A stretch of DNA of 46,632 nucleotides from Solobacterium sp. GTDB lineage: Bacteria; Bacillota_I; Bacilli_A; Erysipelotrichales; Erysipelotrichaceae. Where the stretch lies: assembly GCA_024698805.1 (NCBI GenBank), contig JAILQT010000078.1, positions 1 through 46,632 on the forward strand. The letters run 5' to 3'. Under the pieces are notes generated by a model. It was not told the origin of the DNA. It searched no databases and was given only the letters and a program-made list of their open reading frames with translations. Positions 1 to 46,632 of this stretch are shown piece after piece (within the stretch, counting starts at the first letter, position 1; the number at the start of each line of letters is the position of its first letter). The position numbers and the translations under genes are program-made.

Positions 1-103
1 CAAAATACCCACTCACTCCTACGTGCTCTAAACAAAGCTATCCTCTACTTACAGAATAGCAGAAAGCAAGCACTGGAGACTGATTATTCATAACGTATTT
101 GTG

Positions 104-122
104 ACGGCGCCACACGCGCCGT
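104..122 (+). other. Hairpin directly upstream of the cls ribosome binding site
   Basis: A perfect 7-bp stem (ACGGCGC / GCGCCGT) with a CACAC loop ends 3 bases before the GGAGG of the next gene. No T-run follows, so it is not a terminator. It may affect translation or mRNA stability; that is inference. I find no convincing promoter in bases 1-103. Confidence 0.45.
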
Positions 123-135
123 AATGGAGGAAATT

Positions 136-1659
136 ATGAAAATACTGAAAGCCGTGTTCAGCCGCATGACGTTCATGATCCTCGCGGCCATACTGGAAAT
201 ACTGATCATCGTATCGATCTTCAAATGGTTCGGTCAGCAGGCAGGCTGGATCGAAGGCGTCCTCCGTCTGCTGAGCGTCGTGATCGTCCTCATGATCATC
301 AAGAACAGCCGGCATCTGTCTTCCGATATGATGTGGATCGTCGGGATCATGCTATTCCCCGTACCGGGAACAGCCGTATACCTGCTGCTGGGCGCCAACC
401 TGCTGTCAAGCCGTACATACAGGTCGATCCAGGTCTCCACGCACAAGGCGAAGAAGTATTACCAGCAGAACGAAGATGTGCTGTATGAGCTTGACAATGC
501 CGCACCGCACCTGAAAGGCCAGTTCCGCTATATCTCGACGGATGCCGGATTCCCTTTCTACCGGAATACGGGATTTGATTATTACGGGCTCGGCGATACG
601 GGCTATCCTGTCATGCTCGAAGAGATGAAGAAAGCGGAGAAGTTCATCTTCCTGGAATATTTCATCATCGAGGAAGGGGAGATGTGGAACGCCATGCTCG
701 AGATCCTCGAACAGAAAGCGAAGGAAGGCGTGGATGTCCGCGTCATGTATGACGATCTCGGCTCCTTTATGACGCTCTCCGGGAAATATGCTTCGCAGCT
801 GGAAAAGAACGGCATCAAATGCATCCCGTTCAACCGCATCAACCCGGTCATCGGCATCATCATGAACCACCGCGACCACCGCAAGATCATGGTCATCGAC
901 GGCAGGGTCGCTTTCTCCGGGGGAGTCAATATCGCGGACGAATACATCAACACGAAGAAGAAGTACGGTCACTGGAAAGACAATGTCATCCGCGTCAGAG
1001 GGAAAGCCGTATGGTCGTATACCGTCATGTTCCTGACGCACTGGAACGCGCTGTCCAAAGAAAAGGATGTCAATTTCGAAGCCTTCCGCGGCTATTATGA
1101 AGAAGGCCCGGCGGACGGCTGGATCGCACCGTACGGCGAGACGCCGCTGGATGATGAGATCACTGCCCAGTATATCTACATGGGCATCCTGAACCAGGCG
1201 AATGATTATGTGTATATCTATACCCCGTATCTGATCATCGACTCGGAACTGATCAATGCCCTGATCCTGGCTGCCAAGCACGGCGTCGACGTAAGGATCA
1301 TGACGCCCGGCATCCCGGACAAAAAACTCGTCTGGTATATCACAAAGTCCTATTACAAGACACTGATCCAGGGAGGCGTCCGGATCTTCGAATATGTACC
1401 GGGATTCGTCCATTCGAAAGTCTTTGTCAGTGATGATACGACGGCAGCTGTCGGTACGATCAACCTGGATTACAGGAGCCTCTACCTGCATTTTGAGAAC
1501 GGGACCTATCTGTACGGATCGGAAAAGATCGCGGATATCCGGGATGACTACCTGCAGGCGTGCGCACAGTGCAATGAGATCTCCCTTGAGGAATGCTGGA
1601 CCGGCCCGCTCACGGAATTCGCACTCTGTGTATTACGGCTGTTCGCGCCGCAGATGTAA
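136..1659 (+). CDS. cls: Cardiolipin synthase (phospholipase D family)
   Basis: The 507-residue product joins two phosphatidylglycerol molecules into cardiolipin at the membrane. Two N-terminal membrane helices (about residues 10-85) precede two PLD domains. The first HKD motif reads HRDHRKIMVIDG near residue 245 and the second reads HSKVFVSDD near residue 426, each followed by the usual GG/GT-N segment. Length and order fit bacterial Cls. An ATG at 124 is in frame, but GGAGG at 126-130 would then lie inside the gene; the ATG at 136 has the correct spacing and is chosen. The gene stands alone and is closed by a hairpin terminator. Confidence 0.95.
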   Translation: MKILKAVFSRMTFMILAAILEILIIVSIFKWFGQQAGWIEGVLRLLSVVIVLMIIKNSRHLSSDMMWIVGIMLFPVPGTAVYLLLGANLLSSRTYRSIQVSTHKAKKYYQQNEDVLYELDNAAPHLKGQFRYISTDAGFPFYRNTGFDYYGLGDTGYPVMLEEMKKAEKFIFLEYFIIEEGEMWNAMLEILEQKAKEGVDVRVMYDDLGSFMTLSGKYASQLEKNGIKCIPFNRINPVIGIIMNHRDHRKIMVIDGRVAFSGGVNIADEYINTKKKYGHWKDNVIRVRGKAVWSYTVMFLTHWNALSKEKDVNFEAFRGYYEEGPADGWIAPYGETPLDDEITAQYIYMGILNQANDYVYIYTPYLIIDSELINALILAAKHGVDVRIMTPGIPDKKLVWYITKSYYKTLIQGGVRIFEYVPGFVHSKVFVSDDTTAAVGTINLDYRSLYLHFENGTYLYGSEKIADIRDDYLQACAQCNEISLEECWTGPLTEFALCVLRLFAPQM

Positions 1660-1683
1660 CTTTGCATACAGAATGTACCGCAG

Positions 1684-1707
1684 GCAGATGGATCGTCCAT
1701 CTGCTTT
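1684..1707 (+). terminator. Rho-independent terminator of cls
   Basis: A 9-bp perfect stem (GCAGATGGA / TCCATCTGC) with a TCG loop is followed by TTT, 25 bases after the cls stop. The T-run is short. Confidence 0.6.
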
Positions 1708-1744
1708 CTGTATGCATACAGCTGTGAACAGAGCCGCAGACAAT

Positions 1745-1768
1745 AAAAAAGCACGGCTTATACCGTGC
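1745..1768 (-). terminator. Terminator of the tRNA operon
   Basis: Read on the minus strand, GCACGG-TATAAG-CCGTGC is followed by six T. It lies just downstream of the last tRNA. The plus-strand copy also has TTTT after it, so it may work in both directions. Confidence 0.8.
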
Positions 1769-1774
1769 GTTTTA

Positions 1775-1848
1775 TGGAGCGAGTGAAGGGAATTGAACCC
1801 TCGTGTCCACCTTGGCAAGGTGGCGTTCTACCATTGAACTACACTCGC
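1775..1848 (-). tRNA. tRNA-Gly (GCC)
   Basis: Minus-strand cloverleaf with a 7-bp acceptor GCGAGTG/CACTCGC, a TTGCCAA anticodon loop (GCC), a GGGTTCAATTCC T-arm and an encoded CCA end. It is the last gene of a three-tRNA operon. Confidence 0.95.
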
Positions 1849-1855
1849 ATCTGAA

Positions 1856-1932
1856 TGGCGGTCCTGACGAGATTCGAACTCGCGATCTTCTCCGTGACAG
1901 GGAGACGAGATAAACCACTACTCCACAGGACC
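1856..1932 (-). tRNA. tRNA-Asp (GTC)
   Basis: Minus-strand cloverleaf with acceptor GGTCCTG/CAGGACC, anticodon loop CTGTCAC (GTC), a GTTCGAATC T-loop and encoded CCA. It is separated by 5 bases from tRNA-Ser and 7 bases from tRNA-Gly. Confidence 0.95.
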
Positions 1933-1937
1933 AGGTA

Positions 1938-2028
1938 TGGCGAGGAAAGAGGGATTTGAACCCTCGCGCCGGTTTCCCGACCTATGCCCTTAGCAGGGGC
2001 ACCTCTTCGGCCTCGTGAGTATTTCCTC
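1938..2028 (-). tRNA. tRNA-Ser (GCT)
   Basis: At 91 nt with a long variable arm, this is a class II tRNA. The anticodon loop CTGCTAA gives GCT; the acceptor is GAGGAAA/TTTCCTC and CCA is encoded. It is the first gene of the minus-strand tRNA operon. Confidence 0.95.
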
Positions 2029-2066
2029 ATACTGCCAAGCGCATACTTACTTTTCAGCGCTTTCAT

Positions 2067-2095
2067 ATAATACCATCCCTCTCCGCCATTTGCAA
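2067..2095 (-). promoter_or_regulatory. Sigma-A-type promoter of the tRNA operon
   Basis: On the minus strand TTGCAA and TATTAT are separated by exactly 17 bases, about 40 bases before tRNA-Ser. Confidence 0.75.
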
Positions 2096-2105
2096 TACTT
2101 TTTTG

Positions 2106-3791
2106 TTATTTTTTTCCTGCGTACGCGTTGAAGAAGATCAGGATATCCTTATAGAACTTCTCCCTGTCTGTTTCATTCGCATTGCAGAGCTCATGTTTCG
2201 CGTTTTCATAACGCAGGAGGGTGACCTTCTGCGCTTTGGAAGCGAATTCTTTCTGGCCTTCCTCCCTGACCATGGAATCCAGCCCGGCCTGGCACAGCAG
2301 GACAGGCGTTTTCACGCTGTACGCATTGCGCAGGGCCTTCTCTGCTGCCTGGGAGGCTGCCCTTACCCAGCTCCACGTGCTGCCCCATGTCTGGTAGTGC
2401 GTGTCATCGCAGCGCATGTTGAACTGGTAGGCATACCGGTCCCTGTCCTGGGCATTGCTGTGATCGGGGTCGAAGTCGGGACGGAAGGCATGCTGTCCCG
2501 GCGCGAACCTTTCGTCCATATCCACAGCGTAGGAAGCGATCGTCATCGCCTTGACGGCGCTGTCCGGTACGATGCCGTAGTTCACCTTCAGCATCGGCGC
2601 GGAAAGGACGGCGCATTCAAAGGCGTCGGGATGCTCTTCCATATACAGGACGCCGATGGCGCCTCCCATCGAATGACCGAACAGGAAACAGTGCCCGGTC
2701 TTGGAGTAGGGGATCACGACCTGTTCCATCACTGCGTGCACGTCCGCCAGGTATTCATCAAAGGACTGGACGCCGACCCTGCCGTCTTCGAACTGGGTCG
2801 TCCGCTCACTGTATCCGTGTCCGCGCATCTCCGCGAAGAAGACGGAGAATCCCTGCTCATAGAGTCGGTAAGCCATCTCATGGTATTTCCCGAAGAATTC
2901 ACAGAAACCGTGCAGGATGAGGATGGCGGCTTTCTCTTCGGGGTTGATCATCCGGTATGTATTGATGCGGACGCCGTCATCGCTTTCGATATACTGCTGC
3001 GAGACGTTCTCCTCCAGGCACGGCAGGACCGTCGAGCGCATATAGTCCGCAAACGGGTTCAGGTATCTGGAAAAATACTCCCTGGCCCTGTCCGGATAAT
3101 TCGTGATGACGATGTTGATGCCGTTCATCATGCAGAAATGATACTGGCTGTCCGTATCGACGCCCCACACGTTGATATCCAGTCCCCGGTCCAGGGCATC
3201 TCTGATGAGCCCCGGCGCGCGCAGGCCGCAGAAGTGCGGATGCAGTGCCTGCACCCCGTACTTCTTCGCGTATTCCACGATATCCATGTATCCGTCTTCA
3301 TACAGGAACGCGCAGGCTGCCCCGGGATCCAGTTCTTTGATCTTCATGACGGAATAGTGATTGAAGGAGGAATAGATGATCTTTGCCGGATCATAATTCG
3401 CATGCACCGACTGCACGATCTTCTCCTCGATGCCTTCATAGTCGAAGATCCCTGTCTTCAGTTCGATGTTGATGCAGAGACCGTAAGGCCGCAGGATCTC
3501 AAAAACATCCTCGATCAAAGGGATCATGCAGAAGGGGAAGCCTTCCTTATGATTGTTGTAGTTGTACTGGCGCAGCTCATCCAGGGTCATGTCCTTTACA
3601 TACCCGGTGCCGTCGGAGGTCCTGTCGATCGTCTCGTCATGGATGACGACGATATAGCCGTCCTTTGTCAGCTGTATATCGAGCTCGACGCCTTCCGCGC
3701 CCGTTTCCGCTGCAGCTTTGAAGGCTTCCAGCGTATTCTCCGGCGCACTCCCGCTGGCGCCGCGGTGTCCGTATATCATCGGTCTTTTCAT
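2106..3791 (-). CDS. Fusion of glycerophosphodiester phosphodiesterase and PldB-type lysophospholipase
   Basis: The 561-residue protein has two enzymes in one chain. Residues 1 to about 240 are a GDPD domain that cleaves glycerophosphodiesters to glycerol-3-phosphate and an alcohol: YGHRGASGSAPENT near the N-terminus, ELDIQLTKDG and the catalytic HDETIDRTSDGTG. Residues from about 270 are an alpha/beta hydrolase of the lysophospholipase/monoacylglycerol lipase type: LILHGFCE oxyanion region, RGHGYS, nucleophile elbow GHSMGG, the acid in AGLDSMV and the histidine in NAKHEL. The two steps are consecutive in lysophospholipid breakdown. No signal peptide is seen, so it is probably cytosolic. An in-frame ATG 10 codons upstream is possible, but GGAGCGG precedes the ATG chosen here. 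The gene is monocistronic. Confidence 0.88.
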   Translation of the reverse strand: MKRPMIYGHRGASGSAPENTLEAFKAAAETGAEGVELDIQLTKDGYIVVIHDETIDRTSDGTGYVKDMTLDELRQYNYNNHKEGFPFCMIPLIEDVFEILRPYGLCINIELKTGIFDYEGIEEKIVQSVHANYDPAKIIYSSFNHYSVMKIKELDPGAACAFLYEDGYMDIVEYAKKYGVQALHPHFCGLRAPGLIRDALDRGLDINVWGVDTDSQYHFCMMNGINIVITNYPDRAREYFSRYLNPFADYMRSTVLPCLEENVSQQYIESDDGVRINTYRMINPEEKAAILILHGFCEFFGKYHEMAYRLYEQGFSVFFAEMRGHGYSERTTQFEDGRVGVQSFDEYLADVHAVMEQVVIPYSKTGHCFLFGHSMGGAIGVLYMEEHPDAFECAVLSAPMLKVNYGIVPDSAVKAMTIASYAVDMDERFAPGQHAFRPDFDPDHSNAQDRDRYAYQFNMRCDDTHYQTWGSTWSWVRAASQAAEKALRNAYSVKTPVLLCQAGLDSMVREEGQKEFASKAQKVTLLRYENAKHELCNANETDREKFYKDILIFFNAYAGKK

Positions 3792-3809
3792 AATCCGCTC
3801 CGTTTCTTT

Positions 3810-3842
3810 TATGTAAACCAATACTATGATAGCACAATGTGC
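3810..3842. promoter_or_regulatory. Divergent intergenic region with minus-strand promoter and small palindrome
   Basis: On the minus strand TTGTGC and TACATA are 16 bases apart, a plausible weak promoter for the GDPD fusion. The perfect 11-bp palindrome GCACA-A-TGTGC (3832-3842) overlaps the -35 and may be an operator. No regulator can be named. I see no clear promoter for the plus-strand MFS gene between here and 3925. Confidence 0.4.
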
Positions 3843-3924
3843 AATTCCTGCTTTTTTGGATATTGTTTTGTGTGGTTAAATCGGCGGAATTGTTTCATAA
3901 TATATCCGAGAAGGGGTTAGAAAA

Positions 3925-5157
3925 ATGTTCAAGAATTTTACGAAGCTGGAACGATCATGGATCTACTACGATATCGGTAATTCCGCATTCACCATGATGG
4001 TCTCCACGATCATTCCGATCTGGTTCAATACACTGGCAAACAACGCCGGTATTTCAGACGCTGACTATCTCGCATACTGGAGCTACGCTACATCCGCTGC
4101 GACGATCTGCGTGGCGATCCTCGGACCGATCATCGGCACGATCTCCGACAACAAGGGTTTCAAGAAACCGATGTTCGTCACGGTGCTGTTCATCGGCGTC
4201 ATCGGCTGCGCCCTGCTCGGCATGCCGGTCAACTGGATGCTTTACCTGATCACGTATGTCGTTGCGAAAGTATGTTATTCGTCCTCGCTCGTCCTGTATG
4301 ACTCGATGCTGACGGACGTTACGGAACCGGAACGGATGGATATCGTTTCCTCCCAGGGATATGCATGGGGCTATATCGGCAGCTGCATTCCTTTCCTGGC
4401 AGCCCTCGTACTGTATTATCTCGGTACGATCAATGTGATCAACGCACAGCTTTCCATCACACTTGACTTCCTGATCATCGCCCTCTGGTGGCTCGGCGTA
4501 ACGGTGCCGCTGCTGAAGAATTACAAACAGAAGTACTATATCGAGAGCACTGCAGGCAAGATCAGGGAATCTTTCAGGAGACTCGGTACGACGCTTTCCC
4601 ATATCTACAAGGAAGAGAAGAAAGTCTTCTGGTTCCTGCTCGGCTTCTTCTTCTATATCGACGGCGTCTATACGATCATCGATGAGGCGGTCGCGATCGG
4701 CACATCGCTCGGGCTCGGCCAGATGGGACTGCTCGTCATCCTGCTGCTGACGCAGGTCGTCGCCTTCGCATTCGCGACGCTCTTCGGCAAGCTCACGGAA
4801 AAATACAGCTCTGTCACGCTGATCACCGTATGTATCGGCGGATACGCATTCGTAGCCATCTATGCCCTGTTCATGCACACGCTGTGGCAGTTCGGCATCA
4901 TGGCGTTCATCGTCGGTATGTTCCAGGGTGCGATCCAGGCGCTCTCGCGTTCCTACTATGCGCAGATCATCCCCGCTGAGACATCCGGTGAATACTTTGG
5001 CCTGTATGATATCTGCGGCAAAGGCGCAGCCTTCATGGGAACGACGCTCGTCGGCGTCACTGTCCAGCTCACCAGCAACGTGAACCTGGCTGTCGCAACG
5101 CTTGCAGTACTGTTCATCTTCGGCTATTTCTTCCTGAAGAAATCTGCCGCCCTGTGA
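3925..5157 (+). CDS. UMF1/Atg22-type MFS transporter
   Basis: A 410-residue polytopic membrane protein with about 12 hydrophobic helices. The opening, with KLERSWIYYDIGNSAFTMM, is typical of the bacterial UMF1 (Atg22-like, BtlA-type) branch of the major facilitator superfamily. The NxGFKKP loop after the second or third helix is the family's equivalent of the MFS loop motif. The substrate is not evident; yeast Atg22 exports amino acids, but bacterial members are uncharacterised. GAAGGGG about 10 bases before the ATG is the RBS. It stands alone between a divergent lipid-degradation gene and the PARG-like gene. Confidence 0.85.
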   Translation: MFKNFTKLERSWIYYDIGNSAFTMMVSTIIPIWFNTLANNAGISDADYLAYWSYATSAATICVAILGPIIGTISDNKGFKKPMFVTVLFIGVIGCALLGMPVNWMLYLITYVVAKVCYSSSLVLYDSMLTDVTEPERMDIVSSQGYAWGYIGSCIPFLAALVLYYLGTINVINAQLSITLDFLIIALWWLGVTVPLLKNYKQKYYIESTAGKIRESFRRLGTTLSHIYKEEKKVFWFLLGFFFYIDGVYTIIDEAVAIGTSLGLGQMGLLVILLLTQVVAFAFATLFGKLTEKYSSVTLITVCIGGYAFVAIYALFMHTLWQFGIMAFIVGMFQGAIQALSRSYYAQIIPAETSGEYFGLYDICGKGAAFMGTTLVGVTVQLTSNVNLAVATLAVLFIFGYFFLKKSAAL

Positions 5158-5209
5158 TCCGCAGAACGTCCATGACTGTCCTGCCGCCTAAACATGAAAG
5201 GGGCATGCA

Positions 5210-6037
5210 ATGTACAACGACAGAAGAAACAGACTGACCGAGATCTTCCGGGATACGCAGATGTATATACAGCAGAACGATACCCTGAAGGATGCTGTAT
5301 ATGCCAGCAAGCAGAACACATATTACTACAGTGCGGAGGATTATCCGGAATTAAAAAAGGAGCCTGTGCGGGAAGGGAAGATCTCCCTGCTCGGCACCAG
5401 GACATTTGAAACGGCTGTGAAGCTTTCAAAGGAATTCCCCGGCAGCAGGATCACCGCCCTGAATTTCGCATCGGCCGTCCGGCCCGGCGGGGGCGTGGAG
5501 ACAGGCGCGGAAGCACAGGAGGAATGCCTGTGCCGCTGTTCGACGCTGTTCCCGCTGCTGAAGCGCGACACCCTGTACCGGGTATATTATGACGTGAACC
5601 GGAAACGGAATGACTTCCGCTATACGGACGCCCTGATCTATACGCCGGACGTCGTTATCTGCAAAACGGATGAAGACGAACCTGTCCGGGTGCCGGAAAG
5701 TGAATTCGTGAAATGCAGCGTCATCACATGCGCCGCCCCGAAGCTGAGAAACGTGCCCGCCGGCAGATGCAGCAGCGAAGAGCTCTTCCGCATCCACGTG
5801 AAGCGCGCGGAACATATCCTTCACACGGCAGCGCATCATGATACGGATATCCTGATCCTCGGCGCGTTCGGGTGCGGCGCATTCCGCAACGACCCCGCTG
5901 TCGTCGCTGCCGCGTATCATGAAGCACTCCGGAAATACCGGGGTTATTTCCGGCAGATCGTATTCGCAGTATTCACAAGGGAGTACGAAACAGCCAATTA
6001 TCTGGCATTCAAAAAGGAATTTGAAGAAGAACTGTAA
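5210..6037 (+). CDS. Bacterial-type poly(ADP-ribose) glycohydrolase-like macrodomain protein (TIGR02452/DUF2263)
   Basis: This 275-residue cytosolic protein carries the PARG signature GGG-X7-QEE (PGGGVETGAEAQEE, about residues 92-105), which in characterised bacterial PARGs binds ADP-ribose and supplies the catalytic glutamates. Near the C-terminus LGAFGCGAFRNDP is the macrodomain phosphate-binding loop. Family members remove ADP-ribose chains or bind ADP-ribose; many sit in defence or NAD-salvage contexts, but no ADP-ribosyltransferase or NAD gene is next to this one. AAAGGGG precedes the ATG at correct spacing. The gene lies 52 bases after the MFS gene, possibly in the same transcript, and ends at its own terminator. 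Confidence 0.88.
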   Translation: MYNDRRNRLTEIFRDTQMYIQQNDTLKDAVYASKQNTYYYSAEDYPELKKEPVREGKISLLGTRTFETAVKLSKEFPGSRITALNFASAVRPGGGVETGAEAQEECLCRCSTLFPLLKRDTLYRVYYDVNRKRNDFRYTDALIYTPDVVICKTDEDEPVRVPESEFVKCSVITCAAPKLRNVPAGRCSSEELFRIHVKRAEHILHTAAHHDTDILILGAFGCGAFRNDPAVVAAAYHEALRKYRGYFRQIVFAVFTREYETANYLAFKKEFEEEL

Positions 6038-6053
6038 AGACCGCGGAATAAGG

Positions 6054-6086
6054 GCCCTGAATGGCAGCAGTCAGTCAGGGCTTTTT
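6054..6086 (+). terminator. Terminator after the PARG-like gene
   Basis: GCCCTGA and TCAGGGC pair across a 14-base loop and are followed by TTTTT. Confidence 0.75.
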
Positions 6087-6108
6087 CTTCTGCGGGGATG
6101 AGGGGATA

Positions 6109-6996
6109 TCAGTTCATTACGCTTTTCTCATGGATGATCCTCTGCACGGCTTCAAGCGGCATATGCATGAACTTCGCGATCTGTTCGGCAGGGATACCCT
6201 CCCGGAAGTTCTGCAGGATCAGTGACCGTTCTTTTTTGGCTTTACCTTCCTGTCTTCCTTCCCGTCTTCCTTCCCGTCTTCCTTTTTTTCTTGCGTCCCT
6301 TCTCTCGTCTTCAATGTGCATGGAAAATGTCATATAGTTCCTCCTGACGATCTCATCTTTCTTCATTTCTTCTACGGCTTTGTCAATAGTATCGCATAAA
6401 AGATCATCTGTATCAATGCCGTTGACATATTTCAGGAACGATTCCAGCTGCGGTGTGACAGGTCCTTTCCGGCCTTTCACATTCAGCAGTATCATCCTTC
6501 TGCCGTCGCTGAACCAGCCGCTTTCCGCCGCATTCCTTTCCGGCGCTGTGTCATAGACATATTGTTTTCTGCCGAGCGGGTCGAATTTGCAGATGCAGAT
6601 CACGATCACTTCGGGGATGCAGTAATCCTCTGCACCTTTCACCAGCAGCCTGCTGTCGACGTTGGAACCGTAGATCCGCATCCTGCCGCACATGCATTTT
6701 TCCCATGTATTCTGCATATCGAGTACGATGCGCTTCCTGCTGGCTGCCCGGATGAGGATATCCAGCACATTTTCCCTGAACAATCCGGATTCACCCTGCC
6801 GGACCTCGTGCCCGATGACAGTCAGTTCTTCATCCCTGAGTTCCGGGATGATCCTCCCCAGTATTTCCTGCAGGATATCCGGATAATGCCGGATGATGTA
6901 CTGGAAGACGAAGTTATCCGTAAAATTCGCATAATGCCATCTCTGTTCATGAGAAGGGTCCCTGATATCTGCAGGCATCCTGATCATTTTTGCCAT
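6109..6996 (-). CDS. Rpn/YhgA-type PD-(D/E)XK nuclease (recombination-promoting nuclease family)
   Basis: The 295-residue protein matches the layout of the Rpn (formerly transposase_31) family. A DPSHEQRWHYANFTDNFVF N-terminus precedes the nuclease core: VLDILIRAA, then an IVLDMQN strand. The active-site strand usually reads (I)EMQ; here glutamate is replaced by aspartate. A basic tract of GRREGRREGRQEG-type repeats follows at about residues 230-250, and then a short helix-turn-helix-like tail (PAEQIAKFMHMPLEAVQRI). Family members cut DNA and promote RecA-independent recombination; some act in phage defence. GAGGGGG is the RBS. No inverted repeats or partner transposase are seen. Codon use looks like its neighbours. 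Confidence 0.82.
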   Translation of the reverse strand: MAKMIRMPADIRDPSHEQRWHYANFTDNFVFQYIIRHYPDILQEILGRIIPELRDEELTVIGHEVRQGESGLFRENVLDILIRAASRKRIVLDMQNTWEKCMCGRMRIYGSNVDSRLLVKGAEDYCIPEVIVICICKFDPLGRKQYVYDTAPERNAAESGWFSDGRRMILLNVKGRKGPVTPQLESFLKYVNGIDTDDLLCDTIDKAVEEMKKDEIVRRNYMTFSMHIEDERRDARKKGRREGRREGRQEGKAKKERSLILQNFREGIPAEQIAKFMHMPLEAVQRIIHEKSVMN

Positions 6997-7067
6997 TTTT
7001 ATGTCCCCCTCTGCTTACTATGTAGTCCTGAAGGGAAGGGAGGCCCGAAAAAAATCCGGATATCTGC

Positions 7068-7093
7068 AAAAAAAAAGGATGCCCCGGGCATCC
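7068..7093 (-). terminator. Terminator of metK
   Basis: On the minus strand GGATGCCC/GGGCATCC forms a near-perfect hairpin followed by nine T, directly after the metK stop. Confidence 0.92.
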
Positions 7094-7094
7094 T

Positions 7095-8183
7095 TCAGAC
7101 TGTGATCTTTTTGAACTGTTCCCAGGGCAGGTCCTTCTTGCCGAAATGACCGTAATTGACGGTAGCCGCATAGATGGGTCTTCTGAGATCCAGTTCGCTG
7201 ATGATATTGGAGACGGAGAAGTCAAAGTTCTTCATGACGATCGCAAGCAGCTCCTCGTCCGTGTATGCCGATGTACCGAAGCTCTTCAGATATACGGATG
7301 TCGGCTCCGCCCTGCCGATCGCATAGGAGAGCTGCAGCTGGCATCTGTCCGCAAGACCGTTGGCGACGATGTTCCTGCACACATAACGCGCGTAATACGC
7401 TGCGGAGCGGTCGACTTTCGTCGGGTCCTTGGAAGAGAAGCACCCGCCGCCGATCGGTGCGAAGCCGCCGTAAGAATCAACGACGATCTTGCGTCCCGTC
7501 GTGCCGGAGTCACCCCAGGAACCGCCGAGGACGAAAGAACCTGACGGATTGACAAGGATCCTTGTCTTTTCATCGATGTCGCTTCCGCATACCGGCAGGA
7601 TGACCTTTTCGCGGATCAGGTCATACAGTTCCTTCTGGGTGATGCCTTCCGTATGCTGGGTGGAGACGACGACGGTATCGATGCGCTTCATCCGGCTGTC
7701 ATCATATTCGCAGGTGACCTGTGTTTTCCCGTCCGGACGCAGGCGCGGGTCCTGTCTGCGCACTTCTTCAAGCTTCGCGGCGAGCTTATGCGCTGCCGAG
7801 ATCGGATATGGCATGAGCTCCTCTGTCTCGCTGCAAGCATAGCCGAACATGATGCCCTGGTCGCCGGCACACAGCGTATCGTTCTCAACGGCGCTGCTGA
7901 TCTCGGCAGACTGCGCGTTGACCTTGATGATCACATGGTACTCTTCTTCATAGCCGATCTGCTTCATGACGGAAAGCGCGATCTGTTCGTAATTGATATC
8001 CGCCCTTGTCGAAGCTTCCCCGTAGACCAGGATCAGGTCATCCTTGATCGTCGCTTCAACAGCCATATGCGCGTTGGGATCCTGCCGCAGCGCTTCGTCG
8101 AGGATGGAGTCTGCGATCAGGTCGCAGATCTTGTCGGGATGTCCGCTCGTAACGGATTCGGAAGTAAAATAATGCTTTGCCAT
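7095..8183 (-). CDS. metK: S-adenosylmethionine synthase
   Basis: Makes SAM from methionine and ATP; supplies the methyl cycle that luxS and mtnN recycle at the other end of this window. All signatures are present: SESVTSGHPDKICD (catalytic histidine), CAGDQGIMFGYA, the TGRKIVVDSYGG segment and GGGCFSSKDPTKVDRS, which usually reads GGGAFSGKD. With 362 residues it is shorter than the usual 380-400, yet both ends align, so the difference lies in internal loops and the gene looks intact. The ATG has an AGGGG 7 bases upstream. Transcription starts at a good promoter and passes through a SAM-sensing leader. Confidence 0.97.
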   Translation of the reverse strand: MAKHYFTSESVTSGHPDKICDLIADSILDEALRQDPNAHMAVEATIKDDLILVYGEASTRADINYEQIALSVMKQIGYEEEYHVIIKVNAQSAEISSAVENDTLCAGDQGIMFGYACSETEELMPYPISAAHKLAAKLEEVRRQDPRLRPDGKTQVTCEYDDSRMKRIDTVVVSTQHTEGITQKELYDLIREKVILPVCGSDIDEKTRILVNPSGSFVLGGSWGDSGTTGRKIVVDSYGGFAPIGGGCFSSKDPTKVDRSAAYYARYVCRNIVANGLADRCQLQLSYAIGRAEPTSVYLKSFGTSAYTDEELLAIVMKNFDFSVSNIISELDLRRPIYAATVNYGHFGKKDLPWEQFKKITV

Positions 8184-8190
8184 AAAAAAA

Positions 8191-8249
8191 CCCCTTTCTG
8201 TCCTTTCAAATGAAGAAAGAGATTGAAATCAGTATTCGTGCTCTTTCTT
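8191..8249 (-). promoter_or_regulatory. Expression platform of the metK riboswitch
   Basis: AAGAAAGAG (8241-8249, minus sense) can pair with CTCTTTCTT (8213-8221). The first element overlaps the 3' strand of aptamer helix P1. When P1 forms with SAM bound, CTCTTTCTT is freed and can pair with the GAAAGGACAG/AAAGGGG region that holds the Shine-Dalgarno (8191-8197). No T-run follows the hairpin, so translational control is more likely than termination. The pairing is seen; the mechanism is inferred. Confidence 0.5.
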
Positions 8250-8334
8250 TATCGATGTCAGCAGAACCACCTTACGTCACGCAGGTTGGTATGAGATCAT
8301 GGAGCTGACCCTCTAACTCATTCGTGATAAAAGA
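8246..8334 (-). promoter_or_regulatory. SAM riboswitch aptamer (S-box-related, SAM-I/IV-like variant)
   Basis: Minus-strand leader of metK. P1 is TCTTTTATC/GATAAAGA at the ends. P2 is ATGAG/CTCAT with an inner GAG/CUC helix; its internal loop carries the UUAGAGG and AUGAU elements expected of a kink-turn. The ACCAACC that follows corresponds to the S-box GCAACC. P3 is ACCTGCG/CGTAAGGT with a UGA loop. The P2 loop GUCAG (8305-8309 on plus) is complementary to CUGAC (8257-8261) just before the P1 3' strand, giving a pseudoknot. A regular P4 hairpin is missing, unlike classical SAM-I. Position before metK strongly supports SAM as ligand. Confidence 0.78.
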
Positions 8335-8341
8335 CGTCATT

Positions 8342-8370
8342 ATTAAAGCAGACGCATATCTGTCTGTCAA
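8342..8370 (-). promoter_or_regulatory. metK promoter
   Basis: TTGACA-17-TTTAAT on the minus strand, immediately upstream of the riboswitch. The -35 matches consensus exactly. Confidence 0.8.
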
Positions 8371-8425
8371 CGGGAAAACACTGCCGGCGTAAAAGATATT
8401 TAAACATTGTATTTTTCGAATGGTG

Positions 8426-8431
8426 TATAAT
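8426..8431 (+). promoter_or_regulatory. Likely -10 box of the AI-2E-family gene
   Basis: A perfect TATAAT lies 16 bases before the start codon. No good -35 is present at 16-18 bases, so this is a weak or activator-dependent promoter if real. Confidence 0.45.
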
Positions 8432-8447
8432 ACGAAAAAGGGGATAT

Positions 8448-9605
8448 ATGCACTTCAGGAATCTGAAAGACCAGACATTGGAAAACATATATGCAATAAC
8501 GATCTCGGGTATCCTGATCGTGACTTTTTATGCGCTCCTGAAGAACCTGCCGGCGATCGCCCAGACACTGCAGAAACTGCTCAAAAGCATATCCCCGTTC
8601 CTGTTCGGCATCTGTGTTGCCTTCGTCCTCGCCCCTGTGCGGCGATGGATCGAGGAAAAGGTGCTGGTCACGGAAAAGATGAAGCCCCATACAAAGCGCC
8701 TGATCGCCGTCATCATCAGTATGCTGGTGCTGCTGCTGGTCCTGTTCGGTTTCTTTGCGATCCTGATCCCGCAGCTCGTATCCTCGCTCAGTACATTCGT
8801 GGAATCGTTCGGCGGTTATGTGCAGAGCATCCAGGATATGATCTCGCAGTGGAAGTTCCCCGATACGGAGATCTCCGAGGCGATCCTCAATGCGATCAGC
8901 CAGTTCGGCACGCACCTGACGCAGTGGCTGACAAGCGCGGTAGGCGGACTCGGGAAACTGGTCTCCTATTCGATCTCCTTCGCAAGGGGGATACTCAACT
9001 TTTTCGTCGGTCTGATCATTGCGGTCTATCTGATGATGGATGATGAGAAATTCAAGCTGCAGTGCTACAAGATCACCTATGCGCTGCTGAGCCGGAAACA
9101 GGCCGGCAATGTCGTCTATGTCGCAAGGCTGACAGCCAGGATGTTCAATTCCTTCATCTTCGGCAAAGCGCTGGACTCCCTGATCATAGGCATTATCTGC
9201 TGGTTCGTGCTGAACCTCATGAAGATGCCGTATACGCCGCTGATCGCTGTCGTCGTCGGCATCACGAATATGATCCCCGTCTTCGGACCGTTCCTCGGTG
9301 CGATCCCGTGCATCATCATCCTGCTGCTGATCAACCCGGTCAGCGCCCTGGAGTTCATGGTATTCATCCTCGTCCTGCAGCAGATCGACGGCAATATCAT
9401 CGGACCGCGCATCCTCGGCGATTCGCTCGGCCTGCCTACCCTGTGGGTCATGTTCGCGATCATTGTCGGCGGTGCGTTCTTCGGGATCGGCGGTATGTTC
9501 CTGGGCGTGCCGATCTTCTCGGTGATCTATGTGCTGCTGAAGGATTTCATTCATCAGCGGCTGAAAGACAAAAACATCGTTATCCGGCCTGCCGCGGAAA
9601 AGTAA
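8448..9605 (+). CDS. AI-2E family transporter (PerM/YtqI-like)
   Basis: A 385-residue membrane protein of the AI-2 exporter superfamily. Paired helices at the N-terminus (about 20-100) and a membrane-proximal amphipathic region (about 100-190, with repeated QL/SF heptad-like stretches) precede the conserved C-terminal helix bundle. That bundle contains GLIIAVYLMMDDE, FGKALDSLIIGIIC and the PxFGPFLGAIP motif followed by QQIDGNIIGPRILGDSLGL. E. coli TqsA exports AI-2, but many members are sodium/proton antiporters, so the substrate is open even though luxS is in this window. AAGGGG is the RBS. The gene is monocistronic. Confidence 0.9.
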   Translation: MHFRNLKDQTLENIYAITISGILIVTFYALLKNLPAIAQTLQKLLKSISPFLFGICVAFVLAPVRRWIEEKVLVTEKMKPHTKRLIAVIISMLVLLLVLFGFFAILIPQLVSSLSTFVESFGGYVQSIQDMISQWKFPDTEISEAILNAISQFGTHLTQWLTSAVGGLGKLVSYSISFARGILNFFVGLIIAVYLMMDDEKFKLQCYKITYALLSRKQAGNVVYVARLTARMFNSFIFGKALDSLIIGIICWFVLNLMKMPYTPLIAVVVGITNMIPVFGPFLGAIPCIIILLLINPVSALEFMVFILVLQQIDGNIIGPRILGDSLGLPTLWVMFAIIVGGAFFGIGGMFLGVPIFSVIYVLLKDFIHQRLKDKNIVIRPAAEK

Positions 9606-9626
9606 CGGCGGGCCGTTTGTTTATTT
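9604..9626 (+). terminator. Possible weak terminator after the AI-2E-family gene
   Basis: AACGG-CGGG-CCGTT followed by TGTTTATTT overlaps the stop codon. The stem is only 5 bp. Confidence 0.35.
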
Positions 9627-9666
9627 CCTGACGGAATGTATAATACTGTTTGCAGGAGAACTCTAT

Positions 9667-10896
9667 ATGATCTTGAAAGAAATACACGACAGGGAGACGT
9701 TCGATGCATTCGTATCCGCGCATCCGTACGCCCACTATATGAAGACATCGATGTGGGGCGAGGACCAGCAGCGTCAGACAGGATGTACATATAAAATGCT
9801 TGGTTTTTTTGAAGGGGATGAACTGAAGGCGTCCGCCATGGCGCTGTTCGGGAAATTCTTTTTCCATCCGTATATCTATATCCCGAAAGGACCGTGCACC
9901 GATTATGAGGATGCAGGCCGGACGGAAGAGGTATTCGGGCTGCTGAAAGAGTATGCGGCGGAAAAGAAAGTCCATTTCCTGCGGACCGACCCGAACGTCC
10001 TGCGCATGGAAAAGGACATCTTCGGCAATGTCATCGAAGGCGGCGAGAACCACGAAGACGTTACGGAGCGCCTGAAAGGGCTCGGCTTTATCCATAAGGG
10101 ATACGGGTATGCCTACAACGGCAGCTGGACGAACCGCTATACACTGACGGTCGACCTGTCGGATGACTTCAAAACGATCTCCTCCAGATTCGCGAAATCC
10201 CGTCTGACATCCCTGAACCGGCATAAGATCAACTGCGTGACGACGCGCTGCGGCAATAAAGAGGATATCCCGCACCTGATGGAGCTGGAAAAGCAGCTGG
10301 CGGAGCAGGACGGGTTCAGGCCGCATTCCCGGCAGTTCTTCGAGGATATCCTGGAATGCTTCGGCGATCATGCGTCTGTCTATGTGACAGAGATCGATCT
10401 TGCGGGGATGATCGGCGGCATCGAAGCGGAGCTGGCATCGAAAAAATACAGGAAAGATCCCGAAGCCAGGGCAGCCAAGGAAAAGTCGCTGCAGAAGACG
10501 GCGGAACTGAAAGCGGAATACGGTGAGAGACCGGTGATCTGCTGCGGCATATTCGTCCGTACGGGGGAGACCTCCTATGACCTGTATGCCTATAACCATA
10601 AGGCTTTCGGCCACCTCAACCCGGTCGATTCGATGCATTTCTTCGCGATGCAAGACATGAAGGCGCACGGCGTGAAGACCTATGACATGTGCGGCTTCTC
10701 CGGCGTTACGACGAAGGACGATCCGGAATACGGCCTGTATGAATACAAGCGTTCCTTCGGTGCGCAGTATATCGAGCAGATCGGCGAATTCGACTATCCC
10801 CTTAACAAAAAGGCCCTTGAGCGGTTCAAACTGGAAAAGCGCATCGAAGTGAAGCTCAGAAGGGCATATATCAGCAGGAAGTATAAGAAAGCCTGA
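9667..10896 (+). CDS. FemAB-family aminoacyltransferase (peptidoglycan interpeptide bridge)
   Basis: The 409-residue protein is of the FemX/FemA/MurM family, which adds amino acids from aminoacyl-tRNA to the lysine side chain of lipid II. Two GNAT-like halves are visible. The N-terminal half has HPYAHYMKTSMWGE and the YIPKGPCTDYED segment near residue 80. The C-terminal half ends in DSMHFFAMQDMKAHGVKTYDMCGFSG, followed by the GLYEYKRSFG motif typical of the family. A charged helical stretch at about residues 260-285 (KKYRKDPEARAAKEKSLQ) matches the coiled-coil arm. The amino acid transferred cannot be told from sequence. A TATAAT lies about 25 bases upstream of the ATG. Confidence 0.9.
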   Translation: MILKEIHDRETFDAFVSAHPYAHYMKTSMWGEDQQRQTGCTYKMLGFFEGDELKASAMALFGKFFFHPYIYIPKGPCTDYEDAGRTEEVFGLLKEYAAEKKVHFLRTDPNVLRMEKDIFGNVIEGGENHEDVTERLKGLGFIHKGYGYAYNGSWTNRYTLTVDLSDDFKTISSRFAKSRLTSLNRHKINCVTTRCGNKEDIPHLMELEKQLAEQDGFRPHSRQFFEDILECFGDHASVYVTEIDLAGMIGGIEAELASKKYRKDPEARAAKEKSLQKTAELKAEYGERPVICCGIFVRTGETSYDLYAYNHKAFGHLNPVDSMHFFAMQDMKAHGVKTYDMCGFSGVTTKDDPEYGLYEYKRSFGAQYIEQIGEFDYPLNKKALERFKLEKRIEVKLRRAYISRKYKKA

Positions 10897-10909
10897 GCGG
10901 CTTTCTTTT
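10887..10909 (+). terminator. Terminator of the FemAB-type gene
   Basis: GAAAGCC-TGAGC-GGCTTTC followed by TTTTCTTT; the stem overlaps the last codons and stop. Confidence 0.85.
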
Positions 10910-10948
10910 CTTTACGGAAAAATTAAATAATCCGTGTCTTTATATCAT

Positions 10949-10975
10949 TCTGCGCGGATGAAGATGGTGTAGAAT
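10949..10975 (+). promoter_or_regulatory. Probable promoter of the PAP2 operon
   Basis: TAGAAT at 10970-10975 with a weak TTCTGC-like -35 about 16 bases upstream, 31 bases before the start codon. Confidence 0.4.
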
Positions 10976-11006
10976 AGTTTTTGTATGTGATCAGGAGGTG
11001 GCATAT

Positions 11007-11876
11007 ATGTTTATCAAAAACAAACGGCTTCTGCAGATCGTCTGCGCCGTTTCGGCTGTCCTGTTTGTCATCGGGGTATTCCTGGACGAGCAGATCTCTT
11101 CCGCTGTTTTTAACATGCAGAGCGGATTCGGGAGCTTCTTTGCCGGCATGGGGGAATTCCCCTGTGTGGCCGCGTCTTTCCTGGCAGCCGAACTGTTTGT
11201 GACAGCTGCGGATACAAAGAGGAAGAACCATATGTATTTCTGTTACGGATGCGCCGGACTTGTCGGCCTGTTCGGACTGCTGATCGCGACGGAACCCCTG
11301 GACCATTATACGACGCTGCTTGCGGCAGGCGCTGCCGCCCTGCAGGTTATCCTGGCGCTGCTGATCTGCCTGGTGTTCTACAAACGGATCCTGGAACTTT
11401 CCAGGAATGACCGTATGCGCCTGGCACTGTTTATCTCGGGCTCACTGCTGCTGATGATCGGCTCTGTCTTCGTACTCAAGCATCTGTGGGGAAGACCCCG
11501 CTACCGTGCTGTCTCGGTCACGAAAGACCTGGATTTCCGGCCGGTATGGGCACCTTCGCATTCGCTGGCTGACAGTTTCCCGAAACTTGAACATGATGAG
11601 TTCCGTTCCTTCCCGAGCAGCCATACCAGCTGTGCCGCCGCCATCATCCTCATCAGCCTGCTGATCGGATATATCCCTTCGCTGAAGCAGCACGCGTTCA
11701 CCGCCGATATCATTGCCTTTGCCTATACGGCCCTCGTCGCTTTCTCGCGCATCATCATGGGCGCGCACTATCTGACAGACGTAACGGCCGGCTGGATGAT
11801 CATGGTATGCGCCGCCTGGTGCATGTCCCTGCTGTTCCTGAAAAAGGGGAATGTGAGGACGAAACAGGCTTCATGA
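11007..11876 (+). CDS. PAP2-family membrane phosphatase
   Basis: A 289-residue polytopic protein with the three PAP2 motifs: KHLWGRPRYR (KX6RP-type), a FPSSHTS motif (PSGH with serine for glycine) and SRIIMGAHYLTDV (SRX5HX3D). The family dephosphorylates lipid phosphates such as undecaprenyl diphosphate or phosphatidate at the outer face of the membrane. Six to seven helices are predicted. AGGAGGTG at 10993-11000 sets the ATG at 11007; a GTG at 10998 inside the RBS is rejected. Its stop overlaps the next ATG (ATGA), so the two are translationally coupled. The neighbours suggest envelope lipid or glycan work. Confidence 0.9.
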   Translation: MFIKNKRLLQIVCAVSAVLFVIGVFLDEQISSAVFNMQSGFGSFFAGMGEFPCVAASFLAAELFVTAADTKRKNHMYFCYGCAGLVGLFGLLIATEPLDHYTTLLAAGAAALQVILALLICLVFYKRILELSRNDRMRLALFISGSLLLMIGSVFVLKHLWGRPRYRAVSVTKDLDFRPVWAPSHSLADSFPKLEHDEFRSFPSSHTSCAAAIILISLLIGYIPSLKQHAFTADIIAFAYTALVAFSRIIMGAHYLTDVTAGWMIMVCAAWCMSLLFLKKGNVRTKQAS

Positions 11877-12655
11877 AACTGCCCGCTGCGATCCGTACCG
11901 ATTCCGGCATATGCCGGATCGACTGGGCTGCGTACCAGGGCAGGAAGGTCCTGGTATGGAGCCATAACGATACATGGCACAGTGCGGTATATGCGGATGA
12001 ACGGTACCGGTATGAACCGGTCTTCGTATATGAGCAGAAGTTTGACCTTGCCTTCCGCATGAATGAAGGCATCCGCGATATCCTGATGATCGGGGCAGGC
12101 ATGTATACCTATCCGGCAAGCGTGCTGCACCGGTTCGCGGATACGGCCGTGACTGCGGTCGAGATCGATCCGTCCCTGAGACAGCTTGCGGAAGAATACT
12201 TCTTCCCGGACGGGATCGACAGGGGGCAGGACCTGAAGTCCGTCACGATGGACGGAAGGAAGTATCTTGAAGAGACCGATGAAAAATATGACCTGATCGT
12301 CTTTGACGCCTATGACGGCATCCTGCCGTACGGCAGGCTGATCACACAGGAGGCAGCCATTCTGTACAGGGAACACCTGCATGAAAAGGGCATCCTCACC
12401 ATGAACTTCCCGGGCGTCCGGCAGCTGCAGTCTTCGGACATGCTGCTGGATGAACTGAAAACACTCACGTCCGTATTCAGCTGCGTGCGCGTCGTAAGGG
12501 CAGCAGCGAAAGAGGCGGGGGACCTCTGCAATTATGTGATCTTCGCTTCCATGAGCGGTATCAGCGCGGAAGGAATGCTGGAATATGACCTGTCCTCTAC
12601 AGTTATCCTGAAGGACAGGGACGCAGCGCATTTCCATGAATTCTATCAGTTTTAA
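11873..12655 (+). CDS. Spermidine-synthase-like methyltransferase-fold protein
   Basis: A 260-residue protein with the Rossmann fold of spermidine synthases: ILMIGAGMYTYPASVLHRF (nucleotide loop; usual GGGxG is GAGMY), VTAVEIDPSL, the DGRKYL turn and YDLIVFDAYDG. The N-terminal ADERYRYEPVFVYEQ segment matches the beta-strand lid of the family. In spermidine synthases the last motif is DxxD-P; here DAYDGILPYG keeps the acidic pair. Polyamine synthesis is possible, but no speA/speB/speD gene is nearby, and many such genes act on unknown substrates. It overlaps the PAP2 gene by 4 bases and lies 10 bases before the glycosyltransferase. Confidence 0.75.
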   Translation: MKLPAAIRTDSGICRIDWAAYQGRKVLVWSHNDTWHSAVYADERYRYEPVFVYEQKFDLAFRMNEGIRDILMIGAGMYTYPASVLHRFADTAVTAVEIDPSLRQLAEEYFFPDGIDRGQDLKSVTMDGRKYLEETDEKYDLIVFDAYDGILPYGRLITQEAAILYREHLHEKGILTMNFPGVRQLQSSDMLLDELKTLTSVFSCVRVVRAAAKEAGDLCNYVIFASMSGISAEGMLEYDLSSTVILKDRDAAHFHEFYQF

Positions 12656-12665
12656 AGGAGCAGGT

Positions 12666-13967
12666 ATGCCAGTTGAATCCATTATCGTACCGGTGTACAA
12701 CGCCGAAAAAGCAGTATCCAGATGCATCGACAGTATCCTCAAACAGGACTTCACAGACTTTGAGCTGATCCTCATCGACGACGGCTCAAAGGACAGTTCC
12801 CCGCAGATCCTTGACGAATATGCCGCTAAGGACAGCAGGGTACGCGTGATCCACAAAAAGAACGGCGGCGTATCCGCTGCCAGGAATACTGCGCTTGATG
12901 CGGCAAGGGGGGAATACATCCGCTTCCTGGATGCCGATGACTGGATGACGCAGGAATCGGACAAGCTCCTGGTCAGGAACGCGCAGAACAACAGCAGCGA
13001 CCTCGTCGTAGCGGATTTCTACCGTGTCGTCGGCGGCAACCTTGCGAGAAAAGGCAATATCCTGACGAACAGGGTGCTGACCAGGCAGGAATATGCGGAA
13101 TATATGATGGAGAGTCCTTCGGATTACTACTACGGCGTCCTGTGGAACAAACTCTACAGGAGGGACATCATAGAAAAGCATCACCTGCGCATGGATGAGC
13201 ATATGAAGTGGTGCGAGGATTTCATCTTCAATCTCGATTATGTCCTTCATGCGGACCGGATCACGGCCCTCCAGGTGCCCGTCTACTATTATGTCAAGAC
13301 GGAAGGCTCGCTCGTCGCACAGAACCTGACCCTGCAGAAGATCATCCAGATGAAGACTTCGGTATTCACGTATTACGACCAGTTCTACCGCGATGTATTC
13401 GACGAGGAGAAGTATAACCGCGAGCGTCTGCAGATCCAGGGTTTCCTCATCAACGCCGCTTCGGACGATATGGTGCTTCCCCTCTCTTCGGAAACGAAGA
13501 AGATCGGCGAAGAGATCACGCCGGTATATTTCACGGGAAGGAAGGACAGCCTCCTGCAGACAGCGTATTATCTGCGGAAGATCCATGAACGCCTGCTGCA
13601 GTCCCTGGCCCTGAAATACGATATCGAGCTCAGGGATGCGGGCATCCTGTTCTATATGTACTGCTCCGGCAGGAAATGCACGCTGCGCGCACTGCAGGAT
13701 ATCACGGGCTACCAGTCGCTGACGATCCTGAACTGCCTGCGCAAGCTGATGCAGAAGGGGCTGGTCGACATCTCCTTCCTGAACGGGGAGACATGGTATA
13801 TGATCGGTGAGAACTGCGACGCCCTGTGCCGGGACATGGATGACCTGATGAGCGATATCGAACAGATCTGTTTCGACGGCATGGACGGGAGTGAAGTTGC
13901 ACAGGCAGGCGTCCTGATGGAGAACCTCTGTTCCAGGCTGCTGAATTATCTGAAAAAATCATCATAG
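12666..13967 (+). CDS. Family 2 glycosyltransferase with C-terminal MarR-like winged-helix domain
   Basis: Of 433 residues, the first 230 are a GT-A domain. It opens with SIIVPVYNAEKAVSRCIDS and has LILIDDGSKDSS, the GGVSAARNTALDAARGEYI segment, a LDADD metal motif and WCEDFIFNLDY near residue 180. This transfers a sugar from a nucleotide donor, probably to an envelope acceptor. From about residue 300 the chain becomes a winged helix: a long helix, a second helix with GRKCTLRALQDITG, the recognition helix SLTILNCLRKLMQKGLV, a short wing, and two long C-terminal helices, exactly the order in MarR regulators. The fusion is unusual. The ATG at 12666 has AAAGGAG in front and is preferred over one at 12636 inside the previous gene. 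Confidence 0.85.
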   Translation: MPVESIIVPVYNAEKAVSRCIDSILKQDFTDFELILIDDGSKDSSPQILDEYAAKDSRVRVIHKKNGGVSAARNTALDAARGEYIRFLDADDWMTQESDKLLVRNAQNNSSDLVVADFYRVVGGNLARKGNILTNRVLTRQEYAEYMMESPSDYYYGVLWNKLYRRDIIEKHHLRMDEHMKWCEDFIFNLDYVLHADRITALQVPVYYYVKTEGSLVAQNLTLQKIIQMKTSVFTYYDQFYRDVFDEEKYNRERLQIQGFLINAASDDMVLPLSSETKKIGEEITPVYFTGRKDSLLQTAYYLRKIHERLLQSLALKYDIELRDAGILFYMYCSGRKCTLRALQDITGYQSLTILNCLRKLMQKGLVDISFLNGETWYMIGENCDALCRDMDDLMSDIEQICFDGMDGSEVAQAGVLMENLCSRLLNYLKKSS

Positions 13968-13973
13968 ATTTTT

Positions 13974-13997
13974 GAAGGCCGTTTCGGTCTTCTTTTT
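13974..13997 (+). terminator. Terminator of the PAP2-glycosyltransferase operon
   Basis: GAAGGCC-GTTTC-GGTCTTC (one G-T pair) followed by TTTTT. Confidence 0.85.
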
Positions 13998-14046
13998 ATT
14001 TGCGGGTAATGAATATACAGAGGGCATTCAATAAAAGGAGGAATTT

Positions 14047-14394
14047 ATGTTCGATCTGAATGAAGTAACACTCAGAGGCACCCTGACGCAGGCTCCCGTA
14101 TTCCGGGACACGAAAAACAACACCCGCATGTGCTCGTTTACGCTGAGCGTAAAGAGGAAAGACCCGTCGCAGATCCGGGATTTCCTGGACGTCGTAGCCT
14201 GGGGCAGGACGGCACAGGCGATGGAAGGACTCTTCAATGCCGGCGACGCGGTGGAAGTCAAAGGCGGGATCCGCAGGAACGTGTATACGGATGATTCCGG
14301 CCAGAAGCGTGTCCGGTGGGAGATCAGCGCCGACAGGGCAGACCTGTTCGTTCCCGAATACGAAGGGGAGATACTCCCTGAGGAAGAAGGATGA
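14047..14394 (+). CDS. Short single-stranded-DNA-binding (SSB-like) OB-fold protein
   Basis: The 115-residue protein aligns with the OB core of SSB: NEVTLRGTLTQAPVFRDT, CSFTLSVKRK, FLDVVAWGRTAQ, and the VKGGIRRNVYTDDSG hairpin. It lacks the long disordered linker and the DDDIPF-type acidic tip that recruits partner proteins, ending in EGEILPEEEG. It is therefore unlikely to be the main replicative SSB; a paralog for competence or stress is possible. AAAGGAGG is the RBS. Its stop overlaps the ATG of a large envelope protein, an unexpected partner. Confidence 0.85.
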   Translation: MFDLNEVTLRGTLTQAPVFRDTKNNTRMCSFTLSVKRKDPSQIRDFLDVVAWGRTAQAMEGLFNAGDAVEVKGGIRRNVYTDDSGQKRVRWEISADRADLFVPEYEGEILPEEEG

Positions 14395-17381
14395 AAGCGC
14401 TGCTGTACTGCATGCTCCTGCTGTTTGCGCAGGAGCCGGTGCTGCAGGACATGCGCGTGATCCATGTGCAGACAGGCGGGGACGCAGATATTGCAGGCAT
14501 GCGCTTTACGGCGTGCATCGATGAAGAAGGAAACGCGGTGCAGAATGAGAACGGCGATCCGGTGGTCCTGACAGTCAATGCGGACGGTGATATCGTCACG
14601 GACCTGCAGGAGCTGCAGTGGGTCAGGGTGGATTCGCCGCCTGCAGGCTTTTACCGGGACGATACGGTGTATGCAGTCACGGGTGACACAGTAACCGTTG
14701 CACCGGCTGCGATCCATATCCGCCTGCCTGAGGCGGATGTGAAGCTGCAGTTCCGGGATGAAGAAGGCACCCTGCAGGACCCGTTCGTGCCTGAAGCGGG
14801 CAGGACATATACCGTCCATACGGAAACAGGGGAAGACATGGTGTTCTATGAGGATGTGCAGCTGACCGTCCCGCTGTATGCACCGGACGAAGAGCCGGAA
14901 GTCAGGCTTTCCGCAAAGGAATACGGCCGTCTTCAGATCCGGTGCACCGGCGAAGACGGCCTGCCGGAAAAGGCGGTCTTCCGTCTTTATACCGACAGCG
15001 GCTGCACGGAAATGGCACTGGATATCCATGGGGAAAAGGCAGTGCTGAAGCCGGATGCGGACGGCAATGCAGAAGCGGACCTGTATGAAGGCGAATACTA
15101 TGTCCGCTGTTCCGTAAAAGACGATGCGTTCCTGACGGAAGATACCCTGTATAAAGTCAGCGTCATGAACAGACAGGTCACAGAGAAAGAGCAGGTGTTC
15201 CTGCGCAGGAAGATCCGCATCACCGTCACGGACGGACAGGGGATCCTGGAAGGATGCACGCCGGTGCTGCAGGATGCGGATGGAAAACAGCTGGAGATGC
15301 AGGGGGAAAACGGCGTATTTGAGGTTTTTGCGCCGAAGGGCAGGTATACGGCATCGCTGCAGGATGTGCCGCAGGGATACTATGAGCCGGCGCCTGTACG
15401 GATTTCGAACGCAAAAAGCGCCGTAAAGGATGCTGGGATCATATGCGCACCGATCCTGATCCGTGTGATCTCCGCCGACAGCGTAACGAAGGAGCCGGTA
15501 CAGGGCGGCGTGCTGCAGGCAGGCGGTGCAGAGTGGGATGCGTCCGGGGACGATGAAGTGCATCTTTCGTGCAGCGCAGGGGATACGGTAACGGTCGCGG
15601 CCGTGCAGCCGGAGGACCATTATGTCTGCAGGGAGGATCCCGCGGTCCGTATCCCCCGGCTTGCGCCGGAGAAAATGATCACCGTAAAACGGGAGCTCAC
15701 CCCGTTCAGCGACCTTATCATCCGCATGCCGGCGCCGGGCATGGAAGTGCGGCTGTTCATGGATGAAGGCCTTGCGGAGGAAGCAGCGGATATCGCAGGT
15801 GATCCCGCAGCCGGCATCTCCGGTTCGGACGGGACGGTCTGCCTGCGGATGGGGGACGGCACATATTACATCGTGCCCGCATCGTCTTCTTCCGTCATAC
15901 CGGACGCACCTGTCCGCAGGATCACGGTCTGCCATGCGGAATCCTCTTCTTATGAGGCGGTATTTGAAGATGTCTCCGTTTCCCTGTATATCGACGCGGC
16001 CGATGAAACGGACGGGTCCCCGCTGTCCGGGATCGGCATGGAACTGCTGGATGAATACGGGAACACCGCTGCTGCGTGGACTGCGGACGGGGAAAAGACC
16101 CTGTTCATCCTGCGTCAGGGAGCCCCCTATACGCTGCGCATCACAGGGATGCCGCCGTTCTACACAGGGCAGCGCGAGATGAATTTCGCTGCCGCGTCCG
16201 ACATCACCGTCTTTCTGAAGCCGTACAGCCTCCTGCGCCTGCAGGGGGAGGACACCGGCTCCGAATATGCGCTTTATGAAGATGAAGAATGCACCGTCCC
16301 TGCCAGGGATATTGCGGGAAAAGAACTGACCGGTCTGGCTCCCGGTGCGGAGGTCACCCTTTTCGACGGTGAATACCGGCTGAAACAGGTGAAAAGCAGC
16401 CCGTATCGCTATCCCGACAGGAAGGTCCGCAAGATCACCGTATCCATGCGGAAGCAGCCGGAGAACACCGTGAAGATCCGGGAGAAGGAACTCGGGCTGC
16501 AGATCTCCTATCCGGATGAAGAGGGGAAAGAGGCCGAAGGCATCACGGCAGATATCCTCCTGGACGGCAAGGTCATCGCTTCCGGCGTGCAGGCGGGGCT
16601 GTTCACATCGGAAAAACTGAAAAAGGGAAACACCTATACCGTTAAACCTGCCGCTGTCCCGTACTGCCGCATAACGGAAAAAGAGATCTGGGTCAAAGCA
16701 GGCGCAAAGGAAGCGCAGAACTGTGCCGTATTCCATATACAGAGATGCGGCAGGCTGCTCTTTTCCGTACCGGAAGAGGCACAGGTCAAAGGCACTTTCT
16801 ATGCGGACGCCGCATGCACGGAAAAAGCCCCGGATGCGGACGGGGAAGATATGGTGCTTGTCCCGGCACAGACGGAATATGTCTTTGACGTGCTCCCGGG
16901 GGAATACTGGTTCTCTGAAGAGGAATGCGCAGCCGGCTGGTATCCGCAGAACCGTCCGCAGAAGATCGTCTGTCCGCCGGGCAGGGATACGGAGGCTGTC
17001 CTGGAAAAGCAGAGGATGGAAGTAACGGTGAGCCATGTGCTCGGGGATTCCTGCGTGCAGGGCGTCGAGGCGCAGATCGAAGATCCCGGTGGGAATATCC
17101 TCGAAAGCTGGACCAGCACCGGCAGTCCCCATGATCTGTCTGCTGCAGGCCTGGTCCCGGGTGAGACCTATGTGATCCGCCAGACGGGATCGGACGGGTA
17201 TGTCCCGAAGACCGAAGAGATCCGGTTCACTGTCCCGAAGGAAGCGGAAGGGCCCCTGGACGTGAAGGTGATGGAGACAGAGAAGGCTGCGCACGGTTTT
17301 CCCGCGAAGTTCTTCGGCTCGCTGTCGCTGTCAGCTGCCGTATGTTTCCTCGTGAAAATGCGCCTGAAAGCACATATCTGA
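14391..17381 (+). CDS. Large envelope protein of tandem Cna-B/SpaA-like beta domains
   Basis: The 996 residues start with a short hydrophobic segment (KALLYCMLLLFAQ) that may be a signal sequence. About ten to eleven beta-sandwich repeats of roughly 80-100 residues follow. Repeating features are a G-E-Y-(Y/W/R) strand such as YEGEYYVR, FDGEYRLK and LPGEYWFS, an LYxDxxCTxxAxD element (LYTDSGCTEMALD, LYEDEECTVPARD, FYADAACTEKAPD), and a xRKITV or xxITV closing strand. These fit prealbumin-like SpaA/Cna-B folds of pilins and adhesins. Near the C-terminus a helix (SLSLSAAVCFLV) and a basic KMRLKAHI tail would hold it in the membrane, with no LPxTG sortase site. It overlaps the SSB-like gene by 4 bases. 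Ligand unknown. Confidence 0.8.
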   Translation: MKALLYCMLLLFAQEPVLQDMRVIHVQTGGDADIAGMRFTACIDEEGNAVQNENGDPVVLTVNADGDIVTDLQELQWVRVDSPPAGFYRDDTVYAVTGDTVTVAPAAIHIRLPEADVKLQFRDEEGTLQDPFVPEAGRTYTVHTETGEDMVFYEDVQLTVPLYAPDEEPEVRLSAKEYGRLQIRCTGEDGLPEKAVFRLYTDSGCTEMALDIHGEKAVLKPDADGNAEADLYEGEYYVRCSVKDDAFLTEDTLYKVSVMNRQVTEKEQVFLRRKIRITVTDGQGILEGCTPVLQDADGKQLEMQGENGVFEVFAPKGRYTASLQDVPQGYYEPAPVRISNAKSAVKDAGIICAPILIRVISADSVTKEPVQGGVLQAGGAEWDASGDDEVHLSCSAGDTVTVAAVQPEDHYVCREDPAVRIPRLAPEKMITVKRELTPFSDLIIRMPAPGMEVRLFMDEGLAEEAADIAGDPAAGISGSDGTVCLRMGDGTYYIVPASSSSVIPDAPVRRITVCHAESSSYEAVFEDVSVSLYIDAADETDGSPLSGIGMELLDEYGNTAAAWTADGEKTLFILRQGAPYTLRITGMPPFYTGQREMNFAAASDITVFLKPYSLLRLQGEDTGSEYALYEDEECTVPARDIAGKELTGLAPGAEVTLFDGEYRLKQVKSSPYRYPDRKVRKITVSMRKQPENTVKIREKELGLQISYPDEEGKEAEGITADILLDGKVIASGVQAGLFTSEKLKKGNTYTVKPAAVPYCRITEKEIWVKAGAKEAQNCAVFHIQRCGRLLFSVPEEAQVKGTFYADAACTEKAPDADGEDMVLVPAQTEYVFDVLPGEYWFSEEECAAGWYPQNRPQKIVCPPGRDTEAVLEKQRMEVTVSHVLGDSCVQGVEAQIEDPGGNILESWTSTGSPHDLSAAGLVPGETYVIRQTGSDGYVPKTEEIRFTVPKEAEGPLDVKVMETEKAAHGFPAKFFGSLSLSAAVCFLVKMRLKAHI

Positions 17382-17463
17382 ACCTGTATGTGCATGCCTG
17401 TGGGAAGATCGCGTAAAAACAGGGATATCCGCTGAAAAAAAGACGTCACAGGGCAAAAAACCA

Positions 17464-17492
17464 TTGATTTTTCATACACGCTAACATAGAAT
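17464..17492 (+). promoter_or_regulatory. Promoter of rplM-rpsI
   Basis: TTGATT-17-TAGAAT about 54 bases before rplM. In 17382-17463 I see no other structure of note. Confidence 0.75.
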
Positions 17493-17494
17493 AA

Positions 17495-17515
17495 TCAATG
17501 GCTATCCACCATTGA
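17495..17515 (+). promoter_or_regulatory. Leader hairpin of rplM, possibly an L13 autoregulatory leader
   Basis: A 7-bp stem (TCAATGG/CCATTGA) with loop CTATCCA sits near the expected transcript start. Its position matches that of L13-binding leaders known from Bacillota; whether L13 binds it is inference. Confidence 0.45.
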
Positions 17516-17545
17516 AGCCCCGGTAAGGTAATTTGGAGGAAAAAA

Positions 17546-17980
17546 ATGCGTCAGACAACGATGTTAAAGCCTAGTGAAGTAGTCCGTCAGTGGTATGTAG
17601 TTGACGCGACTGACTGCACACTCGGACGTCTTGCAACAAAAGTTGCTACAGTGCTCAGAGGCAAGCACAAGCCTGCTTTCACACCCCATGTCGACTGCGG
17701 TGATTACGTTATCGTCATCAACGCTGACAAGGTTAAGATCACAGGCGATCAGGATTTCAAGAAGTTCTACTACAGCCATTCAATGTATCCGGGCGGACTC
17801 CGTACAAGAAGCACGAAGCTCATGCGCGAAAAGTATACTGTTGAATGGGTCGAAAAGGCGATCAAGGGCATGCTGCCGCACACAAAGCTCGGCGACGTAC
17901 AGCGCAGGCATGTATTCGTTTACGAGGGCCCGGATCACCCGCATGCAGCTCAGAAACCTGTTGAGCTGAAGGTAAAGTAA
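17546..17980 (+). CDS. rplM: 50S ribosomal protein L13
   Basis: The 144 residues cover full-length L13: WYVVDATDCTLGRLATKVA near the start, GDYVIVINADKVKITG, then KGMLPHTKLGDVQ and a C-terminal YEGPDHPHAAQKP. It is an assembly-initiating protein of the large subunit. GGAGGAAA precedes the ATG. Codon use shifts to the highly expressed set compared with flanking genes. It is 15 bases from rpsI in the conserved pair. Confidence 0.98.
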   Translation: MRQTTMLKPSEVVRQWYVVDATDCTLGRLATKVATVLRGKHKPAFTPHVDCGDYVIVINADKVKITGDQDFKKFYYSHSMYPGGLRTRSTKLMREKYTVEWVEKAIKGMLPHTKLGDVQRRHVFVYEGPDHPHAAQKPVELKVK

Positions 17981-17995
17981 GGAGGATAAAGACAG

Positions 17996-18403
17996 ATGGC
18001 AGTTAAGAAAAAGACAGGGATCTCCTATGTCGGTACAGGACGCCGCAAGCAGTCCGTTGCACGTGTCTTTATGACTCCCGGTACAGGCGAGATCACAGTT
18101 AACGGACGTACACTCGAGGAATACCTCCCTCAGGCAACACTGAGAATGGTAGTCAATTCCCCGCTCGTACTCACAGAGACAAAAGATCAGTTCGACATCA
18201 AGATCAACGTTTCCGGCGGCGGCTACACTGGCCAGGCCGGTGCAATGCGCCACGGTATTGCACGCGCTCTTCTTGAAGCAAGCGCTGATTACAGACCTGT
18301 ATTGAAAAAGGCTGGTTTCCTGACACGTGATGCACGCGGCAAGGAAAGAAAGAAGTATGGACTGAAGGGCGCGAGAAGGGCACCTCAGTACAGCAAGCGT
18401 TAA
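17996..18403 (+). CDS. rpsI: 30S ribosomal protein S9
   Basis: 135 residues with [15 protein letters not shown] near the start, [19 protein letters not shown] in the middle and the basic tail ending in RRAPQYSKR, whose terminal arginine contacts P-site tRNA. AAGGAGGATAAAG precedes the ATG. It is the second gene of the rplM-rpsI operon. Confidence 0.98.
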
Positions 18404-18414
18404 TCTTTACTGGA

Positions 18415-18450
18415 GAAAGCTTCGGATATTCCGGGGCTTTTCTTTTTTTT
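18415..18450 (+). terminator. Terminator of rplM-rpsI
   Basis: A composite hairpin (GAAAGC..CGGA-TAT-TCCG..GCTTTTC) is followed by eight T. Confidence 0.85.
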
Positions 18451-18512
18451 CCCCGAAGACAGCGCTGCGGCGGCCATGATCCCCGGAAAGCACGGAAAAG
18501 GTACACAGGCAG

Positions 18513-18542
18513 TTGCTTTTTGCTGTGCTGTTGGAATATACT
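18513..18542 (+). promoter_or_regulatory. Candidate promoter of the 12-gene metal cluster
   Basis: TTGCTT-18-TATACT. The transcript would start close to the palindrome at 18552, so a repressor bound there would block it. The 5' leader would be about 110 bases. Confidence 0.55.
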
Positions 18543-18551
18543 TTATTGTGA

Positions 18552-18567
18552 GTTAGTTCTAACTAAT
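18552..18567. promoter_or_regulatory. Operator site 1 (GTTAGT-N4-ACTAAT)
   Basis: A 16-bp palindrome with half-sites GTTAGT and ACTAAT around TCTA, just after the promoter. The same half-sites recur at 18634 and 30736. The spacing and symmetry fit a dimeric TetR- or MarR-type repressor, but none is encoded in this window. Confidence 0.65.
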
Positions 18568-18633
18568 ATCACGTGTGCCGATCTTTTGCGCCGGTTCATA
18601 ACGGGGCAGGGGATCCTGTTATTTTAATGCATG

Positions 18634-18649
18634 GTTAGTTTCGACAAAC
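18634..18649. promoter_or_regulatory. Operator site 2 (GTTAGT-N4-ACAAAC)
   Basis: The second copy of the palindrome, ending 2 bases before the AGGAG that serves the first gene. The flanks extend the symmetry to GGTT and AACC. Binding here could also hinder elongation. Confidence 0.6.
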
Positions 18650-18661
18650 CAGGAGATGACG

Positions 18662-20236
18662 ATGTCTGTTAAATATGAAATACTGAAGCGCCTGGTGAAA
18701 GCGGCCGGCATCAAAAAGATATGGCTGTCCAGAAGCACGGAGGAACTGCTGGAGAACCGCAGGAAACAGAATGCAGCGAACCGGATCCCGGATCTGAAAG
18801 ACGATGATTTCCGGATCACGCGTGTCCGCGTGATGGGGCATACCGTGCTGAAGATGATCCATAAACAGCCTTCAGACAGGGCAAACCTGTTCCTGATCGG
18901 CGGCGGGATGATCACTGCGCCGCGGCCGGGTTCCATAAAGAAAGCCCTGCGCTTTGCAAAGGAGACGGGGCTGGACCTCTATGTCCCGTATTACCCGCTC
19001 TGTACGGACTACCCGCTGACAAAGGCGTACGAGATGATCCACGAGACCTATAAGCTGATGCTGGAAGATTATCCTGCAGACCGGATCAGCGTCCTGGGGA
19101 CTTCTTCCGGCGGGAACCTTGCCCTCGGCATGGTGCCGTATATCAATGACGGTCACAGGGATGTCCCGATGCCGTCGCATATCATGGCCATCTCACCGGG
19201 CACCTGCGCTGATACAGACGAAGAGTGGCAGCGGATGCTGGAACTGGATAAAAAAGATGTCGCGATCCCCGCACAGTACATGAGATCAGCCGCGGAGATC
19301 ATGCGGCACGGGGATGACAGTGTCCCGGATTACATGATCTGGCTGCAGCGCGGGGACTTTACCGATTGTCCCCGGGTGACGTTCATCTACGGCACAGACG
19401 AGACGCTGTATGCCTGTGCGCCGTCCTTTGAAGCGGCAATGAAGCGATACGGCGCCGATTACGAGATGATCACCGGTGAAGGCATGTTCCACTGCTATCC
19501 GGTATTCCCGGTCTGCCGGGAGGCTGAAGAGGGCTGGGATATGATGGTCCGGCTTATGAAGGGAACAGACGGTACGGGTGAAACTGTGAACGAAGGAAAC
19601 AGGTTCTGGGACCTTACGGCAGGTGTCTACGACGTCTTTGTCAGGCTGATCAACCGGAAGACGCACGGGGAACTGAAGAAGATCGTTTCCGGTCTGATCG
19701 GCCCGGAGGATGAGGTCCTTGAGTGCGCCTGCGGGACAGGCATGCTGAGTGCGGTGACCGCACCGCGCTGCAGACACCTCACAGCGACGGATCTTTCCCG
19801 GAACATGCTGGAAAAAGCACGGAAAAACTGTGCCGCTTTTCACAATATCACCTATGCGCAGGCGGATATGACAGCACTTCCGTATCCGGACGGCAGTTTC
19901 GATAAAGTCATCGCAGGAAATGTGATCCACCTGCTGGACAGACCGCTGGCAGCACTCGGTGAACTGGACCGGGTGTGCCGTGAAGGCGGGACGCTGATCA
20001 TACCGACATATATGAATAAGGATCGTGCGGGAAAGACCGGTATGTTCGCGGCTGCTGCAGGCAAAGCCGGGGCCGGTTTCAAACGGCAGTTCACTGTCGG
20101 CAGCTACAGGAAGTTTTTCGCTGATGCAGGTTATCCTGACGTAAAGATCATGCTGGCAGAAGGGCGTATCCCCTGTGCTGCGGCCGTGATGAAGAAGGCG
20201 GGCAGGGTCCATATGAAGGGAGGACAGGGTGAATAG
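18662..20236 (+). CDS. Fusion of HSL-type alpha/beta hydrolase and class I SAM methyltransferase
   Basis: The 524-residue protein has two enzymes. Residues about 1-300 form an alpha/beta hydrolase of the hormone-sensitive-lipase/acetyl-hydrolase type: the nucleophile elbow GTSSGG near residue 150, the acidic residue in YGTDE, and a FHCYP histidine near residue 280; the oxyanion HGGG reads LIGGGMI here. Residues about 315-524 are a Ubi/UbiE-like methyltransferase: VLECACGTGMLS (motif I), TATDLSRNMLEKAR, the AQADMTALPYPDGSFD stretch and GNVIHLLDRP. The ATG at 18662 is 6 bases from AGGAG; one at 18656 is too close. First gene of the cluster; the substrate is unknown. Its 3' end overlaps the next gene by 8 bases. 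Confidence 0.83.
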   Translation: MSVKYEILKRLVKAAGIKKIWLSRSTEELLENRRKQNAANRIPDLKDDDFRITRVRVMGHTVLKMIHKQPSDRANLFLIGGGMITAPRPGSIKKALRFAKETGLDLYVPYYPLCTDYPLTKAYEMIHETYKLMLEDYPADRISVLGTSSGGNLALGMVPYINDGHRDVPMPSHIMAISPGTCADTDEEWQRMLELDKKDVAIPAQYMRSAAEIMRHGDDSVPDYMIWLQRGDFTDCPRVTFIYGTDETLYACAPSFEAAMKRYGADYEMITGEGMFHCYPVFPVCREAEEGWDMMVRLMKGTDGTGETVNEGNRFWDLTAGVYDVFVRLINRKTHGELKKIVSGLIGPEDEVLECACGTGMLSAVTAPRCRHLTATDLSRNMLEKARKNCAAFHNITYAQADMTALPYPDGSFDKVIAGNVIHLLDRPLAALGELDRVCREGGTLIIPTYMNKDRAGKTGMFAAAAGKAGAGFKRQFTVGSYRKFFADAGYPDVKIMLAEGRIPCAAAVMKKAGRVHMKGGQGE

Positions 20237-20861
20237 ATACATTCCGGAAAAGATGGCGGCAGCCAGCCGTTACCAGAACTATTTCCCAACGCTTCCGAAA
20301 GAGATACAGGACGATACGTACAGGCGTATGGCAGAACTGCTTGAGGAAGAAAAAGCATACTGCGATAAAGGCAATTATAAACACATGGCGCAGATCATCA
20401 CCTCCATTGCCCTGTATGAGGTCCTGCAGGAACACGGCAGGAGCGAAGCGGAAGCGTACAGGACCGTCTCGGAAGAAATGTGGAAATTCCTTGATCCTTC
20501 AGGCATGCAGAAGCTGGCAAAAAGGAGCTTCTTCCTGCCGCTTATGAAAAAGATCGTGCCGTTTGGTTTCAGAAAAGGTTCTGGCACCGGCTGGCGTTAT
20601 ACATGGCACAGGGATGATCTGAAGGATGTGTTCCGTTTTGAATGCAGGGAATGCATCTATGCGAAGATCCTCGGCAGAAGGGGCCTTATGAAGCTCGGGG
20701 CAATGTGCTGCCATGCGGATATCATCAATTACGGGGACCTGCCGTATACCGACTTTATCCGGACACAGACCCTCTGCCAGGGAGGGAATCTCTGTGATTT
20801 CCGCTTCGTCCGTCATAAGACCGACGCAGGCGACGGCTGGCAGCGCAGCAAAAGCATCTGA
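20229..20861 (+). CDS. L-2-amino-thiazoline-4-carboxylic acid hydrolase family protein (copy 1)
   Basis: A 210-residue protein of the ATC-hydrolase family. The named member opens 2-amino-thiazoline-4-carboxylate to a carbamoyl-cysteine. Family marks near the C-terminus are MCCHADIINYGDL at about residue 159, then a TQTL-x-GGNLCDFRF block with a cysteine-aspartate pair at 189-190. It starts with GTG; GGGAGG at correct spacing supports this. Two more family members lie at 28840 and 29460 in the same unit. Whether any acts on the named substrate is doubtful; many homologs sit in metal or ABC-transporter loci, and a cysteine-ligand role is conceivable. Confidence 0.75.
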   Translation: MNRYIPEKMAAASRYQNYFPTLPKEIQDDTYRRMAELLEEEKAYCDKGNYKHMAQIITSIALYEVLQEHGRSEAEAYRTVSEEMWKFLDPSGMQKLAKRSFFLPLMKKIVPFGFRKGSGTGWRYTWHRDDLKDVFRFECRECIYAKILGRRGLMKLGAMCCHADIINYGDLPYTDFIRTQTLCQGGNLCDFRFVRHKTDAGDGWQRSKSI

Positions 20862-20880
20862 CCGGAAAGGAATCTGAATT

Positions 20881-21696
20881 ATGGAGAAATTTGAAGGTGT
20901 AGCCAATACACTGTTCGTACCGCTCACTGCGAGGATCGCTGTTTCCAAAGAGTTTCCGGAGTATTTCACAGACCAGAAAGCGCTGGAACTGGAACCGTAC
21001 CTGCCGGAGGACGCTGCGAAAGGCTCGTCACAATACAGCAATTTGGCTTCCGTTGCCAGATATTACAACACAGACCGCATGATCGCAGCCTTTGCAAAGG
21101 AACACCGGGAATGCAGCGTGGTCCTGCTCGGTGCAGGGCTGGAGACAGCCTATGACCGCCTGCATGAAAAATACCCGGGTATCCGCTGGTACGCAGCGGA
21201 CCTGCCGGAAGTCATCGAAGCAAGGCGCAGGGTGCTCGGCAGGCGTGAGGGCGAGACGACGATCCCGGGGGATATGTTCCAAATGGAATGGGCAGGACAG
21301 TTAGATGCTTCTGTGCCTGTACTCCTGCTCATATCCGGGGTATTCCAGTATTTTCATGAAGACGAAGTCATTGCGTTCATCCAGAACTGCAGCACTGCAG
21401 TCCCCGGTGCCGAGATGATCTTTGATGCCACCAGCAAAGCCGGACTGCTGTATACCAACTGGTTTATCCGGCGTACGGGCAATACGGATGCCCTGATGTA
21501 CTTCGGCGTCGATGACAGCAAAGGTTTTGCGGATAAATGCGGGGCCGTCCTGCTGGAAGAGAGGACGTTCTTCCCGGATGCACTGCAGATGCTCGGAAAA
21601 AAGCTGAGCCTGGTGACCAGGATTTCCATGAGGACAGCAGAACGGAAAAAACTGGTAAAGATCCTGCATTTGCGGCTTGCGGACAGCAGGGGGTAA
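20881..21696 (+). CDS. Leucine-carboxyl-methyltransferase-family O-methyltransferase
   Basis: 271 residues of the LCM family of class I SAM-dependent methyltransferases. Visible are the N-terminal TLFVPLTARIAVSKEFP motif, the substrate/fold segment FTDQKALEL, VVLLGAGLETAYDRL (SAM loop), WYAADLPEVIEARR and the LLISGVFQYFHEDEV strand-helix. In bacteria the family often methylates polyketide, peptide or other natural-product carboxyl/hydroxyl groups. AAAGGAA lies about 8 bases before the ATG. It is flanked by the ATC-hydrolase-like gene and a membrane protein in the same run. Confidence 0.82.
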   Translation: MEKFEGVANTLFVPLTARIAVSKEFPEYFTDQKALELEPYLPEDAAKGSSQYSNLASVARYYNTDRMIAAFAKEHRECSVVLLGAGLETAYDRLHEKYPGIRWYAADLPEVIEARRRVLGRREGETTIPGDMFQMEWAGQLDASVPVLLLISGVFQYFHEDEVIAFIQNCSTAVPGAEMIFDATSKAGLLYTNWFIRRTGNTDALMYFGVDDSKGFADKCGAVLLEERTFFPDALQMLGKKLSLVTRISMRTAERKKLVKILHLRLADSRG

Positions 21697-21702
21697 AGGA
21701 AG

Positions 21703-22194
21703 ATGCTCACGACTGTCATGCTTGCCATGATCATGATGGCGGGACTGTTCCTGCTGCTCTATGCGGGCGTCGGCCTGATCCGGGAAAAAAAGTTTTTCAC
21801 GTCTGCGCCGCAGGCGGTGCAGGATGCGGTCAGAGAGGGAACGGAGCGTTTCCCGGGCGCCCATGCGCTGGGATGGCTGCTCGCAGCATTTGCTGTCGTG
21901 CTGCTGATCGGCCCGCTGATCTGCGGGGCAATGGACGGGATCGCAGGCGGATTCGGCTTTCTGCAGTTTTTCGGACGTTTCCTGTTCATGCTGTGGGGCC
22001 TGAAGGCCTATGACATCCTGTTTTTTGACTGGTATCTGCTCTGCCGCAGCGGCTTCTTCCCGCATTTCTATCCGGAGGTAAAGCCTTTGCTCGGTCCGCA
22101 TCTGTTCGGGTATAACCGGAACACACATATGTTCCATATCCTTGCCAGTCCTGTCCTCGCGGCAGTGCTTGCATGGATCTGCACATTGCTTTAG
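21703..22194 (+). CDS. Four-helix membrane protein (paralog of the one at 30179)
   Basis: 163 residues with hydrophobic segments at about 1-25, 55-75, 82-105 and 142-163. A pattern after helix 3, LKAYDILFFDWYLL followed 8-10 residues later by FxPH/FYPE and a P-rich stretch, recurs as MNWYDGIVIDRIWV and then F-x-I-P-G-T-E in the protein at 30179, so the two are related. No known enzyme motif is seen. Its place among methyltransferase and hydrolase genes suggests a membrane anchor or a lipid-like substrate. Function unknown. The ATG at 21703 has AAAGGAAG in front. Confidence 0.7.
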   Translation: MLTTVMLAMIMMAGLFLLLYAGVGLIREKKFFTSAPQAVQDAVREGTERFPGAHALGWLLAAFAVVLLIGPLICGAMDGIAGGFGFLQFFGRFLFMLWGLKAYDILFFDWYLLCRSGFFPHFYPEVKPLLGPHLFGYNRNTHMFHILASPVLAAVLAWICTLL

Positions 22195-22221
22195 AAAACA
22201 GTTTTCACAGGAGGACAGGAG

Positions 22222-23019
22222 ATGCAGTTTGATGAAATGGGTGATCTGTCAGGAAAGACACTGATGCTGCTGCCGGGAACAGCCTGCGACTATCAGACGA
22301 ACTTCGCGGCTGTGCTGGACAGGCTGAAAGAGAAGTATCACCTGATCTGTGTCAATTATGACGGCTTTGACGGCAGTGACCTTGTTTTCCCCGGCATGAT
22401 CCCGGTCACGGAAAAGATCGAGAAATACATCCTGGAGAATTACGGCGGTAAGATCGACGGCGCGGTCGGTTCCTCCCTGGGCAGCAGTTTTGTCGGACAG
22501 CTGATCCAGCGCAGAAATGTCCATCTGGACCATGGCATCTTCGGCAGCCCGGACCTCGACCAGAGCGGGAAGCTGAGCGCCTGGCTGCAGTCCAAACTGG
22601 TCGTCCCGCTCCTTGCCGGCTTTGCCGGAAATGAAAAGAAGAGGGCGAAAACGAAAGCAAAGCTGAAAAGCTTTTTTGAGATGGATGATGAGATGGCAGA
22701 AAGGTTTACGGGATGCTTCGCAAAATTCAGCCCGGAATCGATCAGGAATGAATATTACACGGACCTTCTCACATGGCTTGAAGAGGATATCCATGTTGAA
22801 AATACGCAGGTCCATTTCATATATGCTGCGAAGATGGGCAGCAGGTATCTGAAGCGGTATAAGAAGTATTTCCGGGATCCTGATATCCGCGAATTCAATA
22901 TGCAGCATGAGCAGTGGCTGTTCGGCGGTGAGCAGTATACCGTGCCGGTGCTGGACGCCATCGATGAATTTATGGGAATGACCGCCTCGGAAAGGACAGA
23001 ATGTTTGACAAACGACTGA
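22222..23019 (+). CDS. Alpha/beta hydrolase
   Basis: A 265-residue single-domain hydrolase. The nucleophile elbow is GSSLGS at about residue 84, with strand sequence before it (KIDGAVG) and an LLPGTA oxyanion region near residue 17. A lid-like basic helix (NEKKRAKTKAKLKSF) follows at about 140. A candidate histidine is in QHEQWLFGG near residue 230. No export signal. The substrate cannot be told. It overlaps the next ABC transporter gene by 19 bases, so the two are translationally linked. Confidence 0.78.
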   Translation: MQFDEMGDLSGKTLMLLPGTACDYQTNFAAVLDRLKEKYHLICVNYDGFDGSDLVFPGMIPVTEKIEKYILENYGGKIDGAVGSSLGSSFVGQLIQRRNVHLDHGIFGSPDLDQSGKLSAWLQSKLVVPLLAGFAGNEKKRAKTKAKLKSFFEMDDEMAERFTGCFAKFSPESIRNEYYTDLLTWLEEDIHVENTQVHFIYAAKMGSRYLKRYKKYFRDPDIREFNMQHEQWLFGGEQYTVPVLDAIDEFMGMTASERTECLTND

Positions 23020-24737
23020 TACAGATGTGTCCGGAAAGCAGGAAGTATATCGCCGGAAACATTATCCTGCAGTTTTTTGAACTGTGCTTCAATGCAGTCA
23101 TGATCGTCATGATCGCCTTTTCGGTGCAGAAGCTTTATGAAAGGGTATGGGGTCTGCAGGACCTTATCCTCCCGTTCGCAGTGATCGCCGTGACGGTATT
23201 CCTGCGCTTTTTTACGACAAAATATGCAGTCCGAATGAGTTATCTCGCTTCCCGAACAGTAAAGCGTGTGATGCGTGAAAGGATATATGCCAAACTCCTC
23301 AGACTCGGTAACGCATACCGCGGATACGTATCGACGGCGGAACTGGTGCAGGAATCCGTGGAGGGCGTGGATCAGCTGGAGAGCTATTTCGGACAGTATG
23401 TCCCGCAGTTCTTCTATGCCTTCATGGCGCCTGCCGCCCTGTTCTTTCTCTTCGGGTTCGGCGGCTCATGGAAAGTCGCTTCCGTACTGCTGGTCTGTGT
23501 GCCCCTGATCCCGGCAGCGATCGTCATGGTGCAGAAGATCGCAAAAAAGATATTGGGAAAATACTGGGGACAGTACACGCAGCTCGGCAGTACGTTCCTG
23601 GAAAACCTGCAGGGCATGACGACCCTGAAGATCTATCAGGCAGATGAATACAAAAACGCGGAGATGAACCGGGAATCCGAACACTTCCGCAAAGTGACGA
23701 TGGCTGTACTGACGATGCAGCTGAATTCCGTTACGGTCATGGACCTCGTTGCTTACGGCGGCACGGCGCTGGGTATCCTGCTGGCAGTGAATGCATTTGC
23801 GGCAGGGGAGCTGGGTCTTGCAAACGTGGTCTTTATGATCCTTCTTTCCGCGGACTTCTTCCTTCCCATGCGCCGTCTCGGCAGTTATTTCCATGTGGCG
23901 ATGAACGGGATGGCAGCCAGCGACAAGATCTTCCGTTTCCTCTCTGAGGATGAACCGGCAGAGAAAACAGGAACTGCTGACGGCGGCGATATCGAACTGC
24001 GTGACCTGCATTTTTCCTATGAAAAGGGACGGGAGATCCTGCACGGCATCAGCCTGCTGATCCCGGAAGGGGGCTTTACCGGGATCGTCGGCGAGTCCGG
24101 AAGCGGAAAATCCACCATCGCTGCGCTGATCACCGGACGCATTACAGCAGGGGACGGCATGATCACGATCGGCGGGAAAGATATAAATACGATCCGTGAG
24201 GACAGCCTGATGAGATACATCACGTATGTCGGTCCGGGACCGGTCTTTTTCAAAGGGACAGTACGGGAGAACCTGCTGTACGCTGCCCCGTATGCATCTG
24301 ACGAAAAGCTCCGGGAAGTCCTTGCCGGCTGTGCCCTGGCTGATTTCCTCAAAAGTGAAAACGGGCTGGATACTGTCCTGACAGAAAATGCAGGAAACCT
24401 GTCAGGGGGTCAGAAGCAGCGTCTTGCGCTTGCACGCGCGATCCTGCACGACACCCCTGTATATATCTTTGATGAAGCTTCAAGCAATATCGATATCGAG
24501 AGCGAGGAAGCGATACTGGGACAGATCAGGAGTATCGCCGCAGAAAAGACGGTGATCATGATCACGCACAGGCTCGCCAATGTCAGGGATGCCGGACGGA
24601 TCTGTGTAATGGAGAAAGGCACTGTCTGTGAGAACGGTACGCATGACGAACTGCTTTCAGCTGACGGTGTATATGCCCGTCTGTGGAAGACACAGTCCGC
24701 GCTGGAGAACTACGGGAAGGAGGCTTTGAACGGATGA
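23001..24737 (+). CDS. ABC transporter, fused permease-ATPase, CydD-like (half 1 of pair A)
   Basis: 578 residues. A six-helix type IV membrane domain (residues about 1-320) is followed by an ATPase domain: Walker A GESGSGKST near 364, signature LSGGQKQR near 467, Walker B VYIFDEASSNID and ITHRL. The Q-loop reads YVGPGPVFF, without the usual glutamine. The membrane domain has the SVTVMDLVAYGG block found in CydD-like exporters. With the next gene it should form a heterodimer; the two overlap by 4 bases. CydDC itself moves glutathione, cysteine or haem, so a thiol or haem/metal-ligand substrate is a reasonable guess here. Confidence 0.88.
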   Translation: MFDKRLIQMCPESRKYIAGNIILQFFELCFNAVMIVMIAFSVQKLYERVWGLQDLILPFAVIAVTVFLRFFTTKYAVRMSYLASRTVKRVMRERIYAKLLRLGNAYRGYVSTAELVQESVEGVDQLESYFGQYVPQFFYAFMAPAALFFLFGFGGSWKVASVLLVCVPLIPAAIVMVQKIAKKILGKYWGQYTQLGSTFLENLQGMTTLKIYQADEYKNAEMNRESEHFRKVTMAVLTMQLNSVTVMDLVAYGGTALGILLAVNAFAAGELGLANVVFMILLSADFFLPMRRLGSYFHVAMNGMAASDKIFRFLSEDEPAEKTGTADGGDIELRDLHFSYEKGREILHGISLLIPEGGFTGIVGESGSGKSTIAALITGRITAGDGMITIGGKDINTIREDSLMRYITYVGPGPVFFKGTVRENLLYAAPYASDEKLREVLAGCALADFLKSENGLDTVLTENAGNLSGGQKQRLALARAILHDTPVYIFDEASSNIDIESEEAILGQIRSIAAEKTVIMITHRLANVRDAGRICVMEKGTVCENGTHDELLSADGVYARLWKTQSALENYGKEALNG

Positions 24738-26392
24738 AAAAACTAAGCAAAGCCGCAGTCCTTTTCCGGATGATAAAGCTCGTAAAGCCCCTTGCCGGAC
24801 CCATGGTCATGGCGGTACTGATGGGTACTGCCGGATTCCTCTGCGCGCAGTTTATCCCGATCCTCGGCGGCTATGCCGTGCTATACGGCCTGCATGCGGA
24901 TATACCGCTTTCCATCAGGACTGTACAGATACTGCTGATCCTTCTTGCAGTGCTTCGCACGGTCCTGAAGCTGGGGGAACAGCGTACGAATCATTATATC
25001 GCCTTTACCCTGCTTGCGATCATCCGTGACAGGGTATTCGCCGCACTGCGCAGACTCTGTCCGACAAAACTGGAAGGACATGACAAGGGCGACCTGATCT
25101 CGCTTATCACATCGGATGTAGAGCTCCTGGAAGTCTTCTACGCACATACGGTCTCACCCGTCTGCATTGCATTCCTTACCGAACTGGCGATGGCGGTCTT
25201 CATCGGTTCCTTCCACTGGAGCCTCGGCCTGCTGGCACTGGCTGCGTATGCCTGCATCGGCATCGCGCTGCCGCTGATCATCTCAGGGCGCAGCGGGGAT
25301 CTGGGTGACGAACTGCGTGCAGATAACGGGGAACTGGCAGCCTGCATGCTTGAGAACATCCGCGGCCTGGATGAAACGGTACAGTACGCTTCAGGCAGGG
25401 TGCGCCTGGACCGCATGACGGAAATGACGATGAAGCTCTCCGCAAAACAAAGCAGGCTGAACTGCCTGACCGGTGTCAATCTTGCGCTCACGAATACGCT
25501 GATCCTCATCTTCGATGCAGCGATGCTTGCCATGGCAGCAGCACTTTACAGTCACGGCGTCATCGGTATCGACGGTTTCCTGATCCCGCTGATCGCACTG
25601 ATGTCATCATTCGGCCCTGTAACAGCCCTTGCGAACCTGGGCACTGCGCTCCAGGCGACTGCCGCATCCGGTGCACGTGTGCTGGCAGTCATTGATGAAA
25701 AACCGGAGACAGAAGATGTGCGGGGGAAGGAAAAGGTCGCTTTTTCCGGCGCGTCGCTGGAAAATGTCAGTTTTTCCTACGGCAGCGGCACGGTGCTGGA
25801 CGATGTCTCGCTGCAGTTTCCCGCAAACAGGATCACCGGCATCGTCGGCAGGAGCGGATGCGGGAAATCGACCATGCTGAAACTGCTGATGCGCTTCTGG
25901 CATGTAAGCAGGGGAAGGGCGGCTGTTTCCGGCGTGAGCGTAGAGGATATCAATACATCGGACCTGCGGGACATGGAGAGTTACATGACGCAGGAAACAC
26001 AGCTCTTCAAAGATACGGTCGCAGGGAATATACGCATAGCAAAACCCGGTGCTTCACAGGAAGAGATCGAAGAAGCCTGCAGGAAAGCATCGATCCATGA
26101 TTTCATCCTGACACTGCCGAAGGGCTATGAAACAGAAGTCGGCGAACTCGGGGAAACACTGTCGGGAGGTGAACGGCAGCGCATCGGCCTTGCCCGCGCC
26201 TTCCTGCACGGTGTCCCGTTCCTGCTTCTCGATGAGCCGACCAGTAATCTGGACAGCCTGAATGAGGCGGTGATACTCCGTTCCCTGAAAGAGGAAGCCA
26301 GGGACAGGACGGTCCTGCTCGTTTCGCACCGCAGATCCACTGTACGCATCGCTGATGAAGTGATCGCGATGGAAGAAGGACGAATATCCTGA
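24734..26392 (+). CDS. ABC transporter, fused permease-ATPase, CydC-like (half 2 of pair A)
   Basis: 552 residues with a membrane domain (about 1-310) and an ATPase domain: Walker A GRSGCGKST near 372, Q-loop MTQETQLF, signature LSGGERQR, Walker B FLLLDEPTSNLD and SHRR. This half has a canonical Q-loop and catalytic glutamate replaced by DEPTSN, whereas its partner has DEASSN; both keep the glutamate. The ATG overlaps the previous stop and is 51 bases inside a longer in-frame reading. It is followed by 91 bases containing two palindromes. Confidence 0.88.
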   Translation: MKKLSKAAVLFRMIKLVKPLAGPMVMAVLMGTAGFLCAQFIPILGGYAVLYGLHADIPLSIRTVQILLILLAVLRTVLKLGEQRTNHYIAFTLLAIIRDRVFAALRRLCPTKLEGHDKGDLISLITSDVELLEVFYAHTVSPVCIAFLTELAMAVFIGSFHWSLGLLALAAYACIGIALPLIISGRSGDLGDELRADNGELAACMLENIRGLDETVQYASGRVRLDRMTEMTMKLSAKQSRLNCLTGVNLALTNTLILIFDAAMLAMAAALYSHGVIGIDGFLIPLIALMSSFGPVTALANLGTALQATAASGARVLAVIDEKPETEDVRGKEKVAFSGASLENVSFSYGSGTVLDDVSLQFPANRITGIVGRSGCGKSTMLKLLMRFWHVSRGRAAVSGVSVEDINTSDLRDMESYMTQETQLFKDTVAGNIRIAKPGASQEEIEEACRKASIHDFILTLPKGYETEVGELGETLSGGERQRIGLARAFLHGVPFLLLDEPTSNLDSLNEAVILRSLKEEARDRTVLLVSHRRSTVRIADEVIAMEEGRIS

Positions 26393-26409
26393 TCATCAGG
26401 GGGAACGCA

Positions 26410-26468
26410 GGTCCGCCGGCAGCGGATCATAAAGGAATGCTCATCCGGCAGATGCCGGAAATATAAAA
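26410..26468 (+). other. Two palindromes between the ABC pair and the DUF6110-like gene
   Basis: TCCGC-CGGCA-GCGGA (about 26412-26434) and the 16-bp perfect palindrome TCCGGCAGATGCCGGA (about 26446-26463). Neither is followed by a T-run, so termination is unlikely; mRNA stabilisation or processing to raise expression of the next genes is possible. Confidence 0.4.
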
Positions 26469-26483
26469 AAGGAGGACAGAAAA

Positions 26484-26747
26484 ATGAGTTTAACAGGAAG
26501 AATCGCAATTTTTATCGGAGGGACACTGTTCGGGTCTGCCGGATTTAAACTGCTTGGCAGCAAAGACGCTCGCAAGGTCTATACACAGGTAACCGCAGCT
26601 GCACTGCGCTGCAAGGACCAGGTGATGCACGATGTCGAAACGATACAGGAGAACTGTTCGGATATCCTTGCCGATGCAAAGCAGATCAACGCAGACCGTA
26701 AAAAGGCAGCGGAAGAGGAATACATCGAAGAAAGCGCCCAGGCATGA
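26484..26747 (+). CDS. Small hydrophobic/helical protein, DUF6110-like, ferrosome-associated type
   Basis: Only 87 residues. A single hydrophobic segment at about 6-24 (IAIFIGGTLFGSAGFKLL) is glycine-rich with GxxxG-like spacing, good for helix packing in a membrane. A long charged amphipathic helix follows (QVMHDVETIQENCSDILADAKQ) and ends acidic. This architecture fits the small protein that accompanies P1B-6 ATPases in ferrosome loci (called FezB in Clostridioides difficile; naming differs between species). A strong AAGGAGG RBS is 9 bases upstream, stronger than most in this cluster, fitting a structural protein. It overlaps the ATPase start by 4 bases. Confidence 0.7.
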   Translation: MSLTGRIAIFIGGTLFGSAGFKLLGSKDARKVYTQVTAAALRCKDQVMHDVETIQENCSDILADAKQINADRKKAAEEEYIEESAQA

Positions 26748-28834
26748 GATTCCGGATTATGCATGAGCTGCCCGGCAGGATGCGGCTGAGGGCAGATACC
26801 CGGTCGATGAGCCTTGAAGAAGCGGACCTGCTGGAGGCATGGCTCCGGTCGCAGCCGGGCGTAGATACTGTACAGGTCCATGAAAGGACATGCGGTGTGA
26901 TCGTGCTCTATCACGGGGAACGTGAAGCGCTCTGCAGGGATCTTTCCGTTTTCTCCTATGAAAAGGCACAGAAGGAGCTTGACCCTCAGGTACGCAGCAG
27001 CCGGCAGATGAACCGGGCCTATAAGGAAAAACTTGTCTTTCTTGTGGCAAGACACTGTGTAAAGCGTCTTTTCCTGCCGGATCCCATTCGCAGGATCGTT
27101 ACGGTCTGTACAACGATACCGCGTTTCCTGCATGCGGCGAAAGTGCTCGCTTCCGGCAGGCTGACAGTCGACGTTCTTGACGGCATTGCGATCGGTGCCT
27201 CGCTGCTGACCGGGGATCACCGGACTGCAGGATCTGTCCATTTCCTGCTGAACGTCGGGGAGACGCTGGAAGAATGGACGCATAAAAAGTCAGTGGAAGA
27301 TCTTGCCAGAAGCATGTCCCTGCAGGTCGACCGGGTCTGGAAACTGGATGAGGACGGAAAGCAGTCCGACGTACCGCTCAGCAGCATAGTGCCGGGCGAC
27401 AGGATCATCGTGCATACGGGGAATGTCCTGCCGCTTGACGGGATCCTTGAAGAAGGCGATGTCATGCTGAACCAGGCGTCGCTGACCGGTGAGGGTGTCC
27501 CCGTGGCGAAACGCCCGGGATCGGCTGTTTATGCCGGATCTGTCGTGGAAGAAGGCAACTGCGTGATCCGTGTAACGAAGACGTCGGGTGAGAACAGGTA
27601 CGACAGGATCGTGCGCATGATCGAAGAATCCGAACGGCTGAAATCCGCTGTAGAAAACAGGGCAGGCAGCCTCGCTGACAGGCTGGTGCCGTGGTGTCTG
27701 GGCGGGAGCCTGCTGACATGGCTGCTGACACAGAATGTGACCAGGGCAGTATCGGTGCTGATGGTCGACTTTTCGTGTGCGCTGAAGCTTTCGATGCCCC
27801 TGAGCGTATTATCCGCGATGCGGGAAGCAGGGCGCCGCAAGATCATCGTCAAAGGCGGCAGGTTCATGGAAATGATCAGTGCCGCGGATACCGTGATCTT
27901 TGATAAAACAGGAACGCTTACAAAGGCATGCCCCACAGTTGCGGAAGTTGTGCCGTTTAACGGCATGGATAAGCGGGAGATGCTGCGGGTCGCTGCCTGT
28001 CTGGAAGAACACTTCCCGCACTCCGTTGCGAACGCAGTCGTGAAAGCAGCGAAGGATCAGGGCCTTGATCACACCGAGATGCACGGCAAAGTCGAATATG
28101 TCGTTGCGCACGGCATCAAAACAAGGATCTCCGGCCAGCCGGCTGTCATCGGCAGCGCGCATTTCATTTTTGAGGACGAAGGCGTGCAGATCCTTCCGGA
28201 AGACAAAGAAAGATTTGAAGCACTGCCGCAGACTGTCTCCTGGCTGTACATGGGTATCGGCGGCATCCTTTCTGCGGCGATCGGCATATCCGACCCGCTG
28301 CGGCCGGAAGCGTGCCGTGCAGTCGCTGCACTGCATGAGGCAGGGATCGGAAAAGCGGTCATGCTGACAGGTGATAACCGCAGGGCAGCAGGAGCCATCG
28401 CTGCACAGCTCGGCATCGATGAATACCGGGCGGAGGTCCTGCCGGAAGATAAAGCAGCCTATATCAAAGCGGAACATGAGGCCGGCAGGACCGTCATCAT
28501 GATCGGCGACGGCATCAATGACACGCCCGCACTCTCGCTGGCGGATGTCGGCATTGCCGTAGGCAGCGGGGCTGTGATCGCGCGGGAAGTTGCCGATGTG
28601 ACCATTGATGCGGAAGACCTGCTGGAACTTGCCTGGCTGAAGCGCCTGAGCGACGCGCTGATGCGCCGTATCGGACGCAATTACCGTTTTGTCATGGGAT
28701 TCAACGGCACGCTGATCCTGCTCGGTGCCTTCGGGCTCCTTGCCCCGGCAGCGGGTGCGCTGCTGCACAACACGTCGACAATTCTTCTGAGCATGGACTG
28801 CCTTACGGACCTGCTCAGCGCAGAAGGGGGATGA
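26744..28834 (+). CDS. P1B-type (P1B-6-like) metal-transporting ATPase of ferrosome type
   Basis: 696 residues. The catalytic parts are complete: actuator SLTGEGVPV, DKTGTLT with phosphorylated Asp387, and a GDGINDTPALSLADVG hinge. Two features set it apart from copper or zinc exporters. The N-terminus has no CxxC metal-binding domain but an arginine-rich start (MRFRIMHELPGRMRLRAD; R2, R4, H7, G11, R12, R14, R16). The membrane metal site reads FSCALKLSMP (residues 343-352) instead of CPC. Both are seen in the P1B-6 group that loads iron into ferrosomes in Desulfovibrio, Shewanella and C. difficile. C-terminal helices contain LLHNTST. Iron as the substrate is inferred from family. Confidence 0.85.
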   Translation: MRFRIMHELPGRMRLRADTRSMSLEEADLLEAWLRSQPGVDTVQVHERTCGVIVLYHGEREALCRDLSVFSYEKAQKELDPQVRSSRQMNRAYKEKLVFLVARHCVKRLFLPDPIRRIVTVCTTIPRFLHAAKVLASGRLTVDVLDGIAIGASLLTGDHRTAGSVHFLLNVGETLEEWTHKKSVEDLARSMSLQVDRVWKLDEDGKQSDVPLSSIVPGDRIIVHTGNVLPLDGILEEGDVMLNQASLTGEGVPVAKRPGSAVYAGSVVEEGNCVIRVTKTSGENRYDRIVRMIEESERLKSAVENRAGSLADRLVPWCLGGSLLTWLLTQNVTRAVSVLMVDFSCALKLSMPLSVLSAMREAGRRKIIVKGGRFMEMISAADTVIFDKTGTLTKACPTVAEVVPFNGMDKREMLRVAACLEEHFPHSVANAVVKAAKDQGLDHTEMHGKVEYVVAHGIKTRISGQPAVIGSAHFIFEDEGVQILPEDKERFEALPQTVSWLYMGIGGILSAAIGISDPLRPEACRAVAALHEAGIGKAVMLTGDNRRAAGAIAAQLGIDEYRAEVLPEDKAAYIKAEHEAGRTVIMIGDGINDTPALSLADVGIAVGSGAVIAREVADVTIDAEDLLELAWLKRLSDALMRRIGRNYRFVMGFNGTLILLGAFGLLAPAAGALLHNTSTILLSMDCLTDLLSAEGG

Positions 28835-28839
28835 AACAC

Positions 28840-29463
28840 ATGAAACTCGGAATGATGGGAAGGCTGTTCCCGGTGCTTCTTTCAAAAACAGTCTTTGAAT
28901 ATACAGCCGGGGCACTGCCGGATATGGACATCCGTCAGTTCAGAAAGAAAATGATGAAAGAATACAAAGCCATGGTTGCCAGGACACCTTCCGTCGGCAC
29001 GATGAAGGAGAACATGTTTGCCCCGGTGATGTATCTGGCCTGTTTCGGTTTCTCCTATTACAAAGCGGATCCGGAACGGATCTCGATGGATGTCTTCGAC
29101 GGCATGATCGATGCCATATGCACATCGGATATCATGAAGCGGTTCTATAAGGGAAAGAACTGTTTTGATCCGAAAGAGATCGACAAATATGCCCGCGGTT
29201 CCCAAAGGTCAAAGAAAAGGGAGTACCCGATGGACTGGGTATTTGATTTTTCCTGTGATCTCTCCGTCCCGGAATACTTTGTGACACACCGGGAATGCGG
29301 CGTCTGCAAGATCGCAAAGCAGGAGGGGCTCATGTTCCTGATGCCGCATATGTGTGTAATGGATTATCCGACGATCGAGTATAAAGGGGGGAAACTGATC
29401 CGTACAAAGACGCTCGGTGCCGGGGATGACTGCTGTGATTTCCATGTGGTGAAGAAGACATGA
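28840..29463 (+). CDS. ATC-hydrolase-family protein (copy 2)
   Basis: 207 residues. The C-terminal half carries the same sparse pattern as the protein at 20229: a PHMCVMDYPTIEY block and TKTLGAGDDCCDFHVV, i.e. M-C-x-x-D and then C-D-F. An additional ECGVCKIA (CxxC) precedes them. The start at 28840 is chosen because AAGGGGG is 9 bases upstream; the alternative ATG at 28831 touches the RBS. The gene follows the ATPase by 5 bases. Enzymatic role unknown; cysteine-rich sites could hold metal. Confidence 0.68.
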   Translation: MKLGMMGRLFPVLLSKTVFEYTAGALPDMDIRQFRKKMMKEYKAMVARTPSVGTMKENMFAPVMYLACFGFSYYKADPERISMDVFDGMIDAICTSDIMKRFYKGKNCFDPKEIDKYARGSQRSKKREYPMDWVFDFSCDLSVPEYFVTHRECGVCKIAKQEGLMFLMPHMCVMDYPTIEYKGGKLIRTKTLGAGDDCCDFHVVKKT

Positions 29464-30182
29464 AAGAGAAAGACCTGCCGTTTGACCGCTCGAAACATGC
29501 GGTGTATTCGAAAAACGCAAAACGGTGCGTTCAGCGGCTCCTGCGCTGCTGCTATGACAGAAAAGAAGCGGAAGAGATGTGGGAAAAGGTACAGCTGCAG
29601 TACTGTGAATACCTTAAAGATGAACCGGCGCTGAAGGACCTGAAGATCACGGCCAGCATCTACGACCCGATCCTGGTCTTTGCATGGCATGCGGCCGTTC
29701 CCGAAAAGCCTGCGCGCGAATTCGTACAGCAGGAGATCTGCAGGTCCTTTTTCGGCAGTTTTGAGCTGCTGGGGAAGGTGTTCGACCTGAACAGGAAGCC
29801 GGACATGCGTCTGGCTGCCATGATCTTCCGAAAGGCGAATGATATCCGTATAAAGGAGATCCGGCGCTTCCCGGCTTCTTTCCGCATGGGATATTACGCC
29901 TTTGACAGACAGAACAATGCTGTCCGCTACAGTTTTACGCAGTGTCCGAACGCGGAATTCGCAAAACGGCACAACATGGAAGACGTGCTTCCGCTGATGT
30001 GCAACTGCGACCATCTTGCCATGCAGAAGATCCATGCCTGCCTGATCCGCGAGGGGACCTGCGTGACTGCGGACCGGTGCGATTACTGCATCGTCGGGGA
30101 CAGGGATCCTATCGCGGCAGGGTATGAACTCAAAGAGGCGGAGAACGGTCTTCTGCTCAGTGTCAGGAAGGAGCCGGTATGA
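29460..30182 (+). CDS. ATC-hydrolase-family protein (copy 3)
   Basis: 240 residues related to the two copies above by the MCNCDHLAMQKIH block (about 180) and the later TADRCDYCIVGDRD block. Cysteines are abundant (C-x-C, C-x-x-C arrangement in RCDYC). The N-terminal half has a helical, charged character and a CVQRLLRCCYD segment. ATGA overlap with the gene before and after shows tight coupling. Substrate unknown. Three divergent copies in one operon argue for distinct roles rather than simple dosage. Confidence 0.65.
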   Translation: MKEKDLPFDRSKHAVYSKNAKRCVQRLLRCCYDRKEAEEMWEKVQLQYCEYLKDEPALKDLKITASIYDPILVFAWHAAVPEKPAREFVQQEICRSFFGSFELLGKVFDLNRKPDMRLAAMIFRKANDIRIKEIRRFPASFRMGYYAFDRQNNAVRYSFTQCPNAEFAKRHNMEDVLPLMCNCDHLAMQKIHACLIREGTCVTADRCDYCIVGDRDPIAAGYELKEAENGLLLSVRKEPV

Positions 30183-30655
30183 TCGTTTTGCAGCTGGTGC
30201 TGTACTGTGCCCTGTTTACCCTGATGGTAAAGGCTGCAGTCGGCAATAATGCTCTGAACGGTCTGTATTTCTATCCGAAACCCGTACAGGAAAGGGTCTT
30301 TGAACTCGGACTGACAGACCGCGGGACCGTTTTGCGGAAGCGGAAGGGGTTTATGATCCCGTTCTTTATCGTCATGGGCACAGCCCTGGTAATGATCATC
30401 CGGGTATGGAACGGGATCCGGACATTCAGGGAAGCGTATCTGCAGGCACTGCTGTTCCTGGAAGTCATGAACTGGTATGACGGGATCGTGATCGACCGTA
30501 TCTGGGTCGGACACAGGCGTTTCTGGATCATCCCGGGTACGGAGGATATCCCGTTTGTGCAGACCTGGCCGCAGGTGCTGGAGAAGAGGGGGATCCTGAC
30601 CCTGGTCTGGCTGGCCGGTGCCGCCCTCATTGCCGGGATCGCTGTACTGCTGTGA
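30179..30655 (+). CDS. Four-helix membrane protein (paralog of the one at 21703)
   Basis: 158 residues with hydrophobic segments at about 1-20, 60-80, 88-105 and 140-158. Shared marks with the protein at 21703 are FYPKPVQERVFELG (compare FTSAPQAVQDAVREG) and MNWYDGIVIDRIWVG followed by F-W-I-I-P-G. It is the last gene of the first unit and overlaps its predecessor by 4 bases. Function unknown; recurrence at both ends of the operon suggests two linked modules. Confidence 0.65.
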   Translation: MIVLQLVLYCALFTLMVKAAVGNNALNGLYFYPKPVQERVFELGLTDRGTVLRKRKGFMIPFFIVMGTALVMIIRVWNGIRTFREAYLQALLFLEVMNWYDGIVIDRIWVGHRRFWIIPGTEDIPFVQTWPQVLEKRGILTLVWLAGAALIAGIAVLL

Positions 30656-30735
30656 AGCAGGACGGTCATATATATACAGAAAAAGGATTTCAATACAGGC
30701 TTCGCCGTCCGGCGGGGCCATAATCCAACTGGCGA

Positions 30736-30751
30736 GTTAACTTTTACTAAC
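30736..30751. promoter_or_regulatory. Operator site 3 (GTTAAC-N4-ACTAAC)
   Basis: The third copy of the cluster palindrome, on the other orientation GTTAGT-AAAA-GTTAAC, 39 bases before the next ABC gene. It marks a second promoter; CATAAT at 30719-30724 could be its -10, but I find no good -35. The 134-base gap also holds CGCCG-TC-CGGCG without a T-run. Confidence 0.62.
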
Positions 30752-30789
30752 TGCCGGTGAAAAACAAAATGAACACAAGGAGGTTTTTG

Positions 30790-32589
30790 ATGAAAGAAAA
30801 GAAACAAAGCGATCTCGCTGTCCTGCTTGGATACGCAGGCAGCTACAAAGTGCTGACCTTCCTGGGAATGGGCCTGTCAGCTGCTGCGATGGTGCTGGGG
30901 ATGCTGCCGTATATCTGCATCTGGCTGACTGCGAGGGACCTGATCGCCGCCGCGCCGGACTGGACGAAAGCGGCAGGGATCGCGCGTTACGGATGGATGG
31001 CATTCGCGTTTGCCGTGGCCGGTATCCTCGTATATTTCTCAGCCCTGATGTGTACGCATCTGGCTGCCTTCAGGACGGCAGCGAATATACGCAAAGCCGG
31101 AATGGCGCATCTGATGAAAACACCCCTGGGATTTTTCGATTCCAATGCTTCAGGCCTTCTGCGTAACCGCCTGGACGGGGCGGCATCGGAAACGGAGACC
31201 ATGCTGGCGCATAACCTGGCGGATATCACCGGGGCTGCAGCGATGTTCATTGCCATGCTGGTCCTTATGTTTGTTTTTGACTGGCGTATGGGGGCAGCGT
31301 GCCTGCTGGCGGCAGCTGTTTCTGTCTGTGCGATGGGCTATATGATGGGCGGTAAAAATGCGAAGCTCATGCAGGAATACCAGGCGGCGCAGGATGTCAT
31401 GAGCAAGGCCGGCACCGAATACGTCCGCGGCATCCCGGTCGTAAAGGTGTTCCAGCAGACTGTCTATTCCTTCAGGGCGTTCAAACAGGCGATCGAGGAC
31501 TACAGCGCCAAGGCGGAGCACTTCCAGTCCGATGTATGCAAAGTACCGCAGTCTGTCAACCTTACGTTTACAGAAGGAGCCTTCATCTTCCTGGTACCGG
31601 CTGTTCTGTTCCTCGCACCATCCGCGCTGCGCTCAGGCGGTCTTGCAGGCTTTGTCACGAACTTTGCTTTTTATGCCGTATTCTCTGCCATTATCTCCAC
31701 GGCCCTGGCAAGGATCATGTTCGCTGCCAGCGGCACGATGATGGCAGGCACGGCGCTGAAGCGGATCGACGAGGTAATGAGCGCACCGGTGCTCCCTGTC
31801 ACGGATGATCCGAAGCAGCCCGCAGACAACAGCATTGAATTCAAAGATGTATGTTTTACCTATGACGGGGCAAATATGCCTGCCCTGGACCATGTCTCTT
31901 TCCGGGCGGAACCCGGACAGACGGTTGCGCTCGTCGGTCCTTCCGGGGGAGGGAAAACAACTGCAGCGAGCCTGATCCCGCGTTTCTGGGATGTCAGTTC
32001 CGGCAGTGTCATAGTCGGCGGCGTTGACGTAAGGGATACCGATCCCCATGTACTGATGGACCAGGTGGCGTTCGTGTTCCAGAACAACAGGCTGTTCAAA
32101 GCCAGCATCCTGGAAAATGTACGCGCATCCCGCCCCGCCGCTTCACGCGATGAAGTACAGGCTGCCCTTACGGCGGCACAGTGCGATGACATCCTGGAGA
32201 AGCTTCCGGACGGTATGGATACCGTGATCGGCACGGAGGGCACATACCTTTCGGGAGGTGAACAGCAGCGTGTCGCGCTGGCACGCGCGATCCTGAAGGA
32301 TGCGCCGATCGCTGTGCTTGACGAAGCGACGGCTTTCGCGGATCCGGAAAACGAAGCCAGGATCCAGAAAGCTTTTTCAGCACTGACAAAAGACCGTACG
32401 GTCATTATGATCGCACACCGTCTGTCTACTGTCGTCGGTGCGGACAGGATATTCGTGCTGGATAACGGGAAGATCGCGGAAGCGGGGACGCACATTGAAC
32501 TGGTGCAGGCGGGAGGTCTGTATGCCCGCATGTGGAAAGACTATAATGAGGCCGCAAAATGGCGTATCTCAGCAGAGGAGGTGCAGTAA
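30790..32589 (+). CDS. ABC transporter, fused permease-ATPase, YbtP/IrtA-like (half 1 of pair B)
   Basis: 599 residues: six-helix membrane domain (about 1-330) and ATPase domain. Walker A is GPSGGGKTT near 383, the signature is LSGGEQQR and Walker B continues as DEATAFADPENE. The last motif and the GGGKTT P-loop are characteristic of the YbtPQ/IrtAB branch, whose members import siderophore-iron complexes although they have the exporter fold. AAGGAGG is 6 bases before the ATG; an earlier in-frame ATG at 30757 lacks an RBS. It is directly followed by its partner. Confidence 0.88.
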   Translation: MKEKKQSDLAVLLGYAGSYKVLTFLGMGLSAAAMVLGMLPYICIWLTARDLIAAAPDWTKAAGIARYGWMAFAFAVAGILVYFSALMCTHLAAFRTAANIRKAGMAHLMKTPLGFFDSNASGLLRNRLDGAASETETMLAHNLADITGAAAMFIAMLVLMFVFDWRMGAACLLAAAVSVCAMGYMMGGKNAKLMQEYQAAQDVMSKAGTEYVRGIPVVKVFQQTVYSFRAFKQAIEDYSAKAEHFQSDVCKVPQSVNLTFTEGAFIFLVPAVLFLAPSALRSGGLAGFVTNFAFYAVFSAIISTALARIMFAASGTMMAGTALKRIDEVMSAPVLPVTDDPKQPADNSIEFKDVCFTYDGANMPALDHVSFRAEPGQTVALVGPSGGGKTTAASLIPRFWDVSSGSVIVGGVDVRDTDPHVLMDQVAFVFQNNRLFKASILENVRASRPAASRDEVQAALTAAQCDDILEKLPDGMDTVIGTEGTYLSGGEQQRVALARAILKDAPIAVLDEATAFADPENEARIQKAFSALTKDRTVIMIAHRLSTVVGADRIFVLDNGKIAEAGTHIELVQAGGLYARMWKDYNEAAKWRISAEEVQ

Positions 32590-34332
32590 ATGTTTGGGAA
32601 AGAGTTTCAGCACAGATATGCCCTTACCGACCAGGGTATCCGGAATGTAAAGCGGGGGACATTCTGGACGGTCATCGTGAACCTTGTCGTGATGGGGGGA
32701 ATGGGCATCCTGTATTACCTGATGACACGGTTCATGGATACCCTGGTCGCCGATGCGCCGCTTCCGGGACCCGGTGTTTTCATTATCCTGATCCTGTGTT
32801 TTGTGGTCCTCTCCATGATCACGCATATCCAGCAGTATCAGGCGACATACGGTCTGGTGTACAGCGAAGTGAAAGCGGTCCGCATCGGCATCGCGGAACG
32901 CCTGCGGAAACTGCCCCTGGGTTATTTCGGCAAACGCGACCTGGCAGACCTGACCGAGACCATCATGGGTGATGTGAACCGTCTTGAACACGTGTGGTCC
33001 CATTGTCTCGGATACCTTTACGGATCCTATATCTCGACAGCGGTCATTGCCGTCATGCTGTTCATGATGAACTGGAAGATGGCCCTGGCCTGCCTGTGGG
33101 GTGTCCCGGTCGCATTCATCCTTCTCTTCGGAAGCAGGAAACTGACGAAAAAGAATTCCGAGATCACAAAAGCTGCAGGGATCCGGGTGTCTGACGGTAT
33201 CCAGGAAACACTGGAGAACATACGTGAGATCCGCGCCCTGAACCGGGAAGAAGACTTCCTGGAAGACATCGGGTCCAGGATCGACCACCATGAAAAGATG
33301 ATGATCAAAGGGGAACTGTTTACAGGGATATTCGTCAACGGTGCCAGCGTCATCATGCGTCTCGGCGTTGCGACTACGATCCTGACCGGGACGAACCTGA
33401 TCCTTTCGGGAAAGATCGACTTTATGCTGCTGTTCATGTTCCTGCTGGTGATCACCCGTGTCTATGCGCCTTTTGACCAGGCCCTGGCGCTGATCGCGGA
33501 AATGTTCATGTCACAGGTATCAGCAGCCCGCCTGAATGAGCTCTATGACACAGAAACTGCGGAAGGCACTGACCGGTTTGAGCCGGCTGGCCATGATATC
33601 AAATTTGAGAACGTATACTTTTCCTACGATGACGAAGAAGTGCTGCACGGGGTGAGCTTTACGGCGAAAGAGGGTGAAGTAACAGCGCTTGTCGGACCTT
33701 CCGGATCAGGCAAGAGCACATGTGCCAGACTGGCAGCGCGGCTTTGGGATATCGATCAGGGGACGATCCGTGTCGGCGGCACGGATATTTCCTCCGTCGA
33801 CCCGGAAGTACTGCTTACAGACTATTCCATGGTCTTCCAGGATGTCGTCCTGTTCGACGATACCGTGATGGAGAACATCCGTCTCGGAAAGCACGGCGCG
33901 TCCGATGAGGAAGTCCTTGCAGCCGCAAAAGCAGCGAACTGCGACGAGTTCGCAGAGAAACTGCCGCAGGGATATCATACGAATATCGGTGAAAACGGTG
34001 CCAGGCTCTCCGGCGGCGAACGCCAGCGGATCTCGATTGCACGCGCACTTCTGAAAAATGCGCCGGTCGTCCTGCTGGATGAGGCGACTGCATCCCTCGA
34101 CGTGGAGAACGAGACCAAAGTGCAGTCTGCGCTCTCGCGTCTGCTTTCCGGAAAAACGGTCCTTGTGATCGCACACCGTATGCGTACGGTCGAAGCGGCA
34201 GATAAGATCGTGGTGCTTTCTGAAGGCAGGGTCGCGGAAGAGGGCAGTCCTGCAGAGCTCCTCAGCAATAAAGACAGTATTTTCCGGCATATGATGCAGC
34301 TGCAGAATTCCAGCGCCGGCTGGAGCATCTGA
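32590..34332 (+). CDS. ABC transporter, fused permease-ATPase, YbtQ/IrtB-like (half 2 of pair B)
   Basis: 580 residues. The membrane domain (about 1-315) contains LGYFGKRDLADLTETIMGDV, typical coupling-helix surroundings of this branch. The ATPase domain has Walker A GPSGSGKST, Q-loop VFQDVVLFDD, LSGGERQR, LLDEATASLDVE and AHRM. The ATG abuts the previous stop, and AGAGGAGG within the end of that gene is the RBS. Both nucleotide sites look competent. Together with the P-type ATPase upstream and the shared operator, iron-ligand or metallophore transport is the best guess. Confidence 0.88.
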   Translation: MFGKEFQHRYALTDQGIRNVKRGTFWTVIVNLVVMGGMGILYYLMTRFMDTLVADAPLPGPGVFIILILCFVVLSMITHIQQYQATYGLVYSEVKAVRIGIAERLRKLPLGYFGKRDLADLTETIMGDVNRLEHVWSHCLGYLYGSYISTAVIAVMLFMMNWKMALACLWGVPVAFILLFGSRKLTKKNSEITKAAGIRVSDGIQETLENIREIRALNREEDFLEDIGSRIDHHEKMMIKGELFTGIFVNGASVIMRLGVATTILTGTNLILSGKIDFMLLFMFLLVITRVYAPFDQALALIAEMFMSQVSAARLNELYDTETAEGTDRFEPAGHDIKFENVYFSYDDEEVLHGVSFTAKEGEVTALVGPSGSGKSTCARLAARLWDIDQGTIRVGGTDISSVDPEVLLTDYSMVFQDVVLFDDTVMENIRLGKHGASDEEVLAAAKAANCDEFAEKLPQGYHTNIGENGARLSGGERQRISIARALLKNAPVVLLDEATASLDVENETKVQSALSRLLSGKTVLVIAHRMRTVEAADKIVVLSEGRVAEEGSPAELLSNKDSIFRHMMQLQNSSAGWSI

Positions 34333-34383
34333 TAACGGTATTCGGGAAAACCGGCAAAAGGAACTGTTTCGATTTTGTGTGCC

Positions 34384-34412
34384 TTTTAGAAAGCGTTTAC
34401 ATTTGCTAGAAT
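34384..34412 (+). promoter_or_regulatory. Promoter with overlapping cre (CcpA) site
   Basis: An extended -10 TGC-TAGAAT (34404-34412) with TTTTAG 17 bases upstream. AGAAAGCGTTTACA (34388-34401) fits the cre consensus TGWAANCGNTNWCA at 13 of 14 positions and covers the spacer, so CcpA would repress the lipoprotein gene when good sugars are present. Confidence 0.7.
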
Positions 34413-34434
34413 AACTGTATAGGAGGGAAATTCC

Positions 34435-35853
34435 ATGAAGGATTTCGAAAAGCTTATTCTTGCAGGATGCCTGGCATTTGCACTGGCTGCCTGCTCGTCC
34501 GCAGCTTCGTCAGCTCCTGCAGCGTCTTCCGCTGCCGAAGAGGAAACGGCTGAAGAAGAAACAAAGGAAGAAGAGACAAAAGAAGAAGAAACAGCTGAAG
34601 AAGAAACAAAAGAAGAAGAAACATCCGAAGAGACAGGTGAAGGGCTTGTCATCACCGGTGCCTACAGCGCCCATATCAAGGGATATGACTGGGGCTGCGG
34701 CGTCAATGAAGTGATCCTGAACCTGGATGCACCTCTTGACGAGATCAAGGCGGAAGACTTCAAGGTCGTTGAGACAAAGCAGGCTACAGACTGGGCTGCA
34801 GAAGGATTCCCTGTGATCGAAGCAGAATTCGAAAGAAAGATCACCGGTGTTGAATGGGTTCCCGAAAGCAATACGGTCGTACTGCAGCTCTACTGCAATC
34901 CGAACGAAGGTTCACCGTTACTGTATACGATGAGCACCGGCTACAACACATGGTGTGATCCTTACTATCTGACGATCACGATGGCTGACGGTGCACAGCT
35001 GACATCCGACGGTCAGCCTGTCGCAGCGCTGGACATCGATACAAAGATCGATATCACATCCATGCCTACATCTGTAGAGCAGTTCAGCACGGATGAATAC
35101 ACAGCTGCTGACGGAACTGTCTATAAGTACGGTTATTATGAACCGGAAGGCAAAGACGCGAAGACACTGTTCGTATGGCTCCACGGCGCAGGTGAAGGCG
35201 GAACCGAGAAGACAGATCCGAGGATCATCTATCTGGCAAACAGGGCTGACGCATTCGCATGCGATGAGTTCCAGCAGATCGTAGGCCGTGCATTCGTACT
35301 TGAACCGCAGTGCCCGACATTCTGGCTCGATGAAAAGGGCGACGGCACGATGACAAATGAACACGGCGGATCCATCTATACAGAATCCCTCGTTGAACTG
35401 ATCAACTGGTACAAGGGTGAGACAGGTGCGGAAAAAGTCGTGATCGCCGGCGACTCCAACGGCGGCTTCATGACGATGAACCTCGCCATCAACAACCCCG
35501 AAGTAGCTGACGCATACATCCCCATCTGCGAAGCATACAAGGATGAATATATCAGCGATGATGAGATCACAGAGCTTGCAAAACTGCCGATGTTCTTCGT
35601 CTATTCACTGGATGACCCGACAGTTGATCCGACAGTATACGAACAGCCGACGATCGAAAGACTGAAGGCTGCCGGTGCAGCGAACCTCCATGTATCCACG
35701 ACCGAACATGTCATCGGCTATGTCGATGAAGATGATCCCGAACATGAATACAGCGGACACTGGAGCTGGATCTACTTCCAGAACAACCAGTCGAAGTGTG
35801 TTGATGAAGACGGCATCACAGCCTGGGAATGGATCGCAGAGATCGTAAAGTAA
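34435..35853 (+). CDS. Secreted esterase/peptidase-like lipoprotein (alpha/beta hydrolase)
   Basis: 472 residues. A lipoprotein signal ends in the lipobox LAAC (cysteine about residue 20). A glutamate-rich linker of EEETKEEE-type repeats follows to about residue 65. An Ig-like/beta N-terminal domain (about 70-215) precedes an alpha/beta hydrolase: FVWLHGAGEGG, the nucleophile elbow GDSNGG near residue 340, an acid in SLDDP and a histidine in TEHV or SGHWSW. This fits extracellular PHB-depolymerase/feruloyl-esterase-like or prolyl-oligopeptidase-like hydrolases of gut bacteria. Codon use is of the highly expressed type. The cre site implies carbon-controlled expression, so a polysaccharide ester is a likely substrate. 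Confidence 0.8.
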   Translation: MKDFEKLILAGCLAFALAACSSAASSAPAASSAAEEETAEEETKEEETKEEETAEEETKEEETSEETGEGLVITGAYSAHIKGYDWGCGVNEVILNLDAPLDEIKAEDFKVVETKQATDWAAEGFPVIEAEFERKITGVEWVPESNTVVLQLYCNPNEGSPLLYTMSTGYNTWCDPYYLTITMADGAQLTSDGQPVAALDIDTKIDITSMPTSVEQFSTDEYTAADGTVYKYGYYEPEGKDAKTLFVWLHGAGEGGTEKTDPRIIYLANRADAFACDEFQQIVGRAFVLEPQCPTFWLDEKGDGTMTNEHGGSIYTESLVELINWYKGETGAEKVVIAGDSNGGFMTMNLAINNPEVADAYIPICEAYKDEYISDDEITELAKLPMFFVYSLDDPTVDPTVYEQPTIERLKAAGAANLHVSTTEHVIGYVDEDDPEHEYSGHWSWIYFQNNQSKCVDEDGITAWEWIAEIVK

Positions 35854-35899
35854 ACAGAATACTGTAAAGGGATGTGCCTGAGAATGGCACATCTTTTTT
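35836..35899 (+). repeat. Direct repeat, left copy, with terminator
   Basis: Bases 35846-35899 are identical to 37374-37427 (54 of 54); a further 10 bases to the left match with two differences. The left part is the last codons and stop of the lipoprotein gene. The right part is a perfect terminator: GATGTGCC-TGAGAAT-GGCACATC followed by TTTTTT (35871-35899). Confidence 0.95.
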
Positions 35900-35941
35900 G
35901 AACAGCACTGTGTCAAAAACACAAATAACAGTTTATCTCGA

Positions 35942-35965
35942 ACTTTGGACAGAAACGTCCGAAGT
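35942..35965. promoter_or_regulatory. Dyad operator A before the DUF4143 ATPase
   Basis: ACTTTGGAC-N6-GTCCGAAGT. It agrees with a second dyad at 36026 in most positions, including an identical ACGTCC core. The starts are 84 bases apart, about eight helical turns. Confidence 0.6.
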
Positions 35966-36011
35966 TTAAGACAGAATTCAGAAAACCATGCATAATGGTA
36001 CACATAAGTTG

Positions 36012-36017
36012 TATAAT
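36012..36017 (+). promoter_or_regulatory. -10 box between the two dyads
   Basis: TATAAT with a poor -35 (TGCATA at 17 bases). It lies 45 bases before the ATPase start and between the two dyads. Confidence 0.5.
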
Positions 36018-36025
36018 TAACTCAA

Positions 36026-36049
36026 ACTTAGGGCGAATACGTCCAAAGT
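36026..36049. promoter_or_regulatory. Dyad operator B before the DUF4143 ATPase
   Basis: ACTTAGGGC-N6-GTCCAAAGT, immediately after the expected transcription start and 13 bases before the start codon. Confidence 0.6.
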
Positions 36050-36062
36050 AAGAGGTAAGAAT

Positions 36063-37337
36063 ATGATTAAAAGAGATCGATACCTGAACAGGCTGATACA
36101 CAATATGTGGAATGGTGAGATCAAGGTCATTACAGGGATTCGAAGATGCGGAAAATCCGTCCTTCTTTTTGACCTGTTCTACGAATACCTTATTTCTCAA
36201 GGTATTTCGGATGAATGCATAATCAGGCTTGAGCTCGACCAGAGAAGATATTACAGATTCCGCAATCCAGTCCTGCTTTGCGAATATGTGGAAAGTATCG
36301 TAAAAAAACATACTGATGAGCGTTTCTTCCTGTTTGTGGATGAAGTACAGTTTACAGAAACAGTAAAAGATGATGAAAACGGAGGTATTGAAGTAACTGT
36401 CTACGATATGCTGAATGAGTTGAAGGCATACAAAAATCTTGATGTTTATGTGACAGGCAGCAATTCACGAAGGCTTTCAAAAGATATCGCAACCGAATTT
36501 CGGGGAAGGGCAGTTCAGATACATGTATATCCCCTGAGTTTTGAAGAATATTATTCTTTTGTCGGCGGTGATAAGCGTACAGCTTTGGATCAGTATATGC
36601 TGTATGGAGGAATGCCCCGTATTGCAGGAATGACAGCAGAACAGGATAAGAAGGAATACCTCAGTAATCTGTATGAAGAGTTATATATCAGAGATATTGT
36701 GGAGCGGAACCATCTTGAGCGTGAAGATATCTTAAATGCGATCCTGGATTTTACTGCATCTCAGATCAGTTCATTGACCAATCCGACAAATATAGCAAAT
36801 TCATTAAGTTCTATGCGCCATGAAAAGATCAATCCCGGTCTGGTCTCTTCATATATCAACTATATAATTGATGCATTTCTCATTAGTAAGGCCCGCAGGT
36901 ATGATGTCAAGGGCAAGACATATTTCAATTATCCGAACAAATATTATTACATGGATATCGGTCTTCGGAATGCCAGATTAAACTATCGGCAATATGACCC
37001 CGGGCATATGATGGAGAATATCATTTATAACGAATTGGTCCTGAGAGGTTATTCTGTTGATGTGGGAATGGTTCTGGAAAGGAAGAATAATGAAAAAATA
37101 CAGCGTGAAATTGACTTTGTCGTAAATAATGGGGACCAGCGCATCTATATTCAGTCTGCATATCAGATGGATTCAGAAAAAAAGGAGAATGCAGAACTGC
37201 AGTCATTAAAACTGACAGGGGATTTCTTCAGAAAAATCATTATCCGTTTGGATATACCTCATAATTATTACGATGATAACGGCTTTTTCCATTGTAATCT
37301 GATCGATTTCCTTCTCGGAAATACAGGAATACTCTAA
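36063..37337 (+). CDS. AAA-type ATPase with DUF4143 domain
   Basis: 424 residues. The N-terminal ATPase has Walker A GIRRCGKSVLL (about residues 21-31), Walker B FLFVDEVQF near 95, and the sensor-like VYVTGSNSR. A C-terminal DUF4143 nuclease-like domain follows, with MMENIIYNELVLRGY and EIDFVV (D/E-x-K-like core) near residue 355. Such genes are widespread, patchy and often exchanged between gut bacteria; their function is unresolved. The gene is visibly AT-rich beside its neighbours and uses different codons. It is bounded by 54-bp direct repeats. AGAGGTAAG is a modest RBS. Confidence 0.88.
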   Translation: MIKRDRYLNRLIHNMWNGEIKVITGIRRCGKSVLLFDLFYEYLISQGISDECIIRLELDQRRYYRFRNPVLLCEYVESIVKKHTDERFFLFVDEVQFTETVKDDENGGIEVTVYDMLNELKAYKNLDVYVTGSNSRRLSKDIATEFRGRAVQIHVYPLSFEEYYSFVGGDKRTALDQYMLYGGMPRIAGMTAEQDKKEYLSNLYEELYIRDIVERNHLEREDILNAILDFTASQISSLTNPTNIANSLSSMRHEKINPGLVSSYINYIIDAFLISKARRYDVKGKTYFNYPNKYYYMDIGLRNARLNYRQYDPGHMMENIIYNELVLRGYSVDVGMVLERKNNEKIQREIDFVVNNGDQRIYIQSAYQMDSEKKENAELQSLKLTGDFFRKIIIRLDIPHNYYDDNGFFHCNLIDFLLGNTGIL

Positions 37338-37363
37338 CCGGGATAAACAATCAGACAACCGGT

Positions 37364-37427
37364 GCAGATATCATAAAGTAAACAGAATACTGTAAAGGGA
37401 TGTGCCTGAGAATGGCACATCTTTTTT
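37364..37427 (+). repeat. Direct repeat, right copy, with terminator
   Basis: The second copy of the 54-bp repeat (37374-37427). The bases before it read as codons A-D-I-I-K-stop, matching the A-E-I-V-K-stop end of the lipoprotein gene, although no coding sequence precedes them. The terminator hairpin (37399-37427) is intact and serves the ATPase gene. Confidence 0.95.
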
Positions 37428-37445
37428 AAATGAAGGGGGACAGGG

Positions 37446-37482
37446 CATGCACAAAAACATGCATGCGCCGCTGTGTTATAAT
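37446..37482 (+). promoter_or_regulatory. Extended -10 promoter of the M42 peptidase gene with inverted repeat
   Basis: TGT-TATAAT (37474-37482) is an extended -10. Upstream, GCATGC-N10-GCATGC (about 37445-37466) is an inverted repeat covering the -35 position, a possible operator. Confidence 0.55.
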
Positions 37483-37503
37483 CCTTTCGGAGAGTGAATT
37501 ACC

Positions 37504-38568
37504 ATGAAAGAACTGCTGAAAGAACTCATAAACATTCCCGGCCCCTGCGGCTTTGAACACGAAGTGATCCGTTTCCTGTATGAGCGGCTCAAAGATAAGG
37601 CCGATGAGATCCGCATTGACGGTCTCGGCAGCCTGATCGTCACAAAGCACGGACAGTTTGAAGGACCGCATCTGGCGGTGTCCGCCCATACCGATGAAGT
37701 GGGCTTTATCGTGAAAAAGATCGAAGAGAGCGGCCTGCTGCGCTTTGAGAAACTCGGCGGCCACGATGACCGGATCCTGCCTGCCCAGCGTGTGACAGTC
37801 ACTTCCGAAAACGGTCCGCATCCCGGCGTGATCGGCACCATCTCCGCCCATATGATGAAATTTGACAATGCCCAGGCAATCCGGAATTACCGGGAGCTGT
37901 ATATCGATATCGGCGCCGAAGACAAAGCGGAAGCGCTGGCCATGGGGATCCGCACCGGCGATTATGTGACATGGGATTCACCCCTGCGCGAAGCAGGCGG
38001 ACACAGGGTATACGGCCATGCCTTTGATGACCGGTGCGGCTGTGCAATCCTTGTCAATGCCCTTGAGACAGCGGATTTTTCAAAAGTGCACGGTACGCTG
38101 ACATGCATCTTCTCCACCCAGGAGGAAGTCGGCCTGCGCGGCGCCCATGCGGCAGCTACCGCATTGAAGCCGGACGCAGCCCTGGCTGTCGACACAACAG
38201 CAGTCAGCGATACGCCGGAAGCCATGATGGACAGGACGCTTGCGCTCGGCGGCGGTGCCGGGATCAAGATCATGGATGCCAGCCTGATCGCTTCAAAAGC
38301 GGTATGGAAATTCATGGAAAAAGCAGCCGAAGAAGAAAACATCCCGTACCAGACGGAGATCTTCACCGGGATCGGGACAGATGCCGGCGCACTGCATATG
38401 GGATACGCAGGCGTTCCTTCCGGCGTCATTTCCGTTCCCTCCAGATATGCACACTCCTGCATCGAGATGATCGACACGGAGGATTTTGAGAACTGCGCGA
38501 AACTGCTGAAAGCATTCCTTTACCGGATGCGCAGCAGGGAAGACTTTGCTTTCCTGCCGGTGCAGTAA
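37504..38568 (+). CDS. M42-family metallo-aminopeptidase
   Basis: 354 residues of the M42 (PepA/YsdC/TET-type glutamyl aminopeptidase) family, cytosolic enzymes that trim peptides in large tetrahedral complexes. Zinc ligands and catalytic residues are visible in order: AHTDEVG near 65, HAFDDRCG near 175, TQEEVGLRGA (catalytic and ligand glutamates) near 205, VDTTAVSDTP near 225, and a late ligand in SRYAHSCIEM near 320. IPGPCGFEHEV at the start is typical. GGAGAG is the RBS. It is monocistronic and closes at a bidirectional terminator. Confidence 0.93.
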   Translation: MKELLKELINIPGPCGFEHEVIRFLYERLKDKADEIRIDGLGSLIVTKHGQFEGPHLAVSAHTDEVGFIVKKIEESGLLRFEKLGGHDDRILPAQRVTVTSENGPHPGVIGTISAHMMKFDNAQAIRNYRELYIDIGAEDKAEALAMGIRTGDYVTWDSPLREAGGHRVYGHAFDDRCGCAILVNALETADFSKVHGTLTCIFSTQEEVGLRGAHAAATALKPDAALAVDTTAVSDTPEAMMDRTLALGGGAGIKIMDASLIASKAVWKFMEKAAEEENIPYQTEIFTGIGTDAGALHMGYAGVPSGVISVPSRYAHSCIEMIDTEDFENCAKLLKAFLYRMRSREDFAFLPVQ

Positions 38569-38594
38569 GGCATTTCTTTACAGCTGAACAGGAT

Positions 38595-38626
38595 AAAGGC
38601 GGATGTCATGCATAACATCCGCCTTT
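38595..38626. terminator. Bidirectional terminator between convergent genes
   Basis: AAAGGCGGATGT and ACATCCGCCTTT form a perfect 12-bp stem around an 8-base loop. It serves the M42 gene and the convergent phosphatase gene, whose stop codon it touches. Confidence 0.88.
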
Positions 38627-39080
38627 AGTATCCAAGAAGGTATTCAAGCAGGGCCGTACAGCCTGCGTATATGTCGTTCCATGCCGTATCGAAGTCATCC
38701 GTATACCATGGGTCGTCGATCTGTCTGTCGCTGCCGGCATAGGAGAGCAGCAGTGCGATCTTATGATCCGGATCACCGCCCGTTATCCGGTCAAGGATAC
38801 GGAGGTTCAGCCTGTCCATCGCGATAATACGGTCATAGTATTCATATTCCGCCTTTCTGAGCCTGTGCGCATGGTGTCCTCTGCAGGATATGCCGTGTTT
38901 CTTCAGCATCGCCGCAGCGGGAGGATAGACAGGGTTTCCGTGTTCTTCATCGCTGACAGCCGCGGAAGCGATCTCGAAGAGATCCTCCAGGCCGCGCTTC
39001 TGCACCAGGTCCTTCATGATGTATTCCGCCATCGGGGAACGGCATATGTTCCCGTAGCAGACAAACAGTATCCTGTGCAT
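38625..39080 (-). CDS. Low-molecular-weight protein-tyrosine phosphatase
   Basis: 151 residues. The P-loop CYGNICRSP near residue 8 (C-X5-R) and the DPWYTDDF general-acid loop near 118 define the family. It dephosphorylates phosphotyrosine or, in some bacteria, phosphoarginine. The RBS is weak (GAGC), and the start lies 4 bases after the stop of the HAD gene, so translation is probably coupled. It is the last gene of a three-gene minus-strand operon. Confidence 0.93.
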   Translation of the reverse strand: MHRILFVCYGNICRSPMAEYIMKDLVQKRGLEDLFEIASAAVSDEEHGNPVYPPAAAMLKKHGISCRGHHAHRLRKAEYEYYDRIIAMDRLNLRILDRITGGDPDHKIALLLSYAGSDRQIDDPWYTDDFDTAWNDIYAGCTALLEYLLGY

Positions 39081-39084
39081 ATGC

Positions 39085-39921
39085 TCAGAGCAGCCCGTGC
39101 GGCTTCATCCAGTGGTCTTCCAGGTATCTGCCGAGTCCGTCTTCGGAACAGGTGTATTCCGTTACGGCATCCGCAGCGGATTTCGTATAGTCGCTGCCGT
39201 TCAGGAGGCATACGCCCCAGCCGGCTTCCTTCAGCAGGCCGTAATCGTTGTCCATATCGCCGAAAGCCATGATCTCTTCAACGGGGATGCCGTTGCGCTC
39301 GCTGAATTTGCGCACCGCGAGGCCCTTGTTCACATGCGGGTCCATGAATTCGATGATGCCGGGAGCCGTAAGCGTTGCACTGTATCTCTCACAGGCGAGC
39401 TTTCCGGCAAATTCCGCGACTTCCGCAGTCCTTGCAGGATCGAAGCGGAAGAGGACATTGTAGTTCGGCGCGATGCACAGACGGTCGATGTCATTGCCTG
39501 CGATGATCACGTCCTGGTGGTTCCGCACGGAGGAAGCGTGGATCATCTCGTCGAAATACATCGCGACCATATGGTCTTCCTCATAGATCATCGCGTTGAT
39601 GCCGAGCGGCGCCATCCGGACCAGGATCTCCCGCATCGTATCCGTATCCAGCATATAGTAGCTTTCGGTCTGAGGATGGAACCTGTCCCACAGCTGGCCG
39701 CCGTTCATGCCGATGAGCACATCGAAATCAAAATCCAGGGCCCAGTCGTCTTTCCGGGCGAACATGCTTTTGTTGATCTTCCTCCCGGTCGCAAGACCGA
39801 ACAGGACGCCTTCCTTATGGAGACGCATGATGGCGCTCCTTGTGACGGGCATGATCGCTTCGCCCTTATTGACGATCGTGCCGTCGATATCCGCAAGGAT
39901 CACTTTCAGTTTCTCAATCAT
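39085..39921 (-). CDS. HAD-superfamily hydrolase, Cof/YidA type
   Basis: 278 residues. Motif I is ADIDGT, motif II/III are the TGRKINKS and K-containing GLAVRKF segments and motif IV is AFGDMDNDYGLL. The cap is type C2 (Cof). Family members dephosphorylate sugar phosphates or flavin and pyridoxal phosphates; the specific substrate is unclear. AAGAGGCACAG precedes the ATG. The start overlaps the DUF2974 gene's end by 8 bases. Confidence 0.92.
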   Translation of the reverse strand: MIEKLKVILADIDGTIVNKGEAIMPVTRSAIMRLHKEGVLFGLATGRKINKSMFARKDDWALDFDFDVLIGMNGGQLWDRFHPQTESYYMLDTDTMREILVRMAPLGINAMIYEEDHMVAMYFDEMIHASSVRNHQDVIIAGNDIDRLCIAPNYNVLFRFDPARTAEVAEFAGKLACERYSATLTAPGIIEFMDPHVNKGLAVRKFSERNGIPVEEIMAFGDMDNDYGLLKEAGWGVCLLNGSDYTKSAADAVTEYTCSEDGLGRYLEDHWMKPHGLL

Positions 39922-41044
39922 TCTGTGCCTCTTTCTTCTCGTTGAACAGCATGCCCGTGAGCTCCTGCCATGCAGCGTCTGTCCCGGTCTTTGCGAGCCT
40001 GCCGAGCAGTTCCGCGACTAGTGCCTGCATATCCTTGTCCTTCTTTGAGAAGGCTTTGATGACAGAGGTGGCAGTCAGGATCGGGTTTTTCCTGATCTGG
40101 GCGGTGCGCGTGATGCCCGCCGCGCTGAGCGAATCGAAGACCGTATCGATGAAATCCATCCGCTGTTCATCGGAGATGGATTCCAGCCACTTGTTGAATA
40201 CGTCGATCATGAATACGCTGCCGTCAGACAGTTTATCAGCCTCGACGAACCCGTTCCTGCGTACAGCCCAGGTATAGGGGTTGTGCGATTCAAAATAGGT
40301 GCCGTCACAGCGGATGACCCGGATGTCTTCCGCGCTCTCCAGGAGCAGGCCGAAGATGCCTGTCTCCGGGACGATATGCACGGTCTTCCGGATGATGTCC
40401 TGCATCTCTTCGCTGTCCGAGATCTCGCTGCGGAAACCGGGACCGTCGTTCGAATAGACCCTGACGATCCTGTCACGGATCTGCGGATCGCAGAATGCGG
40501 CGCTGTAGACAGCGAGGTTGCCGCCCTTGGAGTGGCCGCCGCAGATGATCTTCGACGCATCGCGGATATGGGGCAGCTCCATATACCTTACCGCCATGTT
40601 CTGCGCCGGGGCCGGGGCTTTGACCGTCATGCAGAAGTCTTCGCGCCAGCCGGTGATCGTGCTGTCCGTCCCGCGGAATGCGATGAAGATGACCGTATCG
40701 CTCAGATGGAACGTAACGGCACTGAACTGCACATGGTTCTCATCATCAATGATATTCGAATAATGGCTCACGCCGACGGTGCCGAAACGCACGCTGTCTG
40801 CCGCAGCGAGGAGCACAGGCTTCGGATCGTATTCGATATAGGACTGGTCATAGCCGGCTTCGTTATAGTGCCTGCTTAATTCTTTGATCGTGATCATTTC
40901 CCCGTAAGAGATCAGATCGTTCATATTCGTATAGGCAAGTTCGGACAGTATGAGGTTGTCCGTTTCATTGAACGGTTCCTTCTGAAAGGGGAGGTCGCCC
41001 CTCCATTCGATATAGTCCAGTATATTGCTGTATTTCCTGCTCAT
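39914..41044 (-). CDS. DUF2974/Mbeg1-like lipase-fold protein
   Basis: 376 residues. The lipase-like core has FIAFRGTDSTITGWREDF (oxyanion strand and turn) near 130, the nucleophile elbow GGHSKGGNLA near 178, and SNDGPGF near 205, a typical DUF2974 block. A late histidine is in YFESHNPY near 270. The protein opens with NILDYIEWRGDLPF, typical of the family in gut Bacillota. The family resembles class 3 lipases, but substrates are unknown. First gene of the operon, with an extended -10 promoter. Confidence 0.87.
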   Translation of the reverse strand: MSRKYSNILDYIEWRGDLPFQKEPFNETDNLILSELAYTNMNDLISYGEMITIKELSRHYNEAGYDQSYIEYDPKPVLLAAADSVRFGTVGVSHYSNIIDDENHVQFSAVTFHLSDTVIFIAFRGTDSTITGWREDFCMTVKAPAPAQNMAVRYMELPHIRDASKIICGGHSKGGNLAVYSAAFCDPQIRDRIVRVYSNDGPGFRSEISDSEEMQDIIRKTVHIVPETGIFGLLLESAEDIRVIRCDGTYFESHNPYTWAVRRNGFVEADKLSDGSVFMIDVFNKWLESISDEQRMDFIDTVFDSLSAAGITRTAQIRKNPILTATSVIKAFSKKDKDMQALVAELLGRLAKTGTDAAWQELTGMLFNEKKEAQND

Positions 41045-41073
41045 AGTTCAAGACCTTTCCCTGAGTCCTCACT

Positions 41074-41082
41074 ATTATAGCA
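41074..41082 (-). promoter_or_regulatory. Extended -10 promoter of the DUF2974-HAD-PTP operon
   Basis: On the minus strand TGC-TATAAT, 30 bases before the start codon. No clear -35, which is common with a TGn extension. The remaining intergenic region (41083-41208) carries no clear promoter for the divergent IIB gene that I can defend. Confidence 0.6.
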
Positions 41083-41208
41083 TTATGTTCACGCATGCAC
41101 ATTCCCGCCTGCCCGCATGTGCTGCGGCGGTCCTTAAGATTTGCTTTATCCATGGACAGGAAGACAGAAAAGAATTATTCTTTAAGCAGATAACAGGAGG
41201 AAATCATA

Positions 41209-41517
41209 ATGGCAGATAAAAGGATCGTATTGTTCTGTGCCGGCGGTATGTCCACAAGCCTTCTCGTAAACAAGATGAGGGAAGCCGCAGTGTCAGCCGG
41301 GAAGAATTACAGCATCGACGCATACGGACTCGGACAGGTCGACACGTACGGACCTGAGGCTGACTGCATCCTGCTGGGACCGCAGGTCCGCTATGCACTG
41401 AAGCAGCTCCAGGAGAAATTCCCGGGCAAACCGATCGACGGGATCGACATGAGGGTCTACGGGACGATGAACGGCAAGGCCGCCATCGAGATCGCAAGGA
41501 AACTTCTCAACGACTGA
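41209..41517 (+). CDS. PTS lactose/cellobiose-family IIB component (orphan)
   Basis: 102 residues of the CelA/ChbB/LicB type. The phosphocysteine lies in LFCAGGMSTSLLV (Cys10). The domain then follows the family to the end, with GPQVRYAL in the middle. Such IIB proteins pass phosphate from IIA to a sugar in the IIC channel. No IIA or IIC gene is next to it, which is unusual. AGGAGG is 8 bases upstream. Next comes a gene whose start is buried in a hairpin. It may serve a IIC encoded elsewhere or act in regulation. Confidence 0.92.
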   Translation: MADKRIVLFCAGGMSTSLLVNKMREAAVSAGKNYSIDAYGLGQVDTYGPEADCILLGPQVRYALKQLQEKFPGKPIDGIDMRVYGTMNGKAAIEIARKLLND

Positions 41518-41545
41518 ATAAAAAAACGGCATCACCGCAAAAGAG

Positions 41546-41593
41546 GCAAATATATGTATCGGAGGTATCCGAAATGCATATATTTGCTTTTTT
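41546..41593 (+). terminator. Terminator-like hairpin enclosing the next gene's RBS and start codon
   Basis: GCAAATATATG (41546-41556) and CATATATTTGC (41577-41587) pair perfectly, extended by an A-T and a G-T pair, and six T follow. Inside is a second hairpin, TCGGA-GGTA-TCCGA (41559-41572). The GGAGG (41561-41565) is in the inner hairpin and the ATG (41574-41576) in the outer stem. It can end the IIB transcript and block translation of the following gene. Confidence 0.8.
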
Positions 41594-42161
41594 ACTGCCG
41601 GAGATGTCGTATCTGCAGAAACAGGAGATCGCTGCCGGGAAGGAGAACGGTCTCGGAAAGAAGACGCTGCTGTATGAAAGCAGGCTCCTGAATCATGAAA
41701 AGATGCATGAGATCCGGCTGGCGCTGGAGCACGGCGTGAATGAAAAGGGAGTCCGCGCGATGCGGAAACTGCACAGCGCACAGGAGATGGCGGTGCTGCG
41801 CAGAAGGCTGGAAAAGGGGGAGCTTGTATCCGGAAGGAGCCTCTATGTGCCGGCAGTCCTGGTCATGACTGCAGTGCTGACACTGGTCTTTGATATGCTG
41901 GCGTACAGGAAGCCGTACCTGCGGCTGCGCTGCAGCGAGACGGAGATCGAAGAAGGAAGCGTCTTCGACCCTGCGGCCTATATCCTGGACTATTCCATGA
42001 AGGGCGGCACCCTGATCCTGCCGCATGACGTGGATACGTCCGGGGAGCGGGACGTGATCGCGGTCTATACACTGGAAAACGGCAGGGAAAAGATCACGAA
42101 GACCCTGTATATCCGCATACGGAAAAAAGACCCGGAGGGTCTTTCGAAAGGTCTCAGATGA
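41574..42161 (+). CDS. Single-pass membrane protein with helical repeats and extracellular Ig-like (DUF5011-like) domain
   Basis: 195 residues. The cytosolic part (about 1-85) has helical repeats of the type EKMHEIRLALEHGVNEKGV and SAQEMAVLRRRLEKG, a motif seen in several gut Bacillota proteins. One membrane helix follows (about 90-110, YVPAVLVMTAVLTLVF). The C-terminal part (about 115-185) reads as a bacterial Ig-like domain: ETEIEEGSVFDPAAYI, GTLILPHDVDTSGERD-type strands and a closing TKTLYIRI. Probably a small surface or sensor protein; function unknown. A second possible start at 41604 has a poorly placed RBS. Its 3' end overlaps serA's end by 8 bases. Confidence 0.68.
   Translation: MHIFAFLLPEMSYLQKQEIAAGKENGLGKKTLLYESRLLNHEKMHEIRLALEHGVNEKGVRAMRKLHSAQEMAVLRRRLEKGELVSGRSLYVPAVLVMTAVLTLVFDMLAYRKPYLRLRCSETEIEEGSVFDPAAYILDYSMKGGTLILPHDVDTSGERDVIAVYTLENGREKITKTLYIRIRKKDPEGLSKGLR
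42123..42144 (-). terminator. Terminator of serC-serA inside the end of the convergent gene
   Basis: On the minus strand AAAGACCC-TCC-GGGTCTTT is followed by a run of T. It lies within the last codons of the plus-strand membrane protein gene. Confidence 0.8.
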
Positions 42162-43314
42162 CGCGTACCCGGATGATGCCTTCGACGCTTCTGAGGTGCT
42201 CGATCAGCGCATCGTTGGTCTCGGATTCCAGGTCGAACATGGAATAGGCGAATCTGCCGCGTGAAGCGTTCGTCATGTTCGCGATGTTGATATGGTCCTT
42301 CGCGAAAGCGGACGTGACCTGGCCGATCATGTTCGGGATATTCTCATGCATGACGGCGACGCGGGAAACCGTAGTCTTTTTCCCCATATCGCATGCAGGA
42401 TAATTGACGCTGTTGCGGATATTGCCGTTCTCGATGAAGTCGATGACTTCCTCGACTGCCATATGCGCACAGTTTTCCTCGGCTTCTTCCGTGCTTGCGC
42501 CGAGGTGCGGCGTCGTGATGACGTTGGGCATATGCATGACTGCGGGGTTGGGGAAGTCTGTGACATAGCGTCTGACTTTCCCGGCCTCGAGCGCCACTTT
42601 CATATCTGCATCGTTGACAAGCGTGTCCCTTGCGAAGTTCAGGATGACGACGCCGTCCTGCATCATGGAGAACGCCTTGGTATTGATCATGCCCTTTGTC
42701 TTGTCTGTCGCCGGGACATGGACGGTGATGTATTCGCATTCACGGAAGATCTCTTCCGCGCTGGAAGCGTGCTTGATGCTTCTGGACAGCATCCATGCGT
42801 TCTTGACGGACATGAACGGGTCGTAGCCGTAGACTTCCATGCCGAGTTTCGTGCATGCATTCGCGACTTCGATGCCGATCGCACCGAGGCCGATAACGCC
42901 GAGCTTCCTGCCGGAGATCTCATTGCCTGCGAACTGCTTCTTGGCTTTTTCCATATCCTTGGCGATCGTCTCGTCTTCGGTATTGGACCTGCACCACTCG
43001 ATGCCGCCGACGATGTCCCTGCTTGCCAGCAGGATGCCTGCGATCACGAGTTCCTTGACGGCGTTGGCATTCGCACCGGGCGTATTGAATACGACGATGC
43101 CTTTTTCCGCGCATTTCTCGAGCGGGATATTGTTTACGCCTGCGCCTGCCCTGGAGATGCAGAGCAGTTCATCGGAGAATTCCATCTCGTGCATGTTCGC
43201 GCTTCTTACCAGGATCGCATCCGCTTTCTGCGGATCTTCTGTCAGATGCCAGTCAGCCTTGAGGAGGCGGAGTCCTTCTTTGGAGATATTGTTCAGTGTA
43301 TGAACCAGGGGCAT
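42154..43314 (-). CDS. serA: D-3-phosphoglycerate dehydrogenase
   Basis: First step of serine synthesis: oxidises 3-phosphoglycerate with NAD. 386 residues, with the D-hydroxyacid dehydrogenase layout. NAD loop KLGVIGLGAIGIEVA is near 140; catalytic arginine is in NFARDTLVN near 230, glutamate follows about 30 residues later (FPNPAVMHMPN region), and histidine is in TTPHLGASTEEAEE near 280. A C-terminal ACT domain (about 315-386) suggests serine feedback. It starts 2 bases after serC's stop, so the pair is cotranscribed. It is the short form of the family. Confidence 0.96.
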   Translation of the reverse strand: MPLVHTLNNISKEGLRLLKADWHLTEDPQKADAILVRSANMHEMEFSDELLCISRAGAGVNNIPLEKCAEKGIVVFNTPGANANAVKELVIAGILLASRDIVGGIEWCRSNTEDETIAKDMEKAKKQFAGNEISGRKLGVIGLGAIGIEVANACTKLGMEVYGYDPFMSVKNAWMLSRSIKHASSAEEIFRECEYITVHVPATDKTKGMINTKAFSMMQDGVVILNFARDTLVNDADMKVALEAGKVRRYVTDFPNPAVMHMPNVITTPHLGASTEEAEENCAHMAVEEVIDFIENGNIRNSVNYPACDMGKKTTVSRVAVMHENIPNMIGQVTSAFAKDHINIANMTNASRGRFAYSMFDLESETNDALIEHLRSVEGIIRVRVI

Positions 43315-43316
43315 GA

Positions 43317-44405
43317 TCAGTTTCCTCCGTTCGCTTTCTCAAACTCACGCATGAATCCAACGAGCTTCTCGACGCCTTCGATCGGCATCGCATTGTAGAT
43401 GCTTGCACGCATGCCGCCGACGGAACGGTGTCCCTTCAGGTTGACGAAGCCTGCTTCTTCCGCTTCTTTGATGAACTTCTTGTCCAGGTCCGCATCGCCT
43501 GTAACGAACGGGACGTTCATCAGCGACCTGTCCTTCTTTTCGACAGTTCCCTTGAACATTTTGCTTTCATCGAGGAAATCGTAGAGGATCTTTGCCTTGG
43601 CTTCGTTCCTCTTCTTCATCTCTTCCAGGCCGCCCTGTGCCTTCAGCCACTTGAAGACGTTGCCGCACATGTAGATCGTATAGACAGGCGGGGTATTGTG
43701 GAGGGAGCCGGATGTGACATAGGTGTCATATTTCAGCATTGTCGGTGTTCCTTCCAGAACGTCCTTCCTGACGAGGTCTTCGCGGATGATGACGATCGCG
43801 CAGCCTGCGGGACCGACATTCTTCTGCACGCCGCCCCAGAGGATGCCGAATTTGGAGACATCCAGCGGTTCGCTCAGGAAACAGGAAGAGATATCCGCTA
43901 CGAGCGGTTTGCCCTTTGTATCCGGCAGTTCATGATAGACCGTACCGTAGATCGTATTGTTCAGACAGATATAGACATAGTCGGCGTCTTCGTCGATGGG
44001 AAGATCGCTGCAGTCAGGAATATAGGAGAACGTCCTGTCCGCGCTGGATGCGATCGCGTTTGCAGTACCGTACATCTTCGCTTCCTGCCATGCCTTCTTC
44101 GCCCACTGGCCTGTGATGATATAATCGCCTACTTTATTGACGAACAGGTTCATCGGCACCATCGCAAACTGCACATGGCCGCCGCCCTGGATAAAAAGCA
44201 CTTTGTAGTTGTCGGGGATATTCATCAGATCTCTCAGATCCTGTTCAGCTGTATCGATAATATTCTGGAACAGTGAGGAACGATGGCTGATCTCCATAAC
44301 GGACATTCCGCTGCCCTGATAATCAAGCATCTCCTCTGCAGCTTCTTTTAAAACGGATTCCGGCATGACTGCAGGACCTGCCGAAAAATTGTAGACACGT
44401 TTCAT
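43317..44405 (-). CDS. serC: Phosphoserine aminotransferase
   Basis: Second step of serine synthesis, PLP-dependent transfer of an amino group from glutamate to 3-phosphohydroxypyruvate. 362 residues. VYNFSAGPAVMPESVL opens the protein, QGGGHVQFAMVPMN binds cofactor and FGILWGGVQKNVGPAG holds the PLP lysine (in QKN). RSVGGMRASIYNAMP near the end is the substrate loop. The ATG at 44405 follows GGGAGG; a longer in-frame reading has no RBS. First gene of serC-serA. Confidence 0.97.
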   Translation of the reverse strand: MKRVYNFSAGPAVMPESVLKEAAEEMLDYQGSGMSVMEISHRSSLFQNIIDTAEQDLRDLMNIPDNYKVLFIQGGGHVQFAMVPMNLFVNKVGDYIITGQWAKKAWQEAKMYGTANAIASSADRTFSYIPDCSDLPIDEDADYVYICLNNTIYGTVYHELPDTKGKPLVADISSCFLSEPLDVSKFGILWGGVQKNVGPAGCAIVIIREDLVRKDVLEGTPTMLKYDTYVTSGSLHNTPPVYTIYMCGNVFKWLKAQGGLEEMKKRNEAKAKILYDFLDESKMFKGTVEKKDRSLMNVPFVTGDADLDKKFIKEAEEAGFVNLKGHRSVGGMRASIYNAMPIEGVEKLVGFMREFEKANGGN

Positions 44406-44429
44406 TGCTAACCTCCCGTATACTTGAAA

Positions 44430-44458
44430 ATTATACTTATTTCTTCCGATATGTCCAA
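44430..44458 (-). promoter_or_regulatory. Promoter of serC-serA
   Basis: TTGGAC-17-TATAAT on the minus strand, 24 bases before the start codon. The -35 overlaps the T-run of the preceding terminator. Confidence 0.82.
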
Positions 44459-44488
44459 AAAAAGATGTGCAAAAACAGGCACATCTTT
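44454..44488 (-). terminator. Terminator of the D,D-carboxypeptidase gene
   Basis: On the minus strand AAAGATGTGC-CTGTTTTT-GCACATCTTT followed by more T. The stem sequence resembles that of the repeats at 35871 and 37399. Confidence 0.85.
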
Positions 44489-44527
44489 CGAAAAAAACAT
44501 ATGTAAGCACTTACACCCGGGGCGTTG

Positions 44528-45700
44528 TCACTCAAACGGGGAAATTAGTCCATTGAGATATTCTTCAAGCCACAGATCTTCGCATACCGGGACGCTGATC
44601 TCCTTTTCATACATGACCGCATCGTTCTGGACGATCTTTACAGTCCCGTGCAGGTCTTCCCTGTCTGTCAGGGGGCCGTACAGGGATTCGGGCAGGTCGA
44701 TCTGCAGTTCATAGGAATCATCCAGATCCATCGTGACCGTCTCGTCTGCCTTCAGGTCATACGTTTCCGTGCCGAAGGGGTAGACGAACTCGACGGAACG
44801 GTATGTCTTATCCTGTTCCACCGCCGTAGCAGGACGCCAGCTGTCATTGATGTCCTGCAGGAGCTTCGCAGCGTCGTAGATATGCGACGGGGTGCTGATC
44901 GAGCCGGCAGCGTGCGCGGTCACGATGACCAGGTCCATGCCGTTGAGGGATGCCCAGTAGGCCATGCAGTGTTCCGCACCGTATGTGAAGCCGGTCTTCG
45001 CACCGATGAACCCCGGCACTTCGGAACCGGTAGCTTTGATCGCGCTGAATGCCGTGGACTGCATCTCCAGGGTGCTGCCGTCGGCCATCGGCCCGGTCGT
45101 ATATTCCGCCGCCGAGAAGATCGTGCGGAACGTTTCGTTCCGGATGCAGTATTTCAGAAGCTTTGAAAGATCCCTGCATGTCGTATAGTGGTCCGCCTCA
45201 TCCAACCCGGTCATGTTCACGAAATGCGTGCTGTCCATGCCGAGTTCCTGCGCTTTCCGGTTCATCAGTTCCGCGTAGGCTTCCTGCGAACCGGCGATAT
45301 GCAGCGCCAGCGTATTGGAGGCGTCCGCCCCGGAGGGAAGCGCGATCCCGTACAGCAGTTCCAGGACGGTAGGCGTATCGCCTTCCTTGAAGCCTGCGAC
45401 CGACGCATTGGCCTCGGTCAGCCCGTCGAGGGCTTCGTGCGTAACGGTGATCCTTTCGGAATAATCGCTGATATTCTCGATCGCGATCAGGGCTGTCATC
45501 ATCTTTGTCATGGATGCGGGATAGATCCTGGCATCCGCATTTTTCTCACTGAGCACCTGGTCCGTATCCGCGTCGATCACGATCGCGTAATCGCTGACCA
45601 GCCGGTCCGTCAGGGCCGGGTCGCCCTCGGCGTATACGTCGCAAAAAACAGTGACACCCATGAATATACAGAGTAATATGTTTGTAAGTTTTCTGACCAT
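44528..45700 (-). CDS. D-alanyl-D-alanine carboxypeptidase (PBP5/DacF-like)
   Basis: 390 residues, secreted. A signal peptide of about 23 residues (KLTNILLCIFMGVTVF) ends near VYA-EG. The serine is in ASMTKMM (SxxK) near 63. The second motif reads LPSGADASN, where many relatives have SGN. KTG is in IGAKTGFTYG near 215. A C-terminal beta domain (about 270-390) follows as in PBP5, but no amphipathic membrane-anchor helix is evident. It trims the terminal D-Ala of peptidoglycan stems. The ATG at 45700 is chosen because it precedes the signal peptide; there is no Shine-Dalgarno, and TATAAT ends only 6 bases upstream. Confidence 0.9.
   Translation of the reverse strand: MVRKLTNILLCIFMGVTVFCDVYAEGDPALTDRLVSDYAIVIDADTDQVLSEKNADARIYPASMTKMMTALIAIENISDYSERITVTHEALDGLTEANASVAGFKEGDTPTVLELLYGIALPSGADASNTLALHIAGSQEAYAELMNRKAQELGMDSTHFVNMTGLDEADHYTTCRDLSKLLKYCIRNETFRTIFSAAEYTTGPMADGSTLEMQSTAFSAIKATGSEVPGFIGAKTGFTYGAEHCMAYWASLNGMDLVIVTAHAAGSISTPSHIYDAAKLLQDINDSWRPATAVEQDKTYRSVEFVYPFGTETYDLKADETVTMDLDDSYELQIDLPESLYGPLTDREDLHGTVKIVQNDAVMYEKEISVPVCEDLWLEEYLNGLISPFE
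45651..45679 (+). promoter_or_regulatory. Candidate promoter of luxS-mtnN inside the dac gene start
   Basis: GTGACA-17-TAATAT, running opposite to and within the first codons of the carboxypeptidase gene. The luxS leader would be about 44 bases. Confidence 0.55.
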
Positions 45701-45712
45701 GAGGTCATTATA
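45694..45712. promoter_or_regulatory. dac -10 box and TGACC-N4-GGTCA palindrome over the start codon
   Basis: TATAAT (45707-45712, minus strand) ends 6 bases before the dac ATG, so the transcript should begin at or next to the ATG. The perfect inverted repeat TGACC-ATGA-GGTCA (45694-45707) covers the ATG and lies in the luxS leader, a possible operator for both genes. Confidence 0.55.
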
Positions 45713-45729
45713 CACGAAAGGAAACACGA

Positions 45730-46215
45730 ATGGAAAAAATCGCGAGCTTTACAGTGAACCACCTGGTGCTTGAACCGGGCATATATGTATCCAGGAAAGA
45801 CCATTTCCGGGATACGGTCATCACGACGTTCGACCTGCGGATGACAGCGCCGAACAAAGAGCCTGTCATGAATACCGCGGAGATCCACACGGTCGAGCAT
45901 CTCGGTGCGACGTTCCTGCGCAACGACCCGCAGTGGAAGGACAGGACCGTCTATTTCGGACCGATGGGATGCAGGACAGGGTTCTACCTCCTGCTGGAAG
46001 GGGACCTGGCTTCTGAGGATATCGTCCCCCTGGTCCGGGACATGTTTGCATTCATCCGGGATTTTGAAGGGGATATCCCGGGTGCGGCCGCGAGGGACTG
46101 CGGCAACTATCTGGATATGAACCTTCCCATGGCAAAGTATCATGCGGAAAGGTATCTGGAGAATACGCTCAGGAATATAGATAAGATGCATATGCATTAC
46201 CAGGAGGGGGAATGA
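45730..46215 (+). CDS. luxS: S-ribosylhomocysteine lyase
   Basis: 161 residues. Cleaves S-ribosylhomocysteine to homocysteine and DPD, the AI-2 precursor. The metal-binding HTVEH is near residue 57, GPMGCRTGFY holds the catalytic cysteine near 83 and DCGNYLDMNL gives the third ligand near 125. AAAGGAAA is the RBS. It overlaps mtnN by 4 bases; the two enzymes act in sequence. The AI-2E-family permease at 8448 could but need not export the product. Confidence 0.97.
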   Translation: MEKIASFTVNHLVLEPGIYVSRKDHFRDTVITTFDLRMTAPNKEPVMNTAEIHTVEHLGATFLRNDPQWKDRTVYFGPMGCRTGFYLLLEGDLASEDIVPLVRDMFAFIRDFEGDIPGAAARDCGNYLDMNLPMAKYHAERYLENTLRNIDKMHMHYQEGE

Positions 46216-46632
46216 AAGTCGGTATCATCGGTGCGATGGCAGTCGAGGTCAGGCTGCTGATCGAGGCAATGGAGGAAAAAACGGCACATACTTACGCGAC
46301 ACGCACGTTTTATGAAGGCCGCATCCGGGGCACGGAAGCCGTCGTCGTACAGTGCGGCATCGGCAAGATCAACGCCGCGCTCTGCGTGCAGGTCCTGAAG
46401 GATATGTTCAATGTTGACTGCGTCATCAATACCGGCGTTGCCGGATCCCTGAACAACGACATCGATATCGGCGATATCGTCATTTCCAGGGATGCCGTCC
46501 AGCATGATTTCTCCGTCGGCGGGCTCGGCTATCCGCCCGGAAAGATCCCGGGCATCGATACGGCTGCGTTTGCGGCGGATGAAAGGCTTGTGCGGAAGAT
46601 CGCGGAAACGACACGCAGCTGCCTGAAGGATA
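46212..46632 (+). CDS. mtnN: 5'-methylthioadenosine/S-adenosylhomocysteine nucleosidase (3' end outside window)
   Basis: The first 140 residues are present. KVGIIGAMAVEVRLL, the CGIGKINAAL loop and NTGVAGSLNNDIDIGD are the nucleosidase signatures; DAVQHDFSVGGLGYPPG follows. The enzyme releases adenine from S-adenosylhomocysteine and feeds luxS. Its ATG overlaps the luxS stop. The last bases of the window cut the gene at about 60% of the usual length of 230 residues. Confidence 0.95.
   Translation, partial: MKVGIIGAMAVEVRLLIEAMEEKTAHTYATRTFYEGRIRGTEAVVVQCGIGKINAALCVQVLKDMFNVDCVINTGVAGSLNNDIDIGDIVISRDAVQHDFSVGGLGYPPGKIPGIDTAAFAADERLVRKIAETTRSCLKD

Follow-up and report, generated by a model that had tools for sequence, protein, structure and literature searches.

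Gene content of the locus

The window, a 46,632-nucleotide stretch of Solobacterium sp. DNA, carries 14 + strand open reading frames at 18656-34332 (g1 to g14; Table 1), bearing out the 14 genes in two units described by a sequence-only reading of this DNA. Successive junctions were -8, +19, +6, +27, -19, -4, +91, -4, -4, -4, -4, +134 and 0 bp, taking ATG 24734 as the start of g7 and ATG 30790 as that of g13, both with good ribosome-binding sites. Eleven of the 13 junctions were tight (-19 to +27 bp) and g8 to g12 were joined by 4-bp overlaps. The two transcription units coincide with two sets of palindromes, at 18548-18649 and 30736-30751.

Table 1. Genes and candidate regulatory sites of the locus, with the basis of each assignment.
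Feature	Position	Strand	Basis
g1: HSL-type esterase fused to class I methyltransferase	18656..20236	+	Pfam (alpha/beta-hydrolase + class I methyltransferase)
g2: PF14196 ATC-hydrolase-like protein	20229..20861	+	Pfam 8.5e-16
g3: LCM-type methyltransferase	20881..21696	+	Pfam 7e-10
g4: small membrane protein	21703..22194	+	alignment with g12, 18% identity; no Pfam match
g5: alpha/beta hydrolase, GSSLGSS elbow (by eye)	22222..23019	+	family profile to 4rpc, 2.3e-6
g6: exporter-fold ABC half-transporter	23001..24737	+	Pfam, membrane + ATPase fusion
g7: exporter-fold ABC half-transporter, partner of g6	24734..26392	+	Pfam, membrane + ATPase fusion
g8: DUF6110 small membrane protein (FezA/PacL-like), 87 aa	26484..26747	+	4.3e-27; 94.5 bits, cut-off 26
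g9: P1B-6-type ATPase	26744..28834	+	HELPGRMR N-terminus, FSC, HN; Pfam P-type ATPase
g10: PF14196 protein	28831..29463	+	Pfam 1.8e-21; model pLDDT 92
g11: PF14196 protein	29460..30182	+	Pfam 4.2e-8
g12: small helical membrane protein	30179..30655	+	alignment with g4; helical model
g13: ABC half-transporter, 599 aa	30790..32589	+	nearest PDB half-transporter YbtP, then IrtA
g14: ABC half-transporter	32590..34332	+	nearest PDB half-transporter YbtQ, TM288 close behind
GTTAGN6CTAAC box, two overlapping registers, 1 mismatch each	18548..18567		unit 1 promoter
GTTAGN6CTAAC box, 1 mismatch	18634..18649		just upstream of g1
GTTAGN6CTAAC box, 1 mismatch	30736..30751		unit 2 promoter, 38 bp before ATG 30790

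The earlier reading had listed two hydrolases and two methyltransferases. Domains of these kinds were all identified, but in three genes instead of four because g1 is a fusion; its two halves are separate genes in relatives (loci L037, L040, L036, L038 and L041). No Pfam match was obtained for g5 at 1e-3, nor for g4 or g12, and the model of g12 was helical with modest confidence (pLDDT 73).

The three ATC-hydrolase-like genes of that reading, g2 (59.5 bits), g10 (77.9 bits) and g11 (34.6 bits), all matched the curated PF14196 family (cut-off 28.1 bits), which has nine matches in this genome including these three. The reaction for which ATC hydrolase stands is hydrolysis of the thiazoline ring. 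Three cysteines were invariant among 16 PF14196 sequences, and the model of g10 gave a weak match to an H-NOX/TRAPP/phenol-sensor-like fold. In these respects the proteins resemble the PF14196/V4R/H-NOX-like group, but here several divergent paralogues lie near an iron-type box.

Pfam also recovered the expected four fusions of ABC membrane and ATPase domains (g6, g7, g13 and g14). The best half-transporter matches of g13 in the PDB were YbtP (303.7 bits), IrtA (281 bits) and MsbA (257 bits), and those of g14 were YbtQ (264.8 bits) and, almost equal, TM288 (260.6 bits). This homology fixes neither the substrate nor the direction of transport. The g13-g14 pair appears like the ferric-siderophore importers YbtPQ and IrtAB in its exporter fold, in its highest-scoring half-transporter matches and in having an iron-linked promoter, but no siderophore synthesis genes were recognised by Pfam in the window proteins scanned. 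IrtA carries an extra domain, for which the 599 aa of g13 leave no room.

The DUF6110-ATPase core

The ferrosome-type core of the earlier reading, a small membrane protein with a P1B-6-like ATPase, was upheld. The profile search it had proposed identified the 87-residue g8, which overlaps g9 by 4 bp, as the only DUF6110 match in this genome; at 1e-3 it matched DUF6110 alone in Pfam, with no match to DUF1490. On the strength of the DUF6110 profile, g8 is a putative equivalent of FezA.

The ATPase g9 carries F343-S344-C345, H675-N676 and, near its N-terminus, HELPGRMR, of which H7, R12 and R14 were invariant in a 10-sequence alignment; an arginine-rich N-terminal motif is a feature of FezB. Counting that of the window, 68 of the ATPases compared had DUF6110 in their locus, and every one of them showed [FY][SCT]C together with HN; DUF6110 was present in the fetched locus of none of the 31 CPC/CPH/CPG pumps. 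On this split g9 was assigned to the P1B-6 type and its candidacy as a Cu/Zn exporter was rejected; the grouping with copper or zinc exporters that the earlier reading had named as the outcome against it did not occur.

Membrane-bound iron phosphate granules are the trait of ferrosome (fez) systems. The likeness to those of Clostridioides difficile (fezXAB) and D. magneticus lies in a small membrane protein adjoining a P1B-type ATPase, an arrangement that one account gives as typical of DUF6110 proteins, with P1B6 ATPases (PMC9374683). A possible second likeness is control in common with iron uptake, here through a candidate box and in C. difficile through Fur, which is reported to repress fezA and fezB (PMC12574912). 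The core differs in being embedded among ABC transporter, methyltransferase, hydrolase and ATC-hydrolase genes. No DUF4405/FezC-like Pfam match was found among the 15 window proteins scanned, and FezC is not required of all fez systems: this DUF4405-like cytochrome is described as a component in D. magneticus, the C. difficile operon being given as fezXAB (PMC10979944, PMC11533511).

A palindromic box common to the locus and feo

The palindrome GTTAGN6CTAAC, common to both units and to feo, is new here, and we take it to be unlike a Fur box. Four matches with one mismatch each, two of them overlapping, lie upstream of the two units (shuffle mean 0.44; at least four in 0 of 100 shuffles), and the box occurs twice upstream of feoA-feoA-feoB (feoAAB) in the same genome. 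Of 40 feoB regions across the genus, 26 had the box upstream, among them 20 of the 22 GNPN-type regions; 11 of 17 typed GNQN-type feoB regions had none. Genome-wide it was not in excess, with 13 sites where the reversed control pattern gave 17; the weight of the box lies in its placement.

That placement recurred in relatives. Among 30 loci of ATC genes fetched regardless of the box, 16 held a total of 21 sites (shuffles gave 0.83 on average and at most 4). DUF6110 had the box before it in 16 of the 40 loci from the order and in 9 of 31 others (shuffle means 0.5 and 0.4, maxima 3 and 4; none with the reversed pattern in either set). Each of the five different g13 orthologues encountered within the order was also preceded by it, as was a more distant sixth paralogue. 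The remaining 24 of the 40 DUF6110 loci had no box just upstream, and six of these (L036, L037, L038, L040, L041 and L048) had accessory genes close by. The DUF6110 gene of the window likewise has no box of its own and has accessory genes close by.

Since the box stands at both units and at feoAAB, is enriched at feoB, DUF6110 and ATC genes of relatives and precedes the g13 orthologues, the accessory genes seem to belong to a feo (iron) regulon. The iron link of the earlier reading gains a candidate promoter signal common to the locus and feo.

Its expectation that the flanking genes would accompany the core elsewhere had a mixed outcome. Of 72 DUF6110 loci, 11 had at least two accessory families, with the order shuffled and Clostridia included, and the other 61, many of them incomplete, did not. 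On the ATPase tree the accessory set changed state at least five times. Of the 36 genomes of the genus with DUF6110, six had PF14196 within 20 kb of it, where 2.2 were expected (P ~0.02, treating matches as independent); counted by match, at least 17 of 154 were this close, against 2.3 expected. Subsets, especially of the enzymes, differed strongly between relatives, and accessory families also occurred without DUF6110, away from the core, with the same box near them. FeoB lay directly before DUF6110 in L047 and L057. In Lachnospiraceae NK4A179, where feoA is preceded by a perfect box, FeoA and FeoB (Feo names assigned by eye) share a single + strand run with a g13-g14-type ABC pair, an ECF-type S component, DUF6110 and the ATPase. 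Given the shuffled order and the accessory families away from the core, the case for membership of a regulon is stronger than that for a fixed 14-gene machine. Overall the earlier interpretation stands in part, for its ferrosome-type core, its iron link and a co-occurrence that recurs in a minority of loci. Its thiol ligand, ligand synthesis and membrane-lipid tailoring stay conjectural, as does a single pathway for all 14 genes.

Possible routes of iron capture and storage

Starting from the P1B-6/DUF6110 core, the common box and the recurring modules found by computation, we put at about even the chance that the locus is an iron-limitation island, in which a ferrosome-type core is joined to genes that take up and process an organic iron ligand. 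For the direction of transport, the ligand chemistry, the formation of an organelle and the identity and sign of the regulator we infer the following. A metal-sensing repressor (DtxR-type is a guess) would bind the boxes and turn on both units together with feoAAB. The g13-g14 pair would import iron as an organic complex. Its ligand would be bound, modified or opened, and disposed of, by the ATC-hydrolase-like and small membrane proteins together with the hydrolases and methyltransferases, and g6-g7 may join in this handling or disposal. Iron freed in the cytosol would then pass through g9, assembled by g8, into membrane-bound stores (ferrosomes).

In a more specific and doubtful form, this would be an undescribed iron-ligand pathway of Bacillota under a feo-type box, in which an organic iron complex, brought in by an exporter-fold ABC pair, is processed by H-NOX/V4R-fold ATC-hydrolase-like paralogues, small membrane proteins, methyltransferases and hydrolases. 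The iron would go on to ferrosomes, and a single regulated route would lead from uptake through destruction of the ligand to storage in the organelle. A thiazoline-type siderophore and a tetrapyrrole are candidates for the complex.

It is possible, though not probable, that the core, the ABC importers and the ATC/methyltransferase/hydrolase genes are instead independent modules that share a regulator and recombine as neighbours with no single pathway. The shuffled order and differing subsets, the accessory families that lie elsewhere close to the same box and the 61 of 72 DUF6110 loci without them favour such a mosaic, whereas the excess proximity of PF14196 to DUF6110 (by genome and by match), the repeated changes of association on the ATPase tree and the 4-bp overlaps from g8 to g12 speak against it.

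Synthesis and recycling of a metallophore, with the enzymes making a small iron ligand, one ABC pair exporting it, the other re-importing it and the core storing the iron, is unlikely. Two ABC pairs, the fused esterase-methyltransferase g1 and a ketopantoate-reductase-like gene in loci of relatives agree with it, but no scaffold-forming enzyme (NRPS, PKS, NIS or opine dehydrogenase) was found among the Pfam matches of the 15 window proteins scanned, and the enzyme subsets vary strongly across relatives.

We consider it quite improbable that g8-g9 export a toxic metal while the other genes serve detoxification, as in the PacL/CtpC effluxosomes of Mycobacterium. The likeness lies in pairing with a P-type ATPase and in the described relation of DUF6110 proteins to the DUF1490 of PacL (PMC9374683), together with their proposed role as organisers of platforms (PMC9374683, PMC13043812). 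In the effluxosome, however, DUF1490 has a C-terminal metal-binding motif, whereas the C-terminal tail of g8 contains no Cys or His; g9 has FSC where CtpC has CPC in TM4 (PMC9374683), and a box in common with the feo genes points to expression when iron is scarce. Tailoring of the ferrosome membrane lipid by the accessory enzymes is very improbable, for although lipids are possible substrates of an esterase and a methyltransferase and the top, weak Foldseek match of g10 was palmitate-bound TRAPP3/Bet3 (E 1.1e-3), H-NOX and phenol-sensor folds matched about equally and the accessory genes are found without the core.

Few membrane-bound organelles are known in gut bacteria, the ferrosome among them, and the locus bears on how it may be supplied with iron. 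In this genus, and likewise in Lachnospiraceae and Oscillospiraceae, one candidate regulatory signal links a ferrosome-type core to the import of ferrous iron, to ABC pairs resembling siderophore importers and to a large set of uncharacterised enzymes. The outcome is a concrete gene list for iron capture and storage, which suggests an iron role for PF14196 proteins and the neighbouring small membrane-protein family. More broadly, the control signals that the genes have in common with the main iron importer of the cell suggest a joined system for the capture, freeing and storage of iron.

The fourteen-gene island and its ferrosome-type core

The island lies in a host genome of 2.8 Mb and 146 contigs. 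Eleven of the 13 junctions within g1-g14 were between -19 and +27 bp; the remaining two are wider gaps that precede g8 (91 bp) and g13 (134 bp). Pfam backed the labels given to the ABC transporter, ATC-hydrolase, methyltransferase, DUF6110 and ATPase genes in the sequence-only reading. Of the two hydrolases named there, one was supported by Pfam and the other, g5, could be identified as an alpha/beta hydrolase only through a profile match (4rpc, 2.3e-6). The esterase and methyltransferase labels were refined, g1 being an esterase-methyltransferase fusion; in relatives the two parts are encoded by separate genes.

Coordinates of features in the window and in loci fetched for comparison (L-numbers)
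Sequence	Feature	Position	Strand	Remarks
Window	996-aa protein	14391-17381		repeat-rich surface type (Cna-B/SpaA type), by eye
Window	ribosomal protein genes	17546-18403		left flank of g1-g14; recognised by eye
Window	g1-g14	18656-34332	+	fourteen genes filling the interval between ribosomal protein and esterase genes
Window	lipoprotein-like secreted esterase gene	34435-35853	+	same strand as g14, 102 bp after it; EstA_Ig_like and a PHA-depolymerase model matched weakly
L217 (host contig C94)	another cluster with genes for ATC-hydrolase-like and small membrane proteins	11804-17040		without DUF6110
L129 (Lachnospiraceae bacterium NK4A179)	one run of genes	264-16430	+	
L119	YgbA_NO family protein	19540-19893		Pfam 1.7e-48

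The core, consisting of the small membrane protein g8 and the P1B-6-type ATPase g9, is of an already known kind. g8 matched DUF6110 with 94.5 bits (Pfam cut-off 26). Published passages describe P1B6 ATPases as typical genomic partners of DUF6110 proteins, and DUF6110 as related to mycobacterial PacL (PMC9374683, PMC13043812). g9 contains FSC in TM4, HN in TM6 and an N-terminal HELPGRMR. Among 115 P1B ATPases compared, [FY][SCT]C together with HN was present in 68/68 of those with DUF6110 in their own locus (the window included), whereas 31 of the 47 others were CPC/CPH/CPG pumps and nine of the 47 carried [FY]SC and HN without a detected DUF6110. The DUF6110 label required five changes on the ATPase tree (FastTree), whereas shuffled labels averaged 36.9. 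Based on the DUF6110 match, the g9 motifs, the 115-ATPase comparison and the tree, g8-g9 is placed, by its features rather than by direct comparison with FezA/FezB, as a pair of the kind linked to ferrosomes. Ferrosome formation in C. difficile requires fezA and fezB, both repressed by Fur, as a passage of PMC12574912 states. Two core loci from other phyla (L134, L138) have a third gene after the ATPase, with an N-terminal GRLRLR/GRLRFR stretch.

The control box in the host genome and in relatives

A palindrome, GTTAGN6CTAAC (hereafter the box), was found upstream of g1, with a degenerate copy before g13, and two copies were present in the feoA-feoA-feoB promoter of the host genome (feoA genes named by eye). 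Allowing one mismatch, the window contained four matches, two of them overlapping and all at the two unit promoters, compared to a mean of 0.44 in 100 shuffles, none of which reached four. No genome-wide excess of the box was found (13 sites compared to 17 for the reversed control pattern), and the case therefore rests on the placement of the sites. The half-site layout resembles that of sites for DtxR-family regulators, a candidate family. The box was absent at the esterase gene downstream of g14, which could be unrelated to the island. Elsewhere in the host genome, the box with one mismatch stands directly before an alpha/beta-hydrolase-like gene (L106, contig C127) and a lipoprotein/ECF-S-like pair (L100, contig C66), both recognised by eye and candidates for further regulon members. 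A perfect box lies approximately 2 kb past the last recognised gene of the C94 cluster.

Across the genus, 26 of 40 feoB upstream regions contained the site compared to one of 40 for the reversed pattern (GNPN type 20/22, GNQN type 6/17, one region untyped). Thirty high-scoring matches to PF14196, the ATC-hydrolase-like family, were taken one per genome, and 16 of these loci held 21 sites (shuffle mean 0.83, largest shuffle 4, reversed pattern 5). For DUF6110, tested in an interval reaching 350 bp upstream of the gene and 60 bp into its reading frame, the site occurred at 16 of 40 loci in the order, already viewed when the pattern was first found, and at 9 of 31 others not viewed then (shuffle means 0.5 and 0.4, largest 3 and 4, respectively; reversed pattern none). 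A site stood just upstream of every one of the five distinct g13 orthologues encountered in the order (L040, L055, L073, L074, L232), and also of a more distant g13 paralogue in L074. Outside the order, none of three g13-type genes had a site within 350 bp; the run containing one of them opens with feoA and feoB, with a perfect site before that feoA.

In L129, feoA is preceded by a perfect box, and the run comprises TetR, FeoA and FeoB (by eye), an ABC pair, a Trep_Strep-type ECF S component, further ECF-like genes (by eye), DUF6110, a P1B ATPase, TetR and a second ABC pair. DUF6110-ATPase is directly downstream of FeoB in L047 and L057.

Association of the core with accessory families

Of 315 genomes in the order, 47 had a DUF6110 match (over cut-off in 42), as had 4 of 145 in an even sample of the family (over cut-off in three). 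Seven accessory families (ATC, small membrane protein, LCM, methyltransferase, esterase, alpha/beta hydrolase, ketopantoate-reductase-like) were followed across 120 loci, consisting of 40 regions around DUF6110 and 80 around ATPase relatives from named genomes, the best 80 of at least 588 stretches. DUF6110 was present in 72, with at least one family in 14 and at least two in 11, compared to no family in the 48 loci without DUF6110, which are mostly from other phyla. Nine of the 39 DUF6110 stretches of at least 15 kb contained two or more families; the remaining 33 stretches fall below that length. The 11 accessory-rich loci include two from Lachnospiraceae (L119, L124), an Oscillospiraceae MAG (L131) and a Ruminococcus MAG (L135), all four with perfect box copies.

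Gene order was shuffled among relatives' loci, and the accessory set underwent at least five changes of state on the ATPase tree (L135 left out, its ATPase being in two pieces). PF14196 matches in the genus numbered 154, of which at least 17 lay within 20 kb of DUF6110 compared to 2.3 expected, and 6 of 36 genomes had such proximity compared to 2.2 expected (P about 0.02). The host genome has nine PF14196 matches and one DUF6110. Locus counts, tree changes and genus proximity thus indicate that the proposed co-occurrence of core and flanking genes is real and recurring, but holds in a minority of loci (11/72), the accessory families also being located away from the core.

Proteins similar by eye to the YgbA_NO protein of L119 occur in L036, L055 and L063, a recurrence in core loci that may point to a connection with nitric oxide stress. 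In L055 and L063 alike, a split or fragmentary g7 orthologue adjoins the core, the result of natural decay or assembly error.

A proposed regulon for iron uptake and storage

In the literature searched (titles, opening lines and passages), no description was found of the core as part of a feo-box regulon that also takes in ABC pairs resembling siderophore importers and a set of uncharacterised enzymes. Core, box and recurrence are computed results, and we infer import, ligand processing and organelle formation. The strongest rival explanation is that separate iron-regulated modules recombine as neighbours. Under the regulon reading, low iron would release a repressor from the box, allowing expression of feoAAB and of the g1-g14 island. 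The g13-g14 pair, whose nearest half-transporters in the PDB are YbtP for g13 and YbtQ, with TM288 close behind, for g14, would be the entry route for an organic iron complex, and the enzymes would liberate the iron, or modify the ligand and dispose of it, perhaps with the involvement of the ABC pair g6-g7. The iron may then be loaded by g8-g9 into membrane-bound stores.
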